Positions 1-64,000 of a stretch of 64,000 bases of DNA are shown piece by piece. Under the pieces are notes generated by a model. It was not told the origin of the DNA, did no database searches, and worked only from the letters and a program-made list of their open reading frames with translations. The position numbers and the translations under genes were made by a program. Numbering within the stretch: the first letter of the stretch is position 1; each line of letters starts with the position of its first letter. The DNA is from Limnomonas spitsbergensis (lineage: Eukaryota; Chlorophyta; Chlorophyceae; Chlamydomonadales): assembly GCA_037349105.1 (NCBI GenBank), contig JAYJMM010000037.1:620001-684000 (forward strand), given 5' to 3'.

Positions 1-3000
1 TGCGCAGCCACTGTGCAACACTCCCCCCGCTGCTACTGCCCCTACCCTCCTTCAGCTACAAATCAGGGCCTTGCTCCCATAGTCTGCGCAGCCACTGTGC
101 CACACTCCCCCCGCTGCCACTGCGCCCTAACCTCCTTCAGCTACAGATCATGGCCTTGCACCCATGGTCTGCGCAGCCACTGTGCCACACTCCCCCCGCT
201 GCCACTGCGCCCTACCCTCCTTCAGCTACAAATCATGGCCTTGCTCCCATAGTCTGCGCAGCCACTGTGCCACACTCCCCCGCTGCCACTGCGCCCTACC
301 CTCCTTCAGCTACAAATCATGGCCTTGCTCCCATAGTCTGCGCAGCCACTGTGCCACACTCCCCCCGCTGCACTGCGCCCTACCCTCCTTCAGCTACAAA
401 TCATGGCCTTGCTCCCATAGTCTGCGCAGCCACTGTGCCACACTCCCCCCGCTGCCACTGCGCCCTACCCTCCTTCAGCTACAAATCATGGCCTTGCACC
501 CATGGTCTGCGCAGCCACTGTGCCACACTCCCCCCGCTGCCACTGCGCCCTACCCTCCTTCAGCTACAAATCATGGCCTTGCTCCCATAGTCTGCGCAGC
601 CACTGTGCCACACTCCCCCCGCTGCCACTGCGCCCTACCCTCCTTCAGCTACAAATCATGGCCTTGCTCCCATAGTCTGCCGCAGCCACTGTGCAACACG
701 TCCCCCGCTGCTGCTACTGCGCCCTACCCTCCTTCAGCTACAAATCATGGCCTTGCATCCCATGTCTGCGCAGCCACTGTGCCACACTCCCCCCGCTGCC
801 ACTGCGCCCTACCCTCCTTCAGCTACAATCATGGCCTTGCACCCCATGGTCTGCGCAGCCACTGTGCCACACTCCCCCCGCTGCCACTGCGCCCTACCCT
901 CCTTCAGCTACAAAATCATGGCCTTGCACCCATGGTCTGCGCAGCCACTATGCCACACTCCCCCCCGCTGCCACTGCGCCCCTACCCTCCTTCAGCTAAA
1001 ATCATGGCCTTGCTCCCATAGTCTGCGTGGCCACTTGTGCCACACTCCCCCCCGATGCCACTGCGCCCCTACCCTCCTTCAGCTACACATCATGGCCTTG
1101 GCCTCCCATGAGTCTGCGGCTAGCCACTGTGCCACACTCCCCACCGCTGCTACTGCGCCCTACCCTCCTTCAGCTACAATCATGGCCTTGCTCCCATAGT
1201 CTGGGCCACTATGCAACACTCCCCCCGCTGCCACTGCGCCCTACCCTCCTTCAAGGTACAAATCATGGCCTTGCTCGTCCTGCGCGGCCACTGTGGCACA
1301 CGTCCCCCCGCTGCCACTGCGCCCTACCCTCCTTCAGCTCCAAATCATGGCCTCTGCTCCATAGGCGGTGTGCAGCCAGCTGTGCCACACGCCCCCGCTG
1401 CCACTGCGGCCCTTACCCTCCTTTCAGCTACAAATCCATGGCCTTGGCATCCATAGTCTGCGCCAGCCACTGTGCCACACTCCCCCGCTGCCACTGCGCC
1501 CTACCCTCCTTCAGCTACAAATCATGCCTTGCTCCCATGAGTGCCTGCGCAGCCACTGTGCCACACTCCCCCCCGCTGCCACTGCGCCCTACCCTCCTTC
1601 AGCTACAAATCATGGCCTTGCTCCCATAGTCTGCGCAGCCACTGTGCCAACACTCCCCCCGCTGCTACTGCGCCCTACCCTCCTTCAGCTACAAATCTAT
1701 GGCCTTGCTCCCATAGTCTGCGCAGCCACTGTGCCACACTCCCCCCGCTGCCACTGCGCCCTACCCTCCTTCAGCTACAAATCATGGCCTTGCTCCCATA
1801 GTCTGCGCGGCCACTGTGCCACACTCCCCCCGCTGCCACTGCGCCCTACCCTCCTTCAGCTACAAATCATGGCCTTGCTCCCATAGTCTGCGTGGCCACT
1901 GTGCCACACTCCCCCCGCTGCCACTGCGCCCTACCCTCCTTCAGCTACAAATCATGGCCTTGCTCCCATAGTCTGCGTGGCCACTGTGCCACACTCCCCC
2001 CGCTGCCACTGCGCCCTACCCTCCTTCAGCTACAAATCATGGCCTTGCACCCATGGTCTGCGTGGCCACTGTGCCACACTCCCCCCGCTGCCACTGCGCC
2101 CTACCCTCCTTCAGCTACAAATCATGGCCTTGCTCCCATAGTCTGCGCGGCCACTGTGCCACACTCCCCCCGCTGCCACTGCGCCCTACCCTCCTTCAGC
2201 TACAAATCATGGCATTTCTCCCATGGTCTGCGCGGCCACTTTGCAACACTCCCCCCGCTGCCACTGCGCCCTACCCTCCTTCAGCTACAAATCATGGCCT
2301 TGCTCCCATAGTCTGCGCGGCCACTGTGCCACACTCCCCCCGCTGCCACTGCGCCCTACCCTCCTTCAGCTACAAATCATGGCCTTGCTCCCATAGTCTG
2401 TGTGGCCACTGTGCCACACTCCCCCCGCTGCCACTGCGCCCTACCCTCCTTCAGCTACAAATCATGGCCTTGCTCCAATAGTCTGCGCAGCCACTGTGCC
2501 ACACTCCCCCCGCTGCCACTGCGCCCTACCCTCCTTCAGCTACAAATCATGGCCTTGCTCCCATAGTCTGCGCAGCCACTGTGCCACACTCCCCCCGCTG
2601 CAACTGCGCCCTACCCTCCTTCAGCTACAAATCATGGCCTTGCTCCCATAGTCTGCGCGGCCACTGTGCCACACTCCCCCCGCTGCCACTGCGCCCTACC
2701 CTCCTTCAGCTACAAATCATGGCCTTGCTCCCATAGTCTGCGTGGCCACTGTGCCACACTCCCCCCGCTGCCACTGCCGCTCCTAACACTCCTTCAGCTA
2801 CAAATCCATGGCCTTGCTCCCATAGTCTGCGTGGCCCACTGTGCCACACTCCCGCCCCGCTGCCCACTGCGCCCTACCCCTCCTTCAGCTACAATCATGG
2901 CCTTGCACCCATGGTCCTGCGTAGGCCACTGTAGCCAGCACGCCCCCCGCTGCCACTGCGCCCTACCCTCCTTCAGCTACAAATCCATGGCCCTTGCTCC

Positions 3001-5605
3001 GCATAGTTGCGTGGCCACTGTGCCCAAACGTCCCCCCGCTGGCACTGCGCCCTACCCTCCTTCAGCTGACAAAATCATGGCCTTGCTCCATAGGTCTGCG
3101 TGGCCACTAGTGCAACACTCCCCCCCGCTGCACTGGAGCCCTAGCCCTCCTTCAGCTACAAATTCATGGCCTTGCTCCATAGTCTGCGGCGCGCCACTGT
3201 GCACACTCCCCCCGCTGCACTGCGCCCTACCCCTCCTTCAGCTACAAATCATGGCCTTGCTCCCATAGTCTGCGTGGCCACTGTGCCACACTCCCCCCGC
3301 TGCCACTGCGCCCTACCCTCCTTCAGCTACAAATCATGGCCTTGCTCCCATAGTCTGCGCGGCCACTGTGCCACACTCCCCCCGCTGCCACTGCGCCCTA
3401 CCCTCCTTCAGCTACAAATCATGGCCTTGCTCCCATAGTCTGCGCGGCCACTGTGCCACACTCCCCCCGCTGCCACTGCGCCCTACCCTCCTTCAGCTAC
3501 AAATCATGGCCTTGCTCCCATAGTCTGCGCGGCCACTGTGCCACACTCCCCCCGCTGCCACTGCGCCCTACCCTCCTTCAGCTACAAATCATGGCCTTGC
3601 TCCCATAGTCTGCGCTGCCACTGTGCCACACTCCCCCCGCTGCCACTGCGCCCTACCCTCCTTCAGCTACAAATCATGGCCTTGCTCCCATAGTCTGCGT
3701 GGCCACTGTGCCACACTCCCCCGCTGCCACTGCGCCCTACCCTCCTTCAGCTACAAATCATGGCCTTGCTCCCATAGTCTGCGTAGGCCACTGTGCCACA
3801 CTCCCCCCGCTGCCACTGCGCCCCTACCCTCCTTCAGCTACAAATCATGGCCTTGCTCCCATAGTCTGCGTGGCCACTGTGGCCACACTCCCCCCGCTGC
3901 CACTGCGCCCTACCCTCCTTCAGCTACAAATCATGGCCTTGCTCCCATAGTCTGCGTGCCACTGTGCCACACTCCCCCCGCTGCCACTGCGCCCTACCCT
4001 CCTTCAGCTACAAATCATGGCCTTTGCTCCCATAGTCTGCGTGGCCACTGTGCCACACTCCCCCCGCTGCCACTGCGCCCCTACCCTCCTTCAGCTACAA
4101 ATCATGGCCTTGCTCCCATAGTCTGCGTGGCCACTGTGCCCAACTCCCCCCGCTGCCACTGCGCCCTACCCTCCTTCAGCTACAAATCATGGCCTTGCTC
4201 CCATAGTCTGCGCTGGCACTGTGCCACACTCCCCCCCGCCTGCCACTGCGCCCTACCCTCCTTCAGCTACAAATCATGGCCTTGCTCCCATAGTCTGCGT
4301 GGCCACTGTGCCACACTCCCCCCGCTGCCACTGCGCCCTACCCTCCTTCAGCTACAAATCATGGCCTTGCTCCCATAGTCTGCGCGGCCACTGTGCCACA
4401 CTCCCCCCGCTGCCACTGCGCCCTACCCTCCTTCAGCTACAAATCATGGCCTTGCTCCCATAGTCTGCGTGGCCACTGTGCCACACTCCCCCCGCTGCCA
4501 CTGCGCCCTACCCTCCTTCAGCTACAAATCATGGCCTTGCTCCCATAGTCTGCGTGGCCACTGTGCCACACTCCCCCCGCTGCCACTGCGCCCTACCCTC
4601 CTTCAGCTACAAATCATGGCCTTGCACCCATGGTCTGCGTGGCCACTGTGCCACACTCCCCCCGCTGCCACTGCGCCCTACCCTCCTTCAGCTACAAATC
4701 ATGGCCTTGCTCCCATAGTCTGCGCAGCCACTGTGCCACACTCCCCCCGCTGCCACTGCGCCCTACCCTCCTTCAGCTACAAATCATGGCCTTGCTCCCA
4801 TAGTCTGCGTGGCCACTGTGCCACACTCCCCCCGCTGCTACTGCGCCCTACCCTCCTTCAGCTACAAATCATGGCCTTGCTCCCATAGTCTGCGCAGCCA
4901 CTGTGCCACACTCCCCCCGCTGCCACTGCGCCCTACCCTCCTTCAGCTACAAATCATGGCCTTGCTCCCATAGTCTGCGCAGCCACTGTGCCACACTCCC
5001 CCCGCTGCCACTGCGCCCTACCCTCCTTCAGCTACAAATCATGGCCTTGCTCCCATAGTCTGCGTGGCCACTGTGCCACACTCCCCCCGCTGCCACTGCG
5101 CCCTACCCTCCTTCAGCTACAAATCATGGCCTTGCTCCCATAGTCTGCGCAGCCACTGTGCCACACTCCCCCCGCTGCCACTGCGCCCTACCCTCCTTCA
5201 GCTACAAATCATGGCCTTGCTCCCATAGTCTGCGCAGCCACTGTGCCACACTCCCCCGCTGCCACTGCGCCCTACCCTCCTTCAGCTACAAATCATGGCC
5301 TTGCTCCCATAGTCTGCGCAGCCACTGTGCCACACTCCCCCCGCTGCCACTGCGCCCTACCCTCCTTCAGCTACAAATCATGGCCTTGCTCCCATAGTCT
5401 ACGCAGCCACTGTGCCACACTCCCCCCGCTGCCACTGCGCCCTACCCTGCTTCAGCTACAAATCATGGCCTTGCTCCCATAGTCTGCGCAGCCACTGTGC
5501 AACACTCCCCCCGCTGCTACTGCGCCCTACCCTCCTTCAGCTACAAATCATGGCCTTGCTCCCATAGTCTGCGTGGCCACTGTGCCACACTCCCCCCGCT
5601 GCCAC
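1..5605. repeat. 85-bp tandem satellite, about 65 copies
   Basis: The unit start agtctgcgca recurs at 81, 166, 251 and so on, a spacing of 85 bp, almost without interruption to about 5,600. Common variants are cgcagcc, cgtggcc and cgcggcc. Blocks of near-identical copies (81-660, 1600-2760, 3250-3780, 4270-5600) alternate with blocks full of one-base insertions and deletions (about 690-1560 and 2770-3240). Open frames in it have no stops only because the unit lacks them; they are not genes. The array stops a few bases from the splice donor of a minus-strand exon at 5611, so it probably lies in an intron. It runs off the left edge of the window. Confidence 0.97.
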
Positions 5606-5610
5606 TGCAC

Positions 5611-6974
5611 CTGCATGGCCATCCTCTTGCTGGTGTCCACGCTGGACTGACTGGCGATGAGCACCGCTGCCAGCCCGGCAGCCACCAGGACCACAAACAC
5701 AAACAGGGGCAGGGCCACAGAGCTGGGGTACTGCCGCACAGTGCTGCCCAAGCTCTGGAGGGAGTGGGGGGGTAGAGGCAGCGTGAGGGAGGGAGGGGGT
5801 CAGGAGCGGTGTGTGCGGTGAAGTGTGGGAAGGGGCAGTGTGTGGGTGAGTGGAGGAGGGGGATGCAAGCGGGGGGTACGGCGTAATGCAGCGCTGTTTT
5901 GATTCAGGTGGGCAGGGGGACTTGTGCTGAGGTGCAGGCAAGCATGACCGCTGCATTCTGTCCTTGGTTAATTTTCCTAGACTGCTGTATGTCGTCTCTT
6001 TCCGCCTGTAATGAATGGAGCATGTAAGAAGGCTAGAGAGGGGGGCGGGGAGTCCTGAGCGGGAGTAGGGTGTGAACCTCCACACCCCAAACCGTATCAA
6101 AATTCTGGTCCGCATTTCTTGTTTCATTCATCCGCAAGGTGGCTCACAAACAGGCTTTGGGCCGCATTCTTTCTTGAAGATACGCTGCAGCTTCTATACG
6201 ATCACATGCAGCTTCCGTGGAATCACATGCAGCTTCTATAGGATCACATGCAGTTTCTACGGGACCACATGCGGCTCCCGTGGGTGCACATGCGGCTTTC
6301 CATGGGATGCAGGCATGAAATGAAAGTGTGATTCATCAGGTTCTGAGTAATTCCGCCTGGCCAACCACACGAGCACTGTTGCCCATCCCGTTCCCGTTGC
6401 ACTCCTGTGGGCTGGCAACATACTTATGCAGCTAACTGATCAGTATGGACACAGCAGCATGTACAGCAGCATGGACACAGTAGCATGGACAGCAGCATGG
6501 ACAGCAGCATAGACACAGCAGCATGGACACAGCAGCATGGACGTGGCTCTAGCGATAGGTGCACCAGAGGCATTGCCAAACCCTAAGACTTAAACATCGG
6601 GCCCTCGGCGGCATGCATGGCTTGGTAGGGCTCACCTGCAGACGAACGCGCATGGATGAGGCCCAAGCGCGTTTGTCTAGTATCCTCCTGGTCCCAGCAG
6701 CAGCAGCAGGAGATGTTGGGACAGCTGCTGCGGCTGCTGAGGCTGCTGGTGACACCTCGGAGCGGGAATCTACAACAGTCGTCAGCCGCGGAGTGAACGT
6801 AGCAGCTACGAAATCGGTGGCTTCTTTCTCCAGAGAGCTTACAGCTGCTGCAGTAGCAGCAGCAGTAGTTTGCATGCCGACAATGCGGGCGATTGGCTCG
6901 TGCTCGCGCAGCTGCGCTGAGTCGCGGTGCCCAGCATCTCCTCGCCGGCAGGAAGGGCTCGGTAGAGGATCCAT
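5611..6974 (-). CDS. 5' part of a membrane-anchored protein gene (two exons; continues left)
   Basis: Family not recognised. Two minus-strand exons join in phase 0. Exon 6636-6974 (113 codons, Ala-rich, ending in MRVRLQ) has a strong donor CTGCAG|gtgagc. Exon 5611-5754 (48 codons) follows a ctccag acceptor and ends ATGCAG|gtgcag. The second exon encodes a hydrophobic run, about residues 126-145 of the join (ALPLFVFVVLVAAGLAAVLI), followed by a polar segment, so one transmembrane helix with a cytosolic N-terminus is likely. The ATG at 6974 is used as the start, but the frame stays open upstream to an acatcag acceptor, so this could be an internal exon. The next intron would hold the 85-bp satellite. 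The plus strand across 6559-6999 is also open and is the main alternative for the first exon. Confidence 0.4.
6180..6545. repeat. Short direct repeats: about 22-bp cacatgcagcttc units, then agcatggaca units
   Basis: From 6180 to 6310, phrases such as gatcacatgcagcttctat recur about six times with substitutions. From 6445 to 6540, agcagcatggacac recurs about eight times. In the proposed model they lie in the intron between the two exons of the membrane-protein gene. No function is evident. Confidence 0.8.
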
Positions 6975-7649
6975 TTCGCGCTCGGGCAGATCCTCCTGAT
7001 GTAGCAGTACCGACAGCTAGAGTGAAAATGCCTCAGATCACGGTCCCAAGTAGTATTTGCACGCAAGTCGACAGCAACTACTGTTGCTGATGCTGAGTGT
7101 GACCCCGCTTGACCGGATGTCTAGCTGTTGGCCCTGCTGCTGCCCGGATTGCTGTTGCTGGATGGCGTGGAGCAGAGCAGTCACTTAATGTCGTGTGGTC
7201 AATGATTGAGTCGTCGAGGGATCAAATAATGGCGTATGGCAAATTGTTGATTTGCACAAGGAAGTGAAGCCGAGAAGCGGTCTACGGTACAGCTTGCTCC
7301 CAAGTGCCGAGTCAGTATGTGTCTCACACGAAATAAAAGCTACTAGCAGGTGCGTGACAAGCCCGACGATGTGGTGACCAGGCAGATAAGCACCAGGATG
7401 TGCTGATTGGGAAATCGTCTGTTCAGCAGTGCCAAACGAGCATGTCCACGGTTTTTATGTTCGACAGGCTTCCAGGCGCCAGCGTGGGTGATTATTATAA
7501 GTGCCTAAAAAGGAAAGGAAGGAACTCCGTTTTAAGGCGTGGATTTGAGGATGGCAAAGTGTGCTCACAGACTAAATAGTCAGTGGAATCCGTTTGGACG
7601 ATGCATCACCACGTGTAATGGTGGTTATAGGCCCCGGTTTTATTCACGA
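6975..7649. other. Unassigned stretch between the membrane-protein exon and the helicase relic
   Basis: No exon with good splice sites and coding character was recognised. The sequence next to 6974 could hold a 5' untranslated region or a further upstream exon of the minus-strand gene. Nothing else stands out. Confidence 0.4.
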
Positions 7650-9330
7650 CTAGTTGAATAAGGGGGGGGTACTTTATATTGGTGCGTCTGACTAGGTATG
7701 AACTGGTATTTTCTTGTAATTCCAGCCATGGCAGCTGGAAGTATGCCCATGGCATTAAGCCACGTTGATTGCTTTTCTAACATAGGCTCGGTGTCGGGGT
7801 CGAATGCGTCTGCAGCCAGGACTGGGTCGAGGATGTCATCAATGTCCTCGTAAACAAAAACTCCGCAAAAAAACTGTGTGCTTCCATTGCCAGGTAGAGC
7901 AAAACTACGGTATGTACTGCTAATAATAGTAATCCTTTAACCCTAGCAGCTACAGGTGCAAGTCGTGGTCGGTTGGGATATGGGGGATAAACAGGGTGAC
8001 ACCTGCGGGGAGAATGGTCACATTTTTGAGGGAGTTGGGTCTAGAGAATGCGACATGGGCTTCGCCAGACATCTCAATACTTTAAACGTCATAATCAGAC
8101 CCAGTAAACCCGAAAGCACTATGGCTTGTGGTTGCATTGTTGCCTAACCCATAGGCAGCCTTGGCTACCTTGGCAGTGGAGGCACAAAGTATAACTTTTA
8201 GTTTCGCTGCTGTCAGGGCACCGATGAAAGTTTTGATGGGGAAAAAAGGATTTTCCAGTGCCACCAGGACCCTGGATTCTGTACAGCCTCGGTAAAGCAG
8301 GGTTTCTCGAAGCGGCAGCGATCGCCTTTTAAGCTGCAGCCTGGTCAGGGGACTGCAGAAGTAAATTAATATCGAGAGCAACTGCCTCAAGATGTCTTGT
8401 AGGCGAGTACATGCACTTCAGAACAGATTTAAAAAACATTTACTGCGTCAAGGGATTTAGTCACCTTTCTCACCTGACTGGAGGAAGTCTGAAAGGATCA
8501 CAGGGACAGTGGGTGTCAGAACAGAAACTAATGTCATGCCATTTGTATCCAAAGCTTCACACGTTCCTTACCCAGATGTTTGGCTGATGCAGCAGTGTGG
8601 ACCTCGTAAAGACGGAAGTGCTCTTCGATTTTCAATGATGCCAAGCTGTCGGGTCTAGCAAAATACTTGTCTACCATGGGGGCAGTATCAGCTCTTTGAA
8701 TGGCTCTTTTAAAGAACTGGCTAGTGGGGGCTTTATGGCAAGATGAACAAACTTGTGTGTGCCAGGGTGTGTAACAAAGTTCTGCAAATTCCTTGCAGCC
8801 TCAGGGGTGGTGATGATACGAGTGTACATGCAGCAGATTTTAAAACACTAACACTCACTGAAGTTTCGCTTACGCATCACACAGTTTTACACAGACTCAT
8901 ACAATTTCACTGAAACTTTCTTGTTTATTTCTCAATTTTCCTAGGAGGCCTCCAACCGAACTCTTTTGCACCCACGTCATGCTTTATGGCTGGGGCTAAT
9001 CTGCTGCACTATGGGGTTCATCACGCTACTGCTCGGTGGTTGAGTGTTGGTTGCTTGCCCAGGGGGGTCACTGGTTTTCGCTCGCTGTCCTAGCATATTT
9101 AGTGCCTGTAACGGTTTATGGGCACAAGTCCCATGCATCAAATATGATGCCCCGTTGGACTCTAAAAACTTCACAGATGCAGTAACCACGCCGGCACTCA
9201 CCTCTTCGGGGAGCCCAAAGGCCGCCTTGTTATCGACAGTGAGGTTGCACTTACCGTGTGTGTACTGACCTTGACGAGGTATTTCATGAGATCTTTTATC
9301 CAGACAGTGGCACTAGCTCTCTGGAGATGG
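7650..9330 (-). pseudogene. Decayed Pif1/Helitron-like helicase ORF
   Basis: Minus-strand coding fragments follow one another but sit in different frames. About 9330-9230 reads ATVWIKDLMKYLVK and shifts frame into YTHGKCNLTVDNKAAFG, then VVTASVKFLESNGASYLMHG. About 8860-8750 reads MYTRIITTPEAARNLQNFV, then shifts into KYFARPDSLASLKIEEHFRL near 8690-8610. About 8230-8110 reads LCASTAKVAKAAYGLG followed by TTSHSAFGFTG, like the segment after the P-loop in Pif1/Helitron helicases. About 7870-7680 reads VFVYEDIDDILDP and on. The P-loop itself (GxGKS) is not visible. Helitron Rep-helicase proteins share this order of parts, but the match is from pattern memory only. Frameshifts and the lost P-loop argue for a dead copy. 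Confidence 0.45.
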
Positions 9331-10200
9331 CAGTGGCCACCCCACTGGAATAGCAGGCCAGGGTGGTAGACAGGGGACTGCGGTTTCGACTGAGGGCCTG
9401 GGTGTTGAGTTGCGCTTAATTAGCATTTCTTGATACCTACGATAGCTGGCCTTTATGCGCCTTGCGTGGCGGGAGATTTCATACTGTTGTATAATTGTCG
9501 CATCTCCGACAGCAACGCCCGATTAAGAAGACGATTTCGACTTCAAATTCCTCGCTTTCCGACACCGGGAGACGTGTGAATGTGTGGACATTTGAAACTC
9601 AGCTGTCAGCGGTAACCGGCCTCGCCATCCTGACTGAGCCTTGCTGACGCGCTGTTTTCTTTCGCTGTTCCACTCAAACAGTTACGAGGGTTAAAAGCAG
9701 CCCATTACACCTGCGATGTAGAGGCTAAAACATTCCTGCGAGGCTGTGGCGACGATATGGCACCAGGGACACCTGGTCGGTTGCCTGTCGGTTTGTACGG
9801 GTCGAAAAATGTGCTCTTAATTCTACTGTGATGCCGTACGAGGCAATATGTACGGGAGAATTGTACGGGGCAATAAATGTGCTCTTGATTAATAGACCGG
9901 GGCAACAACTGCACGTGGGCGATTTACTGCAGTTCGTATGCTGCGCGTAGCTGGCAACAAGTAGAACTGCGCCTGACGGCTTACTCCTCGTCGTCAAGTT
10001 GATCGCCACAGGGCACGAAAAAATGCTAGGTCCGAGGCGAAAACGTGACAATTGAGGCCCCAATACCACCTGCGCCTCGCCGGGATTAATCCCCGTGGCG
10101 GGTTTTCTGGTTGGAAACAGAGGGCAGGGGAATACGGCAAATGCAATTCCACTTGAGCTTGCGATGTGATCGGGTACGGGCGAAACCAAATCTCTTTGCA
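9331..10200. other. Unassigned repeat-like stretch with an internal duplication
   Basis: A phrase containing aatgtgctctt and gtacggg occurs twice, near 9795 and 9860. A block starting gcaattccactt at 10143, followed by cgggtacgg and accaaatct, recurs in diverged form at 11881-11950. Such copies suggest non-autonomous mobile fragments. No convincing exon was found; the open minus-strand frame at 9705-10201 lacks domain-like character. Confidence 0.35.
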
Positions 10201-10214
10201 TTACAGTCTGTCAA

Positions 10215-10600
10215 GCACTTCTGCTCTTGCGCTTACCCTTTGCGCTGCTCTATGCGCTGTTGTTTGCGCTGTTCTTTGCGCTGTTTGATCTGCTCGTTGC
10301 GCTGTTCTTTGCGCTGCTCTTTGTGCTACTCTTTGTCAGTGCTGTTCTTTGCTCTATGCGCTACTCCTTGCGCTGCTCTTTGCACTGCACTTGTCTTTGT
10401 GCAGTTTCTTTCTTCTTTGTGCTGCTCTTGTCTTTGCGCTGCTCTTTGCGCTGGTGTGCACTCTATCTGCTCTTTGCGCTGCTCTCTGCTCTGTGCGCTG
10501 CACTCTGCTCTTTCTTTGGCTCTTTGCACTGCACTCTGCTCTATGTATTGCTCTTTGTGTTGATCTTTGCTCTTTGCGCAGCTCTTTGCCATGCTCGTTG
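10215..10600. repeat. Degenerate (tttgcgctgctc)n repeat
   Basis: Words such as tttgcgctgctc, ctttgcgctg and ctctatgcgct recur at about 10-15 bp spacing throughout. The minus strand reads as a Lys-Glu-Gln-rich open frame, which follows from the repeat composition and is not evidence of a gene. Confidence 0.9.
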
Positions 10601-11099
10601 CCTGCCGTATCCCCCGCTCGACCCCAAAAAGGGTCATTCATTCGGCGCGGTATCCTGCCACCTCGGGTGACCTGGCATGCGATTATTTTTACGTTGCATA
10701 GCAAAGAAACACAGCATCGTAAGACACACAGCTTATTATTTGCAATGATCTAAGACAGAGCACGGGAGTCGGCGAATGCAATCAGAATTTGAACACCAGA
10801 GATCACGACGCGACTGGGTGAACAGGCTGGCTGAGCGCGACACCATGCGGCATTCAGTGCAACGAGGCGTTGAATCACTTGCGACCACACACGACGTTTG
10901 ATCCAACATAAAACCTGTGATTGTGCTGCACCATTTGGACTGTGCTTTGCACGCGAGAGACTGAGATGCCTGTTTGGGCAGGCTGTGAGGGCATGCAGTG
11001 CGCGACGTAGCAACACGCCTCATTGAGACCGACCAGGCTTTCAATTACAGACCATTCATATACCGGTATGGGAATGTAATAGACAGCCCTGTTGAACAC

Positions 11100-11420
11100 G
11101 CGCTAAGTCGAGAGATGTCATGCATGGATAGCTGTTTCGGTGACGAGAGATATCACCCCAGTTGACGACAGATATCACCCCAGTTGACGACAGATATCAC
11201 CCCAGTTGACGACAGATATCAGCCCCGCTGACGACAGAAGCCCTGCTGATCACGCGTTAAATCGAGAGATGCCATGCACATATAGCTGTCACGGCGACGA
11301 AAGATATCGCCACCGCTGACGACTGATATACCCCGCTGACGAGAGATATCACCCCCGAGACGACTGCTACAGCATGTTGACGACAGATATCACCCCATTT
11401 GACGACGAATATCACCCTCT
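11100..11420. repeat. 22-bp tandem repeat (gacgacagatatcacccc) within a higher-order duplication
   Basis: gacgacagatatcacccc recurs at 22-bp spacing from 11163 to 11230 and, with changes, on to 11415. A larger block (an acgcg-containing start, then gagagatg, tagctgt, and gacga plus atatc) is present twice, starting near 11095 and 11243. The array is therefore a duplicated repeat cluster. Confidence 0.85.
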
Positions 11421-11740
11421 CGCGCTGATGTGAGGCTTCTCGACGCTACGCGTCTCGAAGCCACACATCAGCGCTCGACTTGCAGAAAAAAACTGCGAGA
11501 CTGAATATCGGGCCATTATTCTCGGTATCCCCCCGGGGTCGTGGTATAACGTATACATATCTTTGCCCAGCTCTTCGCCTGCAAGATCTTTGCCACCGAC
11601 AGGCGGTTTGTCAGCCATGGCGAAAGAGACGAATTAAGAAAGAAAGATAGAAAGAGCCGAATCAAACGAATTGCTAGGCGATTGCGAGAGCGACTAAGTG
11701 ATAACCAAGTGATAAAATGGAGCCAAGCCTCGCTGTCACG

Positions 11741-13010
11741 CTTATCCGTACCCGGCGAGGCATGATTGTTTGCATCGACCCCGGGCCCAATTCCACTAGG
11801 GCGCTCGACGGAACACGTTCCGGTGGCGGTTTATCTAGTTGGGCGAGGCTTCAGCCACGCTGGCTGAAAAAACTTGAAATGCAATTCCACTTGTATCCGG
11901 AATGTGTTCGGGTACGGCTGAGACCGAATCTTTCTGAACAGCCTGTCAGGCATTTGCCTTATCGCTTCGTGTATCTAGAGTGTTCTGTCTACTTTTCTCG
12001 CTTAGGTCGTGTTTCCACTGGTATTCATTCGGGCAACCGACACGGTTTAAGGCCCAATTTCGACCCAACTGCCGCAAACCGACACGGTTTAGGCCTTTCT
12101 GAAACCACGCATTCGAGTATAGCCTATACCTCGTCGATGACCAGGTTTAAGCTATTCTGTGAGTCGGTTGCCTCTTGGTTTAAGGAACCATCTCAGCGCG
12201 AAAGATCGTTCGGCATTAAAGACGCCATTTCTATAGCCAGATCGAAATAAGCGGCGACACTTGTGGTTCCGAGGTCACGAATCGTCGCAGAACGTCTCGG
12301 CGCCCCTAGATCAGACATCTGGCAGCAGGAAGTTCGCTGTGAACTTCCTGGATTTCAGTGGAAACAGTTTTGGTTTAAGGCGTGAAAAAATCATGGTCGC
12401 GAGCAACCGGATTCAAACCGCGCTGGTTTAAGGCACCAGTGGAAACACCCCCTTAGCATGATAGTCCTGCTTGACAAAATGTCGAGTTGCAAGGTGCGTG
12501 CAGCCAGGGATGCCCCGGCACTGTCGAAGTTGGGTGTAGCAAATGCAGGCCGCTGCTAAACGATAGCCCAGGCGATCGGAGGGACTGCTAAGGGGCACAC
12601 GTCGACATTCACCATTGGGTTGGCCAGATCGGTGCCAGCTTCTACGCGGGAAAGATTCAAATGAGGCTCATGTTAAGGATAAGCGTCGGCCATGGAAGTA
12701 GGAACGGGCGAAAATGAGTATTCAGAACGAACGAAAGATGACGGCGATGAAAATTTGAAGATGAGGACGAAGTTGTCCACGCTGTCGGAGCGTTGATGCG
12801 AAGTATTTTTGCATCGCTCAAAATAGGAGCGATGCAAAATATGGTACTTAACGGGTACGGCAGCGCCACGCTGGCGTTCCGGTGCCGTTCCGGTTACAAG
12901 TGGAATTGGGGAGGGTGAGCTGGCATGCCATTTCCGCGTTCCGGTGACAAGTGGAATTGGGCCCCCCATAGGTCCCAAAAAGCATGCCTCGCCGGGTACG
13001 GATAATGGGT
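11741..13010. mobile_element. Candidate non-autonomous element bounded by inverted repeats
   Basis: Near 11741-11800 the sequence reads ttatccgtacccggcgaggc and then gggcccaattccac. Near 12955-13010 the reverse complement of the same parts appears (gtggaattgggcccc, then gcctcgccgggtacggataa). The pair faces inward over about 1.2 kb. A shorter perfect pair (gtgtttccactggt at about 12008; accagtggaaacac at about 12438) is nested inside. No transposase was recognised between them. More gtggaattgggc boxes occur at about 12910-12960 and 13095, so this may be a cluster of related pieces rather than one element. Confidence 0.45.
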
Positions 13011-13720
13011 GGGCAGGATCCCGAACACGATCCCGAACACTAGTAGAATTGACTTTTGTCCAGCTGGCACTTTTTTCCGAGATCCGGACACATGTGGAAT
13101 TGGGCCCAGACTCCAAAAAATAGCGCGCGTTTACCATGTCCGTGGGGGGAAAAAGTGCATTTACCAGGGAGCCAGGGGGGAAAAAGAAAGGGAGGGGGGG
13201 GGAATGGAAAGGGGAAATTATAAAAGGAGGGCTAATGCTCCTACAGGCATCACCCAATGCACAGTGAGAATTCCCCCCCAAATTTCCCCCCTACAACATA
13301 ATTTCTGGCCCCATATATCAATTAGGGAACATTTCCTGATGTTAAATAAGTGAAAACTATATTCGAAAGAAAATGCCTGACTGTCCCTAGCTGTTGGTCA
13401 CCTACAAGTTCCAGCTTGCATGGCCCATATTCACACTACTATGCATGGCATCTATCTATAGCTTCCATCCTTCTTCAAGCATCCTTGGAGAGAAAGAGAT
13501 CTTCATGAAGGCCTTGGTGTCGTGCCTGTATGGCACATTATGCAACACATGAGGTCAGATGCCAAGGTTGGAAGTTGTAAGCACACAGTTGTGGGGGGGT
13601 CACAATCATTCAGCTGTCCAGGTAAGGGTCGGATAAAATCAGGCACACCATACATCAGAAAATTGGCTATCAAGTAATAATGGACATGCAATTTGAACAC
13701 ATTGGCCTGCATGAACTTAC
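13011..13720. other. Unassigned stretch downstream of the transposon-like gene
   Basis: Contains purine-rich runs (13190-13250). A minus-strand open stretch at about 13503-13660 reads MYGVPDFIRPLPGQL and may hold the next exon after the donor at 13720. The exact acceptor was not resolved. Confidence 0.3.
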
Positions 13721-16700
13721 CTCTTGAGGTGCCCGAGGTAGTCCCTTGCACTTAAGTCCCTAGCCTTCCTGCCCATCCTCTTGGCTGCTGCCTCCTTCAG
13801 CTCATCCAGTTGGGCACCCTTGACAGGGCACCCACCGCTCGGGTGTTCCTGTTTCAGGCATGCAAGCTGGCTGCAGAAGAGGCAGGCCAAGCATACATAC
13901 TGTTTGCTACTGGACTGTTGGCTGCTTGGCTGGTTGGCTTGTTGGTTGCTGCTGACTGGCTGCAGGCTGGCTGCTACTGGCTGGCTGCTGCTAGCAGACA
14001 TGTTGTTGCTACTGGGCTGGCTATTGCTACCTAGCTGCTGTTGGGGGGCAGGCTGCCACCCTAGTAGCTGTGTCAGCTGGCCCAACAGCCCCACATAACC
14101 CTCTCGTCTTGCCACCTTGGCAGGCTGGCTGGAGGAGGGAGAGCCATCCATGGCTTTGGAGGGGCTGGCAACAGGGCTGATGACAGACCTCTTGTTAGAG
14201 GCCCTGCCAGCATTCAGCCATCCATTCAGGTTTCCCTGCTGTGACTCACCCTGGTCAAGAAGGGGAGGCAATGGGGCAGAGATGATAGCTTGGTTGTGCA
14301 TGATGTTCTCCCTCACTCTGATAGTGCTGTCAAGCTGCCTGTAATAGATTTTGAGATGCTGAACTGACTTGGAGAAGATTATCCCGGATACTGCCTCATG
14401 GGAAAGAAGCACTCTAGGCTCCCCTAGCATGATTTGGGTGTAGAAGGCTGCATTCCATGCCTGCGTCATACCCTTGAAGTCAACCCGCCCATGCTTCTGA
14501 AAGTTGGGCAGGAGGTCGGTAAACAAGATCTTCTCTGCATTTGTGATGACAGGATGATCTGTGCGGGCCAGCAACCTTGGGATCCTCCCAGCATTCCCCC
14601 TCTTGAAGCGGCCCTTCAGTCTATTGGAGCCTTGCTTAGTAATGACCAGTGTGGGCCCTGGTAGTGAGGGTGGGCTCACCTTGAGCACACTCTGAGAATT
14701 TTTCTTTTTCTGTACACCTGCAAGTGGCATGTTGAAATATTTACAGATCAGTGAGCATTGATTTTGATTTTGATTTTGATTTTGATTTCAACAAGGGAGT
14801 AAATGAGGAGGGTTTAGGGCACTGCTTTTTTTAGCGTGCTTAAGCTACAAGACAGCTACATCATGGCCAACGGCTGTGGGGGTCCGGTGCAGCTACTGAT
14901 CGGGCCACCGGCCGTAAACCAGTCAAGGTTTGGTCCCAATCGGCCAAGTAATGGCCACCTGGTGGCCCCTAGCAGGTAATTTGGGGAATCGAAGTTCGAA
15001 AGCATCACATAGGAGAGGAAGAACCACATAGCACAGGGGGGAAATGTACCTGGTGCTGGAGACAGCCCCGCCTCATCCCTCTGTGCTGTCGCTTGTATGT
15101 CTAGCAGCGTGCTGGCTGCTGCCTCCTCAGCTGGTACCAGGCTGGCCACCTCTGCGTCTAGCCTGCTGGCATTCTCTGCCTCCACCTTGTCAGCTTGCTC
15201 CCCTGCTGATGGCCCAAGCTCCTGGAAAGCAGCCAAGAATGAAGGAGGGCACCACTCTGCAGGCTCCGGCACCTTGTCTGGCTGGGCGATCCCATTGGGG
15301 CTGACCACATGCCAGTTGGTTGGAAGGACCTCGACCAGCTTGGGTAGCTGTGGGAGCAGTGGCTCCTGGCTGTCAGCTCCGGCTATGGCTGCAGCAGCAC
15401 TTTTGATGGATGAATCAGATGCAGCCTCCCCAGCTGCCCTCCTGGCATATGATGAGGGCTTGGCAGCCCCCATGCTCCTGTCAGCCCTCTGAAGGTCCCA
15501 CGTGTAGCCCTGCCCCTCAGCCAGCTGGTAGGGGTGACAGGCACCTTGCTGACATCAGGAACCAGATAGGTAGGGCTGCGCTCCCCTTCCCCTCGTAGCA
15601 GCTTCTCCTCCTTCTCATTGACATACGACAGGAGCTGCATATCCATGACACCCCGCTGCTCCATCTGGTTGAGCACCCTGCACCGGTTGTAGTTCCATGT
15701 CATGTTGCAGTGCTCCATCACAGTAGCGACCAGCTGGTCCGTGACATTGAGTCCACCCACAGAAGTCTTGACGCGGTTGCTGACGTGGTGGGAAGACTCG
15801 ATGATGGAGGTCTCCTTGCAGCTGAGGAGGCTTCCGTCCGCCAGCTGAACGTACATGTCAACAGGCAGGCACTTTTCCCCCACCATCACCCACGGGTCGC
15901 TCAGGTACCACCTGATTATGATGGAGGGGAGGAGGGGAGGGGAGGGGAGGAATGAGAGCCAAGATACTCATATTTAGCTACATTCCCTGCCACCCCTGCA
16001 AATCCTCAGCTACATTCCATGCCACCCCTGCATATTCTCAGCTACAAGAATATTAACAGATCTAGCAAAGCAGATATCAGATTTAGCGAAGTAGTGGGCA
16101 GTAGCCTCCACATTTATTTAGCAGGCAGATGAGGACATAACACTTCTTGTCCCACCTGATGATGTGCCTCATGAGGCGGTGGAACAAGCGGATGGTCTCG
16201 AATGTGAACATGTGCACTCCGGTGCGGGCATCGAACCCGGAATTGATCCACGTCTTGACCCAGTCCAGGAAAATGGGCAGCAGCCTCTGCATGGAATACA
16301 TATTTTTTGTTAGGTATGAGGATAGATCTAGCAAAGCAGAGGATAGATCTGGCAAAGCAGAGGATAGATCTAGCAAAGCAGAGGATAGATCTGGCAAAGC
16401 AGAGGATAGATCTGGCAAAGCAGAGGATAGATCTGGCAAAGCAGAGGATAGATCTGGCAAAGCAGAGGATAGATCTAGCAAAGCAGAGGATAGATCTGGC
16501 AAAGCAGAGGATAGATCTGGCAAAGCAGAGGATAGATCTGGCAAAGCAGAGGATAGATCTGGCAAAGCAGAGGATGGATTGTGTGACTTAAAAAAACCAG
16601 TCATTGTTCCCCCATTATTTAGGGTTTAGGGTCGCCCTTTTCCCAAAAGAAACGACTCACGTGAGGCGGAGGCCTGAGCTTCCTCTGTTCCGCTGGTAGC

Positions 16701-18133
16701 TTGCCCACATCATCTCGGTGGACAATGTGCATGGCATCTCTGAGCCCCTTGACAGCCTCGTCCAGGGAGGGGTGGTTGCTGTTGCTGGCATCCACGATCA
16801 GGCCGCAGAAGTGGTTGAAGTCCAGCTTGAGGCCACTATCGCTGGGGAAGAGCCCGCGACCCAGGTCCATGAAGCATCGCTTGAAGACAATGGAGCACGT
16901 GTCCGGGTTGTCCACGTAGAATATGATGGCAGGCTGAGAGGGGCATGGATGGATAAGCATTGGAGATAAGTGGAAACATCCGGTCTAGTAAATTAGATCT
17001 GGCATTACATCTGGAACAGCACCTTCAAGATCCTCCAAACATTTTCCCTCGGGCAGATCTGTCGTGTAATCTATAACTAGGAAAATAAAATATTAGGCCT
17101 ACACAAACTGCTAAAACCTATAGCAATGCTTGATGCATCCCACGCACCTGCCCAAAGTGCCGGCACCGTAGCGCAAGGGCTGTCAGCTGGGCAGCAATGT
17201 CCCAGTAGGAGGAACCACCCAGCAGGGACCTCAAGATCCTGCCCATGCCATAAATTAGACAATATCAGACTTTGCGCATATGCTTTTTCACCTTGAAGGC
17301 TCCATCCAGCTTCAGAATGAAGTGAGCCCAAGACCCCTGGATGCGCCGGTGTGGTTTCAGGAGACGCTCCACTGAGCTGAGGTACATCTCAATTAGAAAA
17401 GACGAATGGATTGTAGTGGTGGAGGACAGCAAGCTTGGGTAGCTGAATATTTCCTGATCCTTGTGCTTGGCTGGCCGCAGTAGAGCGTCATACAGGTCGA
17501 TGCGCTGCATGCATGGAAGAGATGATTTCAATGGAAAAAAGAGGAAAGTGACAGCACATGGGCATGAGAGGATTTCAATGAAAAACAGAGAAAAATAGGA
17601 GTGCATGGACATGAGGAGTCCATGCATGGACATGAGGGAATGCATGCATGGACATGAGGGACTGCATGCATGGGTGCTCGGAAGTGCAAGCATGGCGTAG
17701 TGGTGGAGGACAGCAAGTTAGGGTAGCAGAATATTTCCTGATCATTGTGCTTGGCTGGCCGCAGTAGAGCGTCACACAGGTCGATGCGCTGCATACATGG
17801 ACTGGGATAATGCACACCTGCTCAGCATGCCTTGTTTGAACTAGGCAGTTCGCTGCCTTCGCAATCTGAAGGAAGGGCACCCCCTCAGGCACGAGCGAAA
17901 TCACTATGCCGTGAAGGAAGTCGGGTAGGCCGGATGCAATAGACCGCTCGATATGGATCATGTGGCGCACTCCTGCAGGGAGCTGCTCCAGGATCTGGTT
18001 GTCGCACGTGGATGTCCCGCAGGAGGCGCACTGGCGATTGGCGCTGGCGAGGTAAAATGTGTGCGCCGCACCGACGCCTTTGGAGCTGGTGGCATTGCTG
18101 ACCCAGCCCTTAGGCCTCAGGTAATTTCCCCCC
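13721..18133 (-). CDS. Transposon-like multi-exon gene with DUF6729-like features (frameshifted)
   Basis: Minus-strand exons, in transcript order: 17818-18133 (RPKGW, then C-A-S-C-G and ILEQLPAGVRHMIH), about 17265-17510 (RIDLYDALLRPAKH to LLKPHRRIQGSWAHFILKL), 17148-17238, 16661-16933 (IIFYVDNPDTC to LDFNHFCGLIVDAS), 16156-16286 and 15050-15911. The last, 13721-14717, ends with a Cys/Lys-rich tail and a donor AG|gtaagt, so another exon follows. The Cys pair with a following QLP block, and a later YVDN-like strand, resemble DUF6729 proteins fused to a 3'-5' exonuclease-like fold in algal transposons; this is recalled, not searched. Several junction phases agree (16286/15911, 15050/14717), but 17265/17238 does not. 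In exon 15050-15911 the frame slips by one base near 15530. The start is unresolved: a possible earlier exon (HPWVEEILGIPSDIVQ) lies at about 18,970-19,030. Confidence 0.45.
14757..14790. repeat. (ttttga)n microsatellite
   Basis: Four to five copies of gattttgattttg-type units in the intron 14718-15049 of the transposon-like gene, about 45 bp upstream of the acceptor of its 13721-14717 exon. Confidence 0.9.
14846..14995. repeat. Dispersed repeat family B, copy 1
   Basis: Begins with a gctacaagacagctacat motif and contains tggccaacggctg, ggtttggtcccaatcggc and ggccacctggtggc. The same order of parts recurs at 32546-32700 and 47630-47780. It lies in an intron of the transposon-like gene. Confidence 0.6.
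16305..16580. repeat. 21-bp intronic tandem repeat, about 12 copies
   Basis: The unit contains gatagatctggcaaagc (or ctagcaaagc) at 21-bp spacing. It fills the intron just upstream, in transcript sense, of the exon 16156-16286, about 20-30 bp from its acceptor. Related words (agatctagcaaagcag) occur at 16050 in the next intron. The 21-bp unit keeps a frame open on both strands, which gives spurious proteins. Confidence 0.97.
17415..17800 (-). repeat. Duplicated exon with acceptor
   Basis: Two copies of about 100 bp, at 17416-17515 and 17700-17800, about 285 bp apart. Both encode RID-L-(Y/C)-DALLRPAKH followed by DQEIF and LLSSTTT, each preceded by a gcatgcag or gtatgcag-like acceptor. Between them lies a catgcatggacatgaggga minisatellite. 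Only the lower copy continues smoothly into the next coding segment (EMYLSSVERLL), so the upper one is likely an unused or alternative duplicate. Confidence 0.75.
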
Positions 18134-21100
18134 CTGGTAACCACGCGCCATACCCCCCTATGGTTGGGAAGAGTGACTTAGGCTTCCGTACTTGTATCAA
18201 AACCCTCAGAAGTACACGTCGTAAATGCCGCAACAGCAAGGTTGTGATAATTACAGTAGTCATCAATTATAGGGACCGCCCCGCAGCCGGCAGAGCTGTG
18301 ATGTGTCATGTCGATTGCTTGATCAACGATGCATGGTGGCCAATGCACCCCGGGTCAGCTGCACTTGCCTAGGGGTCGGTACCGGTAATCAGACTTGGCG
18401 TTTAGCTACAGTTCATAGCACACACTCGTACTCGAAGAGATCGGTATTCACGACGCACACGAGGCATGGCATGCATACACACGATGCAAACATGTTTTCG
18501 GTACTCTGGCGCATCATCAGTGCATGCCGCTCTAATGTGTGTCACATAATTACACCCTGGCATAACAATGACGATAATATGTGTACCCCATTGCAAAAGA
18601 AAAGAAAAGAGAACGCTGATGCGACGTGGATTTTGGGAACCACGAGTTGACGAGACGCCCACTCATGCATGCCCCGGTCTGCATACCTTTGAAGGGGAAA
18701 AGGTCGTGTGGCGGGTCAGTAAGAATTAGTGAGAACATGGGGAGATGCAGGCCTGCAGTCAGGTGGACTGCTTTCAAGGAAAAGTAGAAGACGATGGATG
18801 GAAAATGCAGACGACTGGACAGTGTAAACAACAAAACATCATTAGCTACATTAGCCGCACGGCATGAGTGGTGCACAGTACAAGACCGCAACGCTACTGC
18901 AGCATTCATACCAGATTCATACCTTGCGAATTTACAAGGGCCTGGCTGGCACAAACAAACTGTGGAGTGTGGACATGCGTTGAGACCCTGCACAATGTCA
19001 GATGGTATGCCGAGGATTTCCTCAACCCAAGGATGAGCTGAAATCAGACCGACAGGAATTCGCTGGGGGGTAGGTTACACAAATATACAACAGTGATTGG
19101 GATCCATGTGTTATGTTACCATTTCAGGGCTTCGCTTGTGCGGGTTATCCTTTCCATTGATTGCATGACCCTCATCGACTACTACGGTAGTACCGTAACT
19201 ACCAGTACCATAACTACTTCTGCCTTCATTGCTGGCTTGCTGCCCATAGTTACAGTCTACGTCCATGGGACCATGAATGAATGCCATGGTTTTGTGCTCC
19301 ACGCCTAACATGGGCTTACTTGCACCCCAACTCAGATAGCCATGAGTCGTGCTCCATGACCGCATTCGATCCAGAAATATGACGTCAAGGCCCAAGGCTC
19401 TCTGCCCTGCCCTTCCACCTTCTTTTCGCTCGACCTTCCCTCGACCTTCCTCTCGCTTCATTGACACTCACCTTCAAACGAATTATGGGCTTGACAAGTG
19501 GGGGCGCGAGCCTTCGTTGCATGCTTGCAGCTAGGTGTTTAATTACAGGCTGCTAGGCTACTAGGCTGCTAGGCTACAGGCTACAGGCTGCTAGGCTACA
19601 GGCTACAGGCTGCTAGGCTACTAGGCTGCTACATACATGCAAGGTTTACTGGCATGGTAGCAAATGCAAAGCATGTTTTATAGTTGATTGCCTTCTGTCC
19701 GGCCCTCGGCTCCCTTTACAGTTTGTTTTCTATCTGTCCTCCCCTCCTATTTCCTTACCTTTCATTCTGAGTCCTATCCTGACAGTGAGGCGCCCTTGCG
19801 GCCAAACCTTTTGAGGAGGGCCATGCATGGTGTGGGGGAGGAGCTATTTCAATCAATCTCTACAAGAGGCTTACAAAGACTAATTGGATTTAGAGAAAAT
19901 AAAGTACATGATCCTCCGCTGCTGATATGAATCCCTTAACCACCCAAAACATGATTTACAGTTCCTTTTGTTTCCGATTTGGGGCTTCGTGCTTGTATTG
20001 CATGCTTGTTGTTTGATCTGGTTGGTGCTCAATGAAATCATCCCATCCTTCTTGCTTTATGAAATGTTTGTACCTCCTCGGATGTTAACTGCCAGACGGC
20101 AGTTTCATTCTCTGAATCTCAGCTGGGTGTAATGGACCTCCATGTTTCATTAGCTGAACCCCCTGGCTGAACCATCATGGCTCCCCCTAATTTGTTGGGA
20201 TTCCAGCGGTCCATGTGCCGAGTGTTTATTTATTTATTTGGATGGCCTGGTCTGAATGCTCTGTTTACATCTCATATAAATTCACTCTTGTCAGGGGTTG
20301 CACTTTTGCAACGAGGCCATCTCATGATTCCTAAACAAGCCGGTATAGCATGATTTATCAGCTGGGTATGAGAGAGATTGGTCCGAATCATGATGAGAGG
20401 AATGCCTCAAAGCGGGCTCAAATACTTCGTTCCTGAGCATTTCTTATCTGCCAGCCAGCACTTTCCCAAATATACCGGTATATGCCCCTATTGTATGAGA
20501 ACCTAAAGCGGACAACATTTACGTCAACGGCTAAAATTCAGCATCAACTCACACTGCATGCGAAATTGTAGATTTTCTCTGACCCCAAACATCTTGTACG
20601 CCAGCCTTCGTATGAGACTTGCTTGTTCCCGCCGGACTTCGGCAGGGGTCGCGTGATTTAGCGTTTGACCCCATGGATGTAGGTAGGTAGAACATATGAC
20701 ATATTGCAGGCTTTTCAGATTTCCACCTTTTGTGGGCATATCACAGGCTTGCCAGAAGGCCCTTATTTAAGTTGGACCACAAAATCAGTGGCACTTCACC
20801 ATCAGGCTTCTAGATTTCAAAGCTTCTTCATGGGCATACCGGTAAGATTCCGGTGAGTCAAGGACGTTACACTTCTGGGCCCTGCTCAGGCAAAAGGCCC
20901 GGCGTGGGCGCCTCACTAATAGGGGCAGAAAAATAGGAAGAAGGAAAAGGACGTTACACGTGTGAGCGAGTTTGCCCCATTTTCATAGAATCGCCAACTT
21001 GCAACCAACAACACAATCTCCTCCATTTATATCCCCGTTTCTAGAACAGACATGATCCTCGCGTCGCTCGTTGATGGCCCTTGGTGCAACCCAGGCTCCC

Positions 21101-21732
21101 CTTGGGCGTTGCACCAGCAGTGCACATACCGTACCCCAGAATTTTAAATTCTAGCAACAGGCTCCTCCGCCGCCTGTCAGTTTGGGGTCCACTGGTGTGG
21201 CTACTATGCAGGACCCAGGATGTATCATCAGCTTTTGTTCGCACAGCTGTCCCTGCCATGAATTCCCAATTATGGCTGTCCCAGCAGCAGCTGTTTTGCA
21301 GCCGACCACAATGCAGCAGCACACGTTAAGTAGGAGAGAATAAAACAACGCAGCCCTCTTGGGGCTTGAACATTAAGCCCGTCATGACCAGCGCTGTCAG
21401 CGTGTCCTCCGATTGAACAGCCACTCCAGGCAGACAGACCTGCCAGCAGCAGAAGAGTTCCCGCCGTGCCAAAAAGGTTTGACCAGCAGCATGATCGCAA
21501 TCCATGCCTGGATGGCACCACCGGCAGAAGCAGCAGCAATGCCCAACTTGACAAGGAGCTCTGCTGACAGAAATAAATAAATAAATACAACTACGCCCCG
21601 CAGGGGCGTGAGGGTTGAGAAAACAGTGCGGCATTGCTTGACACCCTGTTCGTCCTCCTAGAAACACCCCTCCAGGTCAGCGAAGCTCCAGGTCAGTATG
21701 GCTCCAGGTCAGCGAGGCTAGGTCAGCGAGGC
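18134..21732. other. Large stretch with no firm gene
   Basis: A possible minus-strand exon lies at about 18,970-19,030 (HPWVEEILGIPSDIVQ) and another at 18,690-18,740 (ILTDPPHDLFPFK followed by gtatgc). Both may be 5' exons of the transposon-like gene. A gctgctaggctacaggctac repeat lies at 19545-19632. A family A element lies near 21565-21640. Otherwise no coding signal with splice sites was recognised. Confidence 0.4.
19545..19632. repeat. Short tandem repeat (aggctgctaggctac)n
   Basis: Words aggctgctaggctac and aggctacaggct alternate about eight times. It lies between genes and has no visible function. Confidence 0.9.
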
Positions 21733-24700
21733 TCAGTGGTGCGACAGGGGCTCCATGGTGGATTTAAATACCAGCTGGTGGTCGATCGCCACGTTGTGCG
21801 CCTTGGCCACAGACTCTGGGCGACAGCACCATTTGACAGGCAGTTGAGAAATGACCTGCGAGCGCACGGCAAGTGGGAGTGGGAGAGTTAAGAGCTGAGG
21901 GTTCAGGGGGCGCTGCACAGTGAAGGTGTGGGGTAGGGATGGGGTCAATATCCAAAAGCTGAACACAAATAGCGCAAAAATACAGGTTTGGTATGAAGTC
22001 CAAGACGCACTACGTACTGCCGGGTTTCCCGCCCACCTCGTCAAAGTCTGCCTGCAGGCTTGGATCAGCAAACTTGCGGATGGCCTGCGAGGCAGGTGCC
22101 GCCACGTGCACGCGGGCAAAGGCTGTGCTGTGGGGCCTAACTGCAGCGGCGACTGCGACGTCGTCAGGTCCAGGGGGCAGGGTCAGGGTGCCTTCCTGAT
22201 ACAAATCAAAGAGAAGGAGGGGGGATGGGCAGGCAAAGAGGGATAAAGGGTCCGGTAAACCTTCCAGTGACCAGTTCAAGGGGGGATGGTAGGGGAGAAA
22301 GAGGGGTCTAGGGTCAGTATTCCTTCCAGTGACCAGTTTCACTGGGACACTGGGTGCATGGATCGTTTGCTTGCAGTTTTGCAGTGTGAGACTGGCCGCC
22401 AAACCCATAGAAAACATGAGGTACGCAAACACGAAAAAACAGCCCGGGTGCGCTTGTAGATCAAATCCCTTGTTTACTTGTCACTCAATTCTCTCACTGC
22501 CGTGCATTCCTCCCACCCTTGCTTGCTCCTTCAGTCCTCCCAGGAGGAGTCCAGCCGCCCGGCAAACACCCTCACTGGAAATCATTGGATCAAGGCCCTG
22601 CCGATGCTGCTACACAAGCATAAGTCTTCCAAGAAGGAGGCCAGCGGGCTGTTCCAACTGAACCTTTCCATCCATCCATTCCATCCAGGGGGGATGGTAG
22701 GGGAGAAAAGAGGGGTCTAGGGTCGGGGTTCCTCCCTATCACCAATCCAAGGGGGTGCGGGGTATGGGGGGCAAAGAGGGATGTAGGCCAGGCGGGGATG
22801 TAGGCCAGGCGTGGTATGGGGGGTAAAGAGGGATGTAGGCCAGGCGGGGATGTAGGCCAGGCGGGGTAAGGGGGGCAAAGAGGGATGTAAGCCAGGCGGG
22901 GATGTAGGCCAGGCGGGGTATGGGGGGCAAAGAGGGATGTAGGCCAGGCGGGGATGTAGGCCAGGCGGGGTAAGGGGGGCAAAGAGGGATGTAAGCCAGG
23001 CGGGATGTAGGCCAGGCGGGGTAAGGGGGGCAAAGAGGGATGTAGGCCAGGCGGGATGTAGGCCAGGCGGGGTAAGGGGGGCAAAGAGGGATGTAAGCCA
23101 GGCGGGATGTAGGCCAGGCGGGGTAAGGGGGGCAAAGAGGGATGTAAGACAGGCGGGATGTAGGCCAGGCGGGGTATGGGGGGCAAAGAGGGATGTAGGC
23201 CAGGGTGGGTGAATGATGACGAAGGGATCGGGGGTGCGAAAAGGAACACAGCGTGCATTACACACCGGCCAGGGTGGATGACATAAGTGAAATAAACAGA
23301 GGGACGACACAGGCTGTACAAAACAGTTACACGGAACATGAGTGAGCAGTACACAACCGAATTAAGGCAGTACCAAGGCAAGCGCGCGGCTTGACACTTG
23401 ACAGGGGTCACTTGCACACTCTGCAGAGGGGGAGCCATGAAGCCTCTGTTATGCGCATGTTGAAATCTGTAACCCTAAAACTCATACCTTGAAAACGGCC
23501 TGTTGCATGGGCTCTTTGGAGACTGTGAGAGTGAGCGTCTTGGTCTGTTGGAAAGAATAAACGAAGTACAGTAAGTATGCGCCGAAGCCGTGAGGTATGG
23601 GCTATATGTACCGTAACGTCCCGGTTACCATTGTAACTCCGTGACCATGGTAGCGGAAGTTTTTAACTGAAGTAAACACGGATACTACCGAGGTTTTCTT
23701 ACTGCAGATTTCCAGTAGTGCTACTGGTAGGTAAACCTCCTAGGGATTCGAAAGGGTTACCTCTTGAATTGGCAGTGAGATAAGAGCAATAATTTGGGGG
23801 CTTGAGAGGAAACTAGGAATGATGAAGGGGCATAGAGCGATGAAAGACAGCCTTACGAGTTGACTGAATGAAACAGTCACTGCGCATGGGCAAGCAGGGA
23901 GGGAGGGGAAGGGAGCATCTTGATCTACAGCATGTCGGCATCATATTATTGTCCCTCCGGCGTTACCTTGATCCGTCCTGGGGTCCTGGGGTTGTCTAGG
24001 AACGAGTACTCGCGGATCGGGATGCGTCGGCCTCGGACCTCCAGGCTGTACAGCTTGTTCATCTGCGGATTAGTTGCGGTACAAGTCGACATAGTTGACC
24101 GCGCCAGTGAGCCATGGGCAGCTATTGCCCGCGATCCTGATCCTTCAATGGTTTACGGAGGAGCAGGATGCCTGACTACCGGACAAACTAAGCAAGAAAC
24201 AAAACTACGCCCTATTAAGGTAAGGAAACAGTGCAGCTTGGGGCCGTAGCTGGGCAAACTAAACTCTTTGAACCTTCCATGCCTCCCCTCAACCCCCTGT
24301 ACCTGAAATATGTAGTCCGCGGGGCAGTTGAGCGGGAACTGCGTGAGCGTATCGCCCGGCAGCCGACAAAGAGGGTTCTCAAACCAGTTCTGGATACACC
24401 AACACTGGATCTGCAGTACAACATGGTGCGGTACAAAGTGAGCAGTACAACATGGAATTCACGCAATTGAGCAGTGTAGCATCACACAAGCCCTCTTTTC
24501 CGGGAGCGTCTCAATCGGTACGGAAGCCATCATTGCGGTACGGTCGTTGTTACAAAGTTGACGCAACCACCCACAGCCTTTGCGAAAGGGCCAGGCAGAG
24601 CGACCCGGGGAGAAACCAGAAAATGTGGAACGATACAGGCACCAGAGACCAAACCAAAACACCAGCCACGGACGCAACAGACGACACACAAACAACACAA

Positions 24701-27700
24701 GGCTTACTACCCCCATCCTCCCCGCCTGAAACGCCTTAGATCTGCAAGAGCATCACAAGTGTGTACATCTCTCACCTTTGGCAAGATGAGCGTCCTGTTG
24801 AGTGTGTAGGCTAGGGCTAGAGCATGGTACACCTGGGTCAGCTGAAGCTCTAGGTATTTCAGATGATGCGACACCTGAGGCAACAGGAGGGCGTCGTCGT
24901 GTGATGCAACAACACCTAACGCAACAGGATGGTGCAACAACACCTAAAGCAACAAGATGGTGCAATAACACCTAACGCAACAGGATGGTGAAACAACACC
25001 TACAGCAACAGGATGGTGCAACAACACCTACAGCAACAGGATGATGCAACAACACCCAAAGCAACAGGATGGTGCAACACCACGTCACGGAACCGGAGGG
25101 AAATAATACCATTTGAGACTGATGTTACGGTATCCACCCCACACAAGTGTGGGCGTGCTGGTCCGGGGGGGAAATGAGGGGACGGAGCCTTGGTGCCCTT
25201 GATGTCCCTGGCTCGGCAAAGCACAGATGTCTTCTCCTTCGGGGGAGGGTCATGGCTGCAAGTTCCAACGTAGCAAATATTGCAACTACATCCCAATGAG
25301 AATTCAAACGACTCCAGCCCGCGTCCAAGCGTGATAAAAAGCGTGTCACAAAAATACACGAAATCGAGCCCCAACCCATGTCCCACAAGTTGTCGGCAAG
25401 ACAAAAAAACAATTGATCCCCAATTGATCCCCAAACTGCAGTACCTCCCACCATTTTTTCCGTGTCCTCCGTAATGTTGCGCCATTCATTGAAGCCAGCC
25501 GGTGTCTGTGGGGTGAGGGGAGAGATGCGGGACAGGGTTAAGAAAGAAAGAAAACTACGCCCTACTGGAGCCTGAAGATTAGGGGAACAGCACAGCTTGG
25601 GCCCGGAGCCCCATCCAAAGTGTGGGCAGGGTGACACTGATGAAAACTACGCCCTACAGGAGCATGAAGATTAGGGGAACAAGACAGCTTGGGGCCAGAG
25701 CCACATCCGCGCCGTTACCATATCGCGCCATGGATACGGTATATCAGGGTTTATTGCTTTGAGGATTGGGGTTTCATGCATCAGGTCTGCTGGGTTCATC
25801 TAGCCCTCATCCCCACATTGTGACCAGAAGCTGCACTTCACTTTTAAACGGCTGAAGAGCGGGCTCAAGACTTTGCAAACGCAACCCCATGTTTCAGCCC
25901 CCTCGTGAACAAATAACCCCACACAAACCCTGCCTCCACAATGACCCCCTCATGAACCAATACCCCTACCCCCCCCTACCCCCTGCCTACCTCCATAGGA
26001 TCTAGATCCACGGACAGGAACCCATCCTGACCATCCCACTGCGCCTCTTCGTCCGTCCTGCGAGAACAACAGGGGGCCGTTACAGCGTCTACGCAGATCA
26101 CATCTCGAGCCTTGTCTCAAGGGGCCATCCACTCATCCAGGCAGGCTCAAAACAAAATGCAGGGGATGGAAGCAAGTGGGTACCGGTACCTCACCCATGG
26201 GCACACTGGCTTTTGGATGAAATAACGGGGAAAATGGGCAAACGTCCCTTCCCACGCATGTTCAAGAGCAGACCAATGTTTTTGGGGTCCAGAACTTCAT
26301 GTAATATTTGGAAGCAAGCAGCACACAAAGCTCTTTGACACCTTCATGCAATATTTTGAAGCAATGAACACATGAAGCTCTTTTACTGCACCGCACCTTT
26401 TTTGAATGAAGCTGGCGCCCTTCTCCCCCCCCTGAGAGCCGCCCTGGCTGCCCCCTTGTGTCACCAGCACGCGTGCTCCCATCCCTGGCTGCGAGTAGTA
26501 AGCCGGGGGGTCATAGAAGTACGCACCCTCGCGCATGCGGTGCATCTTCCCTGCGATCGGCAGAGGGGGGGGGGATAAAGGGTCCAGCTTTGAGCTAAGG
26601 AGGTTGGGGCTAAGCCCTGAGAGTAGGAGGCCAGGGTGTCATGGAAAAAAAGTGCCCTTCTGCATGCGGTGCATAATTTGTGCAGGCTGGATGAGGGTTC
26701 AGAGTCTAGGGTTCAGGGTATGGGGTCAAGGGTGAGACCCTGCATGTGCTGTGGACAGGGCAGGGCTTTGTATGTGGTGTGCATGGGCTGCAGGTGTGTA
26801 CCATAGTGTGGGTCAGAAAGGAAGGCACAGATAGAGCAACGCCTACGGTAGCGCGGACCCAAGTTCGAACCAAGGATGGGCCAGTAGCGCCTACAGTAGC
26901 TTGGACCCAAGTGGAAGGCCAGCATAGGCCAGCAATGCCTCACTAGCTAACACCAGAATAACACCTAACCTGCGTCCACAGCGGGCACGCGGAACTCGGC
27001 AGAATGTACGAAGGTGTGGAATCGATGGGTCAGTAACCGCTCCCTTGCTGTATCCCTTCCCCTCTCTCGTCTCCCCATCCCTTCCCTACTCTCCTCCCTC
27101 CCTCTCCTCTATCCCCCCTTACCATCTCCCCCCTACCTTGCCCCCTTCCTTCTCTCACCGCCTCCTCCCTCTCCCCCCCCCTTTGCCCCATCATCCTTCA
27201 TGTAGCCACCCTAGTCACTCTTTCCTCATAATGGTAACGGCGCGGATGTGGCTTTGGCCCAGGCTGCGCTGTTTTCTTAACTCTCACGCCCCCCACGGGG
27301 CAAAGCTTTTTTCCTTCCTTCCCTCTTCCCTCCTTGCTCCCCCCTCCCCGCCCTCTCTCCTCTCTTACCATTATTGTTGCCGTCCACCCAGACAAAGTGG
27401 GTCTCATAAGGCTGAAGCTTGTGCAACTGAGGGAGGGGGGGGGGAAGGACAGGTAACAGTGTGGATGGGGGGGGGGCACTGATGAAAAGTGGGTATCATA
27501 AAGCTGAAGGTTGTGCAACGGAAAATGACAGGAAAGGAGTTACACAGTTACAGTGATGAAGGGGTTACATTGGTGAACACAAGGTCAAGGTGGAGTTACA
27601 CACTAACAGTGATGAGGGGGTTACATTGGTGAACGCAAGGTCAAGGTGGAGTTACACACTAACAGTGATGAGGGGGTTACATTGGTGAACACAAGGTCAA

Positions 27701-30700
27701 GGTGGAGTTACACACTAACAGTGATGAGGGGGTTACATTGGTGAACGCAAGGTCAAGGTGGAGTTACACACTAACAGTGATGAGGGTGTTACATTGGTCA
27801 ACGAACGGTCAAGGTGGAGTTACACAGTTACAGTGATGAAGGGGTTACATAGTGCAGGTATGGTCAGGACGGGGTCCCTTACACAACAGCCTACAGATCA
27901 AAATCAGAGTGCGTGAAAATACCGACGCAAGCGTGGTACAGTAGACGTCCTTTTGCCTCCATAATAAATTTATGCTGTTTTGCCGTCGCGCCTTCTGAAA
28001 ACTACAACTTCGGCAGAAAACGCCACTTTTAGGACATCCAAAAAAGTGCTCCAGTGAAGCGTGCTTGCGCTAATAACAATATGTATTTCTCGTTCGCGGA
28101 GGCAAAACAAGTCTAAGGTACATGGCGTGGGGCAGGGTTCTCGACAAGAAGTGGGAGTGGAGGGGCCAAGAAAGGGGTGCTGAAGGAAGGCAGTTTAATC
28201 TTTAAACGAGCAAGCCTCAACTGGAAAGGGGAAGGGGGGCTTCCTAGTCCTGGACCTTCAACCAGGGATAGGAGGGAGGGGGGGGTCCCTTTCCCAGCCC
28301 TGGACCCTCAACCAGGGAAAGGAGAGAGGGGAGGTCCCTTCCCCAGCCCTGGACCCTCAACCAGGGAAAGGAGGGAGGGGGGGTCCCTTTCCCAGCCCTG
28401 GACCCTCAACCAGGGAAAGGAGAGAGGGGGGGGGGTCCCTTTCCCAGCCCTGGACCCTCAACCAGGGAAAGGAGGGAGGGGAGGTCCCTTTCCCAGCCCT
28501 GGACCCTCAACCAGGGAAAGGAGGGAGGGGGGGTCCCTTTCCCAGCCCTGGACCCTCAACCAGGGAAAGGAGGGAGGGGAGGTCCCTTTCCCAGCCCTGG
28601 ACCCTCAACCAGGGAAAGGAGGGAGGGGGGGTCCCTTTCCCAGCCCTGGACCCTCAACCAGGGAAAGGAGGGAGGGGAGGTCCCTTTCCCAGCCCTGGAC
28701 CCTCAAGGCCTCAACCAGGGGTGGGAGGGTGCTAAAAGTCCCAGTCAACCTTACGCATTTGGAAGGGGTCCTCACAGCCCCAGCCAACCTTCATGCAATG
28801 TGGATGTTCACAGCCACAGCCAACCTTATGTATTTGGTTGATGCAGTGTGAGTAGCCGTTTTGGAACTGCGTGGCCGGCATCTGGGCCAGCTTGGTCTTG
28901 CCACCTATGATCTTGGTGTACCTGTGTGGAAGTGTGGGGCGGGTGTGAAGGGCATGGGATTAAGAACTGCGTGGCCGGCATCTGGGCCAGCTTGGTCTTG
29001 TCGCCTATGATCTTGGTGTACTTGTGTGGAAGTGTGGGGCGGGTGTGAAGGGCATGGGATAAAGAACTGCGTGGCCGGCATCTGGGCCAGCTTGGTCTTG
29101 CCACCTATGATCTTGGTGTACCTGTGTGGAAGTGTGGGGCGGGTGTGAAGGGCATGGGATAAATAACTGCTTGGCCGGCATCTGGGCCAGCTTGGTCTTG
29201 TCGCCTATGATCTTGGTGTACCTGTGTGGAAGTGTGAAGCGGGTGTGAAGGGCATGGGATAAAGAACTGCGTGGCCGGCATCTGGGCCAGCTTGGTCTTG
29301 CCACCTATAATCTTGGTGTACTTGTGTGGAAGTGTGGGGCGGGTGTGAAGGGCATGGGATTAAGAACTGCGTGGCCGGCATCTGGGCCAGCTTGGTCTTG
29401 TCGCCTATGATCTTGGTGTACTTGTGTGGAAGTGTGGGGCGGGTGTGAAGGGCATGGGATAAAGAACTGCTTGGCCGGCATCTGGGCCAGCTTGGTCTTG
29501 TCGCCTATGATCTTGGTGTACCTGTGTGGAAGTGTGAGGCGGGTGTGAAGGGCATGGGATAAAGAACTGCGTGGCCGGCATCTGGGCCAGCTTGGTCTTG
29601 CCACATATGATCTTGGTGTACCTGTGTGGAAGTGTGGGGCGGGTGTGAAGGGCATGGGATTAAGAACTGTGTGGCCGGCATCTGGGCCAGCTTGGTCTTG
29701 TCACCTATGATCTTGGTGCACTTGTGTGGAAGTGTGGGGCGGGAGTGAAGGGCATGGGATTAAGAACTGCGTGGCCGGCATCTGGGCCAGCTTGGTCTTG
29801 TCACCTATGATCTTGGTGTATCTGTGTGGAAGTGTGGGGCGGGTGTGAAGGGCATGGGATTAAGAACTGCGTGGCCGGCATCTGGGCCAGCTTGGTCTTG
29901 TCACCTATGATCTTGGTGTATCTGTGTGGAAGTGTGGGGCGGGTGTGAAAAACATGGGTTTTGGAAGCTCCTGTTGCGAGGCCATTTTGCTCAAGGTGCA
30001 ATGAAACACTGTAAAATGTGCCGTGGTGATTCTATTTTGTTTATGATGGCATTATATGAAATGCCCATGGTGGTATGATATGCCCATGCACTCATATGCT
30101 GCCACAAGGGACAAGACTAACTGACGATGCTATACCGTGATTGCGGTCGAAGGTGGAATGATACGTTTTTAAATAATGTTCGAATCCTGCCAAGGTTAAT
30201 ATCCCATTTTCCAGGTGCAAGCGGGGGAAACGTCTGGCGCTTCGTTAAATGCGCCCCGCAGAATGTCGTGAGCGGGCTATCCTACCAACCTGGATAGAGC
30301 TGCTGTGGGCGAGCGGTTCTCACGCCTCCTGCATCGGCGGAGGAGCAGTCTTTCTTCTACAAATAATGTAAGATTACAGCCCTTCCCTAACCCACACACA
30401 AGTCTGCTCGACCATGCAGGTCTTAATGCAGACGGGTAAATTATCATAGAAGGAATCCAATTGTATCTTGCCGAAAGCGCCTGCCACCTCTGAAAGCCCA
30501 CCTCAGGGACTCATCCACCTCCTCCTTCTGCTCCAGAGTCAAATACTTGTACAGCCCATCCTGCGCAAAGAGGAAGGACAGCGGCAAGGTGCAACTATGC
30601 GGTACAATGGTGAGGTACAACGGTGAGGTACAACTATGCGGTACCATGGTGAGGTACAGCAGTGGGTACAACCACGCGGTACAATGGCAAGGTACAGAAC

Positions 30701-33700
30701 TGAGGGGCAGTGGCTCAATGCCGTCACGATGGCTGAGGTGGCAGTCCTTCCTGTTCATATTGCTTTCTGGCCCTGTCATAAAAAGCTGCAGGGTGGGCTG
30801 GTTACGAACGTCGTCAGTAGCCCAAGTGGTCCAGAAATTGAAGAGGTTTTTCAGGTTTTGATGGGAGAGGTCATAGCGCTTTTAGGGTGGACTGCATCCC
30901 CGAGGCAGACGTCGCGTCAGGCCTGGCCCGTCTTGGAGAGAAAACTACTTCTTGATTATTAATTGTATACATAAAGCAGTTATAAATTTTATGATAAAGA
31001 CCAAAAAGTTAAATTAATTTTAGGGATACGTGGCATCACACATGTTGTACCAGCCGAACTGTCCATTCTTCTTGTCCGTTCCTTCTTTGTTTGTCTTGCC
31101 TCCGTCCGGTGACTAGTTGATGCTTACACAATTTAATTAACGACTGAGGGTTCCAACATCTCATGCCAGGGGCGATCATTCAAAGGGGCACACAGGTAAG
31201 GCGTGGGGCGGAGCCTCGAACAATTATGCACGATGGAGTAAAAGTGGTACACTGGCTGGGCTGCAGTGCACTCTGGCTAGGTACCATGTTAAGGGTGACA
31301 GGGTTTCAGGGTTTCAGGATTACAGGGTGTGGGGTGTGAAACTGTTCACCAGAGGCGCACCTGGTCGTGGAAGTTCTGTGCCTGCTTCTCTTTTCGAATT
31401 TCAAACCACTTGTCGATGAGGGCGCTGCCGCCCGAGGTGTTACGAAGGAAGTAAACGCCTGTGGGGTTATTTCAAATAAACAAGGTATTCTAAATTTAAT
31501 GGAATACCGGTACTTAAGAAACATACCATTCACAGTAATAAAAAATTACATTTCATCTTTTGCGCTTTGGGCGGGATCCCGTCCAAAGAAAGGGGCGTAG
31601 CAATCAGGGACATCCGGGTTCATTAAGGCGACAAACTGCAGTGTAACCCCCATTCAAAAGGTACTTGAAGGGTGCTCCAAGAGGCAGTTGGAAGGGTGCT
31701 TCAAGAGGCAGTTGCACCAACAGCAGTATTGTGGGCGGTTGTCAAAACGTCAAAACTCCTGTTTCATGTAACTCCATCATTTTCTCACCTGTGTTCATGT
31801 AGTGGCTGATTGTAACTCCCACTTCAGGCCCGTCGTCACCGATCGCGTTCCGCGTCAGAATCGGATCTAAAGAGACCATGTAGTCCGCGGCGACATGATA
31901 AACGGTGAAGTAAGGAAGGGGATCCCTGCGGTAAAGTGTGAAGCATTGTCAGCTCGTGAAGTACAGACGTGGGTGCATGCAGTACAAAGCCTCAACAACA
32001 ACAGGCGTCACTCACAGTGTATGGGTGCTTGCGCATTTTCAATGTTCACGCTTTTTCACACCAGTGCGGATTTTAATTAATTCCTGAATCTGAAAAGAAT
32101 ATCGCTGTGTACGTCCCGCCTACAGGTTTAATTGACAGTCATGAATGCTGTAGTTTCTGATGTACATAATCTAGACCTGTGGCGTTGAAACGGTTGTGGG
32201 GGGGAGGGAAGCAGCTGTGTGTTTGTGCTCGACTGTTAATGTGTGGGGAGGAGGTAGGGGGTCTGTCCTCAAGTGTCTGTGAAGGGGGACGGAGAGGGAG
32301 AATGTGTTTTCTCTACCCAACACATCCATTTCAGGCCACGCATCATAATGCCAACAAATTGGCCCACTCAAACGCCTTCTAGCCACTGAACAGCATAACA
32401 ATTCGTTGGTTGAAACGCATTTCAGTAGGTCAGATGGTTTTCTAACTCCCCGCCCTGAACCGCTGAAATCCCCAAACAGCCGCAACGGCAATCAATCACC
32501 GCCCATGAACCCGTCAGCTCCCACCATTGTTCCTTTTTGTGTGATTCAGCTACATGTCAGCTACATTCCGGCCGCTGGCCGGAGGCTTCATTTATGGCCA
32601 GCTTTGTTGCTTTGGCCACCAGTTATAAGTCGTTCCAGTTTTGGTCTCACTTGGGCCTTTGGCGGCCGCTGGGCGGCCTGCGGAGTTGGACTTGTGGCCT
32701 TTAAAAGAAACACTGGCTCTCACCTGAACCACACCACATCCATATCCGACTGCACCACATTGAACCCCAAGTGGTGGACATGGCGCACGTTCACCACCTT
32801 TTGCCAGGTGTGAAGCAACCACGTCTTGGAGCCCCACTTGAAATCTGTGGACCAGCAATTGCAAGGACATAATTGTTAATGTGTTTTAAGGGCCCTCAGA
32901 GGTCAGGGGAGATCTCGGGGCTTCCAGGGTGTCCAGAGTTTGAGGATTTTTGAAGTGTGTGTGGGGGGGGAAGGGGTGGTTGGCGTGGTGGGGGGGGGGG
33001 GCGGCAGATTTTGGATTTGGGCTTAGTGTTTATTAAAGACGGCTCTGGGTGCGAGCATTAACAGGGTCTGACCATTTGCTAGGGCTGCCATGCAAGAGGA
33101 TCCAAACAAACAAGAGAAATTGTGTTGGTTTTCTGTTGATTGTCCAGTGTCATATGTTTGAAGTTTCCACTTTAAATTGAAGGCAATGCAATGGTACTAA
33201 ATGGTGCAAAATCCATCACGACCAAACAGAGAGGCAGGCACATGTACGCTGAAGTATGTCCACCTGCCCCAGCCAATTGCAGGGGTTCGTCAGGAAAATA
33301 CCTGCCCTCCTATTCTAACCCTCGTACTGGTCCATGTACCCTCTACCTTCCCCCCATACCATCTGGATTCTCACCGGCACCCTCTCCCTTTGCCCCTCTG
33401 TCTAGATTCTCACCAATCACTATTACTCTATGTCTTCCCCCTCCTCATCTGGATCCTCACCTGCTTGCAGATCATCTACCTCGATATCTTCGGCCATGAA
33501 GCAGTGATCCACACCTCTAGATTGTACCTGGACAGTTCAGGATCCATCAATGAGGGTTCAGGATCCATCAATGAGGGTTCAGGATCCATCAATGAGGGTT
33601 CAGGATCCATCAATGAGGGTTCAGGATCCATCAATGAGGGTTCAGGATCCATCAATGAGGGTTCAGGATCCATCAATGAGGGTTCAGGATCCATCAATGA

Positions 33701-36700
33701 GGGTTCAGGATCCATCAATGAGGGTTCAGGATCCATCAATGAGGGTTCAGGATCCATCAATGAGGGTTCAGGATCCATCAATGAGGGTTCAGGATCCATC
33801 AATGAGGGTTCAGGATCCATCAATGAGGGTTCAGGATCCATCAATGAGGGTTCAGGATCCATCAATGAGGGTTCAGGAATCATCAATGCGGATTCAGGGT
33901 CCATCAATGAGGGTTCAGGATCCAAAAAATAGATTCATAGAGGGTTCAGGATCCATCAATGAGGGTTTAGGATCCATCAATGAGGGTTCAGGATCTATCA
34001 ATGAGGGTTCACGATCCATCAATGAGGGTTCAGGATCCATCAATGAGGGTTCAGGATCCATCAATGAGGGTTCAGGATCCATCAATGAGGGTTCAGGATC
34101 CAACAATGAGGGTTCAGGATCCATGAATGAGGGGTCGGGATCTAAACACATATATTCATAGAGGGTCCAGGATCCGTAAAGTAGGGTTCATGCATTGTTC
34201 CAGCTCCATGTGGCATTTCCTCCACTTTCTCTTCCTACCTATCATCGCCCTTTCCCCTCCTCTGCTCTTCCTCCTCCTCCCTCCCCTCCTCCCCTTCCTG
34301 CCCCCCCTCCACTCCTCCCCCTCCTTCCCCACCCCGCCGTCGCCGCTCCTCCTCATCTCACCCACTCTTCCTCCTCCTCCTCCTCTTCCTACTCTTACCC
34401 AGCTCCCCTTACCCCGCTCCTCCTCTTCCTCTCTTTCTCCTCCTACCCTTCCCACGACACCGACGCACCAGCTCAGCCATATATTTGTGTCTGACACGGT
34501 CAAGAAATAAATCGTGTACCCCCCCCCCTCCCTCCGCCCCCCGTCCCCCCCCCCCTCCCTCCGCCCCCCGTCCCCCCCCCCCTCCCTCCGCCCCCCGTCC
34601 CCCCCCCCCTCCCTCCGCCCCCCGTCCCCCCCCCCCTCCCTCCGCCCCCCGCCCCCCCCCCCTCTTCCTTCCCCCTCCCTCCGCCCCCCGCCCCCCCCCC
34701 CTCCCTCCGCCCCCCGCCCCCCCCCCTCTTCCTTCCCCCTCCCTGCTCCTTCTCCTTCTCCCCAAAGATACACCAGCTCAGCTGTCACTGCCAGCAAAGC
34801 AGGACATGATACCCCTTTCCCCCCCCGGTCACCACCTTGCTCCCCCTCCCCTTCTCGCACCACAGACGCACCCGGTCCTTCCACACTCCACCTCCCTTCC
34901 CCCCGCACAGACGCACCAGCTCAGCCGTCTTGTTGTCTGGCACTGCCAGAACCCAGTACGTGATACCGGCCGCCTGGACGTTGCTCAACCAGGTCGCCCC
35001 AAACAGGCTGAACATCAAGTGGTCAGTGAACACAATCATGACCTGGGGGGAGGGGAGCGAGGTTAAAAACGTCGTCAGTAAAGCTTTTGCACCACCGTAC
35101 AAAGGGGGTTTTCGGGGTTTGGTTGTAGGGGGTTTTCGGGGTCTGGCGCAGGGGGTTTGGCAAAAACAGAGTCTGACTAAATGAAAATCGCTGGTAACCA
35201 ATTCGCTCGTTGATTGACAGCCGTTATCTGAAAGGGTGCGAGCGTTAGCCATCAGCCACATACACCGCAACTACAGGGTCATGAACAAAAAAAGCGGACG
35301 TAGCCTACGTTCGCCGGCTAGTTTGCAATTCGGGGTGTGGAACAGGTGCAGGGCCTAGGGTTTAGGGCGGGGGACAGGTGCAGAATTTGGGGTTCAGGGC
35401 GGGGGCAGGTGCAGGGCCCAGAGTTCAGGGCATGGGACAGGTGCAGGGCCTAGGGTCAGGGTGTGGGACAGGTGCATGGCCTAGGGTTTAGGGCGGGGAT
35501 CCGGGGCTCAAGTAAGCAAGTACTGGCTCAATCCTTGCATCTGCAATCGCAGGAACAATCAGGGAGAAGGCATGGGAAGGGCAACATATTTCAATGTGGC
35601 GACTTCATCATGGCCTCCCTCACCCGGCCCCCTACCCCAACCTCCCCCCCAGCACGGGAAGGGCAACATATTTCAATGTAGCGACTTCATCATGGCCTCC
35701 CTCACCCGGCCCCCAACCCCCCCCCCCCCCATCTGCCCACCGTTCCGTTTTTTGCCCATTTGTTGAGCAGGTCGACGCTGAGCTTTCCGCATGTCCCAGG
35801 GGTCGGTGGCATCGGGGACAGGGGCGCCATCGGGCTGGGTGGCCGCTGGGTTGATAAGATGACCTGCAGGGACAGAGGACACGCAGTCGCTGGTGCGTCC
35901 AGATGCAAGGGAGCCTCAAATCATTCAGAGGAGGAGGACAGAAAAATCCTGATGCCCAGAGCAAGGGAAACGATGGGATTTGGCAGTTTTTTCACGTCTG
36001 CACGGCGGGCCTTGCTGGCAGGCCTATGATTTTGTGACCCAGGTGTGAACCAGGGGTGAATCAGGTGTGAAAGCCTGGAAAGAATAGACCCTTTGATCAG
36101 AATCAAGCCTAAGTGCTGACAGATCCTCTGATCTAAGAGGGATCTGATCTGATCTGATCTGGACCAAGCACAGAGGGACGATGCACATGCACATCCGCGT
36201 CCACTTATTTGAACTGATGTGAACGTCCCCACCAATATGCATGAGCTGCTGTGCTACACATCACCCAGATGCATGAGCTGATGTGTGCTACCCAACCCAG
36301 GCACGTCAGCTGAAGTGTCATACATCACCCATGAGCTTGAGCTGTTGTATACTACCTAACCCATGCCTATGAGCTGCTGTGTACATCCTCACCCTTGCAC
36401 ATGAGCTGGCGGGCATGTCCCCACCAACATGCATGCACTCATGTGTATTTTTTCACACATGTGCATGAGCTGATGTGTACTACCCCACCCATGCGCATGA
36501 GCCAACGTTTGCTACCCCCACACATGCGCATCAGCAATTAAGCATGTGTGAACTGCCCCACCCATGTGCATGTGCATGGGGCTGATGTTTACTTCTCCAC
36601 CCATGCCCATGAGCTGTTGTGCACTTCCCCATCCATGCATATGAGCTGACTGGCATGTCCCCACCCATATGCATGAACTGATGTTAACTACCCCATCCAT

Positions 36701-37592
36701 GCCCATGGACTGATGGGAACATGTAACCTCCCATCCATATGCATAAGACAATGGGCACGTCTCTACACAGGCACATGAGAATTCTCTACCCATGTGCATG
36801 ACATGAAAACAAGATGGGCACGTACCAGCCCATGTGTATGGGTTGATGCATACTTCCCCACCCATGACCATGAGCTGATGGGCACACGTCACCTCCCAAG
36901 AACATAAGCCGATGCGTGTGTCCCCACCCATGCGCATGAGTCTATATGAACTTCCCTACCCATGTGCTTAGGATAATGGGCACGTCCCCACAGCAGCACA
37001 TGAGCTGATGCTTACTGCTCCACCTATGTGCATGACTGCATGGGCGCATCCCTGCCCATATGTATGGGCTGATGCATACTTCCCCACTCATTTGCATGCG
37101 CTCATGGGCAAGTCCCCACCCATGTGGCAATGTCCATGTGCTGATGTTGACTCCTCCACCCTTGTGCATGAGCTAATGTGCACTTCCCCACTTATGTGCC
37201 TGAGCTGATGTACACTTCCCCACCTATGCGCATGAGCAAATGTGTTTCTTTTCACCCTTCCGCATGAGCAGATATGTGCTTCCCCAACCATGTGCATGAG
37301 CTGATAAGCAAGCCCCGACATATGCGCATGAGATACCAGTTATGCTGCTGCTGCTTACGTTTTGGTCCCATTGTATCTGCGTGAGGCTGGTGTGGTAGAT
37401 CTTGGGCAGGGTTAGGACGAGGACCACTACTACGATGGCCAGCAACACCGCTATGGCGCCTCCTTTGAAGGGGCGTCTCGCAGGAGCAACAGTTCGAGAA
37501 CCCTCCGCGTCCGTGACACTGGCTTCTGCATCCCCTCTGCTTTGGAAGATGGAGTAGCGCGCCTTGCGCTTGACGCCAGCGCGATCCATCAT
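21733..37592 (-). CDS. XEG113: GT77 arabinosyltransferase, XEG113/RRA-like (20 exons, 720 aa)
   Basis: Predicted Golgi type II enzyme adding arabinose to hydroxyproline-rich glycoproteins, as XEG113/RRA do in plants (family knowledge). Exons (high to low): 37592-37359, 35863-35741, 35042-34917, 33527-33461, 32844-32724, 31925-31789, 31458-31361, 30560-30502, 28921-28825, 27426-27369, 27047-26970, 26550-26397, 26057-25991, 25505-25445, 24915-24776, 24410-24303, 24062-23967, 23544-23488, 22195-22037, 21855-21733. All introns are GT-AG and all phases agree. Residues 44-62 form one transmembrane anchor. The nucleotide-diphospho-sugar transferase domain follows: MIVFTDHLMFSLFGATW (about 163-179), a DxD motif in QSDMDVVWF (D217, D219), NTGVYFLRNTSGG, and FHDQDGLYKYL (about 299-309). 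The C-terminal half (LNRTLILPK, then four cysteines at 543-569) matches the longer XEG113 type. XEG113 versus another GT77 clade was not tested. Confidence 0.93.
22745..23205. repeat. Minisatellite (gatgtaggccaggcgggg) in GT77 intron 18
   Basis: gtaggccaggcggggtaagg and gcaaagagggatgta alternate over about ten units in the intron 22196-23487. Open minus-strand frames rich in Pro, Leu and His are by-products. Confidence 0.95.
24183..24260 (+). repeat. Dispersed repeat family A (SINE-like), copy
   Basis: Reads aactacgccctattaagg and then aaggaaacagtgcagcttgg, in the intron between GT77 exons at 24303 and 24062. The same parts occur at about 21585, 25551, 25645, 27232 (opposite strand), 60080, 61557 (opposite) and 62655 (opposite). 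It ends before the conserved gcgccgttacc box seen in full copies. Confidence 0.6.
24916..25085. repeat. 28-bp repeat carrying copies of the exon 15 acceptor
   Basis: The unit contains gcaacaggatggtgcaacaa at 28-bp spacing, about six copies. On the gene strand each copy reads ttag|gtgttgttgca, the same as the acceptor and first bases of GT77 exon 15 (starting at 24915). Choosing the copy at 24915 gives a phase match with exon 14. Confidence 0.9.
25540..25730 (+). repeat. Two tandem family A copies in GT77 intron 13
   Basis: Copy one starts after a gaaagaaagaaa run: aactacgccctactggagcc, then gaacagcacagcttgggccc. Copy two starts at about 25645 and runs to cacatccgcgccgttacc near 25722. They lie in the intron between GT77 exons 13 and 14 (25506-25990). 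Confidence 0.7.
27230..27325 (-). repeat. Dispersed repeat family A copy, opposite orientation
   Basis: Reads ggtaacggcgcggatgtggc, a gctgcgctgttttcttaact box, then an acgccccccacggggc hairpin and a ctttttt/ccttcc tail. Near-identical to the copy at 61557-61650. It lies in GT77 intron 10 (27048-27368). Confidence 0.75.
27530..27860. repeat. 56-bp tandem repeat in GT77 intron 9, about six copies
   Basis: ggagttacac recurs at 27592, 27648 and 27704, a 56-bp spacing, with cagtgatgagggggttacat and gaacgcaaggtcaa between. It lies just beyond a truncated copy of exon 10 (27477-27519). Confidence 0.95.
28230..28720. repeat. About 49-bp tandem repeat in GT77 intron 9, nine copies
   Basis: Units of gaccctcaaccagggaaagg, then a G-rich run and ccctttcccagccctg. 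The complementary blocks ccctggac...ccaggg and cccttt...aaaggg could fold into hairpins. The open plus-strand frame is not a gene. Confidence 0.95.
28922..29950 (-). repeat. 100-bp repeat containing the acceptor and first part of GT77 exon 9, ten extra copies
   Basis: The block ggccggcatctgggccagct to atcttggtgta recurs every 100 bp (junction positions 29021, 29121 and so on to 29921). On the gene strand each copy holds an acceptor-like cacacag or cacacaag, then TACACCAAGATCATAGGYG and the codons for KTKLAQMPATQF, as in exon 9. The true exon (28825-28921) is the last copy in transcript order and alone continues to QNGYSHCINQIHK and a donor. 100 is not divisible by three, so including a copy would shift the frame. 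Confidence 0.97.
30590..30715. repeat. Short repeat gcggtacaatggtgaggtac in GT77 intron 7
   Basis: gcggtacaatggtgaggtac and close variants recur about six times just upstream, in transcript sense, of exon 8 (starts at 30560), beginning roughly 30 bp from the acceptor. Confidence 0.85.
32546..32700. repeat. Dispersed repeat family B, copy 2
   Basis: cagctacatgtcagctacat, then ccgctggccggaggct, tatggccagctttgttgctt, and a gggcggcc tail. It aligns by eye with 47630-47780 at most positions. It lies in GT77 intron 5 (31926-32723), next to the exon 5 donor. Confidence 0.75.
33533..34140. repeat. 21-bp tandem repeat in GT77 intron 3, about 28 copies
   Basis: Units of ggttcaggatccatcaatga plus one base. 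The array starts 6 bp from the acceptor of exon 4 (33527). The unit is a multiple of three without stops, so both strands show long false proteins (SGSINEG or MDPEPSL repeats). A short degenerate break lies near 33880-33950. Confidence 0.98.
34450..34830. repeat. C-rich 31-bp repeat flanked by copies of the GT77 exon 3 end
   Basis: ccccccctccctccgccccc recurs at roughly 31 bp from 34515 to 34740. It is G-rich on the transcribed RNA. On the gene strand, ctgagctg|gtgtatc (near 34775) and ggctgagctg|gtgcgtc (near 34472) repeat the end of exon 3 and its donor. The first copy extends back over GGTATCA, TGGCAGTG and CAG of the exon. Confidence 0.9.
35330..35505. repeat. About 32-bp repeat (gacaggtgcagggcctaggg) in GT77 intron 2
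   Basis: gacaggtgcagggcctaggg with gtttagggcggggg recurs five times between exons 2 and 3 (35043-35740). Confidence 0.85.
36195..37345. repeat. Degenerate about 30-bp repeat filling GT77 intron 1
   Basis: Words like catgagctgatgtgtac, cttccccacccatg and gtgcatgagctgatg recur some 35 times across most of the intron 35864-37358, ending about 15 bp from the exon 1 donor. Copies are far more diverged than in the other arrays, which suggests an old expansion. Confidence 0.9.
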
Positions 37593-38397
37593 CGCAGATC
37601 AGACCCAGCGTTTCCTTAGATGAGCTTGGCGACGCAGAGCATGTGGCAGAGTATGCAGTTCGAGTAGCAGATGTAGGCTGAGAAGGCAGGTTCGGGAGAC
37701 GAGGGGCAATCGCGGTGTATTTTTGAATTTGGATTTGGGCGACAGGGGCGAAAGATCTGTACGCATCGGCTGCCTTGGCGGGGAATGGGGTCAAACTGGC
37801 AGCACGTGATCAATTTAGATCGCAGTTGAAATGCCAAACAAGGGGTTGGTGATGTCGCTGCTGTAGCTAATGATGATGGGGGCGATGAACCTGGATCAAC
37901 GTCATGGATCTCTTGGCCACCCACGTATGTCTGCACCTTATAAAAGTACCTTTTTAAGGGAGATATATACCTCACTAGTAGGGCTTTCACACCTCCCGTT
38001 CCAAACTCCTGCACCAGCTTCTACCCCAGCTTCTACTCGAGCCACGGGCGACGCTGGATCAATACAATCAAGGAGACGATTGCCACCTGATTAAAACAAC
38101 CCTCGTTATTACAGGTAAGAAAAACTTTGATTAGGCGTCGACATCAAGACAGGCAGTTAGTGTGTAGCCCGGCATCCATCGGCCGCCCATTCTTCAAACC
38201 CACCGACACGGCGATTCCGGAGTGCGTGCGCGTGCAACTGCTCATCACACACCAAGTCACCTTGATCCTGACACAACACACACACGCACACACACATAGG
38301 GAGTGCTGCTACTGAGAGAACAGCGCCTGACACCTTCTACCCACCTACATCAAGTCAGCCACGTCCAGACCAAGCAACAGGCAAGAGCACCTCAGCC
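37593..38397. promoter_or_regulatory. Divergent promoter region between GT77 and LOG
   Basis: The two start codons face away from each other, 805 bp apart, so promoters and both 5' leaders must lie here. The LOG side holds a cacacacacgcacacacaca microsatellite (38276-38298) within the likely leader. No TATA box or known algal element could be assigned with confidence. ccttataaaagtacc at 37937 is an AT-rich candidate. Confidence 0.6.
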
Positions 38398-41300
38398 ATG
38401 GCCACCGATAGCAGCAGCAGCGCTGCAGCTACCGCCACTGCCTCAAGCCCCTCGGGAGGCCCTCTGCTCCACGACCTGAAGCGGATCTGCGTCTTCTGCG
38501 GATCTGCCATAGGATCCAAACCCGAATATGAAGCTGCTGCAGTCGCCCTTGGGGAGCGCATGGTGCATGAGGATGTGAAGCTGGTTTATGGTGGCGGCAA
38601 TGTCGGCCTCATGGGCGTGATTGGCAGGACGGTAAGTGCATGGGATACGCTGTCAACATGCATGCCCTGCCCCTTAGCTCTTGGGCTGTGCTGTCAACAT
38701 GCATGCCATGCCCCTTAGCTCTTGGGCTGTGCTGTCAACATGCATGCCATGCCCCTTAGCTCTTGGGCTGTGCTGTCAACATGCATGCCATGCCCCTTAG
38801 CTCTTGGGCTGTGCTGTCAACATGCATGCCATGCCCCTTAGCTCTTGGGCTGTGCTATCAACATGCATGCCATGCCCCTTAGCTCTTGGACTGTGCTGTC
38901 AACATGCATGCCATGCCCCTTAGCTCTTGGGCTGTGCTGTCAGCATGCATGCCATGCTACTCAGCTCTTGGGCTGTGCTGTCAACATGCATGCCATGCCC
39001 CCCAGCTCTTGGGCTGTGCTGTCTACATGCATGCCATGCCCCCCAGCTCTTGGGCTGTGCTGTCAACATGCATGCCATGCCCCTTAGCTCTTGGGCTGTG
39101 CTGTCAGCATGCATGCCATGCTCCCCAGCTCTTTGGCTGTGCTGTCTACATGCACACCATGCCACCTCTTCCCTAAGGTTTGTATTCTCCATACGCATGC
39201 CATGCCACCCCACCCCTTCCTGCTGCTGCTGCCCCCTTCCCTGGCTGCCAGGTACACAAGGGCCTAGGTGATGAGGGTGTTCTGGGGATCATCCCGTCAT
39301 CCCTGACGAGCAAGGAGGTGAGGACTCTGGCATGAGCATGGGGCATTAAATTGAAGGGCGACATAGAGGCAAGGGGGCTTCAGTTTGGGGCATCGAAGTT
39401 TCTAGGGGTGACAAAGCTGCAAAGGGAGGGGGGGGAGAAGAATCCTGTGAATCACTTTATGGAGGCTGCTCTAGGCCCTCTTGCCTGGCGGAGGCAGTGC
39501 TGATAGGATGATTGCAGGGCGTATGGTTTTGCACCGCCGCAGGCCCGTTCCCTTATCCTCCTCTGGAACGGGTGAGGCTTAAATTTCCAGGCCAGGGGAG
39601 ATCCACCTCCTGAGCAATTGGATGCCACCTGGCCCGGAAAGGACGGAACCCCGAATTCAAAACAACAACTTCATGAAAAGCCCCCATTGGGCTGTCCCGC
39701 CGTCCCGCCCACTCTCTCATGATCCTGGCATGGCATTGGTGTGCATGGACAGGCACCCTGCGGGCCAAAGCTTCTGAAACCCCGATTCTTCGCACCTTCA
39801 CCCTCCCAACCTGCCACTCCCACTCCACTCGCCCCCCCGCCCCGCCTACGCACTTCCGCCCTTCCGATCTGCTGCTCCCCTGCCCTGCCCTGCCCCCGCC
39901 ACCCAGCTGTCTGGAAAGATGATCGGACGCCTGGAAGTAGTGCCGGACATGCACACCCGCAAGGCGCTCATGGCCAAGCACGCTGATGGCTTCATTGCAA
40001 TGCCCGGAGGGTGAGTCCTAGAGCCGGAGGAGCTAATACATAGTGTGGAGCTAATGCATAGTGTGGAGCTAATGCCTAGTGTGGAGCTAATGCATAGTGT
40101 GGAGCTAATGCACAGTGTGGAGCTAATGCGTAGTGTGGAGCTAATGCATAGTGTGGAGCTAATGCATAGTGTGGAGCTAATGCATAGTGTGGAGCTAATG
40201 CATAGTGTGGAGCTAATGCATAGTGTGGAGCTAATGCATAGTGTGGAGCTAATGCATAGTGTGGAGCTAATGCATAGTGTGGAGCTAATGCATAATGTGG
40301 AGCTAATGCATAGTGTGGAGCTAATGCATAGCGTGGAGCTAATGCATAGTGTGGAGCTAATGCATAGCGTGGAGCTAATGCATAGTGTGGAGCTAATGCA
40401 TAAGTGTGGAGCTAGTGCATAAGTGTAGAGCAATAGTATGGGCTCATGACCTGAAAGCATGAGTGCTTGGAAATAGCTCGCCAGGACTTCCTTTGAGGTC
40501 CCTCAACTGATTTTGCTCCTTTTTGCGTCCATGTCTGTCTGAAACAGTACTTTGCCCCTTTCCTTCTTGTGCATCGTTTTGATACCGTTTGTTAGTCTTC
40601 TCTTCACCCTCCATGTCTTGACAGGTTTGGGACACTCGAGGAGCTCATGGAAGTGAGTTAGCAGCTTTGTAGCGTGCGCCAACCAATGCGGGAGCAAACT
40701 CCTTGAATCCACGCACGCCGGTGTATATACATTATACTTGCGTGTTCATCTCTGTGATTGTTTAATTGCCCCCCATCCAATCATAAATCTATCCCAGATG
40801 ATGGAGCAATGGTATCTGTATGAAAAACATGTGCACTTAAAAAACATTTTTCCTGATGCTTTGAAAGTGTTTACTTCTGGTAAAACTTTATGGGCCATGG
40901 AAATTCCGCCCCTTCAAATCAGAACCATGAACCCTGCACCTCTCAGACCCACTCTGCTGCTCCTTACCACTACCTTTGCGGCTGTCGGCTGCTCAACCTC
41001 TCAGGTCCTTACTTGGCAGCAGCTTGGTTTCCACGATAAGCCCATTGGACTATACAACATCGGCGGCTTCTTTGACCCCCTGGTTGCGTTCTTCCAGCAT
41101 TGTGTGCAAGAGGTGGGCCAACAGATGGCCAACAATGGCCTGCCAGCAGTTGGCCAAGAATGGGCTTGCCAACAGTTTTCCAACAATGGGCCTGCCAGCA
41201 GTTGGCCACAATGTCTTACAAATATGGACCACTGGTAAACTACTGTAGCTTTGATTTGCCTTCCCTTGTCCCTGCATCCTTGTTCATGGCCCGCTACCAA

Positions 41301-42924
41301 ACGCATGGCGCAATGGCCCATGATTGCTACTAATCAGTCCATGACGCTTTGCTGACTGATTCCACCCTGAACTGGTGCCGTGATTGTGTGACACGCATGG
41401 CACATTCTATCCTTGTACCGATGCCGTTATTGTGAAAAGTATGGCACTTTCGACCCTGAACCGTGGTCGTGATCATTTGATGCGCATGGCGCAGTGGTGG
41501 CCCCTGCGCGCCCACTGAGCGTTTCAGGCCTAACCTGCCACCATGATTATGTGATACGCATGGCGCAGTGGTGGCCCCTGCGCGCCCACTGAGCGTTTCA
41601 GGCCTAACCTGCCACCATGATTATGTGATACACATGGCGCAGTGGTGGCCCCTGCGCGCCCACTGAGCGTTTCAGGCCTAACCTGCCACCATGATTATGC
41701 GATACGCATGGCGCAGTGGTGGCCCCTGCGCGCCCACTGAGCGTTTCAGGCCTAACCTGCCACCATGATTATGTGATACGCATGGCGCAGTGGTGGCCCC
41801 TGCGCGCCCACTGAGCGTTTCAGGCCTAACCTGCCACCATGATTATGTGATACGCATGGCGCAGTGGTGGCCCCTGCGCGCCTGCTGAACGTTTCTGCCC
41901 TATCCTTCCGCCATGATTATGTAATACGCATGGTGCAGTGGTGGCTCCCGTGTGTCTGCTAAACGTTCCTGTCCTGTCCTGACGTCATAATTATGTGATG
42001 CGCTTGGCGCATTGGTGGCTCCCGTACGTCTGCTGAAGGTTTCTGCTCATGCTTGCCTCTCAGGGCTTCGTTAAACTGCAATACTGCACGATGATCGTGT
42101 CGGCAGACGCAACAGAGCTGCTACAAAAGATGAGGGAGTTCAAAGGTCAGCAATGGAAGAGGGCCTTCCTTCCCTTAAACCTCTCCCCCCCCCACCCTGT
42201 ATCTGGGGAGGGCATCATTTTCCACAGGGTATAGGGTATACCGCATGCGTGTCAAGGGAATTTAGCATTCGGGGGCACTTCGGAGGCACTTCCTCCCTTT
42301 GACCTCCTAACTCACTGGTGCTGCTTTACATAAATGATTGTGTGAATAAAGAGGTCTTTTACTTTGAGGTCCAGTGGTAAGCTATGTAAATCATGCCCTC
42401 TTCAAAGCTGGAAGTACTGAGAAATCCATCACAAACAAAAATTACGAATAGCCAATGAATGCCTAAGTAGTGTGTTGTGACAGGTTTTTGCAGTCCACAG
42501 AGCGTCAGGAAGGCTCATAGGACTCGAACAAGCAGACCACTTCAAGTCGTAACAAGACTGAATATTATTTAACCCGAGCTCTGATATTCGCAATTGATCT
42601 TTACTCGGCTACTGGCAGGCTGCTGATCCCTGTCCCTTGATCATTCACACTGAAACCTTGGCGCTCCTGTCCCGTCCCCCTTCTGTGACTGTCCCTGGCG
42701 CCCCCTCCTGCCCCCTGATGTCCAACTCTCCTGCCCTCGTGACCCTCCTACCCTCCCCCCCCCTCCACCTTCTGAGTGCCCCCCTCCTGACCCCTGATGT
42801 CCCGGATTCGTGACCAACAGCGCCCGAGTCCGTGATCGATAGGCATGCGCGGGAGCTGGGCCCCGATGGCGTTAACGTGAGCATTGCAGCGGCCGAGGCG
42901 GAGGAGAAGACTGTCGAGGCTTGA
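38398..42924 (+). CDS. LOG: LOG family cytokinin riboside 5'-monophosphate phosphoribohydrolase (7 exons, 241 aa)
   Basis: LOG enzymes release free-base cytokinin from its riboside monophosphate in the cytosol (family knowledge). Exons: 38398-38631, 39252-39317, 39907-40010, 40625-40652, 41005-41112, 42064-42145, 42821-42924. All introns are GT-AG and phases agree. After a Ser/Ala-rich leader (1-22) come KRICVFCGSAIGSKPEY, KLVYGGGNVGLMG, then GVLGIIPSSL, and the family signature PGGFGTLEELME (PGGxGTxxE) split across exons 3 and 4. LTWQQLGFHDKPIGLYNIGGFF follows in exon 5. The Glu and Arg/Thr positions of the signature are intact, so an active enzyme is expected. The C-terminus (exon 7) is Glu/Ala-rich and less conserved. 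Length fits the family (about 200-240). The ATG at 38398 has no competing upstream start in frame. Some family members act on other nucleotides, so the substrate is inferred. Confidence 0.95.
38645..39165. repeat. 41-bp tandem repeat in LOG intron 1, about 12 copies
   Basis: ctgtcaacatgcatgccatg recurs at 41-bp spacing (38650, 38691, 38732 and on), with cccttagctcttgggctgtg between. The array begins about 15 bp after the exon 1 donor gtaagt. Confidence 0.97.
40025..40435. repeat. 18-bp tandem repeat in LOG intron 3, about 22 copies
   Basis: Units of agctaatgcatagtgtgg, starting about 17 bp after the exon 3 donor. The unit resembles gaggagctcatggaagtgag, the end of exon 4 with its donor, and in one frame even reads ELM, as exon 4 does. 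Confidence 0.97.
41113..41225. repeat. Short repeat adjoining the LOG exon 5 donor
   Basis: gtgggccaacagatggccaac opens intron 5 at the donor, and ggcctgccagcagttggcca then recurs with variants three to four times to about 41210. Confidence 0.8.
41330..42056. repeat. 74-bp tandem repeat in LOG intron 5, about nine copies
   Basis: gcagtggtggcccctgcgcg recurs at 41491 and 41565 and on at 74-bp spacing. Outer copies are more diverged and central ones near-identical. The array ends within about 10 bp of the exon 6 acceptor (42064). Confidence 0.95.
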
Positions 42925-44267
42925 GGGCTATAAAGGCGAAGATGGCTTAAGGGCTATGAAGGCGAAGAAGGCTTGGAAGCTATTAAGGAGAAGAAGGCTG
43001 GAGGGATTTTGGTGACGAGGAAGGCATGGGGCTTGCACTTAGGCTGGCCTGAGGGTTTGCTTAGCTGGTTGAGGGTGTGGTCGAGGGGGGCCAGATGAGT
43101 GCTCCTGGGCTTGGCTGGATGCCGCAGCATGCTGTTATCTGGAGCCAGTCGTTTCAGAATCTGAGTCCTGAGTTTGTATACTACACCGATATCTGATCTT
43201 CAGGACAGAGCGCCAATGCCCAGCTGGGCACCTGGGCCCATATGCCCTAGGCTCCTAGAACGCAAGGGAAATCTTCAATCTAGGCTCGACAGGAAATGGC
43301 TCTACTCCATTGTTCAGGACCTCCATTCCGAACGCAACTTACTTACAGTTGGGACTTGGGCGCCCACGCGGCCGAGCTTTGAGCGGGCCCAGAGGTGTAA
43401 CTTTATTGACTACAGTTACCGTATTCAAATGCCTGGTCCTGGGGAGGTGGAAAATAAAGAGCAACTGGAAAGTGGGAAACCTACGCCTCTCATGGGGTGG
43501 AGGATTGATGGACATTAAAGAGTACAGGGCTGATGATGCTTGTTGTATTGGCGCACCGGCATACTTTATGTTTTCTCCGACATACGCAGCCTTGGCATTG
43601 CCCTCGCCAGAAGTGTGGGGATCACAGGATAGTCATACAGCCCAACAAAGCAGACCTGAGGCGGACTTCCAAATAACTTTTGCCTGTTCCCCAGCAGGGG
43701 GTCCATTCAGTATTAATAGAAAGACCCATGGGCTGTGACACAAGCCAAGCCATTAGACTCAATCAGCTTGTCAGACTCGAGAGTTGCATGCACCAGGACC
43801 TCGGGCATAGTTCAACATGGTAAACATAATTGATGGGGACGAATGCCTTTTGTAGGTAGGTAGGATGTGAAGCGGCTGCTGCAGTCACTCTTTTCTGAGC
43901 AAGGACTTGGACATGTTTTGAGTTCATGAATCTGGGCCTGCATCTGACTGACAGGCAGGTTCAAATCTGTGCATATATGTTGTGTCGTAACTAGTCGCGG
44001 CTTTTTTGCTGTGGGCTTCGATTAAAATGCCGCTAGTGGCGGGAGCTGATGGGGCATGTTTTTGTTTTTTGCCGCGGGGGCCTGTCTTTTTAGCCCTTAC
44101 ATGAAACCAACTTGATTTTGTCGTGCGTTCAACAAACAGCGTTTCGAAGGACTATTCTTAAATATTTGCCTGGTTATTGTCCTCTCGTCTCCTATTCTTC
44201 CGGAACGTTCCCGTGACAGCATCCCTCTTGCAGCCTCCGCTTCCCCTCTTTGCATCCATCTGCCAAC
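42925..44267. other. Intergenic region between LOG and CCT2
   Basis: Right after the LOG stop, gctatgaaggcgaagaaggc-like phrases repeat four times, probably within the 3' untranslated region. The rest must include the LOG polyadenylation site and the CCT2 promoter. Open frames at 43174-43738 show no recognisable domain. Confidence 0.5.
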
Positions 44268-47200
44268 ATGGCGATGAGCGTAAGTAATGACGATGCTATA
44301 TTGTGTACTTGGATCTTCGAATTTCATCGTTGGGTCCTTCCACGATCTACGTTTTGCATCATCTTACAGGCTCTCACTTTCACCCTCGCCCCCTATAGAT
44401 GAGCCAGCAGTCGGGCATCTTGCAACAAGGTGCCAGCGAGGAGCGCGGTGAAAATGCCCGCCTGGTGAGGAGAGCTCCGTGCCAAAATGGAGGCAACATC
44501 TGCATGCTCCCTCGCGCTGCTTTGTAGATTGTATCTGCTCTCTGAATTTATTCGTCGTCCGCCGCAGGCTTCTTTTGTGGGTGCGGTCGCGATCGCTGAC
44601 TTGGTGAAGTCGACACTGGGCCCCAAAGGCATGGTAAGCGCGCCGCAAGGAAATCGGACTCGCAAGAATGCACGCCTCACTATCCATCAGAAGATTGAGC
44701 TCAAAAGTAAAGAAATTATAATGGGGGGCTTTAAACCTGCATCTGATGAACAGCCCATGCACACAACGAAGTGCATGGGATATTCTTGCTTCCTCCTCGG
44801 TATTGAAGGCTGTGACGAGCTCCAGATCATCAGGTGCCCACCACTATAATGATCCTGATCACCAGGCAATCTAATGTTGTCTTGATCCGGACCACAGGAC
44901 AAAATCTTGCAGAGCATGGGCCGTGGCCAGGCCATCACAGTCACAAACGACGGTGCCACAATCCTCAAGTCCATCTATATTGACAACCCAGCTGCCAAGG
45001 TGCTAGTTGGTAAGTTAAGGGTCACATATCCATGTGCATGCTCTGGAACCAGATGCATGTGGGTGCATCCGCTTCTGGTGCATGATGTCACACCTGGACA
45101 CCATGGTGTGAGGCTGATACACATGCTGCTTATTGTTTATAAGAGAATCTGTAACTAATCCTCCACTCACTTTCCTCTTGCTCTCTCAGACATCTCCAAG
45201 GTCCAGGATGACGAGGTCGGCGATGGCACCACGTCGGTGGTGGTGCTGGCCGGCGAGCTGCTACGTGAGGCGGAGCAGTTGGTGAACCAGAAGATCCACC
45301 CTATGACCATCATCGCAGGTGCGGGGGAAATGTTATTTACTTCAACAGGCTCCCTCCCAGGCCCTCCTAGTTGGATCAGCCTGCTGCAGCCTCTTTTGCC
45401 AAGGGATCTGGTTGGGAAACAGTGAGCCGGCCATGCTGGTTTTTGATTATTTGCTGCTTGGCCCATAGCTTTGTGCATGACGTGATTGTGTGTGTTTGGG
45501 AATGCATGCCGGTTTCAAGTGTGGTAGAAACAGATCATAGGCCGGATCCCTACCATTCATGTGTTGGAATGGGGATCAGCCGGTGGTTGATGTGGCAAAG
45601 CCCAGGGTGATTATTTGCCTGTGCCTGAACTGGAGGTAATTCAGATCCGAACTCAGAGGAGGGGGAACCAGCATGGCCTCGCTACAGTGGACAACAATGA
45701 GTATGGAATTTTGAATCAGTTCAAAAAGCGGATGTTGCGATACAATAATTGTATGGTACTAGTAGTTCAGATTTAAGTGTTTAGAGGGAGGAAATGAAAG
45801 GAACTTGCTAGCCCAATGTGCTGTGGCAGACAATATTTGATTGCCGCTGAGCGTGTGATAGGTGGTAGCTGGGCGAGGGTCGGGCCAGAGATATGGCTAT
45901 GTGAGGTCCAATGGGCCGGGTCAATGGTATATTCGATGTCCTAGTCAGACGGTTTCGCATGGAAGCAAGCTGTGGAATAGAAATTTGAAGTTGTGCATCA
46001 TCAGCTCGTAAGGCCGAGAGCCCTGGCTATGTTTAAGGCCATTGCCAAGCCTTTTGAGCCCATTGCCAAGCCTTTTGAGCCCAGGCCTAGGAGGAAGCTA
46101 TCGCTCAACCTTGAGAGCTCCTGTCTCAGAGAGTGAACCCTTCCTACCTGCACTGGGCCGTTGTTCTTTCCTTCTACCTCCTTGCCCACCAAAATTTGAG
46201 GAGGTTGCGCCTTCAGGGCCCCAACCCAGTCGCGCATGCATGCAGAAAACCAATATATGAATCCAGCCTAAATTCTCCACCCTAAATCTTGAACCTTGAC
46301 CCTGAACCAGTAATGAATCCACCCCAAATCCTGAACCCTGAACCTTGACCCTGAACCAATATACGCAGTCCTCCGCCCTAACTTCTGAACCCTGAACCTC
46401 TGCCCTAAATCCTGAACCCTGAACCTCGACCCCGCTTTTAAACAGGCTTCCGTGAGGCGTGTGAGTGCGCGCGCAAAGTGCTTGAAGACGCCGCCTTCAG
46501 CAACAGCGGCAACCCCGAGCTCTTCCGCTCCGACCTCATGAACATCGCCAAGACCACGCTTTCCAGCAAGATCCTTACGGGCGACAAGGAGCACTTTGCC
46601 AAGCTGGCCGTGGACGCGATCATGCGGCTCAAGGGCAGCGGCAACCTGGAGGCCATCCACATCATCAAGAAGCCGGGCGGGGCGCTCCGGGAATCATACC
46701 TGGACGAAGGGTACATTCTGGACAAGAAGATCGGAGTGGGCCAGGTGGGACAGATGGGGAGGCGGGGTAGCTGGGCTACTGGGGAGTGGGCCAGGGGGGG
46801 ACCAAATGGGAGTGTTTAGGGTGGCCGAATGGGCGGCAGGTTCGACGAGCTAGGGGGTTAAGGGAAGGTTGCAGCAGCTGCAGTAGGAGCTGGTAGGACA
46901 GGGCATTGCAAATGAAAGAGGGGCATGCCTGGATGGCTAAATCAGGAGGAGGGGTGGCGGACCTAGGGTGGAGCCAGGGAGAGAAAATATTTGAAAAAGG
47001 AGTAACCTGAAACCAAAATAGGTCATCGAAGATGGTGTGGGCCAGCACAGGGAGGAGCCCCACCTGTGTTTTTACAAGTCAGTGGCCCTGACCTGCGCCC
47101 CTTGACGCTGTTTTACCGAGCACCGTCCTCAACACTTGCAGCCTAAGCGCATCGAGAATGCACGCATCCTGGTGGCTAACACGGCCATGGACACGGACAA

Positions 47201-50200
47201 GATCAAGATCTACGGGGCGCGTGTGCGTGTGGACAGCATGGCCAAGGTGGGGATGAGGAGGGGGGGGGGGAAGGGGTCACATGGGAGAGGTGGAGGGGCT
47301 CTATGAGAAGCACTTGCCATTGAAGCTTCCGCCATTCAATGTGATCGTGTGTATGGATTGGCGGGAAGTTTTGTATTGGATGTTGAGAAGTAGCCTGGGC
47401 AAGGGGTGGACCAACTATATGTCTTCCCAAACCAGGTGCTTCAGGGGGGTGTGGGGGTTGAGGTGCCAAGCTGTTTGCATTTAAGAGGGCAAAATGCATG
47501 CAGCATGGAACGCATCATGTCAACACTTTGCTGCTCTCTTTTGTGTCCTAAGAACTGCACCCTGCTGCTGCTGTGAACTCATTTTCGAAACGGTCCCGTC
47601 TTGTGACGTCCAGCGTTTCTTTTTTCTTGACTCAGCTACATGTCAGCTACACACCGGCTGCTGGCCGGAGACCCCATTTGTGGCCAGCCTTGTTGCTTTG
47701 GTCACCAATTGCAGGCCGGTCCAGGTTTGGTTCCAATTGGGCCGCTGGGCGGCCTGGCGAAGTTTAAGTTGTAGCCGGGGGGGAAATCACTGGTGACGTC
47801 CCTTCCCTACACCCCCAGGTTGCAGATATTGAGGCGGCTGAGAAGGACAAGATGCGCGAGAAGTGCACCAAGATCCTGTCCCACAACATCAGCTGCTTCA
47901 TCAACAGGCAGCTCATTTACAACTTCCCCGAGGAGATCTTTGCTGACGCAGGGGTCATGGCCATTGGTGAGGCAGTGGGGTGTGTGGGGGAGGCAAGGTT
48001 GTGGCCGAGAGCTTGCCTCAATCCCTGTGTTAGCCATTGGTGGGGCAGAGGGGGGTGTGTGTGGGGAGGGTGGGGGCAAGGTTGTGGCCTGAGAGTTTGC
48101 TTCAATTTCTGTTGTAGCCATGAGCTTGAAGGATTCAAATCTGTTTTGAAATGGATTTTGCCCGTGTCAGATCCAGTGCTCCTCTGTTTGCCCGATGGCC
48201 TGATGGAGCTCTCAGAAACCAGCGCAGTGCATAGGCTCCTCCGTCTCATGTTTTCCAGCACCACGGATTTCCCACAGACATCATATCTGATCAAGACGCG
48301 CTCCTTGTCCTTTTCCACATGTCGCCCTTCCTCTCCCTGACCCTGACCCCGAACCCCAGTCTTAAGCCCTTTATCGGAATACGGAACCCTGAACCCTCGT
48401 AACCCTGAACGCTTTCATCAGCGCCCCTGCTCCTCCTCCTAGTAGTACCAGTGTAGCTGAATCATAAGAAGCGAACTATACATCTCCTCCCCTTACTCTT
48501 CCTGACAGGACAACAGTGTAGGGTGACCTAAAGCATGTCATCCAGCCTCCTCCTGCTATTACCCCTAGTCTTATAAGTTGCATGGCAGAATCCAAATGTG
48601 GTGTAACCAACTAACCATGCCTTCACACTATCTGCAGAGCATGCTGACTTCGACGGCATTGAGAACCTTGCCCTGGTTCTGGGTGGTGAGATTGTGTCGA
48701 CATTTGACGACCCGACCGGCGTCAGGCTGGGTAGCTGCAAGCTGATCGAGGAGATAATGATTGGAGAGGACAGGCTCATTCACTTCTCAGGTGTGGATCT
48801 GGGGGAGGGGGTGCAGGATTATTCCCGTGTTGGGTGTGGATCTGGGGGGGGTGCAGGATTATTCCCGTGTTGGGTGTGGATCTGGGGGGGGGTGCAGGAT
48901 TATTCCCGTGTTGGGTGTGGATCTGGGGGGGGGTGCAGGATTATTCCCGTGTTGGGTGTGGATCTGGGGGGGGGTGCAGGATTATTCCCGTGTTGGGTGT
49001 GGATCTGGGGGGGGGTGCAGGATTATTCCCGTGTTGGGTGTGGATCTGGGGGGGGGTGCAGGATTATTCCCGTGTTGGGTGTGGATATGGGGGGGGGTGC
49101 AGGATTATTCCCGTGTTGGGTGTGGATCTGGGGGGGGGGTGCAGGATTACTCCCGTGTTGGGTGTGGATCTGGGGGGGGGTGCAGGATTATTCCCGTGTT
49201 GGGTGTGGATCTGGGGGGGGGTGCAGGATTATTCCCGTGTTGGGTGTGGATCTGGGGAGGGGGTGCAGGATTATTCCCGTGTTGGGTGTGGATCTGGGGG
49301 GGGGGGGGTGCAGGATTATTCCCGTGTTGGGTGTGGATATGGGGGGGGGTGCAGGATTATTCCCGTGTTGGGTGTGGATCTGGGGGGGGGTGCAGGATTA
49401 TTCCCGTGTTGGGTGTGGATCTGGGGGGGGGTGCAGGATTATTCCCGTGTTGGGTGTGGATCTGGGGGGGGGTGCAGGATTATTCCCGTGTTGGGTGTGG
49501 ATCTGGGGGGGGGGTGCAGGATTATTCCCGTGTTGGGTGTGGATCTGGGGGGGGTGCAGGATTATTCCCGTGTTGGGTGTGGATCTGGGGGGGGGGTGCA
49601 GGATTATTCCCGTGTTGGGTGTGGATCTGGGGAGGGGGTGCAGGATTATTCCCGTGTTGGGTGTGGATCTGGGGGGGGGGTGCAGGATTATTCCCGTGTT
49701 GGGTGTGGATCTGGGGAGGGGGTGCAGGATTATTCCCGTGTTGGGTGTGGATCTGGGGGGGGGTGCAGGATTATTCCCGTGTTGGGTGTGGATCTGGGGG
49801 GGGGTGCAGGATTATTCCCGTGTTGGGTGTGGATCTGGGGGGGGGGTGCAGGATTATTCCCGTGTTGGGTGTGGATCTGGGGGGGGGTGCAGGATTATTC
49901 CCGTGTTGGGTGTGGATCTGGGGGGGGGGGTGCAGGATTATTCCCGTGTTGGGTGTGGATATGGGGGGGGGTGCAGGATTATTCCCGTGTTGGGTGTGGA
50001 TCTGGGGGGGGGTGCAGGATTATTCCCGTGTTGGGTGTGGATCTGGGGGGGGGTGCAGGATTATTCCCGTGTTGGGTGTGGATCTGGGGGGGGGGTACAG
50101 GATTATTCCCGTGTTGGGTGTGGATATGGGGGGGGGTGCAGGATTATTCCCGTGTTGGGTGTGGATCTGGGGGGGGGGTGCAGGATTATTCCCGTGTTGG

Positions 50201-53200
50201 GTGTGGATATGGGGGGGGGTGCAGGATTATTCCCGTGTTGGGTGTGGATCTGGGGGGGGGGTGCAGGATTATTCCCGTGTTGGGTGTGGATATGGGGGGG
50301 GGTGCAGGATTATTCCCGTGTTGGGTGTGGATCTGGGGGGGGGTGCAGGATTATTCCCGTGTTGGGTGTGGATCTGGGGGGGGGTGCAGGATTATTCCCG
50401 TGTTGGGTGTGGATCTGGGGGGGGGGTACAGGATTATTCCCGTGTTGGGTGTGGATCTGGGGGGGGGTGCAGGATTATTCCCGTGTTGGGTGTGGATCTG
50501 GGGGGGGGTGCAGGATTATTCCCGTGTTGGGTGTGGATCTGGGGGGGGGGGCAGGATTATTTCCGTGTTGGGTGTGGATCTGGGGGGTGGTGCAGGATTA
50601 TTCCCGTGTTGGGTGTGGATCTGGGGGGGGGGATGCAGGATTATTCCCGTGTTGGGTGTGGATCTGGGGGGGGGGTACAGGATTATTCCCGTGTTGGGTT
50701 TGGATCTGGGGGGGGGGTACAGGATTATTCCCGTGTTGGGTTTGGATCTGGGGGGGGGGTACAGGATTATTCCCGTGATGGGTGTGGATCTGGGGGGGGG
50801 GGTGCAGGATTATTCCCGTGTTGGGTGTGGATCTGGGGGGGGGTGCAGGATTATTCCCGTGTTGGGTGTGGATCTGGGGGGGGGTGCAGGATTATTCCCG
50901 TGTTGGGTGTGGATCTGGGGGGGGGGTACAAGATTATTCCCGTGTTGGGTGTGGATCTGGGGGGGGGGTACAGGATTATTCCCGTGTTGGGTGTGGATCT
51001 GGGGGGGGGGGGTGCAGGATTATTCCCGTGTTGGGTGTGGATCTGGGGGTGGGAGGAGGAAAGGCTCATTCCCGTGTTGCGAGTGGATCTGGGGGAGGGA
51101 GGAGGACAGGCTCTGGTACTTCTCATGTATGGACCTTGGGGGTGGAGCAGCACCTGCATAAGGTGAAAATCAAGAGATTCTGACAGGAGGAGGGGCAGGG
51201 GGGCTCCCTTCCTGCTTTCCCAGCATTGGCTCAATATTTCTTGCCCTGATCAGTTCCGTCCCCCGTCTTCACCCGTCTAAATCGTTCCCGGTTCCCCGTC
51301 TTCACCGCAGGTGTCGCCCTGGGTGAGGCCTGCACCATTGTGTTGCGAGGTGCCAGCACACACATCCTGGATGAGGCAGACCGCTCGCTGCACGACGCGC
51401 TGTGCGTGCTGCAGGCCACTGTCAAGGACTCGCGTGTCGTGTATGGAGGTGGCTACCCAGAGATGAAGATGGCCAAGGGCGTGGAGGAGCTGGCGGGGAA
51501 GACGCCAGGTGGGTGGGGGGCGAGAGACTGAGGGTTTGGTTGGGATGTGTGTGGGGGGGGAGATGTGATGGGCAGGGATTTGTAAGTGGTTACTGGTTAC
51601 GAGTCGGAACCAAACAATTAATTCGGCGAAGCCGAGGTTCAATTGCGCGGGACAAAAACGACAAAATCAATTAGGATTGGAAAATTTCGGCGGCGCGCTC
51701 TTCACCCAGAACTTCATCAGAACTCGCTGCTTCTGGTAACAAAAATCAATCCCGGGTGACATAAAAAGAAATCCCTGGTGATGGGGTCTGGATGAGGCGC
51801 AGAGGGTGGGTGCTGTGAGAGCGCTGAGCTGGGGTTGGGCTTTACTCATGGATTGTATTAGAAAGGACGCAGTTTTATGAATCTTTCCTTTGCCCACTTT
51901 CACGAATTTACTATATCGACGAGGGTGTTGCAGTACTTTCTCAACCTTGACCTTCAAAACTGATCGGGGCTCTTAGTATAATGTGCAAAGAACTGGTGAA
52001 GGCCCCTCCTAAAAGGCAGGCGAAGCGAAGGTGACCCCTCGACTAGGAAACAGCAGGCTGCAGGGATCGTCCTCGATGGGCGTCACCCTCCTTGATTGAT
52101 GCCCAACACTTGTCACCATGCCCTCTTACCCCGCCATCCCTTCAGGCCCTCTTACCCCGCCCTCCCCTCTTACCCGGCCTTCCCCTCTTACCCCGCCCTC
52201 CCCTCTTACCCGGCCCTCCCCTCTTACCGGCCCTCCCCTCAGGCCCTCTTACCCGGCCCTCCCCTCTTACCCGACCCTCCCCTCTTTTACCCCGCCCTCC
52301 CCTCTTACCCCGCCCTCCCCTCTTACCCGGCCCTCCCCTCTTACCCGGCCCTCCCCTCTTACCCGACCCTCCCCTCTTACCCCGCCCTCCCCTCTTACCC
52401 CGCCCTCCCCTCTTACCCCGCCCTCCCCTCTTACCCGGCCGTCCCCTCTTACCGGGCCCTCCCCTCTTACCCCGCCCTCCCCTCTTACCCCGCCCTCCCC
52501 TCTTACCCGGCCGTCCCCTCTTACCCTGCCCTCCCCTCTTACCCCGCCCTCCCCTCTTACCCCGCCCTCCCCTCTTACCCCGCCCTCCCCTCTTACCCCG
52601 CCCTCCCCTCTTACCCGGCCGTCCCCTCTTACCCGGCCCTCCCCTCAGGCCCTCTTACCCGGCCCTCCCCTCTTACTTGGCCCTCCCCTCTTAACCCGCC
52701 CTCCCCTCTTACCCGGCCGTCCCCTCTTAACCCGCCCTCCCCTCAGGCAAGAAGTCGCTCGCCATGGAGGCCTTTGCCCGCGCGCTGCGATCGCTGCCCA
52801 TGACTATCTGCGACAACGCCGGCCTTGACAGCTCGGAAATCGTGGCCAACCTGCGTGCGGCGCACGGTGCAGACCCCAACTCGCGCATGGGCGTGGATGT
52901 GGTGCTCGGCGAGGCCGCTGACGTGGCTGTGCTGGGGATCTACGAGGCGTTCCGGGTCAAACATCAGGTGCGTGGAAATGGCTGGTACTGCTGCAGCTGC
53001 GTGTACAGAGCAAGTGCTGTTGTTGCAGCAGCGCGTCTGGGTGCACCCTCGGGCCTCTTGGTCAGGTGGTGACAAACTTCTTACTTATTGATTGGTTTGT
53101 TTAGCTTTTTCAGATGTATGAAGGGGTAGGGGTAGATGGATAGGCCTGAAGCCCGAGTTTGATCCTTTCCGGCCCTTCGGGTTCACCAGAATTGCATGCC

Positions 53201-53745
53201 GGACTGTCCCATCAGGCAATTATACTTCTGACCTTCATTCGTAAGGTTCTTCATTCGCTGCCTTCTTAACTCTAGGCTTCTCCTTCAAACCCTACCCTGC
53301 CCTTGCTCTAACCAATTTTGTTACGGCTAATCAAGGGCAAGATTGGATTGAACTAGCACAAGCACCCTGAAACTGCATTATTTTGGATAATATGGTGGGA
53401 AAGACTGGAAGTTGGACGAGCCTAAACTGTAATTTTTTTTCCTCTATGGAAGTTTCAAGTTGTACAAAAGAACAGGCTATGTCCTGTTTGATTCACTACA
53501 GAGAGGCCAGATTGGGACATCCAAACTGATGTGCCTACTGTTTCCTTGAGATGCTGCCAGTTGCGCTTTCTTTCACACATTACCATCACCCGTAAGCGGT
53601 GTTAATTGCGCCGCGGTGATTCGAAAGTTCACTCTGTCATCTCTGTTTCGATGTTGTGCAGGTGCTTGTGTCCGCCACAGAGGCCGCCGAGATGATCTTG
53701 AGAGTGGACGACATCATCACCTGCAGGCCCAGGCAGAGGCAGTAG
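44268..53745 (+). CDS. CCT2: T-complex protein 1 subunit beta (CCT2), 12 exons, 530 aa
   Basis: Beta subunit of the eight-membered cytosolic chaperonin TRiC/CCT, which folds actin, tubulin and other proteins with ATP. Exons: 44268-44279, 44399-44464, 44568-44633, 44898-45009, 45190-45318, 46446-46744, 47142-47246, 47819-47966, 48638-48790, 51311-51508, 52747-52967, 53662-53745. All introns are GT-AG and phases agree. Visible hallmarks are [20 protein letters not shown] (nucleotide loop), GDGTTS with the catalytic Asp, [48 protein letters not shown] and VYGGGYPEM. Length matches animal and plant beta subunits (about 527-535). The first exon encodes only M-A-M-S; the ATG opening exon 2 is an alternative start if that tiny exon is untranslated. 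Exon 9 and exon 10 are separated by 2.5 kb of repeat. Confidence 0.97.
46250..46440. repeat. cctgaaccctgaacct repeat at the 3' end of CCT2 intron 5
   Basis: ccctaaatcctgaaccctga and aaccttgaccctgaacca alternate about eight times, ending just before the exon 6 acceptor (46446). It resembles a telomere-type C-rich repeat only superficially. Confidence 0.9.
47630..47780. repeat. Dispersed repeat family B, copy 3
   Basis: cagctacatgtcagctacac, ccggctgctggccggaga, tgtggccagccttgttgctt and gggccgctgggcggcc, in CCT2 intron 7 about 35 bp before the exon 8 acceptor. Close to the copy at 32546-32700. Confidence 0.75.
47957..48120. repeat. 73-bp repeat including the CCT2 exon 8 donor
   Basis: gccattg|gtgaggcagtgggg at the exon 8 donor (47966) recurs as gccattggtggggcagagg at about 48033, followed both times by gggtgtgtg and caaggttgtggcc. 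A third partial copy ends at tgttgtagcc (48119). Confidence 0.9.
48791..51140. repeat. About 42-bp G-rich tandem repeat in CCT2 intron 9, about 54 copies
   Basis: Units of tgtggatctgg, a run of 6-12 G, tgcaggattattcccgtg and ttggg. The array starts directly at the exon 9 donor (gtgtggatctggggg). At the far end, near 51055-51130, two diverged copies of the exon end appear (gaggaaaggctcattc; gaggaggacaggctctggta, then cttctcatgt). All three plus-strand frames stay open because the unit has no stop. The G runs sit on the RNA-sense strand. Confidence 0.98.
52095..52746. repeat. Pyrimidine-rich repeat in CCT2 intron 10 that includes the acceptor
   Basis: Units of accccgccctcccctctt about 18 bp long, some 33 copies. 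Variants cccctcaggccctctt at 52139, 52232 and 52645 contain the same tcccctcag|gc as the true exon 11 acceptor (52746). The repeat therefore supplies both the polypyrimidine tract and decoy AGs. Confidence 0.95.
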
Positions 53746-55211
53746 AAACCTTTTAGGGACTAGCGCACGCGGGGGCAGGAGTGTTGGCGGTGCCCAGGCT
53801 GACAGCTGATAGCTGGGCAGGTCTAGTGCTGGGCTGGGCTAGTGCAGCAGCAAAGCTGCTGATCTGGCTGAAGATTTGGGCTCTTCACCACAGTGTCTCA
53901 TTTAAGGCGTGCCAACTAATTTATTGATGGTTTAAACGGGCCAAGCGTTCGAATGAAGTGCTAGTGATGCAATAGCGTCCCCAATGGCCATCTGTCCATA
54001 GGGGCTGAATGTTTGGACTCATGCATCGATGGCTTCAAAGAATCTATGCACTCAGGTGCAGGTAGGAAGCGTGAAAGAGGTGAAATGTTTGCTTTGACAA
54101 TGGGAAACCTGTCTGATTCAGCAAGTTCAACTGATAAGTACAACTACCGGTAATGTGACCTTCATGATCAAGAGCCCCTGTACGAATCTCAGTTGCGACA
54201 GACATATTTCCCATTCTGTTCGTGGACAGGCCCCGTATGCTTGCAGGTGCCCGTTGGGTTCCGAATTTCGGGACCCAGGGAAGGTGGACTAGGGCTACTG
54301 AGGTGGGCAGTCTTAGCATTTACCAGGGACGGATGCACAGGGCCCTCTGTCACACCCCTTGTGGAGCTCAGTCAATGACATAACATCTCTGGGCCATGGC
54401 GAAAAGCTCGGCCACATGGGCGCCCGACTGTGTGTTGAGGAGGGCAAGAAGCTCCAGGCTGTCCAGATCCTAGCTGTGAGAAAAGAGCGGAAACTATCAG
54501 CTCTGTACAATCTTGAACCTGGTGTGCCAATCGGTGGTGGCTGTGCATGACACGGTATCAGGGTGTAATAGGTCAAGAAATAACTGGCGTTCTGTAAGCC
54601 CTCGGTTTCAATGAAGGCGCTTTGAATTGATGCCTTGCGGGGTTAGGCCAGATCAAACACGCTAGCTTCGCAACCGGGAAGATTAGTCTCCTGGAATATA
54701 ACCTTGATAGGATTAAAACCTCATCAGCTACCAGATAATGACGTTACACCTCTGGGCCCTCCTACCAGTCTAGAACGGTGCATACACGATGGGCCCTGCT
54801 TAACGCTCTGCCGCGTGGGGCTAGTAGGGAATAACTGGGCCCAATTCCAGCTACCATGCACAGCATGATCCATGGTGCACCCATGCCATGCCATGCCATG
54901 GTGCACCCATGCCATCATCCTATGTGAGGGGGCAGGAACATGGAACCCGGTGGTCCCCATGGGCTGGGACAGATTATGGCCAGAGATTCTGGCGGCCCCC
55001 AACCTGTGGCCTCCAACCGATGCGCACCCCTGGCTCCCAGAGCTCCGCGCCGTGTTGGCCCCTCGCGCGTCCCCCTTCGGCATGGACTAACCTTGGCCCT
55101 ACAACCTCCCACCAACTCCTGCTCTGACTTGCCACACGTTGAGCAGATGACCTATACAATTATCCCAAAGGTCCCTGCCGATATCGCCAGGAGACTCGCC
55201 ATGGAGATAAC
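53746..55211. other. Region after CCT2 with one possible minus-strand terminal exon
   Basis: On the minus strand about 54474-54375 reads DLDSLELLALLNTQSGAHVA and continues to AELFAMAQRCYVID before a stop, after a ctcacagctag acceptor-like sequence. It looks like the last exon of an unrecognised gene. The plus strand is also open here (54359-54550). The rest contains a ccatgccatgccatggtgca repeat near 54870-54920 and nothing assignable. Confidence 0.3.
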
Positions 55212-55547
55212 ATGGCTGAGGGAAGGCAGGCTGCGGCCGCCGCAACATCTGTGGCCGCGGCGCCACCCGCGGCGGCGGCACCTGAGGAGGATTATGCCAC
55301 CACCAATGTCCATAAGTGGGTGAACTGGGAGGACCTTACACTATTCAAGAAAGGCAGGAGCGAGCGGCTCGCTGATCCGGCATCTACTAGCTGGAGTGGC
55401 TGCGTTGAGGAGTTCATGGTGGACAACAATGATAAATACCTGTTGTCGACACCTGTTGTGGAATGCCAGAGATGCCTATCATCATCGCCTTCATGCATTT
55501 CTTCTGGACCGAACAAGGCCATATTTACAGTCATTTCTCCAGTTTAG
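55212..55547 (+). CDS. Possible first exon of an unrecognised gene
   Basis: Starts at an ATG in a good context (aacATGGCTGAG). Encodes an Ala-rich leader (residues 2-24), then EEDYATTNVHKWVNWEDLTL and FKKGRSERLADP, and on to YLLSTPVVECQ, after which the frame looks less protein-like. A donor probably lies before 55470, but none was pinned down. It may belong with the plus-strand candidate exons near 58.0-58.7 kb. Product unknown. Confidence 0.35.
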   Translation: MAEGRQAAAAATSVAAAPPAAAAPEEDYATTNVHKWVNWEDLTLFKKGRSERLADPASTSWSGCVEEFMVDNNDKYLLSTPVVECQRCLSSSPSCISSGPNKAIFTVISPV

Positions 55548-58016
55548 GTGTCATCATGATGGACTGGTCAGCAAGCTAAGTGAAAAGGATGGAAAACGAT
55601 AACGTCGGCTGACGCGTGATTGGGAGGCGGAACGTCAGATCCCCTGGTCAGATCAAGAACGAAGTCGCCCCCAACCTCACACTACTCGAACGTGAAGCAA
55701 CTCCTTCGGTACTGAAGCCAAGGCGCAGCAAGCTGCACCCAGTCCATCGGCTTTCTTATCACGGAAAGTTCGTTCCGACCGCGACAACCCCGTATCCCCC
55801 GGGCCGAGACAGCGTCTCCGTGCCAGCCTACGTCATTGCGCCTCTCTAAAATGTGTCCAGGCAAGTCTTATCAGCATGCGTGTTGGCATGCTGACACAGC
55901 AGCAAGGATGTGTCAGCGATCTGACATCCATTTGATGGGTTCAACCAAGGTTGACGACTTGCCGGACCCAGGGAGGTTGATATTGATCAGGCTAGCAAAT
56001 TCTGTCGTGGGAGCCAATTTTTCCAGCCGTTCAACAACTTCAACAACAAATTTATGCCCCCCCCCTGTCAGCCTGGCAAGGTACCGTTACAACTGTGCCT
56101 GAATCATGGGCTGGAACTCAGTTGGATTGGCCTCATTTTTTGACATCAAGAGCTGATATTCAGCGAAAGCCGTAAGGTGCGTTAGAACAAAGACTAGCAC
56201 TGGGAGTTGGAAAGCTTAGCAGTTTAATTCCTGCCCCTCTGTGACGAATATGTATTGTCCAGTAGTGTCAGCCACTCAACAGTCCTTGCCTGTCGATGTC
56301 TACCTGTTGTCCCGCTACCTCTTCCCCTACTAGGAAGGTCCCCACAGTTACCCTTAAACAGTGTGTAGATTTCTAAAATTGAGGGGTTTAAGTGACCTGC
56401 ATGTCCCCTGCAGGAGGGCTTCCTGCTGGCATAAATTTGGCCCCCCCCCTAGTAGGGGAAGAGACTCAGGCCTGGCTGAGTGGTTGGGTCATTTGGGGCG
56501 CGGGTGGTTAAAGATGCAGCGAGGAAAGGGCTTGCCAAGGCTGCAGTCTGTCTCATCAGATTCAGCCAGAACCTCTTCCTCTCAACCTCTCTGTTTTCAG
56601 CATTGAAGGCTATGACAAGAAGCACAGCAGCTGGGCTCAGGATCACATAACCAGCCCTAGAGCCAGTGCCTAGGGCCTCCGCCTCAGCATATGGATGATA
56701 TTCAAGGTTGGTTTGGGGGGGAACTCAAGCGCTGAGCCAAGCACCGCATCACAGCAGCTGACAGTATATAGTATTGCAGTATCCGCGCAGTATACAGCGT
56801 GCAGTCCTTAATTTGAGCTGCACTGCTGCCAAATCTCAGATTGGTTCAGTGATTATCCTGTCGTTGTTCTTGCTGTGAGGCTGTGATTGTCAATCTTGCA
56901 GTCAGGTCCCAGCAGGGTCAGGTCCCAGCAGGGTCCCCCTGGTTCTCAGCAATAAGGCTGATTTCCAAGCTTGCGGTCAGCTCCCAGCGGGGCCCCCCTG
57001 GTTCCCAGCTGTAAGGCTGATCAGCCTTGTAGGCTTTGGCTGAAATTAAATTTACTTGCCACGTGTCAGATTGGTTCGGAAATTATCCTGCCGTTGCACT
57101 TCTCTGTGAGGCTTTGATTGTCAAACTTGCGATCAGTTCCCAGCTGGGAGGCTCATCAGCCTTGTAGGCTTTGGCTGAAATTAGATACCATTATGCTTGC
57201 CACATGTCGCGGTCAGATTGATTGAATGTTTGTGTGGTAGATGGCCCAAGGGTGCTGGTTCTTTGGGTACCGTACTGAACTGTTTTATTAGTTTGTTGAG
57301 CCAGGATTGGATCCAAGTGGCTGACACACAGTGATACGGTTTATGTTAAGGTTTTAGAAAAACTCTCTTCTGATCACCTCAATTTTTAAAACTCTTCAAA
57401 AGTCCCGTTTCATCACAGTCAGCCAAGGTGAAGCTTCGTGGGGGGGATGCGAAGGAATATGCGCTCATGAAGTTGAGATGCAGGTGCACAGGTTTTCAAA
57501 CTGGTTCAGCATTTCAGCCTTTTATTACTTGTTTGTTTAGTTTTTGATGGCTCACCTGTGATGAGGGCAAGCCTGATATACAAAGAGCTAATGAGCTTTG
57601 CAGGACTTGGTTTGACAAAAAGAAACATGTCACATGCTGTGGCCAGGGAGGTCAAAATACAGCGCAGTTCTTCCCGGACCCGTCTCTCGTAAGTGTTATG
57701 TTGCACCTCACTGTCATGTCCCAGCACCTGTCGCTCAAATGCCGGCGCTAAGTTAAACTCAATAGACTGCCTGTAGTAGGCCGCTGAGTAGCCACCACTG
57801 GGCCAAGGGGAACAGCATCATGATTGGCCTACGGCCATGGTAGCTGAACCTGTGCCGTACTGTGCCGTATCATGGAAATTTGGTAGTACAATCCGGCTGA
57901 ACCTGTGCCGTATTGCGCTGTATCATGCCGTATCGTGCTACCATGCCTCTGGCCGGGGGCCCAAGCCGCAGGTCTTGCTGTAACAACTTCTAGCTGATTG
58001 CTAAAACACCTTCATA
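55548..58016. other. Mostly non-coding stretch with local duplications
   Basis: A 228-bp direct duplication starts at 56839 and 57067 (cagattggttc, then attatcctg, gaggct, and cttgtaggctttggctgaaa). A shorter one at 57843 and 57899 repeats gctgaacctgtgccgta. No supported exon was found. A minus-strand open frame at 57506-57727 lacks splice support. Confidence 0.5.
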
Positions 58017-58666
58017 GAGACAGCGATGAGGACATGGCTGAATTGCCGTACGATAGCCTGCCTTCTCAACGTGTACTGCTAGAGATTAGTAAAAACATGT
58101 ATGGAGGCCCTAGAGCCCTATCACCTTCATCCAGGGCGTCAGAGACTCATAAATGGACTCAGTGTACAGCTTCAGATGTTCTGTTGCGCAGTATTATTTT
58201 TACTGAGGAATGGAGAAAAGCCTTGTAACACGGTACCGAGGCCAACTGTCACAATCATAAATTGCCCAACCCTGCATATTACCCTTCTGGGTCATGGCCT
58301 CGTGCATACCCAGTGCATGGATACCAATGCATGCATGCGCCAACATGCCAATGTATGCATGCATGCAACATACAGCGCATACACTAATGCATGAGGACGA
58401 GCCCCCAGCTATGATTCAATTCAAATGTTCAATACTGTCCGTTTATCGGGACTGCTTGACAAAGTCACCGCAGTATGAGCTGGTTGCCGGGCCAAAGCAT
58501 TTCATACGCTTTTGCATGATTGGGAAAAGGTCGAGGCCATGGCATATTTAACGTTTAATTTCACATTCTTGCCTTCAGGACCGCCGCCACCCCTCCCGCC
58601 TCTGAATGCTCAGGACCACTTACACGTGCTGAGCTTCGATGGGGGCTCATGCCGGCGGACAGTGTG
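58017..58666 (+). CDS. Candidate exons of a patatin-like phospholipase gene (fragment)
   Basis: Exon one, about 58017-58085, follows a ttcatag acceptor and reads DEDMAELPYDSLPSQRVLLE, ending with a donor ATTA|gtaaaa. Exon two, about 58580-58666, follows gccttcag and reads PPPPLPPLNAQDHLHVLSFD and then GGSCRRT. The phases join. SFDGG resembles the oxyanion strand of patatin domains (usually DGGGxRG); here the third Gly is Ser and the expected Gly after Arg is Arg, so the domain may be degenerate. No GxSxG lipase motif was found downstream. The following sequence is the hairpin repeat array. Confidence 0.3.
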
Positions 58667-60060
58667 AGCATATCATCTCTCTGGGCCTGTGTGTGTGCGG
58701 TAGGGACAAGCCTGGTAGCTCGAAGCAATGGAATGGTTGCAATTTACACCTTCAGACGATGTTTGTAGCTGGATGACAGAAGGGCAGCGATTGCTGGCGC
58801 TTTTGTTAATTGTCTGGGCATGCACTGACGCTGTATGAATGCAAGATCCACTGACCAGCATGTGATGCACACGCAGGCATGTATCATTTCACCTGCATAA
58901 CATCATGCACGGCACGCCATGTTGCATGGATACCTGTGCATGATAGCCGTACATGCATGCTTGCACTACACGTACGAGGCCTTCCCTTGGCAGTAATTTT
59001 AGTAACATCAATATCATCCGCTCAGCGGGCATGGTTGCTCAAATAAGCAGTTTGTGCCCAAATAAGCAGTTTATGAGCTTTTACTTCATGAATGTGCCAG
59101 CATGTGATGCATACACAGGCCTGTATCATTCCACCTGCATGAAATCATGCACGCCATTGTGCATGAATATCACTGTATGAAGGCCATACATGCATGCTTG
59201 CACTACACGCACAAGGCCTGACCCTTGGCAATGGTTTTAATTGCATCAACATCGTCCGTTCAGCGGGCATGGATGCTCGAATATGCAGTAAACGAGCTGG
59301 GCGTTGAGCATTTACTTCATGAATGTGCCAGCATATGATGCATACACAGGCCTGTATCATTCCACCTCCATAACAGGTGAGATGGTGCATGGACATCAGT
59401 GCATGAAGGCCAGACATGCATGCATGCACGAAACGCATGAGGCCGGACCCTCGGCAATGATTTTAATCTCATCAATATCGTCCTTTTAGCGGACATGTTT
59501 GCTACAATAAGCGATTTCTGAGCTGAGTGTTGAGCATTCACTTCATGAATGTGATGCTTACACAGCTGGTGCTATCTCAGTATCTCACCCCTTATGACAT
59601 CATGCGCACCATTTTGCATGGACATCAGGGCATGAAAGCTAGAACAAAAGAGCTTCCATGCTCACAACCATTATCATGGCACATGGCTGCATGGACAACC
59701 TGTACACCATGGTGCATGGCTGCATCGATTTTTTGCACATGGAAGCATGGCAGAATGAACGTGCATGCCATTCACACTTCCCAGAATGTATGACTGCACT
59801 CGAAATCCTCCATAGCATGGTGCATGGCTGCACGGATGTCAACGCATGCAGCTCAGAACACGCATGCACGCAATCGACGTCCTCCTTAGCATGGTGCTTG
59901 GCTATATGGACGTCAGCGCATACAGCTCACAACACGCATGCATGCACTGAACACACGAGGAAGATGGATCCCTGGTAATGATGAAAAAATTGTTCAATAT
60001 CGTCCGTTCAGCGGACATGATTTCTGAACACAACGGTGACTGCTTATGAGCCAGTTGCTG

Positions 60061-60150
60061 TGAAAGAAAGATAGAAAGCTACGCCCCGTGGGGGGCGTGA
60101 GAGTTAAGGAAACAGCGCAGCCTGGGCCGAAGCCACATCCGCGCCGTTAC
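60061..60150 (+). repeat. Dispersed repeat family A, full copy
   Basis: After gaaagaaagatagaaag comes ctacgccccgtggggggcgt (a hairpin), gagagttaaggaaacagcgc, and agccacatccgcgccgttacc. Inserted within the hairpin array. Confidence 0.75.
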
Positions 60151-61554
60151 CGTCCAAGTGCTGTGCCATCACTGCATGCATCTGACCCCAGTGGCCATCC
60201 ATGCTTCCACACATTTCTCAGTGACCAAGCTCTCAATGAATGACACTATGCCCCCCTTCCTGATTGAAACGCTTGTTCATTCTTGCGGTACAGAACTACA
60301 TTGGACAGCCAGGACCCCGGCAAAGATTCAGACGACCAGAAATATTGTCTTTTTAACGGACTTGCTTGATGAGATGGTCTCCAGCTATCCTATGAGTCGT
60401 GCACCCGGTTAACCCGGTCTGCCCTTCATGCACCTGACCTGGTCTTCCCTTCATGCGCCTGAGTTCCTGACCCGATTGCCTTACTTTCATACCTTGGTGT
60501 TGGGTCTTCCGTTCATACACCTGACCCGGTTGCCTTACTTTCCATACCATGGTGCATGGCTGCCTGGATGTAAGCACTACTTTTTGCCCTTCCAAGCGTG
60601 TTAAGTGCATGTACCTGTGTGAGAAGGTCTCCAGCTATCCGGATGCCTGAAACCCATTTGATCCTTGCGTTAACAGGATAACGCGAGTGCAGCTATTTCT
60701 GCTGATGACGTTGGGTCACTTATGCACCGAGGCCGAATAAATGAAGGATCTACTGATGCTCAGCCAGCGCTGCTCGTGCACGCTGGCACCCTCTTTATCC
60801 CTCATGACGCCATGTATACATACCATGGTGTGTGTGGATGACAGCGCATGCATGCAATAACATGCTTGCATGCACACTACCCATAGTCCCATACCATGCA
60901 GCATGCAATGACGTCAAAGCATGCTTGCATTCATTTAACGCATGAGATGAAGCCCCCAGCAATAGTTGCACACACAATTCGATATCGTCCATGCAACGGG
61001 CATGCTTGCTCAACAGCACGCAACTCTCTTTATGACCTGGGACGCTAAGTGTCTAACCATCACATCATGATTCTGACACTATGACTGACCCCCCCTTATC
61101 TATCATCCTATCAGGGTTGGTTCTTGCCTGATGTCGTGCATACATAACATGGTGCGCATGGATGACAGCGCATGCATGCAAGCAACATGCATGCATGCAT
61201 GCATGCATGCATCAAACCCATACCATGGCACATGCAATGGCTGCATGGACAACAGCGCATAACGCATGGGTCTGAGCCCCCGGCAATGATTGAAATAATT
61301 GTTCAATATCGCCCATATCACGGGCATGCTTGCTCAACAGCACGCAACAACTTATGAGCTGGGCGCCTGACCATCCTTTCACGATTTTGACCCCAGTGTT
61401 TCATGTTCTGAACATGATGTTCATGCTTCAGCATGCCTGGTACAGCCCTGCCAAATCATGGCTTGTAAATCCCAAGGGCAGCGGTTTCTGTCTTGTTCTT
61501 TTGTTTTCCCAGTCATGCACTCGTGCAGGTCATAAGAATGCCAGGTCCACTGTT

Positions 61555-61655
61555 CGGTAACGGCGCGGATGTGGCTTCGGCCCAGGATGCGCTGTTTCCT
61601 TAACTCTCATGCCCCCCCCGGGGCGTACCGTAGCTTTCTTTATTTATTTATTTTG
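61555..61655 (-). repeat. Dispersed repeat family A, full copy
   Basis: ggtaacggcgcggatgtggc, gcgctgtttccttaactctc, a gccccccccggggcg hairpin, then gtagctttctttatttattt as tail. Reverse complement of the copy at 60061-60150 and near-identical to 27230-27325. Confidence 0.75.
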
Positions 61656-62654
61656 GGTCCACAGTTCAGCCTGCGCTGTGTGCACAGTTGGTGGCATCTC
61701 AGTTTCTCAAACATCATGACATCAGCCATGCATGCCATGGTGCATGGGAAACAGCACATGCAAGCTATAGCATGTAAAGCGATGCATGAGGTTGAGCTCC
61801 TGGCTATGATTGGAAACACTGATGAAATTCAGAATTGTCCGTTCAATGAACATGCTTGCTCAAATAACCTTATCTATATGAGCCGGGTGCGAGGCCTTAT
61901 CTTCATGAGCCTGACTCACTAACCCCAACACTTACCCATGTGGCCATATGTGAGTGTACCCGGTGTTTCCCCACCCACTGGTGAATCGAACCTGCTGGCT
62001 CTGTCATACGTATCTGTGCCGGCAAGCCTGGTGGCATAAATGCAGAGGTTAAGGGGTTCAGGTCTTAGAGTTTTAGGGGTTTAAGGTTTAGGGTGTAGGG
62101 TTTAATGCACTATCCATTACGTGTTTCCCTTTGACCCCAGACAGGCTGGCGATGTCTTGCCCCTGAGGACACCTTGGTTCCAGTCCATGGTGTACTGCAT
62201 GCATGCATGCTCTGAGCGTGATAGACCCACACCCCGGCAATGATGATTGAAACCAATGTTCAACAGCGTCCATTTAACGGACGTGCTTAATGATCTTACT
62301 ATCTATCCCATCTGAGCTGGGTGCATGTCGTTTGCATGATGCATCTGCCCACGGTGCCTATCCATGCGAATCATGCCCTGGCAGCAATACCCGATTGCAT
62401 CATAGTGTGTGAATATAAAATGCTGGTTCTGTAACAAGTCACATTTGCTGCTTCATACACAGCTGGTGCCATGTTTCCCTTCATGAAATCTGTCATACAC
62501 CCGTGCATACCACTGTGCATGGACTGCATGGCTGAATGACAGCGCATGAATGACACTGCTAATGGCGCAGCACTATCCCAATCGACCGGCAGGTACTGGA
62601 TGGCATAATGATGCCTTCGACCATTATAGCGCGCTAAACATGATTGGAACGTGA

Positions 62655-62740
62655 CAGGTGTGGCCACGGCCCATGCTGCTGTGTTTCCTTATTAACCCCC
62701 ACGCCCCTGTGGGCCTTATTAGCTTTCTTTCATTCTTCAG
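62655..62740 (-). repeat. Dispersed repeat family A, diverged copy
   Basis: gtgtggccacggcccatgct, tgtttccttattaaccccca, cgcccctgtgggcc, then ttagctttctttcattctt. The first box (ggtaacggcgcg) is lost. Confidence 0.65.
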
Positions 62741-63524
62741 CGCCTGCAAGCTAGAGCGTACCAATATACGAGGCTGTTCTCCCAGCTTCGTTTGGAATGA
62801 CTTTTTATTTAGTTGACATATTGTTTATTGAGTTTAATTATTTTAGTTTCATTAGTTTAATGAAATTGGAATTATTTCCCAAAACTGTCCGTTAAACGTA
62901 TGTCGATGCTTCAACATGCTGGGCGCTTCCCCTATGCTTCTTAATGCTGTTGGCCCTGCCAATTCGATCCATTTTGCTGTGGTGTTGATTTGTTTCCACT
63001 ACCTTGAGTGTACTTTTTTTGTAAACCAATGGCACCCATGGAAACACATGTTATCGGAGTAGCCTGTCTCCGGGGTTCAGGGACTAAGGTGGCTTGCACA
63101 GACTAAGGTGGCTTGCATAATTTGAAGGTGCCATTTGCTTCCTTTTGGGAGCTCCTTTAACTCCACAGGGCGACCTTTTCAAGCGCTGGGTGCGAAAGTG
63201 AGGGAGGCTTCCAAAGTGAGGGAGGCTTGAAGGCTTCCATGGTTCACACCTGCTACCACTGTCGCCATCTGCATGCACGTAGTGCATCTTGACGGGCCCG
63301 GCCGGCAATGATTGAAATACTGCTCAAATATCGTCTTCGCAGACATGCTTGATTCACTTTGATATGAGCTAGGCACCGGGCCTGCCTTGTTACATCTGCC
63401 CACTGAACATATCCATGCTTGGACCTTCCCTGGCATTACCATGCAGTACCTGGCAGTACCATGCAATACCTGACAGCACCATGCTGCTTCCTATCTAGCT
63501 GCATTCTAGCATCCTAGAGAATCT

Positions 63525-63810
63525 AGCATGTCGGTGTTTGAGCACCCATCCATGCATACATGCAGGGTAAGCCCTCAGACAGCAGACTACATATCCAGAG
63601 TACACTCTGAGCCACTTTGGGTCACTCTGGGTAGTAGGTAGGGTAGGGCATGTGGGGTAGGCCTACATAACATAGGGTAGGGCATGTAGGGTAGGCCTAC
63701 ACTACATCATGCATGCATGCCGGTGTTTTAGCAACTATACATGCATACATGCAGGGCATGGCAGGGCAGGGCGTGTGGGGTAGGCCCACCCTTCATCATG
63801 CATGCAAGTC
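63525..63810. repeat. About 190-bp direct duplication with gggtagggcatg repeats
   Basis: atgcatacatgcaggg, preceded by cggtgttt and agca, occurs near 63530 and 63720. Between them, gggtagggcatgtgggg and taggcctacat recur three times. Part of the repeat-rich right end. Confidence 0.75.
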
Positions 63811-64000
63811 AGAACATGCATGTAAGCACTAGGTGAATAATTGTTCATTGTCACAGTGCATGATCACATGGGAGGGGGGCCCCTGGCAATGATTTAAACG
63901 ACTAAAATTATTGTCTGTTCAACGGACATGCTTGTTGAAATGGTCTCCAGCTATCCGTATGAGCCGTGCGCCTGGTCTTCCTTTCATGCACCCTGAGTAC

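Follow-up and report, generated by a model that had tools for sequence, protein, structure and literature searches.

The closest described structures are the “mirages” of amphioxus, reported from Adh3 and the globin genes BflGb6 and BflGb9, in which minisatellite-like tandem repeats of variable unit length lie across both 5′ and 3′ exon-intron boundaries, with AG/GT in many of the units (PMC3087553, in the sections drawn on here). Among green algae, the introns of Chlamydomonas reinhardtii and Volvox carteri are enriched in tandem repeats (TRs) toward their ends, with units of 1–50 bp, and in the parts of that study used here this enrichment is read as regulatory (PMC3887541; G3). Splicing in Volvox and Chlamydomonas is thought to proceed mainly by intron definition (PMC4378016), and a further paper, in the portion cited, deals with repeat content and isoforms (PMC12633428). 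Tandem duplication of sequence carrying splice signals is described for ATP2A1 and for the potato RdRp gene, the duplicated segment in the latter being the 3′ side of an intron and the 5′ side of the next exon (PMC4974935, as excerpted).

We examined such repeats in Limnomonas spitsbergensis, starting from two genes in a stretch of 64,000 nucleotides (the window) that were modelled by spliced alignment to Chlamydomonas eustigma proteins (Table 1). “GT77” is a label taken from an earlier note on this DNA, the domain being PF03407. These two genes were chosen by that note; the third homology-modelled gene, LEC14B/DCAF11, lies ~143 kb beyond the window's end and was chosen partly by the present analysis. 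Ab initio exons supplied 208 of the 288 junctions, some of them within a coiled-coil gene whose coding sequence is repetitive, and the DNA examined came to ~334 kb of a 260 Mb genome, mostly from one contig. An exon-edge copy was defined as a same-strand match of the exon-edge 40-mer in the adjacent intron with a score of at least 12.5. Ab initio exons that were more than 60% repeat were removed (18 in the profile of TRF array edges, with the same filter in later ab initio tests), as were below-score ab initio exons (22 in the TRF-edge profile, 20 in the placement null and 25 in the exon-edge-copy, window-profile and decoy tests). The last three tests used exons of at least 45 bp; flanks were at least 60 bp in the exon-edge count and fine-offset profile and at least 250 bp in the ratio profile.

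Table 1. Gene models, repeat arrays and exon-edge copies in the window.
Feature	Position	Strand	Description
GT77 gene	21751..37589	-	Nucleotide-diphospho-sugar transferase, PF03407; 19 exons / 18 introns; spliced alignment to P0121, C. eustigma g9259
GT77 exon 15 acceptor, array	24412..24455	-	15 bp x 3, 1 bp before acceptor; without exon copy
GT77 exon 10, copy in intron 9	27486..27518	-	First 33 bases of exon at 30/33; acceptor AG not intact
GT77 exon 9 donor, copy	28772..28791	-	19/20 bases, 3 of them exonic
GT77 exon 9 acceptor, TRF array	28864..29949	-	100 bp x 10.9; acceptor and first 58 bp of exon 9, repeated upstream in intron 8
GT77 exon 4 acceptor, array	33535..34142	-	21/42 bp, ends 7 bp before acceptor; without exon copy
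GT77 exon 3 donor, copy in intron 3	34438..34497	-	Junction-spanning, GAGCTG/gtgcgt intact (slash marks the junction); score 25.5
CCT2 gene	44399..53742	+	T-complex protein 1 subunit beta; 11 exons / 10 introns; spliced alignment to P0003, C. eustigma, 91% identity
CCT2 exon 5 end, copy in intron 5	47028..47045	+	Borderline, score 12.5
CCT2 exon 8 donor, array	48790..51106	+	41 bp x 55.7, from the donor; fills 2,317 of intron 8's 2,520 bp
CCT2 exon 8 end, copy	51102..51125	+	Diverged (20/24 bases), at far end of the 41-bp array
CCT2 exon 10 acceptor, array	52147..52744	+	18 bp x 32, pyrimidine-rich, ends 2 bp before acceptor

Tandem repeats make up 37% of the intron bases of CCT2 and GT77. The best case of exon-edge copying is the acceptor of GT77 exon 9 (28825–28921, - strand), where 40 of the 40 exon bases recur and the array holds 10 decoy acceptors, six with AG intact and four with AA. 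The copied exon edges that the earlier note had described were borne out here, at the GT77 exon 10 acceptor and exon 3 donor, and at the CCT2 exon 8 donor, where the decoys printed out from the array keep GT and have TGG in place of the preceding CAG. The GT77 exon 9 donor is confirmed as well, although just three bases of its copy are exonic, and so is the CCT2 exon 10 acceptor, which seems to be the “exon 11” of the note; there some of the 18-bp units contain CCCTCAGG, and some include the acceptor with only two exon bases. The evidence is weaker at GT77 exon 15, whose array carries no exon copy, and at CCT2 exon 9, where the copies cover intron-side bases only (acceptor 22 bp, donor 17 bp). 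The repeat claimed for CCT2 exon 6 did not hold up, the best scores being 7 and 9. A 5.6-kb array at 1–5608 has its start 2 bp within an unproven exon, at that exon's donor-like end, and carries no copy of the exon (score 9).

A visible exon-edge copy is found at about one in eight junctions in the stretches examined. In the three homology-modelled genes copies occur at 10 of 80 junctions, against 0/29 for exon middles, 7/3120 for other introns and 1/80 for the reverse complement; in the LEC14B/DCAF11 gene exon edges are copied at 5 of 24. Ab initio exons elsewhere on the same contig (C37) and on a second one (C41) gave copies at 24/190 junctions (middles 1/141, other flanks 10/2823, reverse complement 0/190), with the copy no more than 5 bp from the junction in 20 of the 24 and touching it in 15. 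Copies could be aligned across the junction at 42 of 288 junctions, 24 of them donors and 18 acceptors; the set includes DCAF11 introns 7 and 9, GT77 intron 8 and an EF-hand acceptor at C37:869654. Unit lengths vary by locus (41, 85, 90, 100, 126 bp and others), and TRF periods in 40 introns have a 10–90% range of 14–90. Matches of units in other introns were not above chance (18/1599 unit-intron pairs at score 16, shuffled units 16/1599, 40 introns), and one unit from the window, lying outside the tested introns, recurs at six other places.

We consider it probable that position-blind tandem duplication, tolerated at junctions, best accounts for both the arrays and the exon-edge copies. Short tandem duplications, presumably born of repair or replication slippage and with units mostly of 14–90 bp, would arise anywhere in a repeat-rich genome and build up arrays; where a duplicated segment straddled a junction, the exon edge and the donor or acceptor beside it would be copied into the intron. 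The gene would survive if the copy touching the intact exon remained, which would then have to be the site used, while the others would drift as intronic decoys. Junction-straddling duplication would be tolerated because the exon-proximal site is kept, and reading frame and homology suggest that this is indeed the site in use. In this way introns would lengthen, and some one in eight junctions would come to bear a visible copy, without the process being drawn to junctions at all.

In the model of the earlier note, tandem duplication is seeded by the splice junctions, from which introns then grow. Splicing-linked breaks, R-loops, or G-rich donors and C-rich acceptor tracts might be responsible; we regard this model as unlikely. 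The prediction that repeats would lie near junctions beyond shuffled positions was upheld when arrays were shuffled inside their own introns: 12 of 28 TRF arrays in CCT2 and GT77 are no more than 30 bp from a junction against 2.6 expected, and outside the window 19 of 86 array edges do so against 10.2 expected under the same inside-only null. This apparently strong case for seeding fell with a null in which the first duplicated unit is permitted to cross a junction (gaps up to 2,500 bp), under which ab initio introns outside the window had no excess near junctions (18 seen, 19.0 expected, P=0.66), and with the profile of local copies across junctions. Among 40-bp windows, the fraction having a local copy was 0.134, 0.244, 0.272 and 0.264 at start offsets of -40, -20, -10 and 0, 0.30–0.33 in the intron (+20 to +100) and ~0.02 deeper in the exon, a smooth fall from intron through junction to exon with no peak at the junction among 288 junctions (246 of them measured at every offset, the deep offsets representing longer introns only). 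Windows starting at -20, -10 and 0 had 0.81 of the rate of those at +20 to +100 (CI 0.70–0.94), and tandem repeats cover less of the sequence close to junctions than farther in.

In favor of seeding, the straddle-allowed null was also exceeded in the three homology genes (17 TRF edges within 30 bp, 8.6 expected, P=0.0013) and in the window's two genes alone (12 versus 6.0, P=0.006), and over 320 junctions TRF array edges numbered 0.022–0.031 per 10 bp per junction at -10 to +50 bp against 0.008–0.016 past 50 bp. We tentatively read this excess as arrays that TRF truncates where their exonic copies have diverged; at the DCAF11 exon 9 donor, for example, the TRF edge lies at +34, yet there are three junction copies. 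The excess, which we count against the position-blind reading, may reflect a modest extra effect near junctions. The core observation is real; what the earlier note saw is partly confirmed and its interpretation partly supported, in that exon-edge identity beyond chance, units unlike one another between introns, recurrent tandem duplication, the lengthening of introns already present and the decoy splice sites all stand, and seeding at junctions does not.

Tolerance at the exon edge can be compared with a forecast. Under full tolerance, exon-edge copies would be expected at rates of 0.20, 0.12, 0.07 and 0.04 at exon depths of 0, 20, 40 and 60 bp, and were seen at 10/77, 6/69, 2/51 and 0/42, respectively. 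Some purging is likely, because the rates are 55–72% of the forecast at depths of 0–40 bp and zero at 60 bp, with intervals that still include full tolerance.

Since exon edges lie within the copied segments, the introns carry look-alike splice sites. Across the 42 junctions, GT is intact in 91 of 96 decoys and AG in 33 of 45 (retention per junction, against that expected from flank identity, is 0.86 versus 0.67 for GT and 0.76 versus 0.76 for AG), and at 20 of the 42 the best decoy is at most 1 bit below the real site, or better. Selection against decoys was considered for the loss of AG in 4/10 copies at GT77 exon 9 and 2/6 at DCAF11 exon 3, and was rejected: over the 42 junctions the dinucleotides are intact no less often than flank identity would lead one to expect. 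Nor was there a frame constraint on the decoys, 20 of 59 distances being multiples of 3, which is the chance share.

It is very improbable that the arrays mark introns that arose when coding sequence containing AGGT was tandemly duplicated (the Rogers type) and that were amplified later. What speaks for such a birth comes from CCT2 intron 8, whose start resembles that of exon 9 at 14 of 20 bases (a level that none of the 756 cross pairs reaches), into which the CCT2 protein alignment continues, and whose 41-bp unit resembles, by eye, the end of exon 8 plus the start of exon 9. This case is only suggestive because it is one of 28 tries: among 28 introns it is the only one whose start matches the next exon start at 12 or more of 20 bases, and mean similarity is 6.07 for an intron's own next exon against 5.51 across introns, and 5.64 against 6.18 for intron end versus previous exon end.

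We give still less credence to a functional reading in which the repeats are retained beside junctions as regulators of constitutive or alternative splicing, a role proposed for Chlamydomonas and Volvox because TRs there are enriched toward the ends of introns (PMC3887541, in the parts used here), since local copies are not in excess at junctions, decoy distances are multiples of 3 at the chance share, and units find no matches in other introns beyond those of shuffled units. An artefact of assembly or gene models is the least credible reading of all: arrays are hard to assemble and ab initio exons in repeats may be false, but the copies are not identical to the real junction (per junction, their flanks have a mean identity of 0.71–0.97) and so are not simply duplicated reads, and copies are equally frequent at homology and ab initio junctions with highly repetitive exons removed.

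It is possible, although we would not expect it on balance, that splice-site choice follows an exon-proximal rule (exon definition), taking the first among several near-identical donors and the last among several near-identical acceptors, notwithstanding the mainly intron-defined splicing ascribed to Volvox and Chlamydomonas; such a rule would be needed because junction-straddling minisatellites are so common in this algal lineage and their decoys so intact. If so, the arrays would be a natural genome-wide test of the rule as well as a standing stock of spare junctions for intron gain, with CCT2 intron 8 a candidate duplication-born intron, amplified ~56-fold. The arrays also offer natural experiments on how the spliceosome chooses among near-identical sites, and a simple mutational route to longer introns with accumulated decoy splice sites. 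They correct a likely misreading as well: where repeats are enriched by intron ends, neither a role in splicing nor a hotspot at junctions need follow, because duplications that straddle junctions have to be permitted under a fair null.

Introners and other transposon-born introns cause recurrent intron change across genes. Here, in contrast, no shared element, and no one sequence family present in many introns, was found among the 40 introns tested. ATP2A1 and potato RdRp, in what is excerpted of those accounts, differ in that here existing introns grow, with gain hinted at by CCT2 intron 8 only. Chlamydomonas reinhardtii and V. carteri are likewise green algae whose introns are rich in TRs, the more so by intron-exon junctions; exon-edge copies are not treated in the parts of that study used here, whereas in L. 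spitsbergensis blind placement plus straddling covers most of the pattern. The earlier note had taken the structure to be undescribed; TR enrichment toward intron ends was already published (PMC3887541), and the amphioxus mirages, as far as the cited sections go, are the same structure (PMC3087553). As judged from the sequence of one assembly, L. spitsbergensis shares with them hits at both 5′ and 3′ boundaries, variable units, and AG/GT kept in many but not all of these. Undisturbed splicing of the mRNA, and polymorphic copy number or somatic instability, are further traits by which mirages are defined. Mirages are reported, in those same sections, from few loci in a cephalochordate, whereas here, in a green alga, about one in eight junctions is involved and the profile across junctions has been measured; what is new is this frequency of junction-copying arrays in an alga, together with that profile. 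In an alga far from amphioxus, exon-intron boundaries hardly bar tandem duplication, as the rates relative to the full-tolerance forecast (at depths of 0–40 bp) and to the intron itself both indicate.

We modeled CCT2 (the T-complex protein 1 subunit beta gene) and GT77 (a nucleotide-diphospho-sugar transferase gene) using a custom-written spliced aligner (donors GT or GC, acceptors AG exclusively), which gave 11 and 19 exons, respectively, and GT-AG boundaries in 28/28 introns. Of these 28 introns, 14 hold arrays according to TRF, which counts 28 arrays that together take up 37% of 21,607 bp; in CCT2 intron 8, array makes up 2,317 of the 2,520 bp. Two claims of the earlier note held: repeats do lie near the window's splice junctions (12/28 arrays within 30 bp vs 2.6 expected when arrays are shuffled within their own introns), and unit sequences do differ between introns (18/1599 unit-intron pairs match vs 16/1599 with shuffled units). 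One 21-bp unit of the window, lying outside these introns, was found again at six places on six other contigs (75-97% identity); therefore, some units are dispersed across the genome.

To the window, which is C37:620001-684000, we added C37:610001-620000, C37:684001-894000 and two stretches of C41, a second contig, for a total of ~334 kb out of 260 Mb (a 124-contig assembly), for the most part from one contig. A third homology-modeled gene, DCAF11, was chosen partly because of arrays visible near its exons; the ab initio set yields an equal rate. The ab initio exons, which supply 208 of the 288 junctions, came from an exon-chaining model that was trained first on the two window genes and later on the strong predictions it had made itself; a Pfam search of eight predicted proteins gave a family for seven (WD40, EF-hand twice, protein kinase, calpain, AAA and lysine decarboxylase) and none for the eighth. 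At the protein level CCT2 shares 91% identity with its counterpart in Chlamydomonas eustigma, the closest named relative among the matches listed, and GT77 likewise has its top match there; since the counterparts (g9249 and g9259) each sit on a 324,570-base contig, they are probably close together in that species too. The source of the window is accordingly most likely a green alga of the chlamydomonadalean group.

Shuffling arrays only inside their introns does not make a fair null, since a duplication placed blindly may extend across a junction. Under a null that permits such straddling, 18 arrays fell within 30 bp in the ab initio introns beyond the window vs 19.0 expected (P=0.66); an excess persists in the window, which was chosen for having this feature (12 vs 6.0, P=0.006), and in the three homology genes (17 vs 8.6, P=0.0013). 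In a profile independent of TRF edges (288 junctions, fewer at some offsets), a copy of each 40-bp window was sought elsewhere in the adjacent intron; the share with a local copy was 0.36 where the window began 100-300 bp into the intron, 0.28 at 10-60, 0.22 at -30 to 0, 0.12 over the final 40 bases of the exon and at most 0.02 from 90 bp on into the exon. The rate at -20, -10 and 0 was 0.81 times that at +20 to +100 (CI 0.70-0.94; 246 junctions measurable at all offsets used), a ratio that describes the junction region, the window at 0 being intronic, while the exon side is judged by exon-edge rates. The profile shows no junction hotspot for duplication, and position-blind duplication that is tolerated at junctions is a more likely explanation than the proposed seeding there.

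Exon-edge copies were sought by comparing the exon bases beside each junction with the adjacent intron. At a score of at least 13, the window genes had them at 4/56 junctions, with 3/1512 cross pairs, 1/40 exon-middle controls and 0/56 in reverse complement. Including DCAF11, at a score of 12.5, the count was 10/80 (DCAF11 contributing 5/24); the controls for the three genes were 7/3120 (cross), 1/80 (reverse complement) and 0/29 (middles, exons of at least 120 bp only). Ab initio exons outside these genes gave 24/190, with middles at 1/141, cross pairs at 10/2823 and reverse complement at 0/190; two of the 24 are one junction in a duplicated gene, and a few lie within a coiled-coil gene whose coding sequence is repetitive. 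With homology-modeled and ab initio junctions at these rates, exon-edge copies occur at about one junction in eight in the 334 kb examined. For depths of 0, 20, 40 and 60 into the exon, full tolerance forecasts rates of 0.20, 0.12, 0.07 and 0.04; we observed 10/77, 6/69, 2/51 and 0/42, that is, 55-72% of the forecast at depths 0-40 and none at 60, the forecast lying within the intervals. Mild purging of exon-edge copies is likely.

Aligned copies spanned the junction itself at 42/288 junctions. GT was retained in 91/96 donor decoys (the CCT2 array supplying 53 of the 96 and 52 of the 91) and AG in 33/45 acceptor decoys. Because per-junction retention equals or exceeds the expectation from flank identity (GT 0.86 vs 0.67, AG 0.76 vs 0.76), the decoy sites give no indication of having been purged across the 42 junctions, at 20 of which the best decoy is better than the real site or within 1 bit of it. 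DCAF11 intron 9 carries three decoy donors identical with the real TTACAG|gtgggc, the GT77 intron 8 acceptor has ten decoys (six intact), and an EF-hand acceptor has six intact ones; decoy distances are divisible by three in 20/59 cases. Reading-frame demand places the site used in the homology models at the exon-proximal copy, a choice that would fit exon definition. Splicing in Volvox and Chlamydomonas is thought to be mainly by intron definition (PMC4378016).

Several further features were observed (see table). The start of CCT2 intron 8 resembles exon 9 at 14/20 bases, a level reached by 0/756 cross pairs, and this likeness may be a trace of intron birth via duplication of coding sequence. 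The VDRGSR-repeat array is possibly coding, or else a false exon. A segment present twice, ~8.3-8.5 kb apart, holds an AAA-type ATPase gene and a second gene, which we take to be DnaJ-like, with the splice-junction decoys copied along.

Positions of genes, arrays and junctions (C37, contig under study)
Feature	Position	Description
LEC14B/DCAF11 gene	C37:836059-826726	13 exons; homology model
85-bp satellite	window 1-5608	65 copies; starts 2 bp inside donor-like end of possible exon; no exon copy found within it
Possible exon beside satellite	window about 5611-5718, minus strand	encodes hydrophobic segment
21-bp minisatellite	window 16318-16579	
Gene with lysine-decarboxylase domain (PF03641)	window 39252-40431, + strand	18-bp x 22 array opens ~19 bp past predicted exon end
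CCCTAAA/CCCTGAA tracts	window 46370-46427, 35342-35498; C37:781139	inside introns, some adjoining junctions; presumably telomere-like
CCT2 intron 8 start; exon 9 stretch	window 48791-48810; 51311-51330	
18-bp array (L020-L021)	C37:792689-794578	113 copies; open frame as VDRGSR repeat
Doubled segment (L021-L023)	C37:800915-810429; 806723-817473	
Junction counted twice (duplicated gene)	C37:807916; C37:816434	
EF-hand acceptor	C37:869654	

Amphioxus mirages are minisatellites lying across exon-intron boundaries (PMC3087553), and all four of the mirage features that we examined, namely boundary-spanning repeats, occurrence at both boundaries, variable units and AG/GT kept in many but not all units, were found in the algal arrays. 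Enrichment of tandem repeats toward intron ends has already been published for C. reinhardtii and V. carteri (PMC3887541), and our searches of open-licence PubMed Central turned up no green algal case of repeats that span exon-intron boundaries. The algal arrays thus belong with known boundary-spanning repeats, and what is new relative to the accessible portions of these two papers is their frequency and their profile across junctions.
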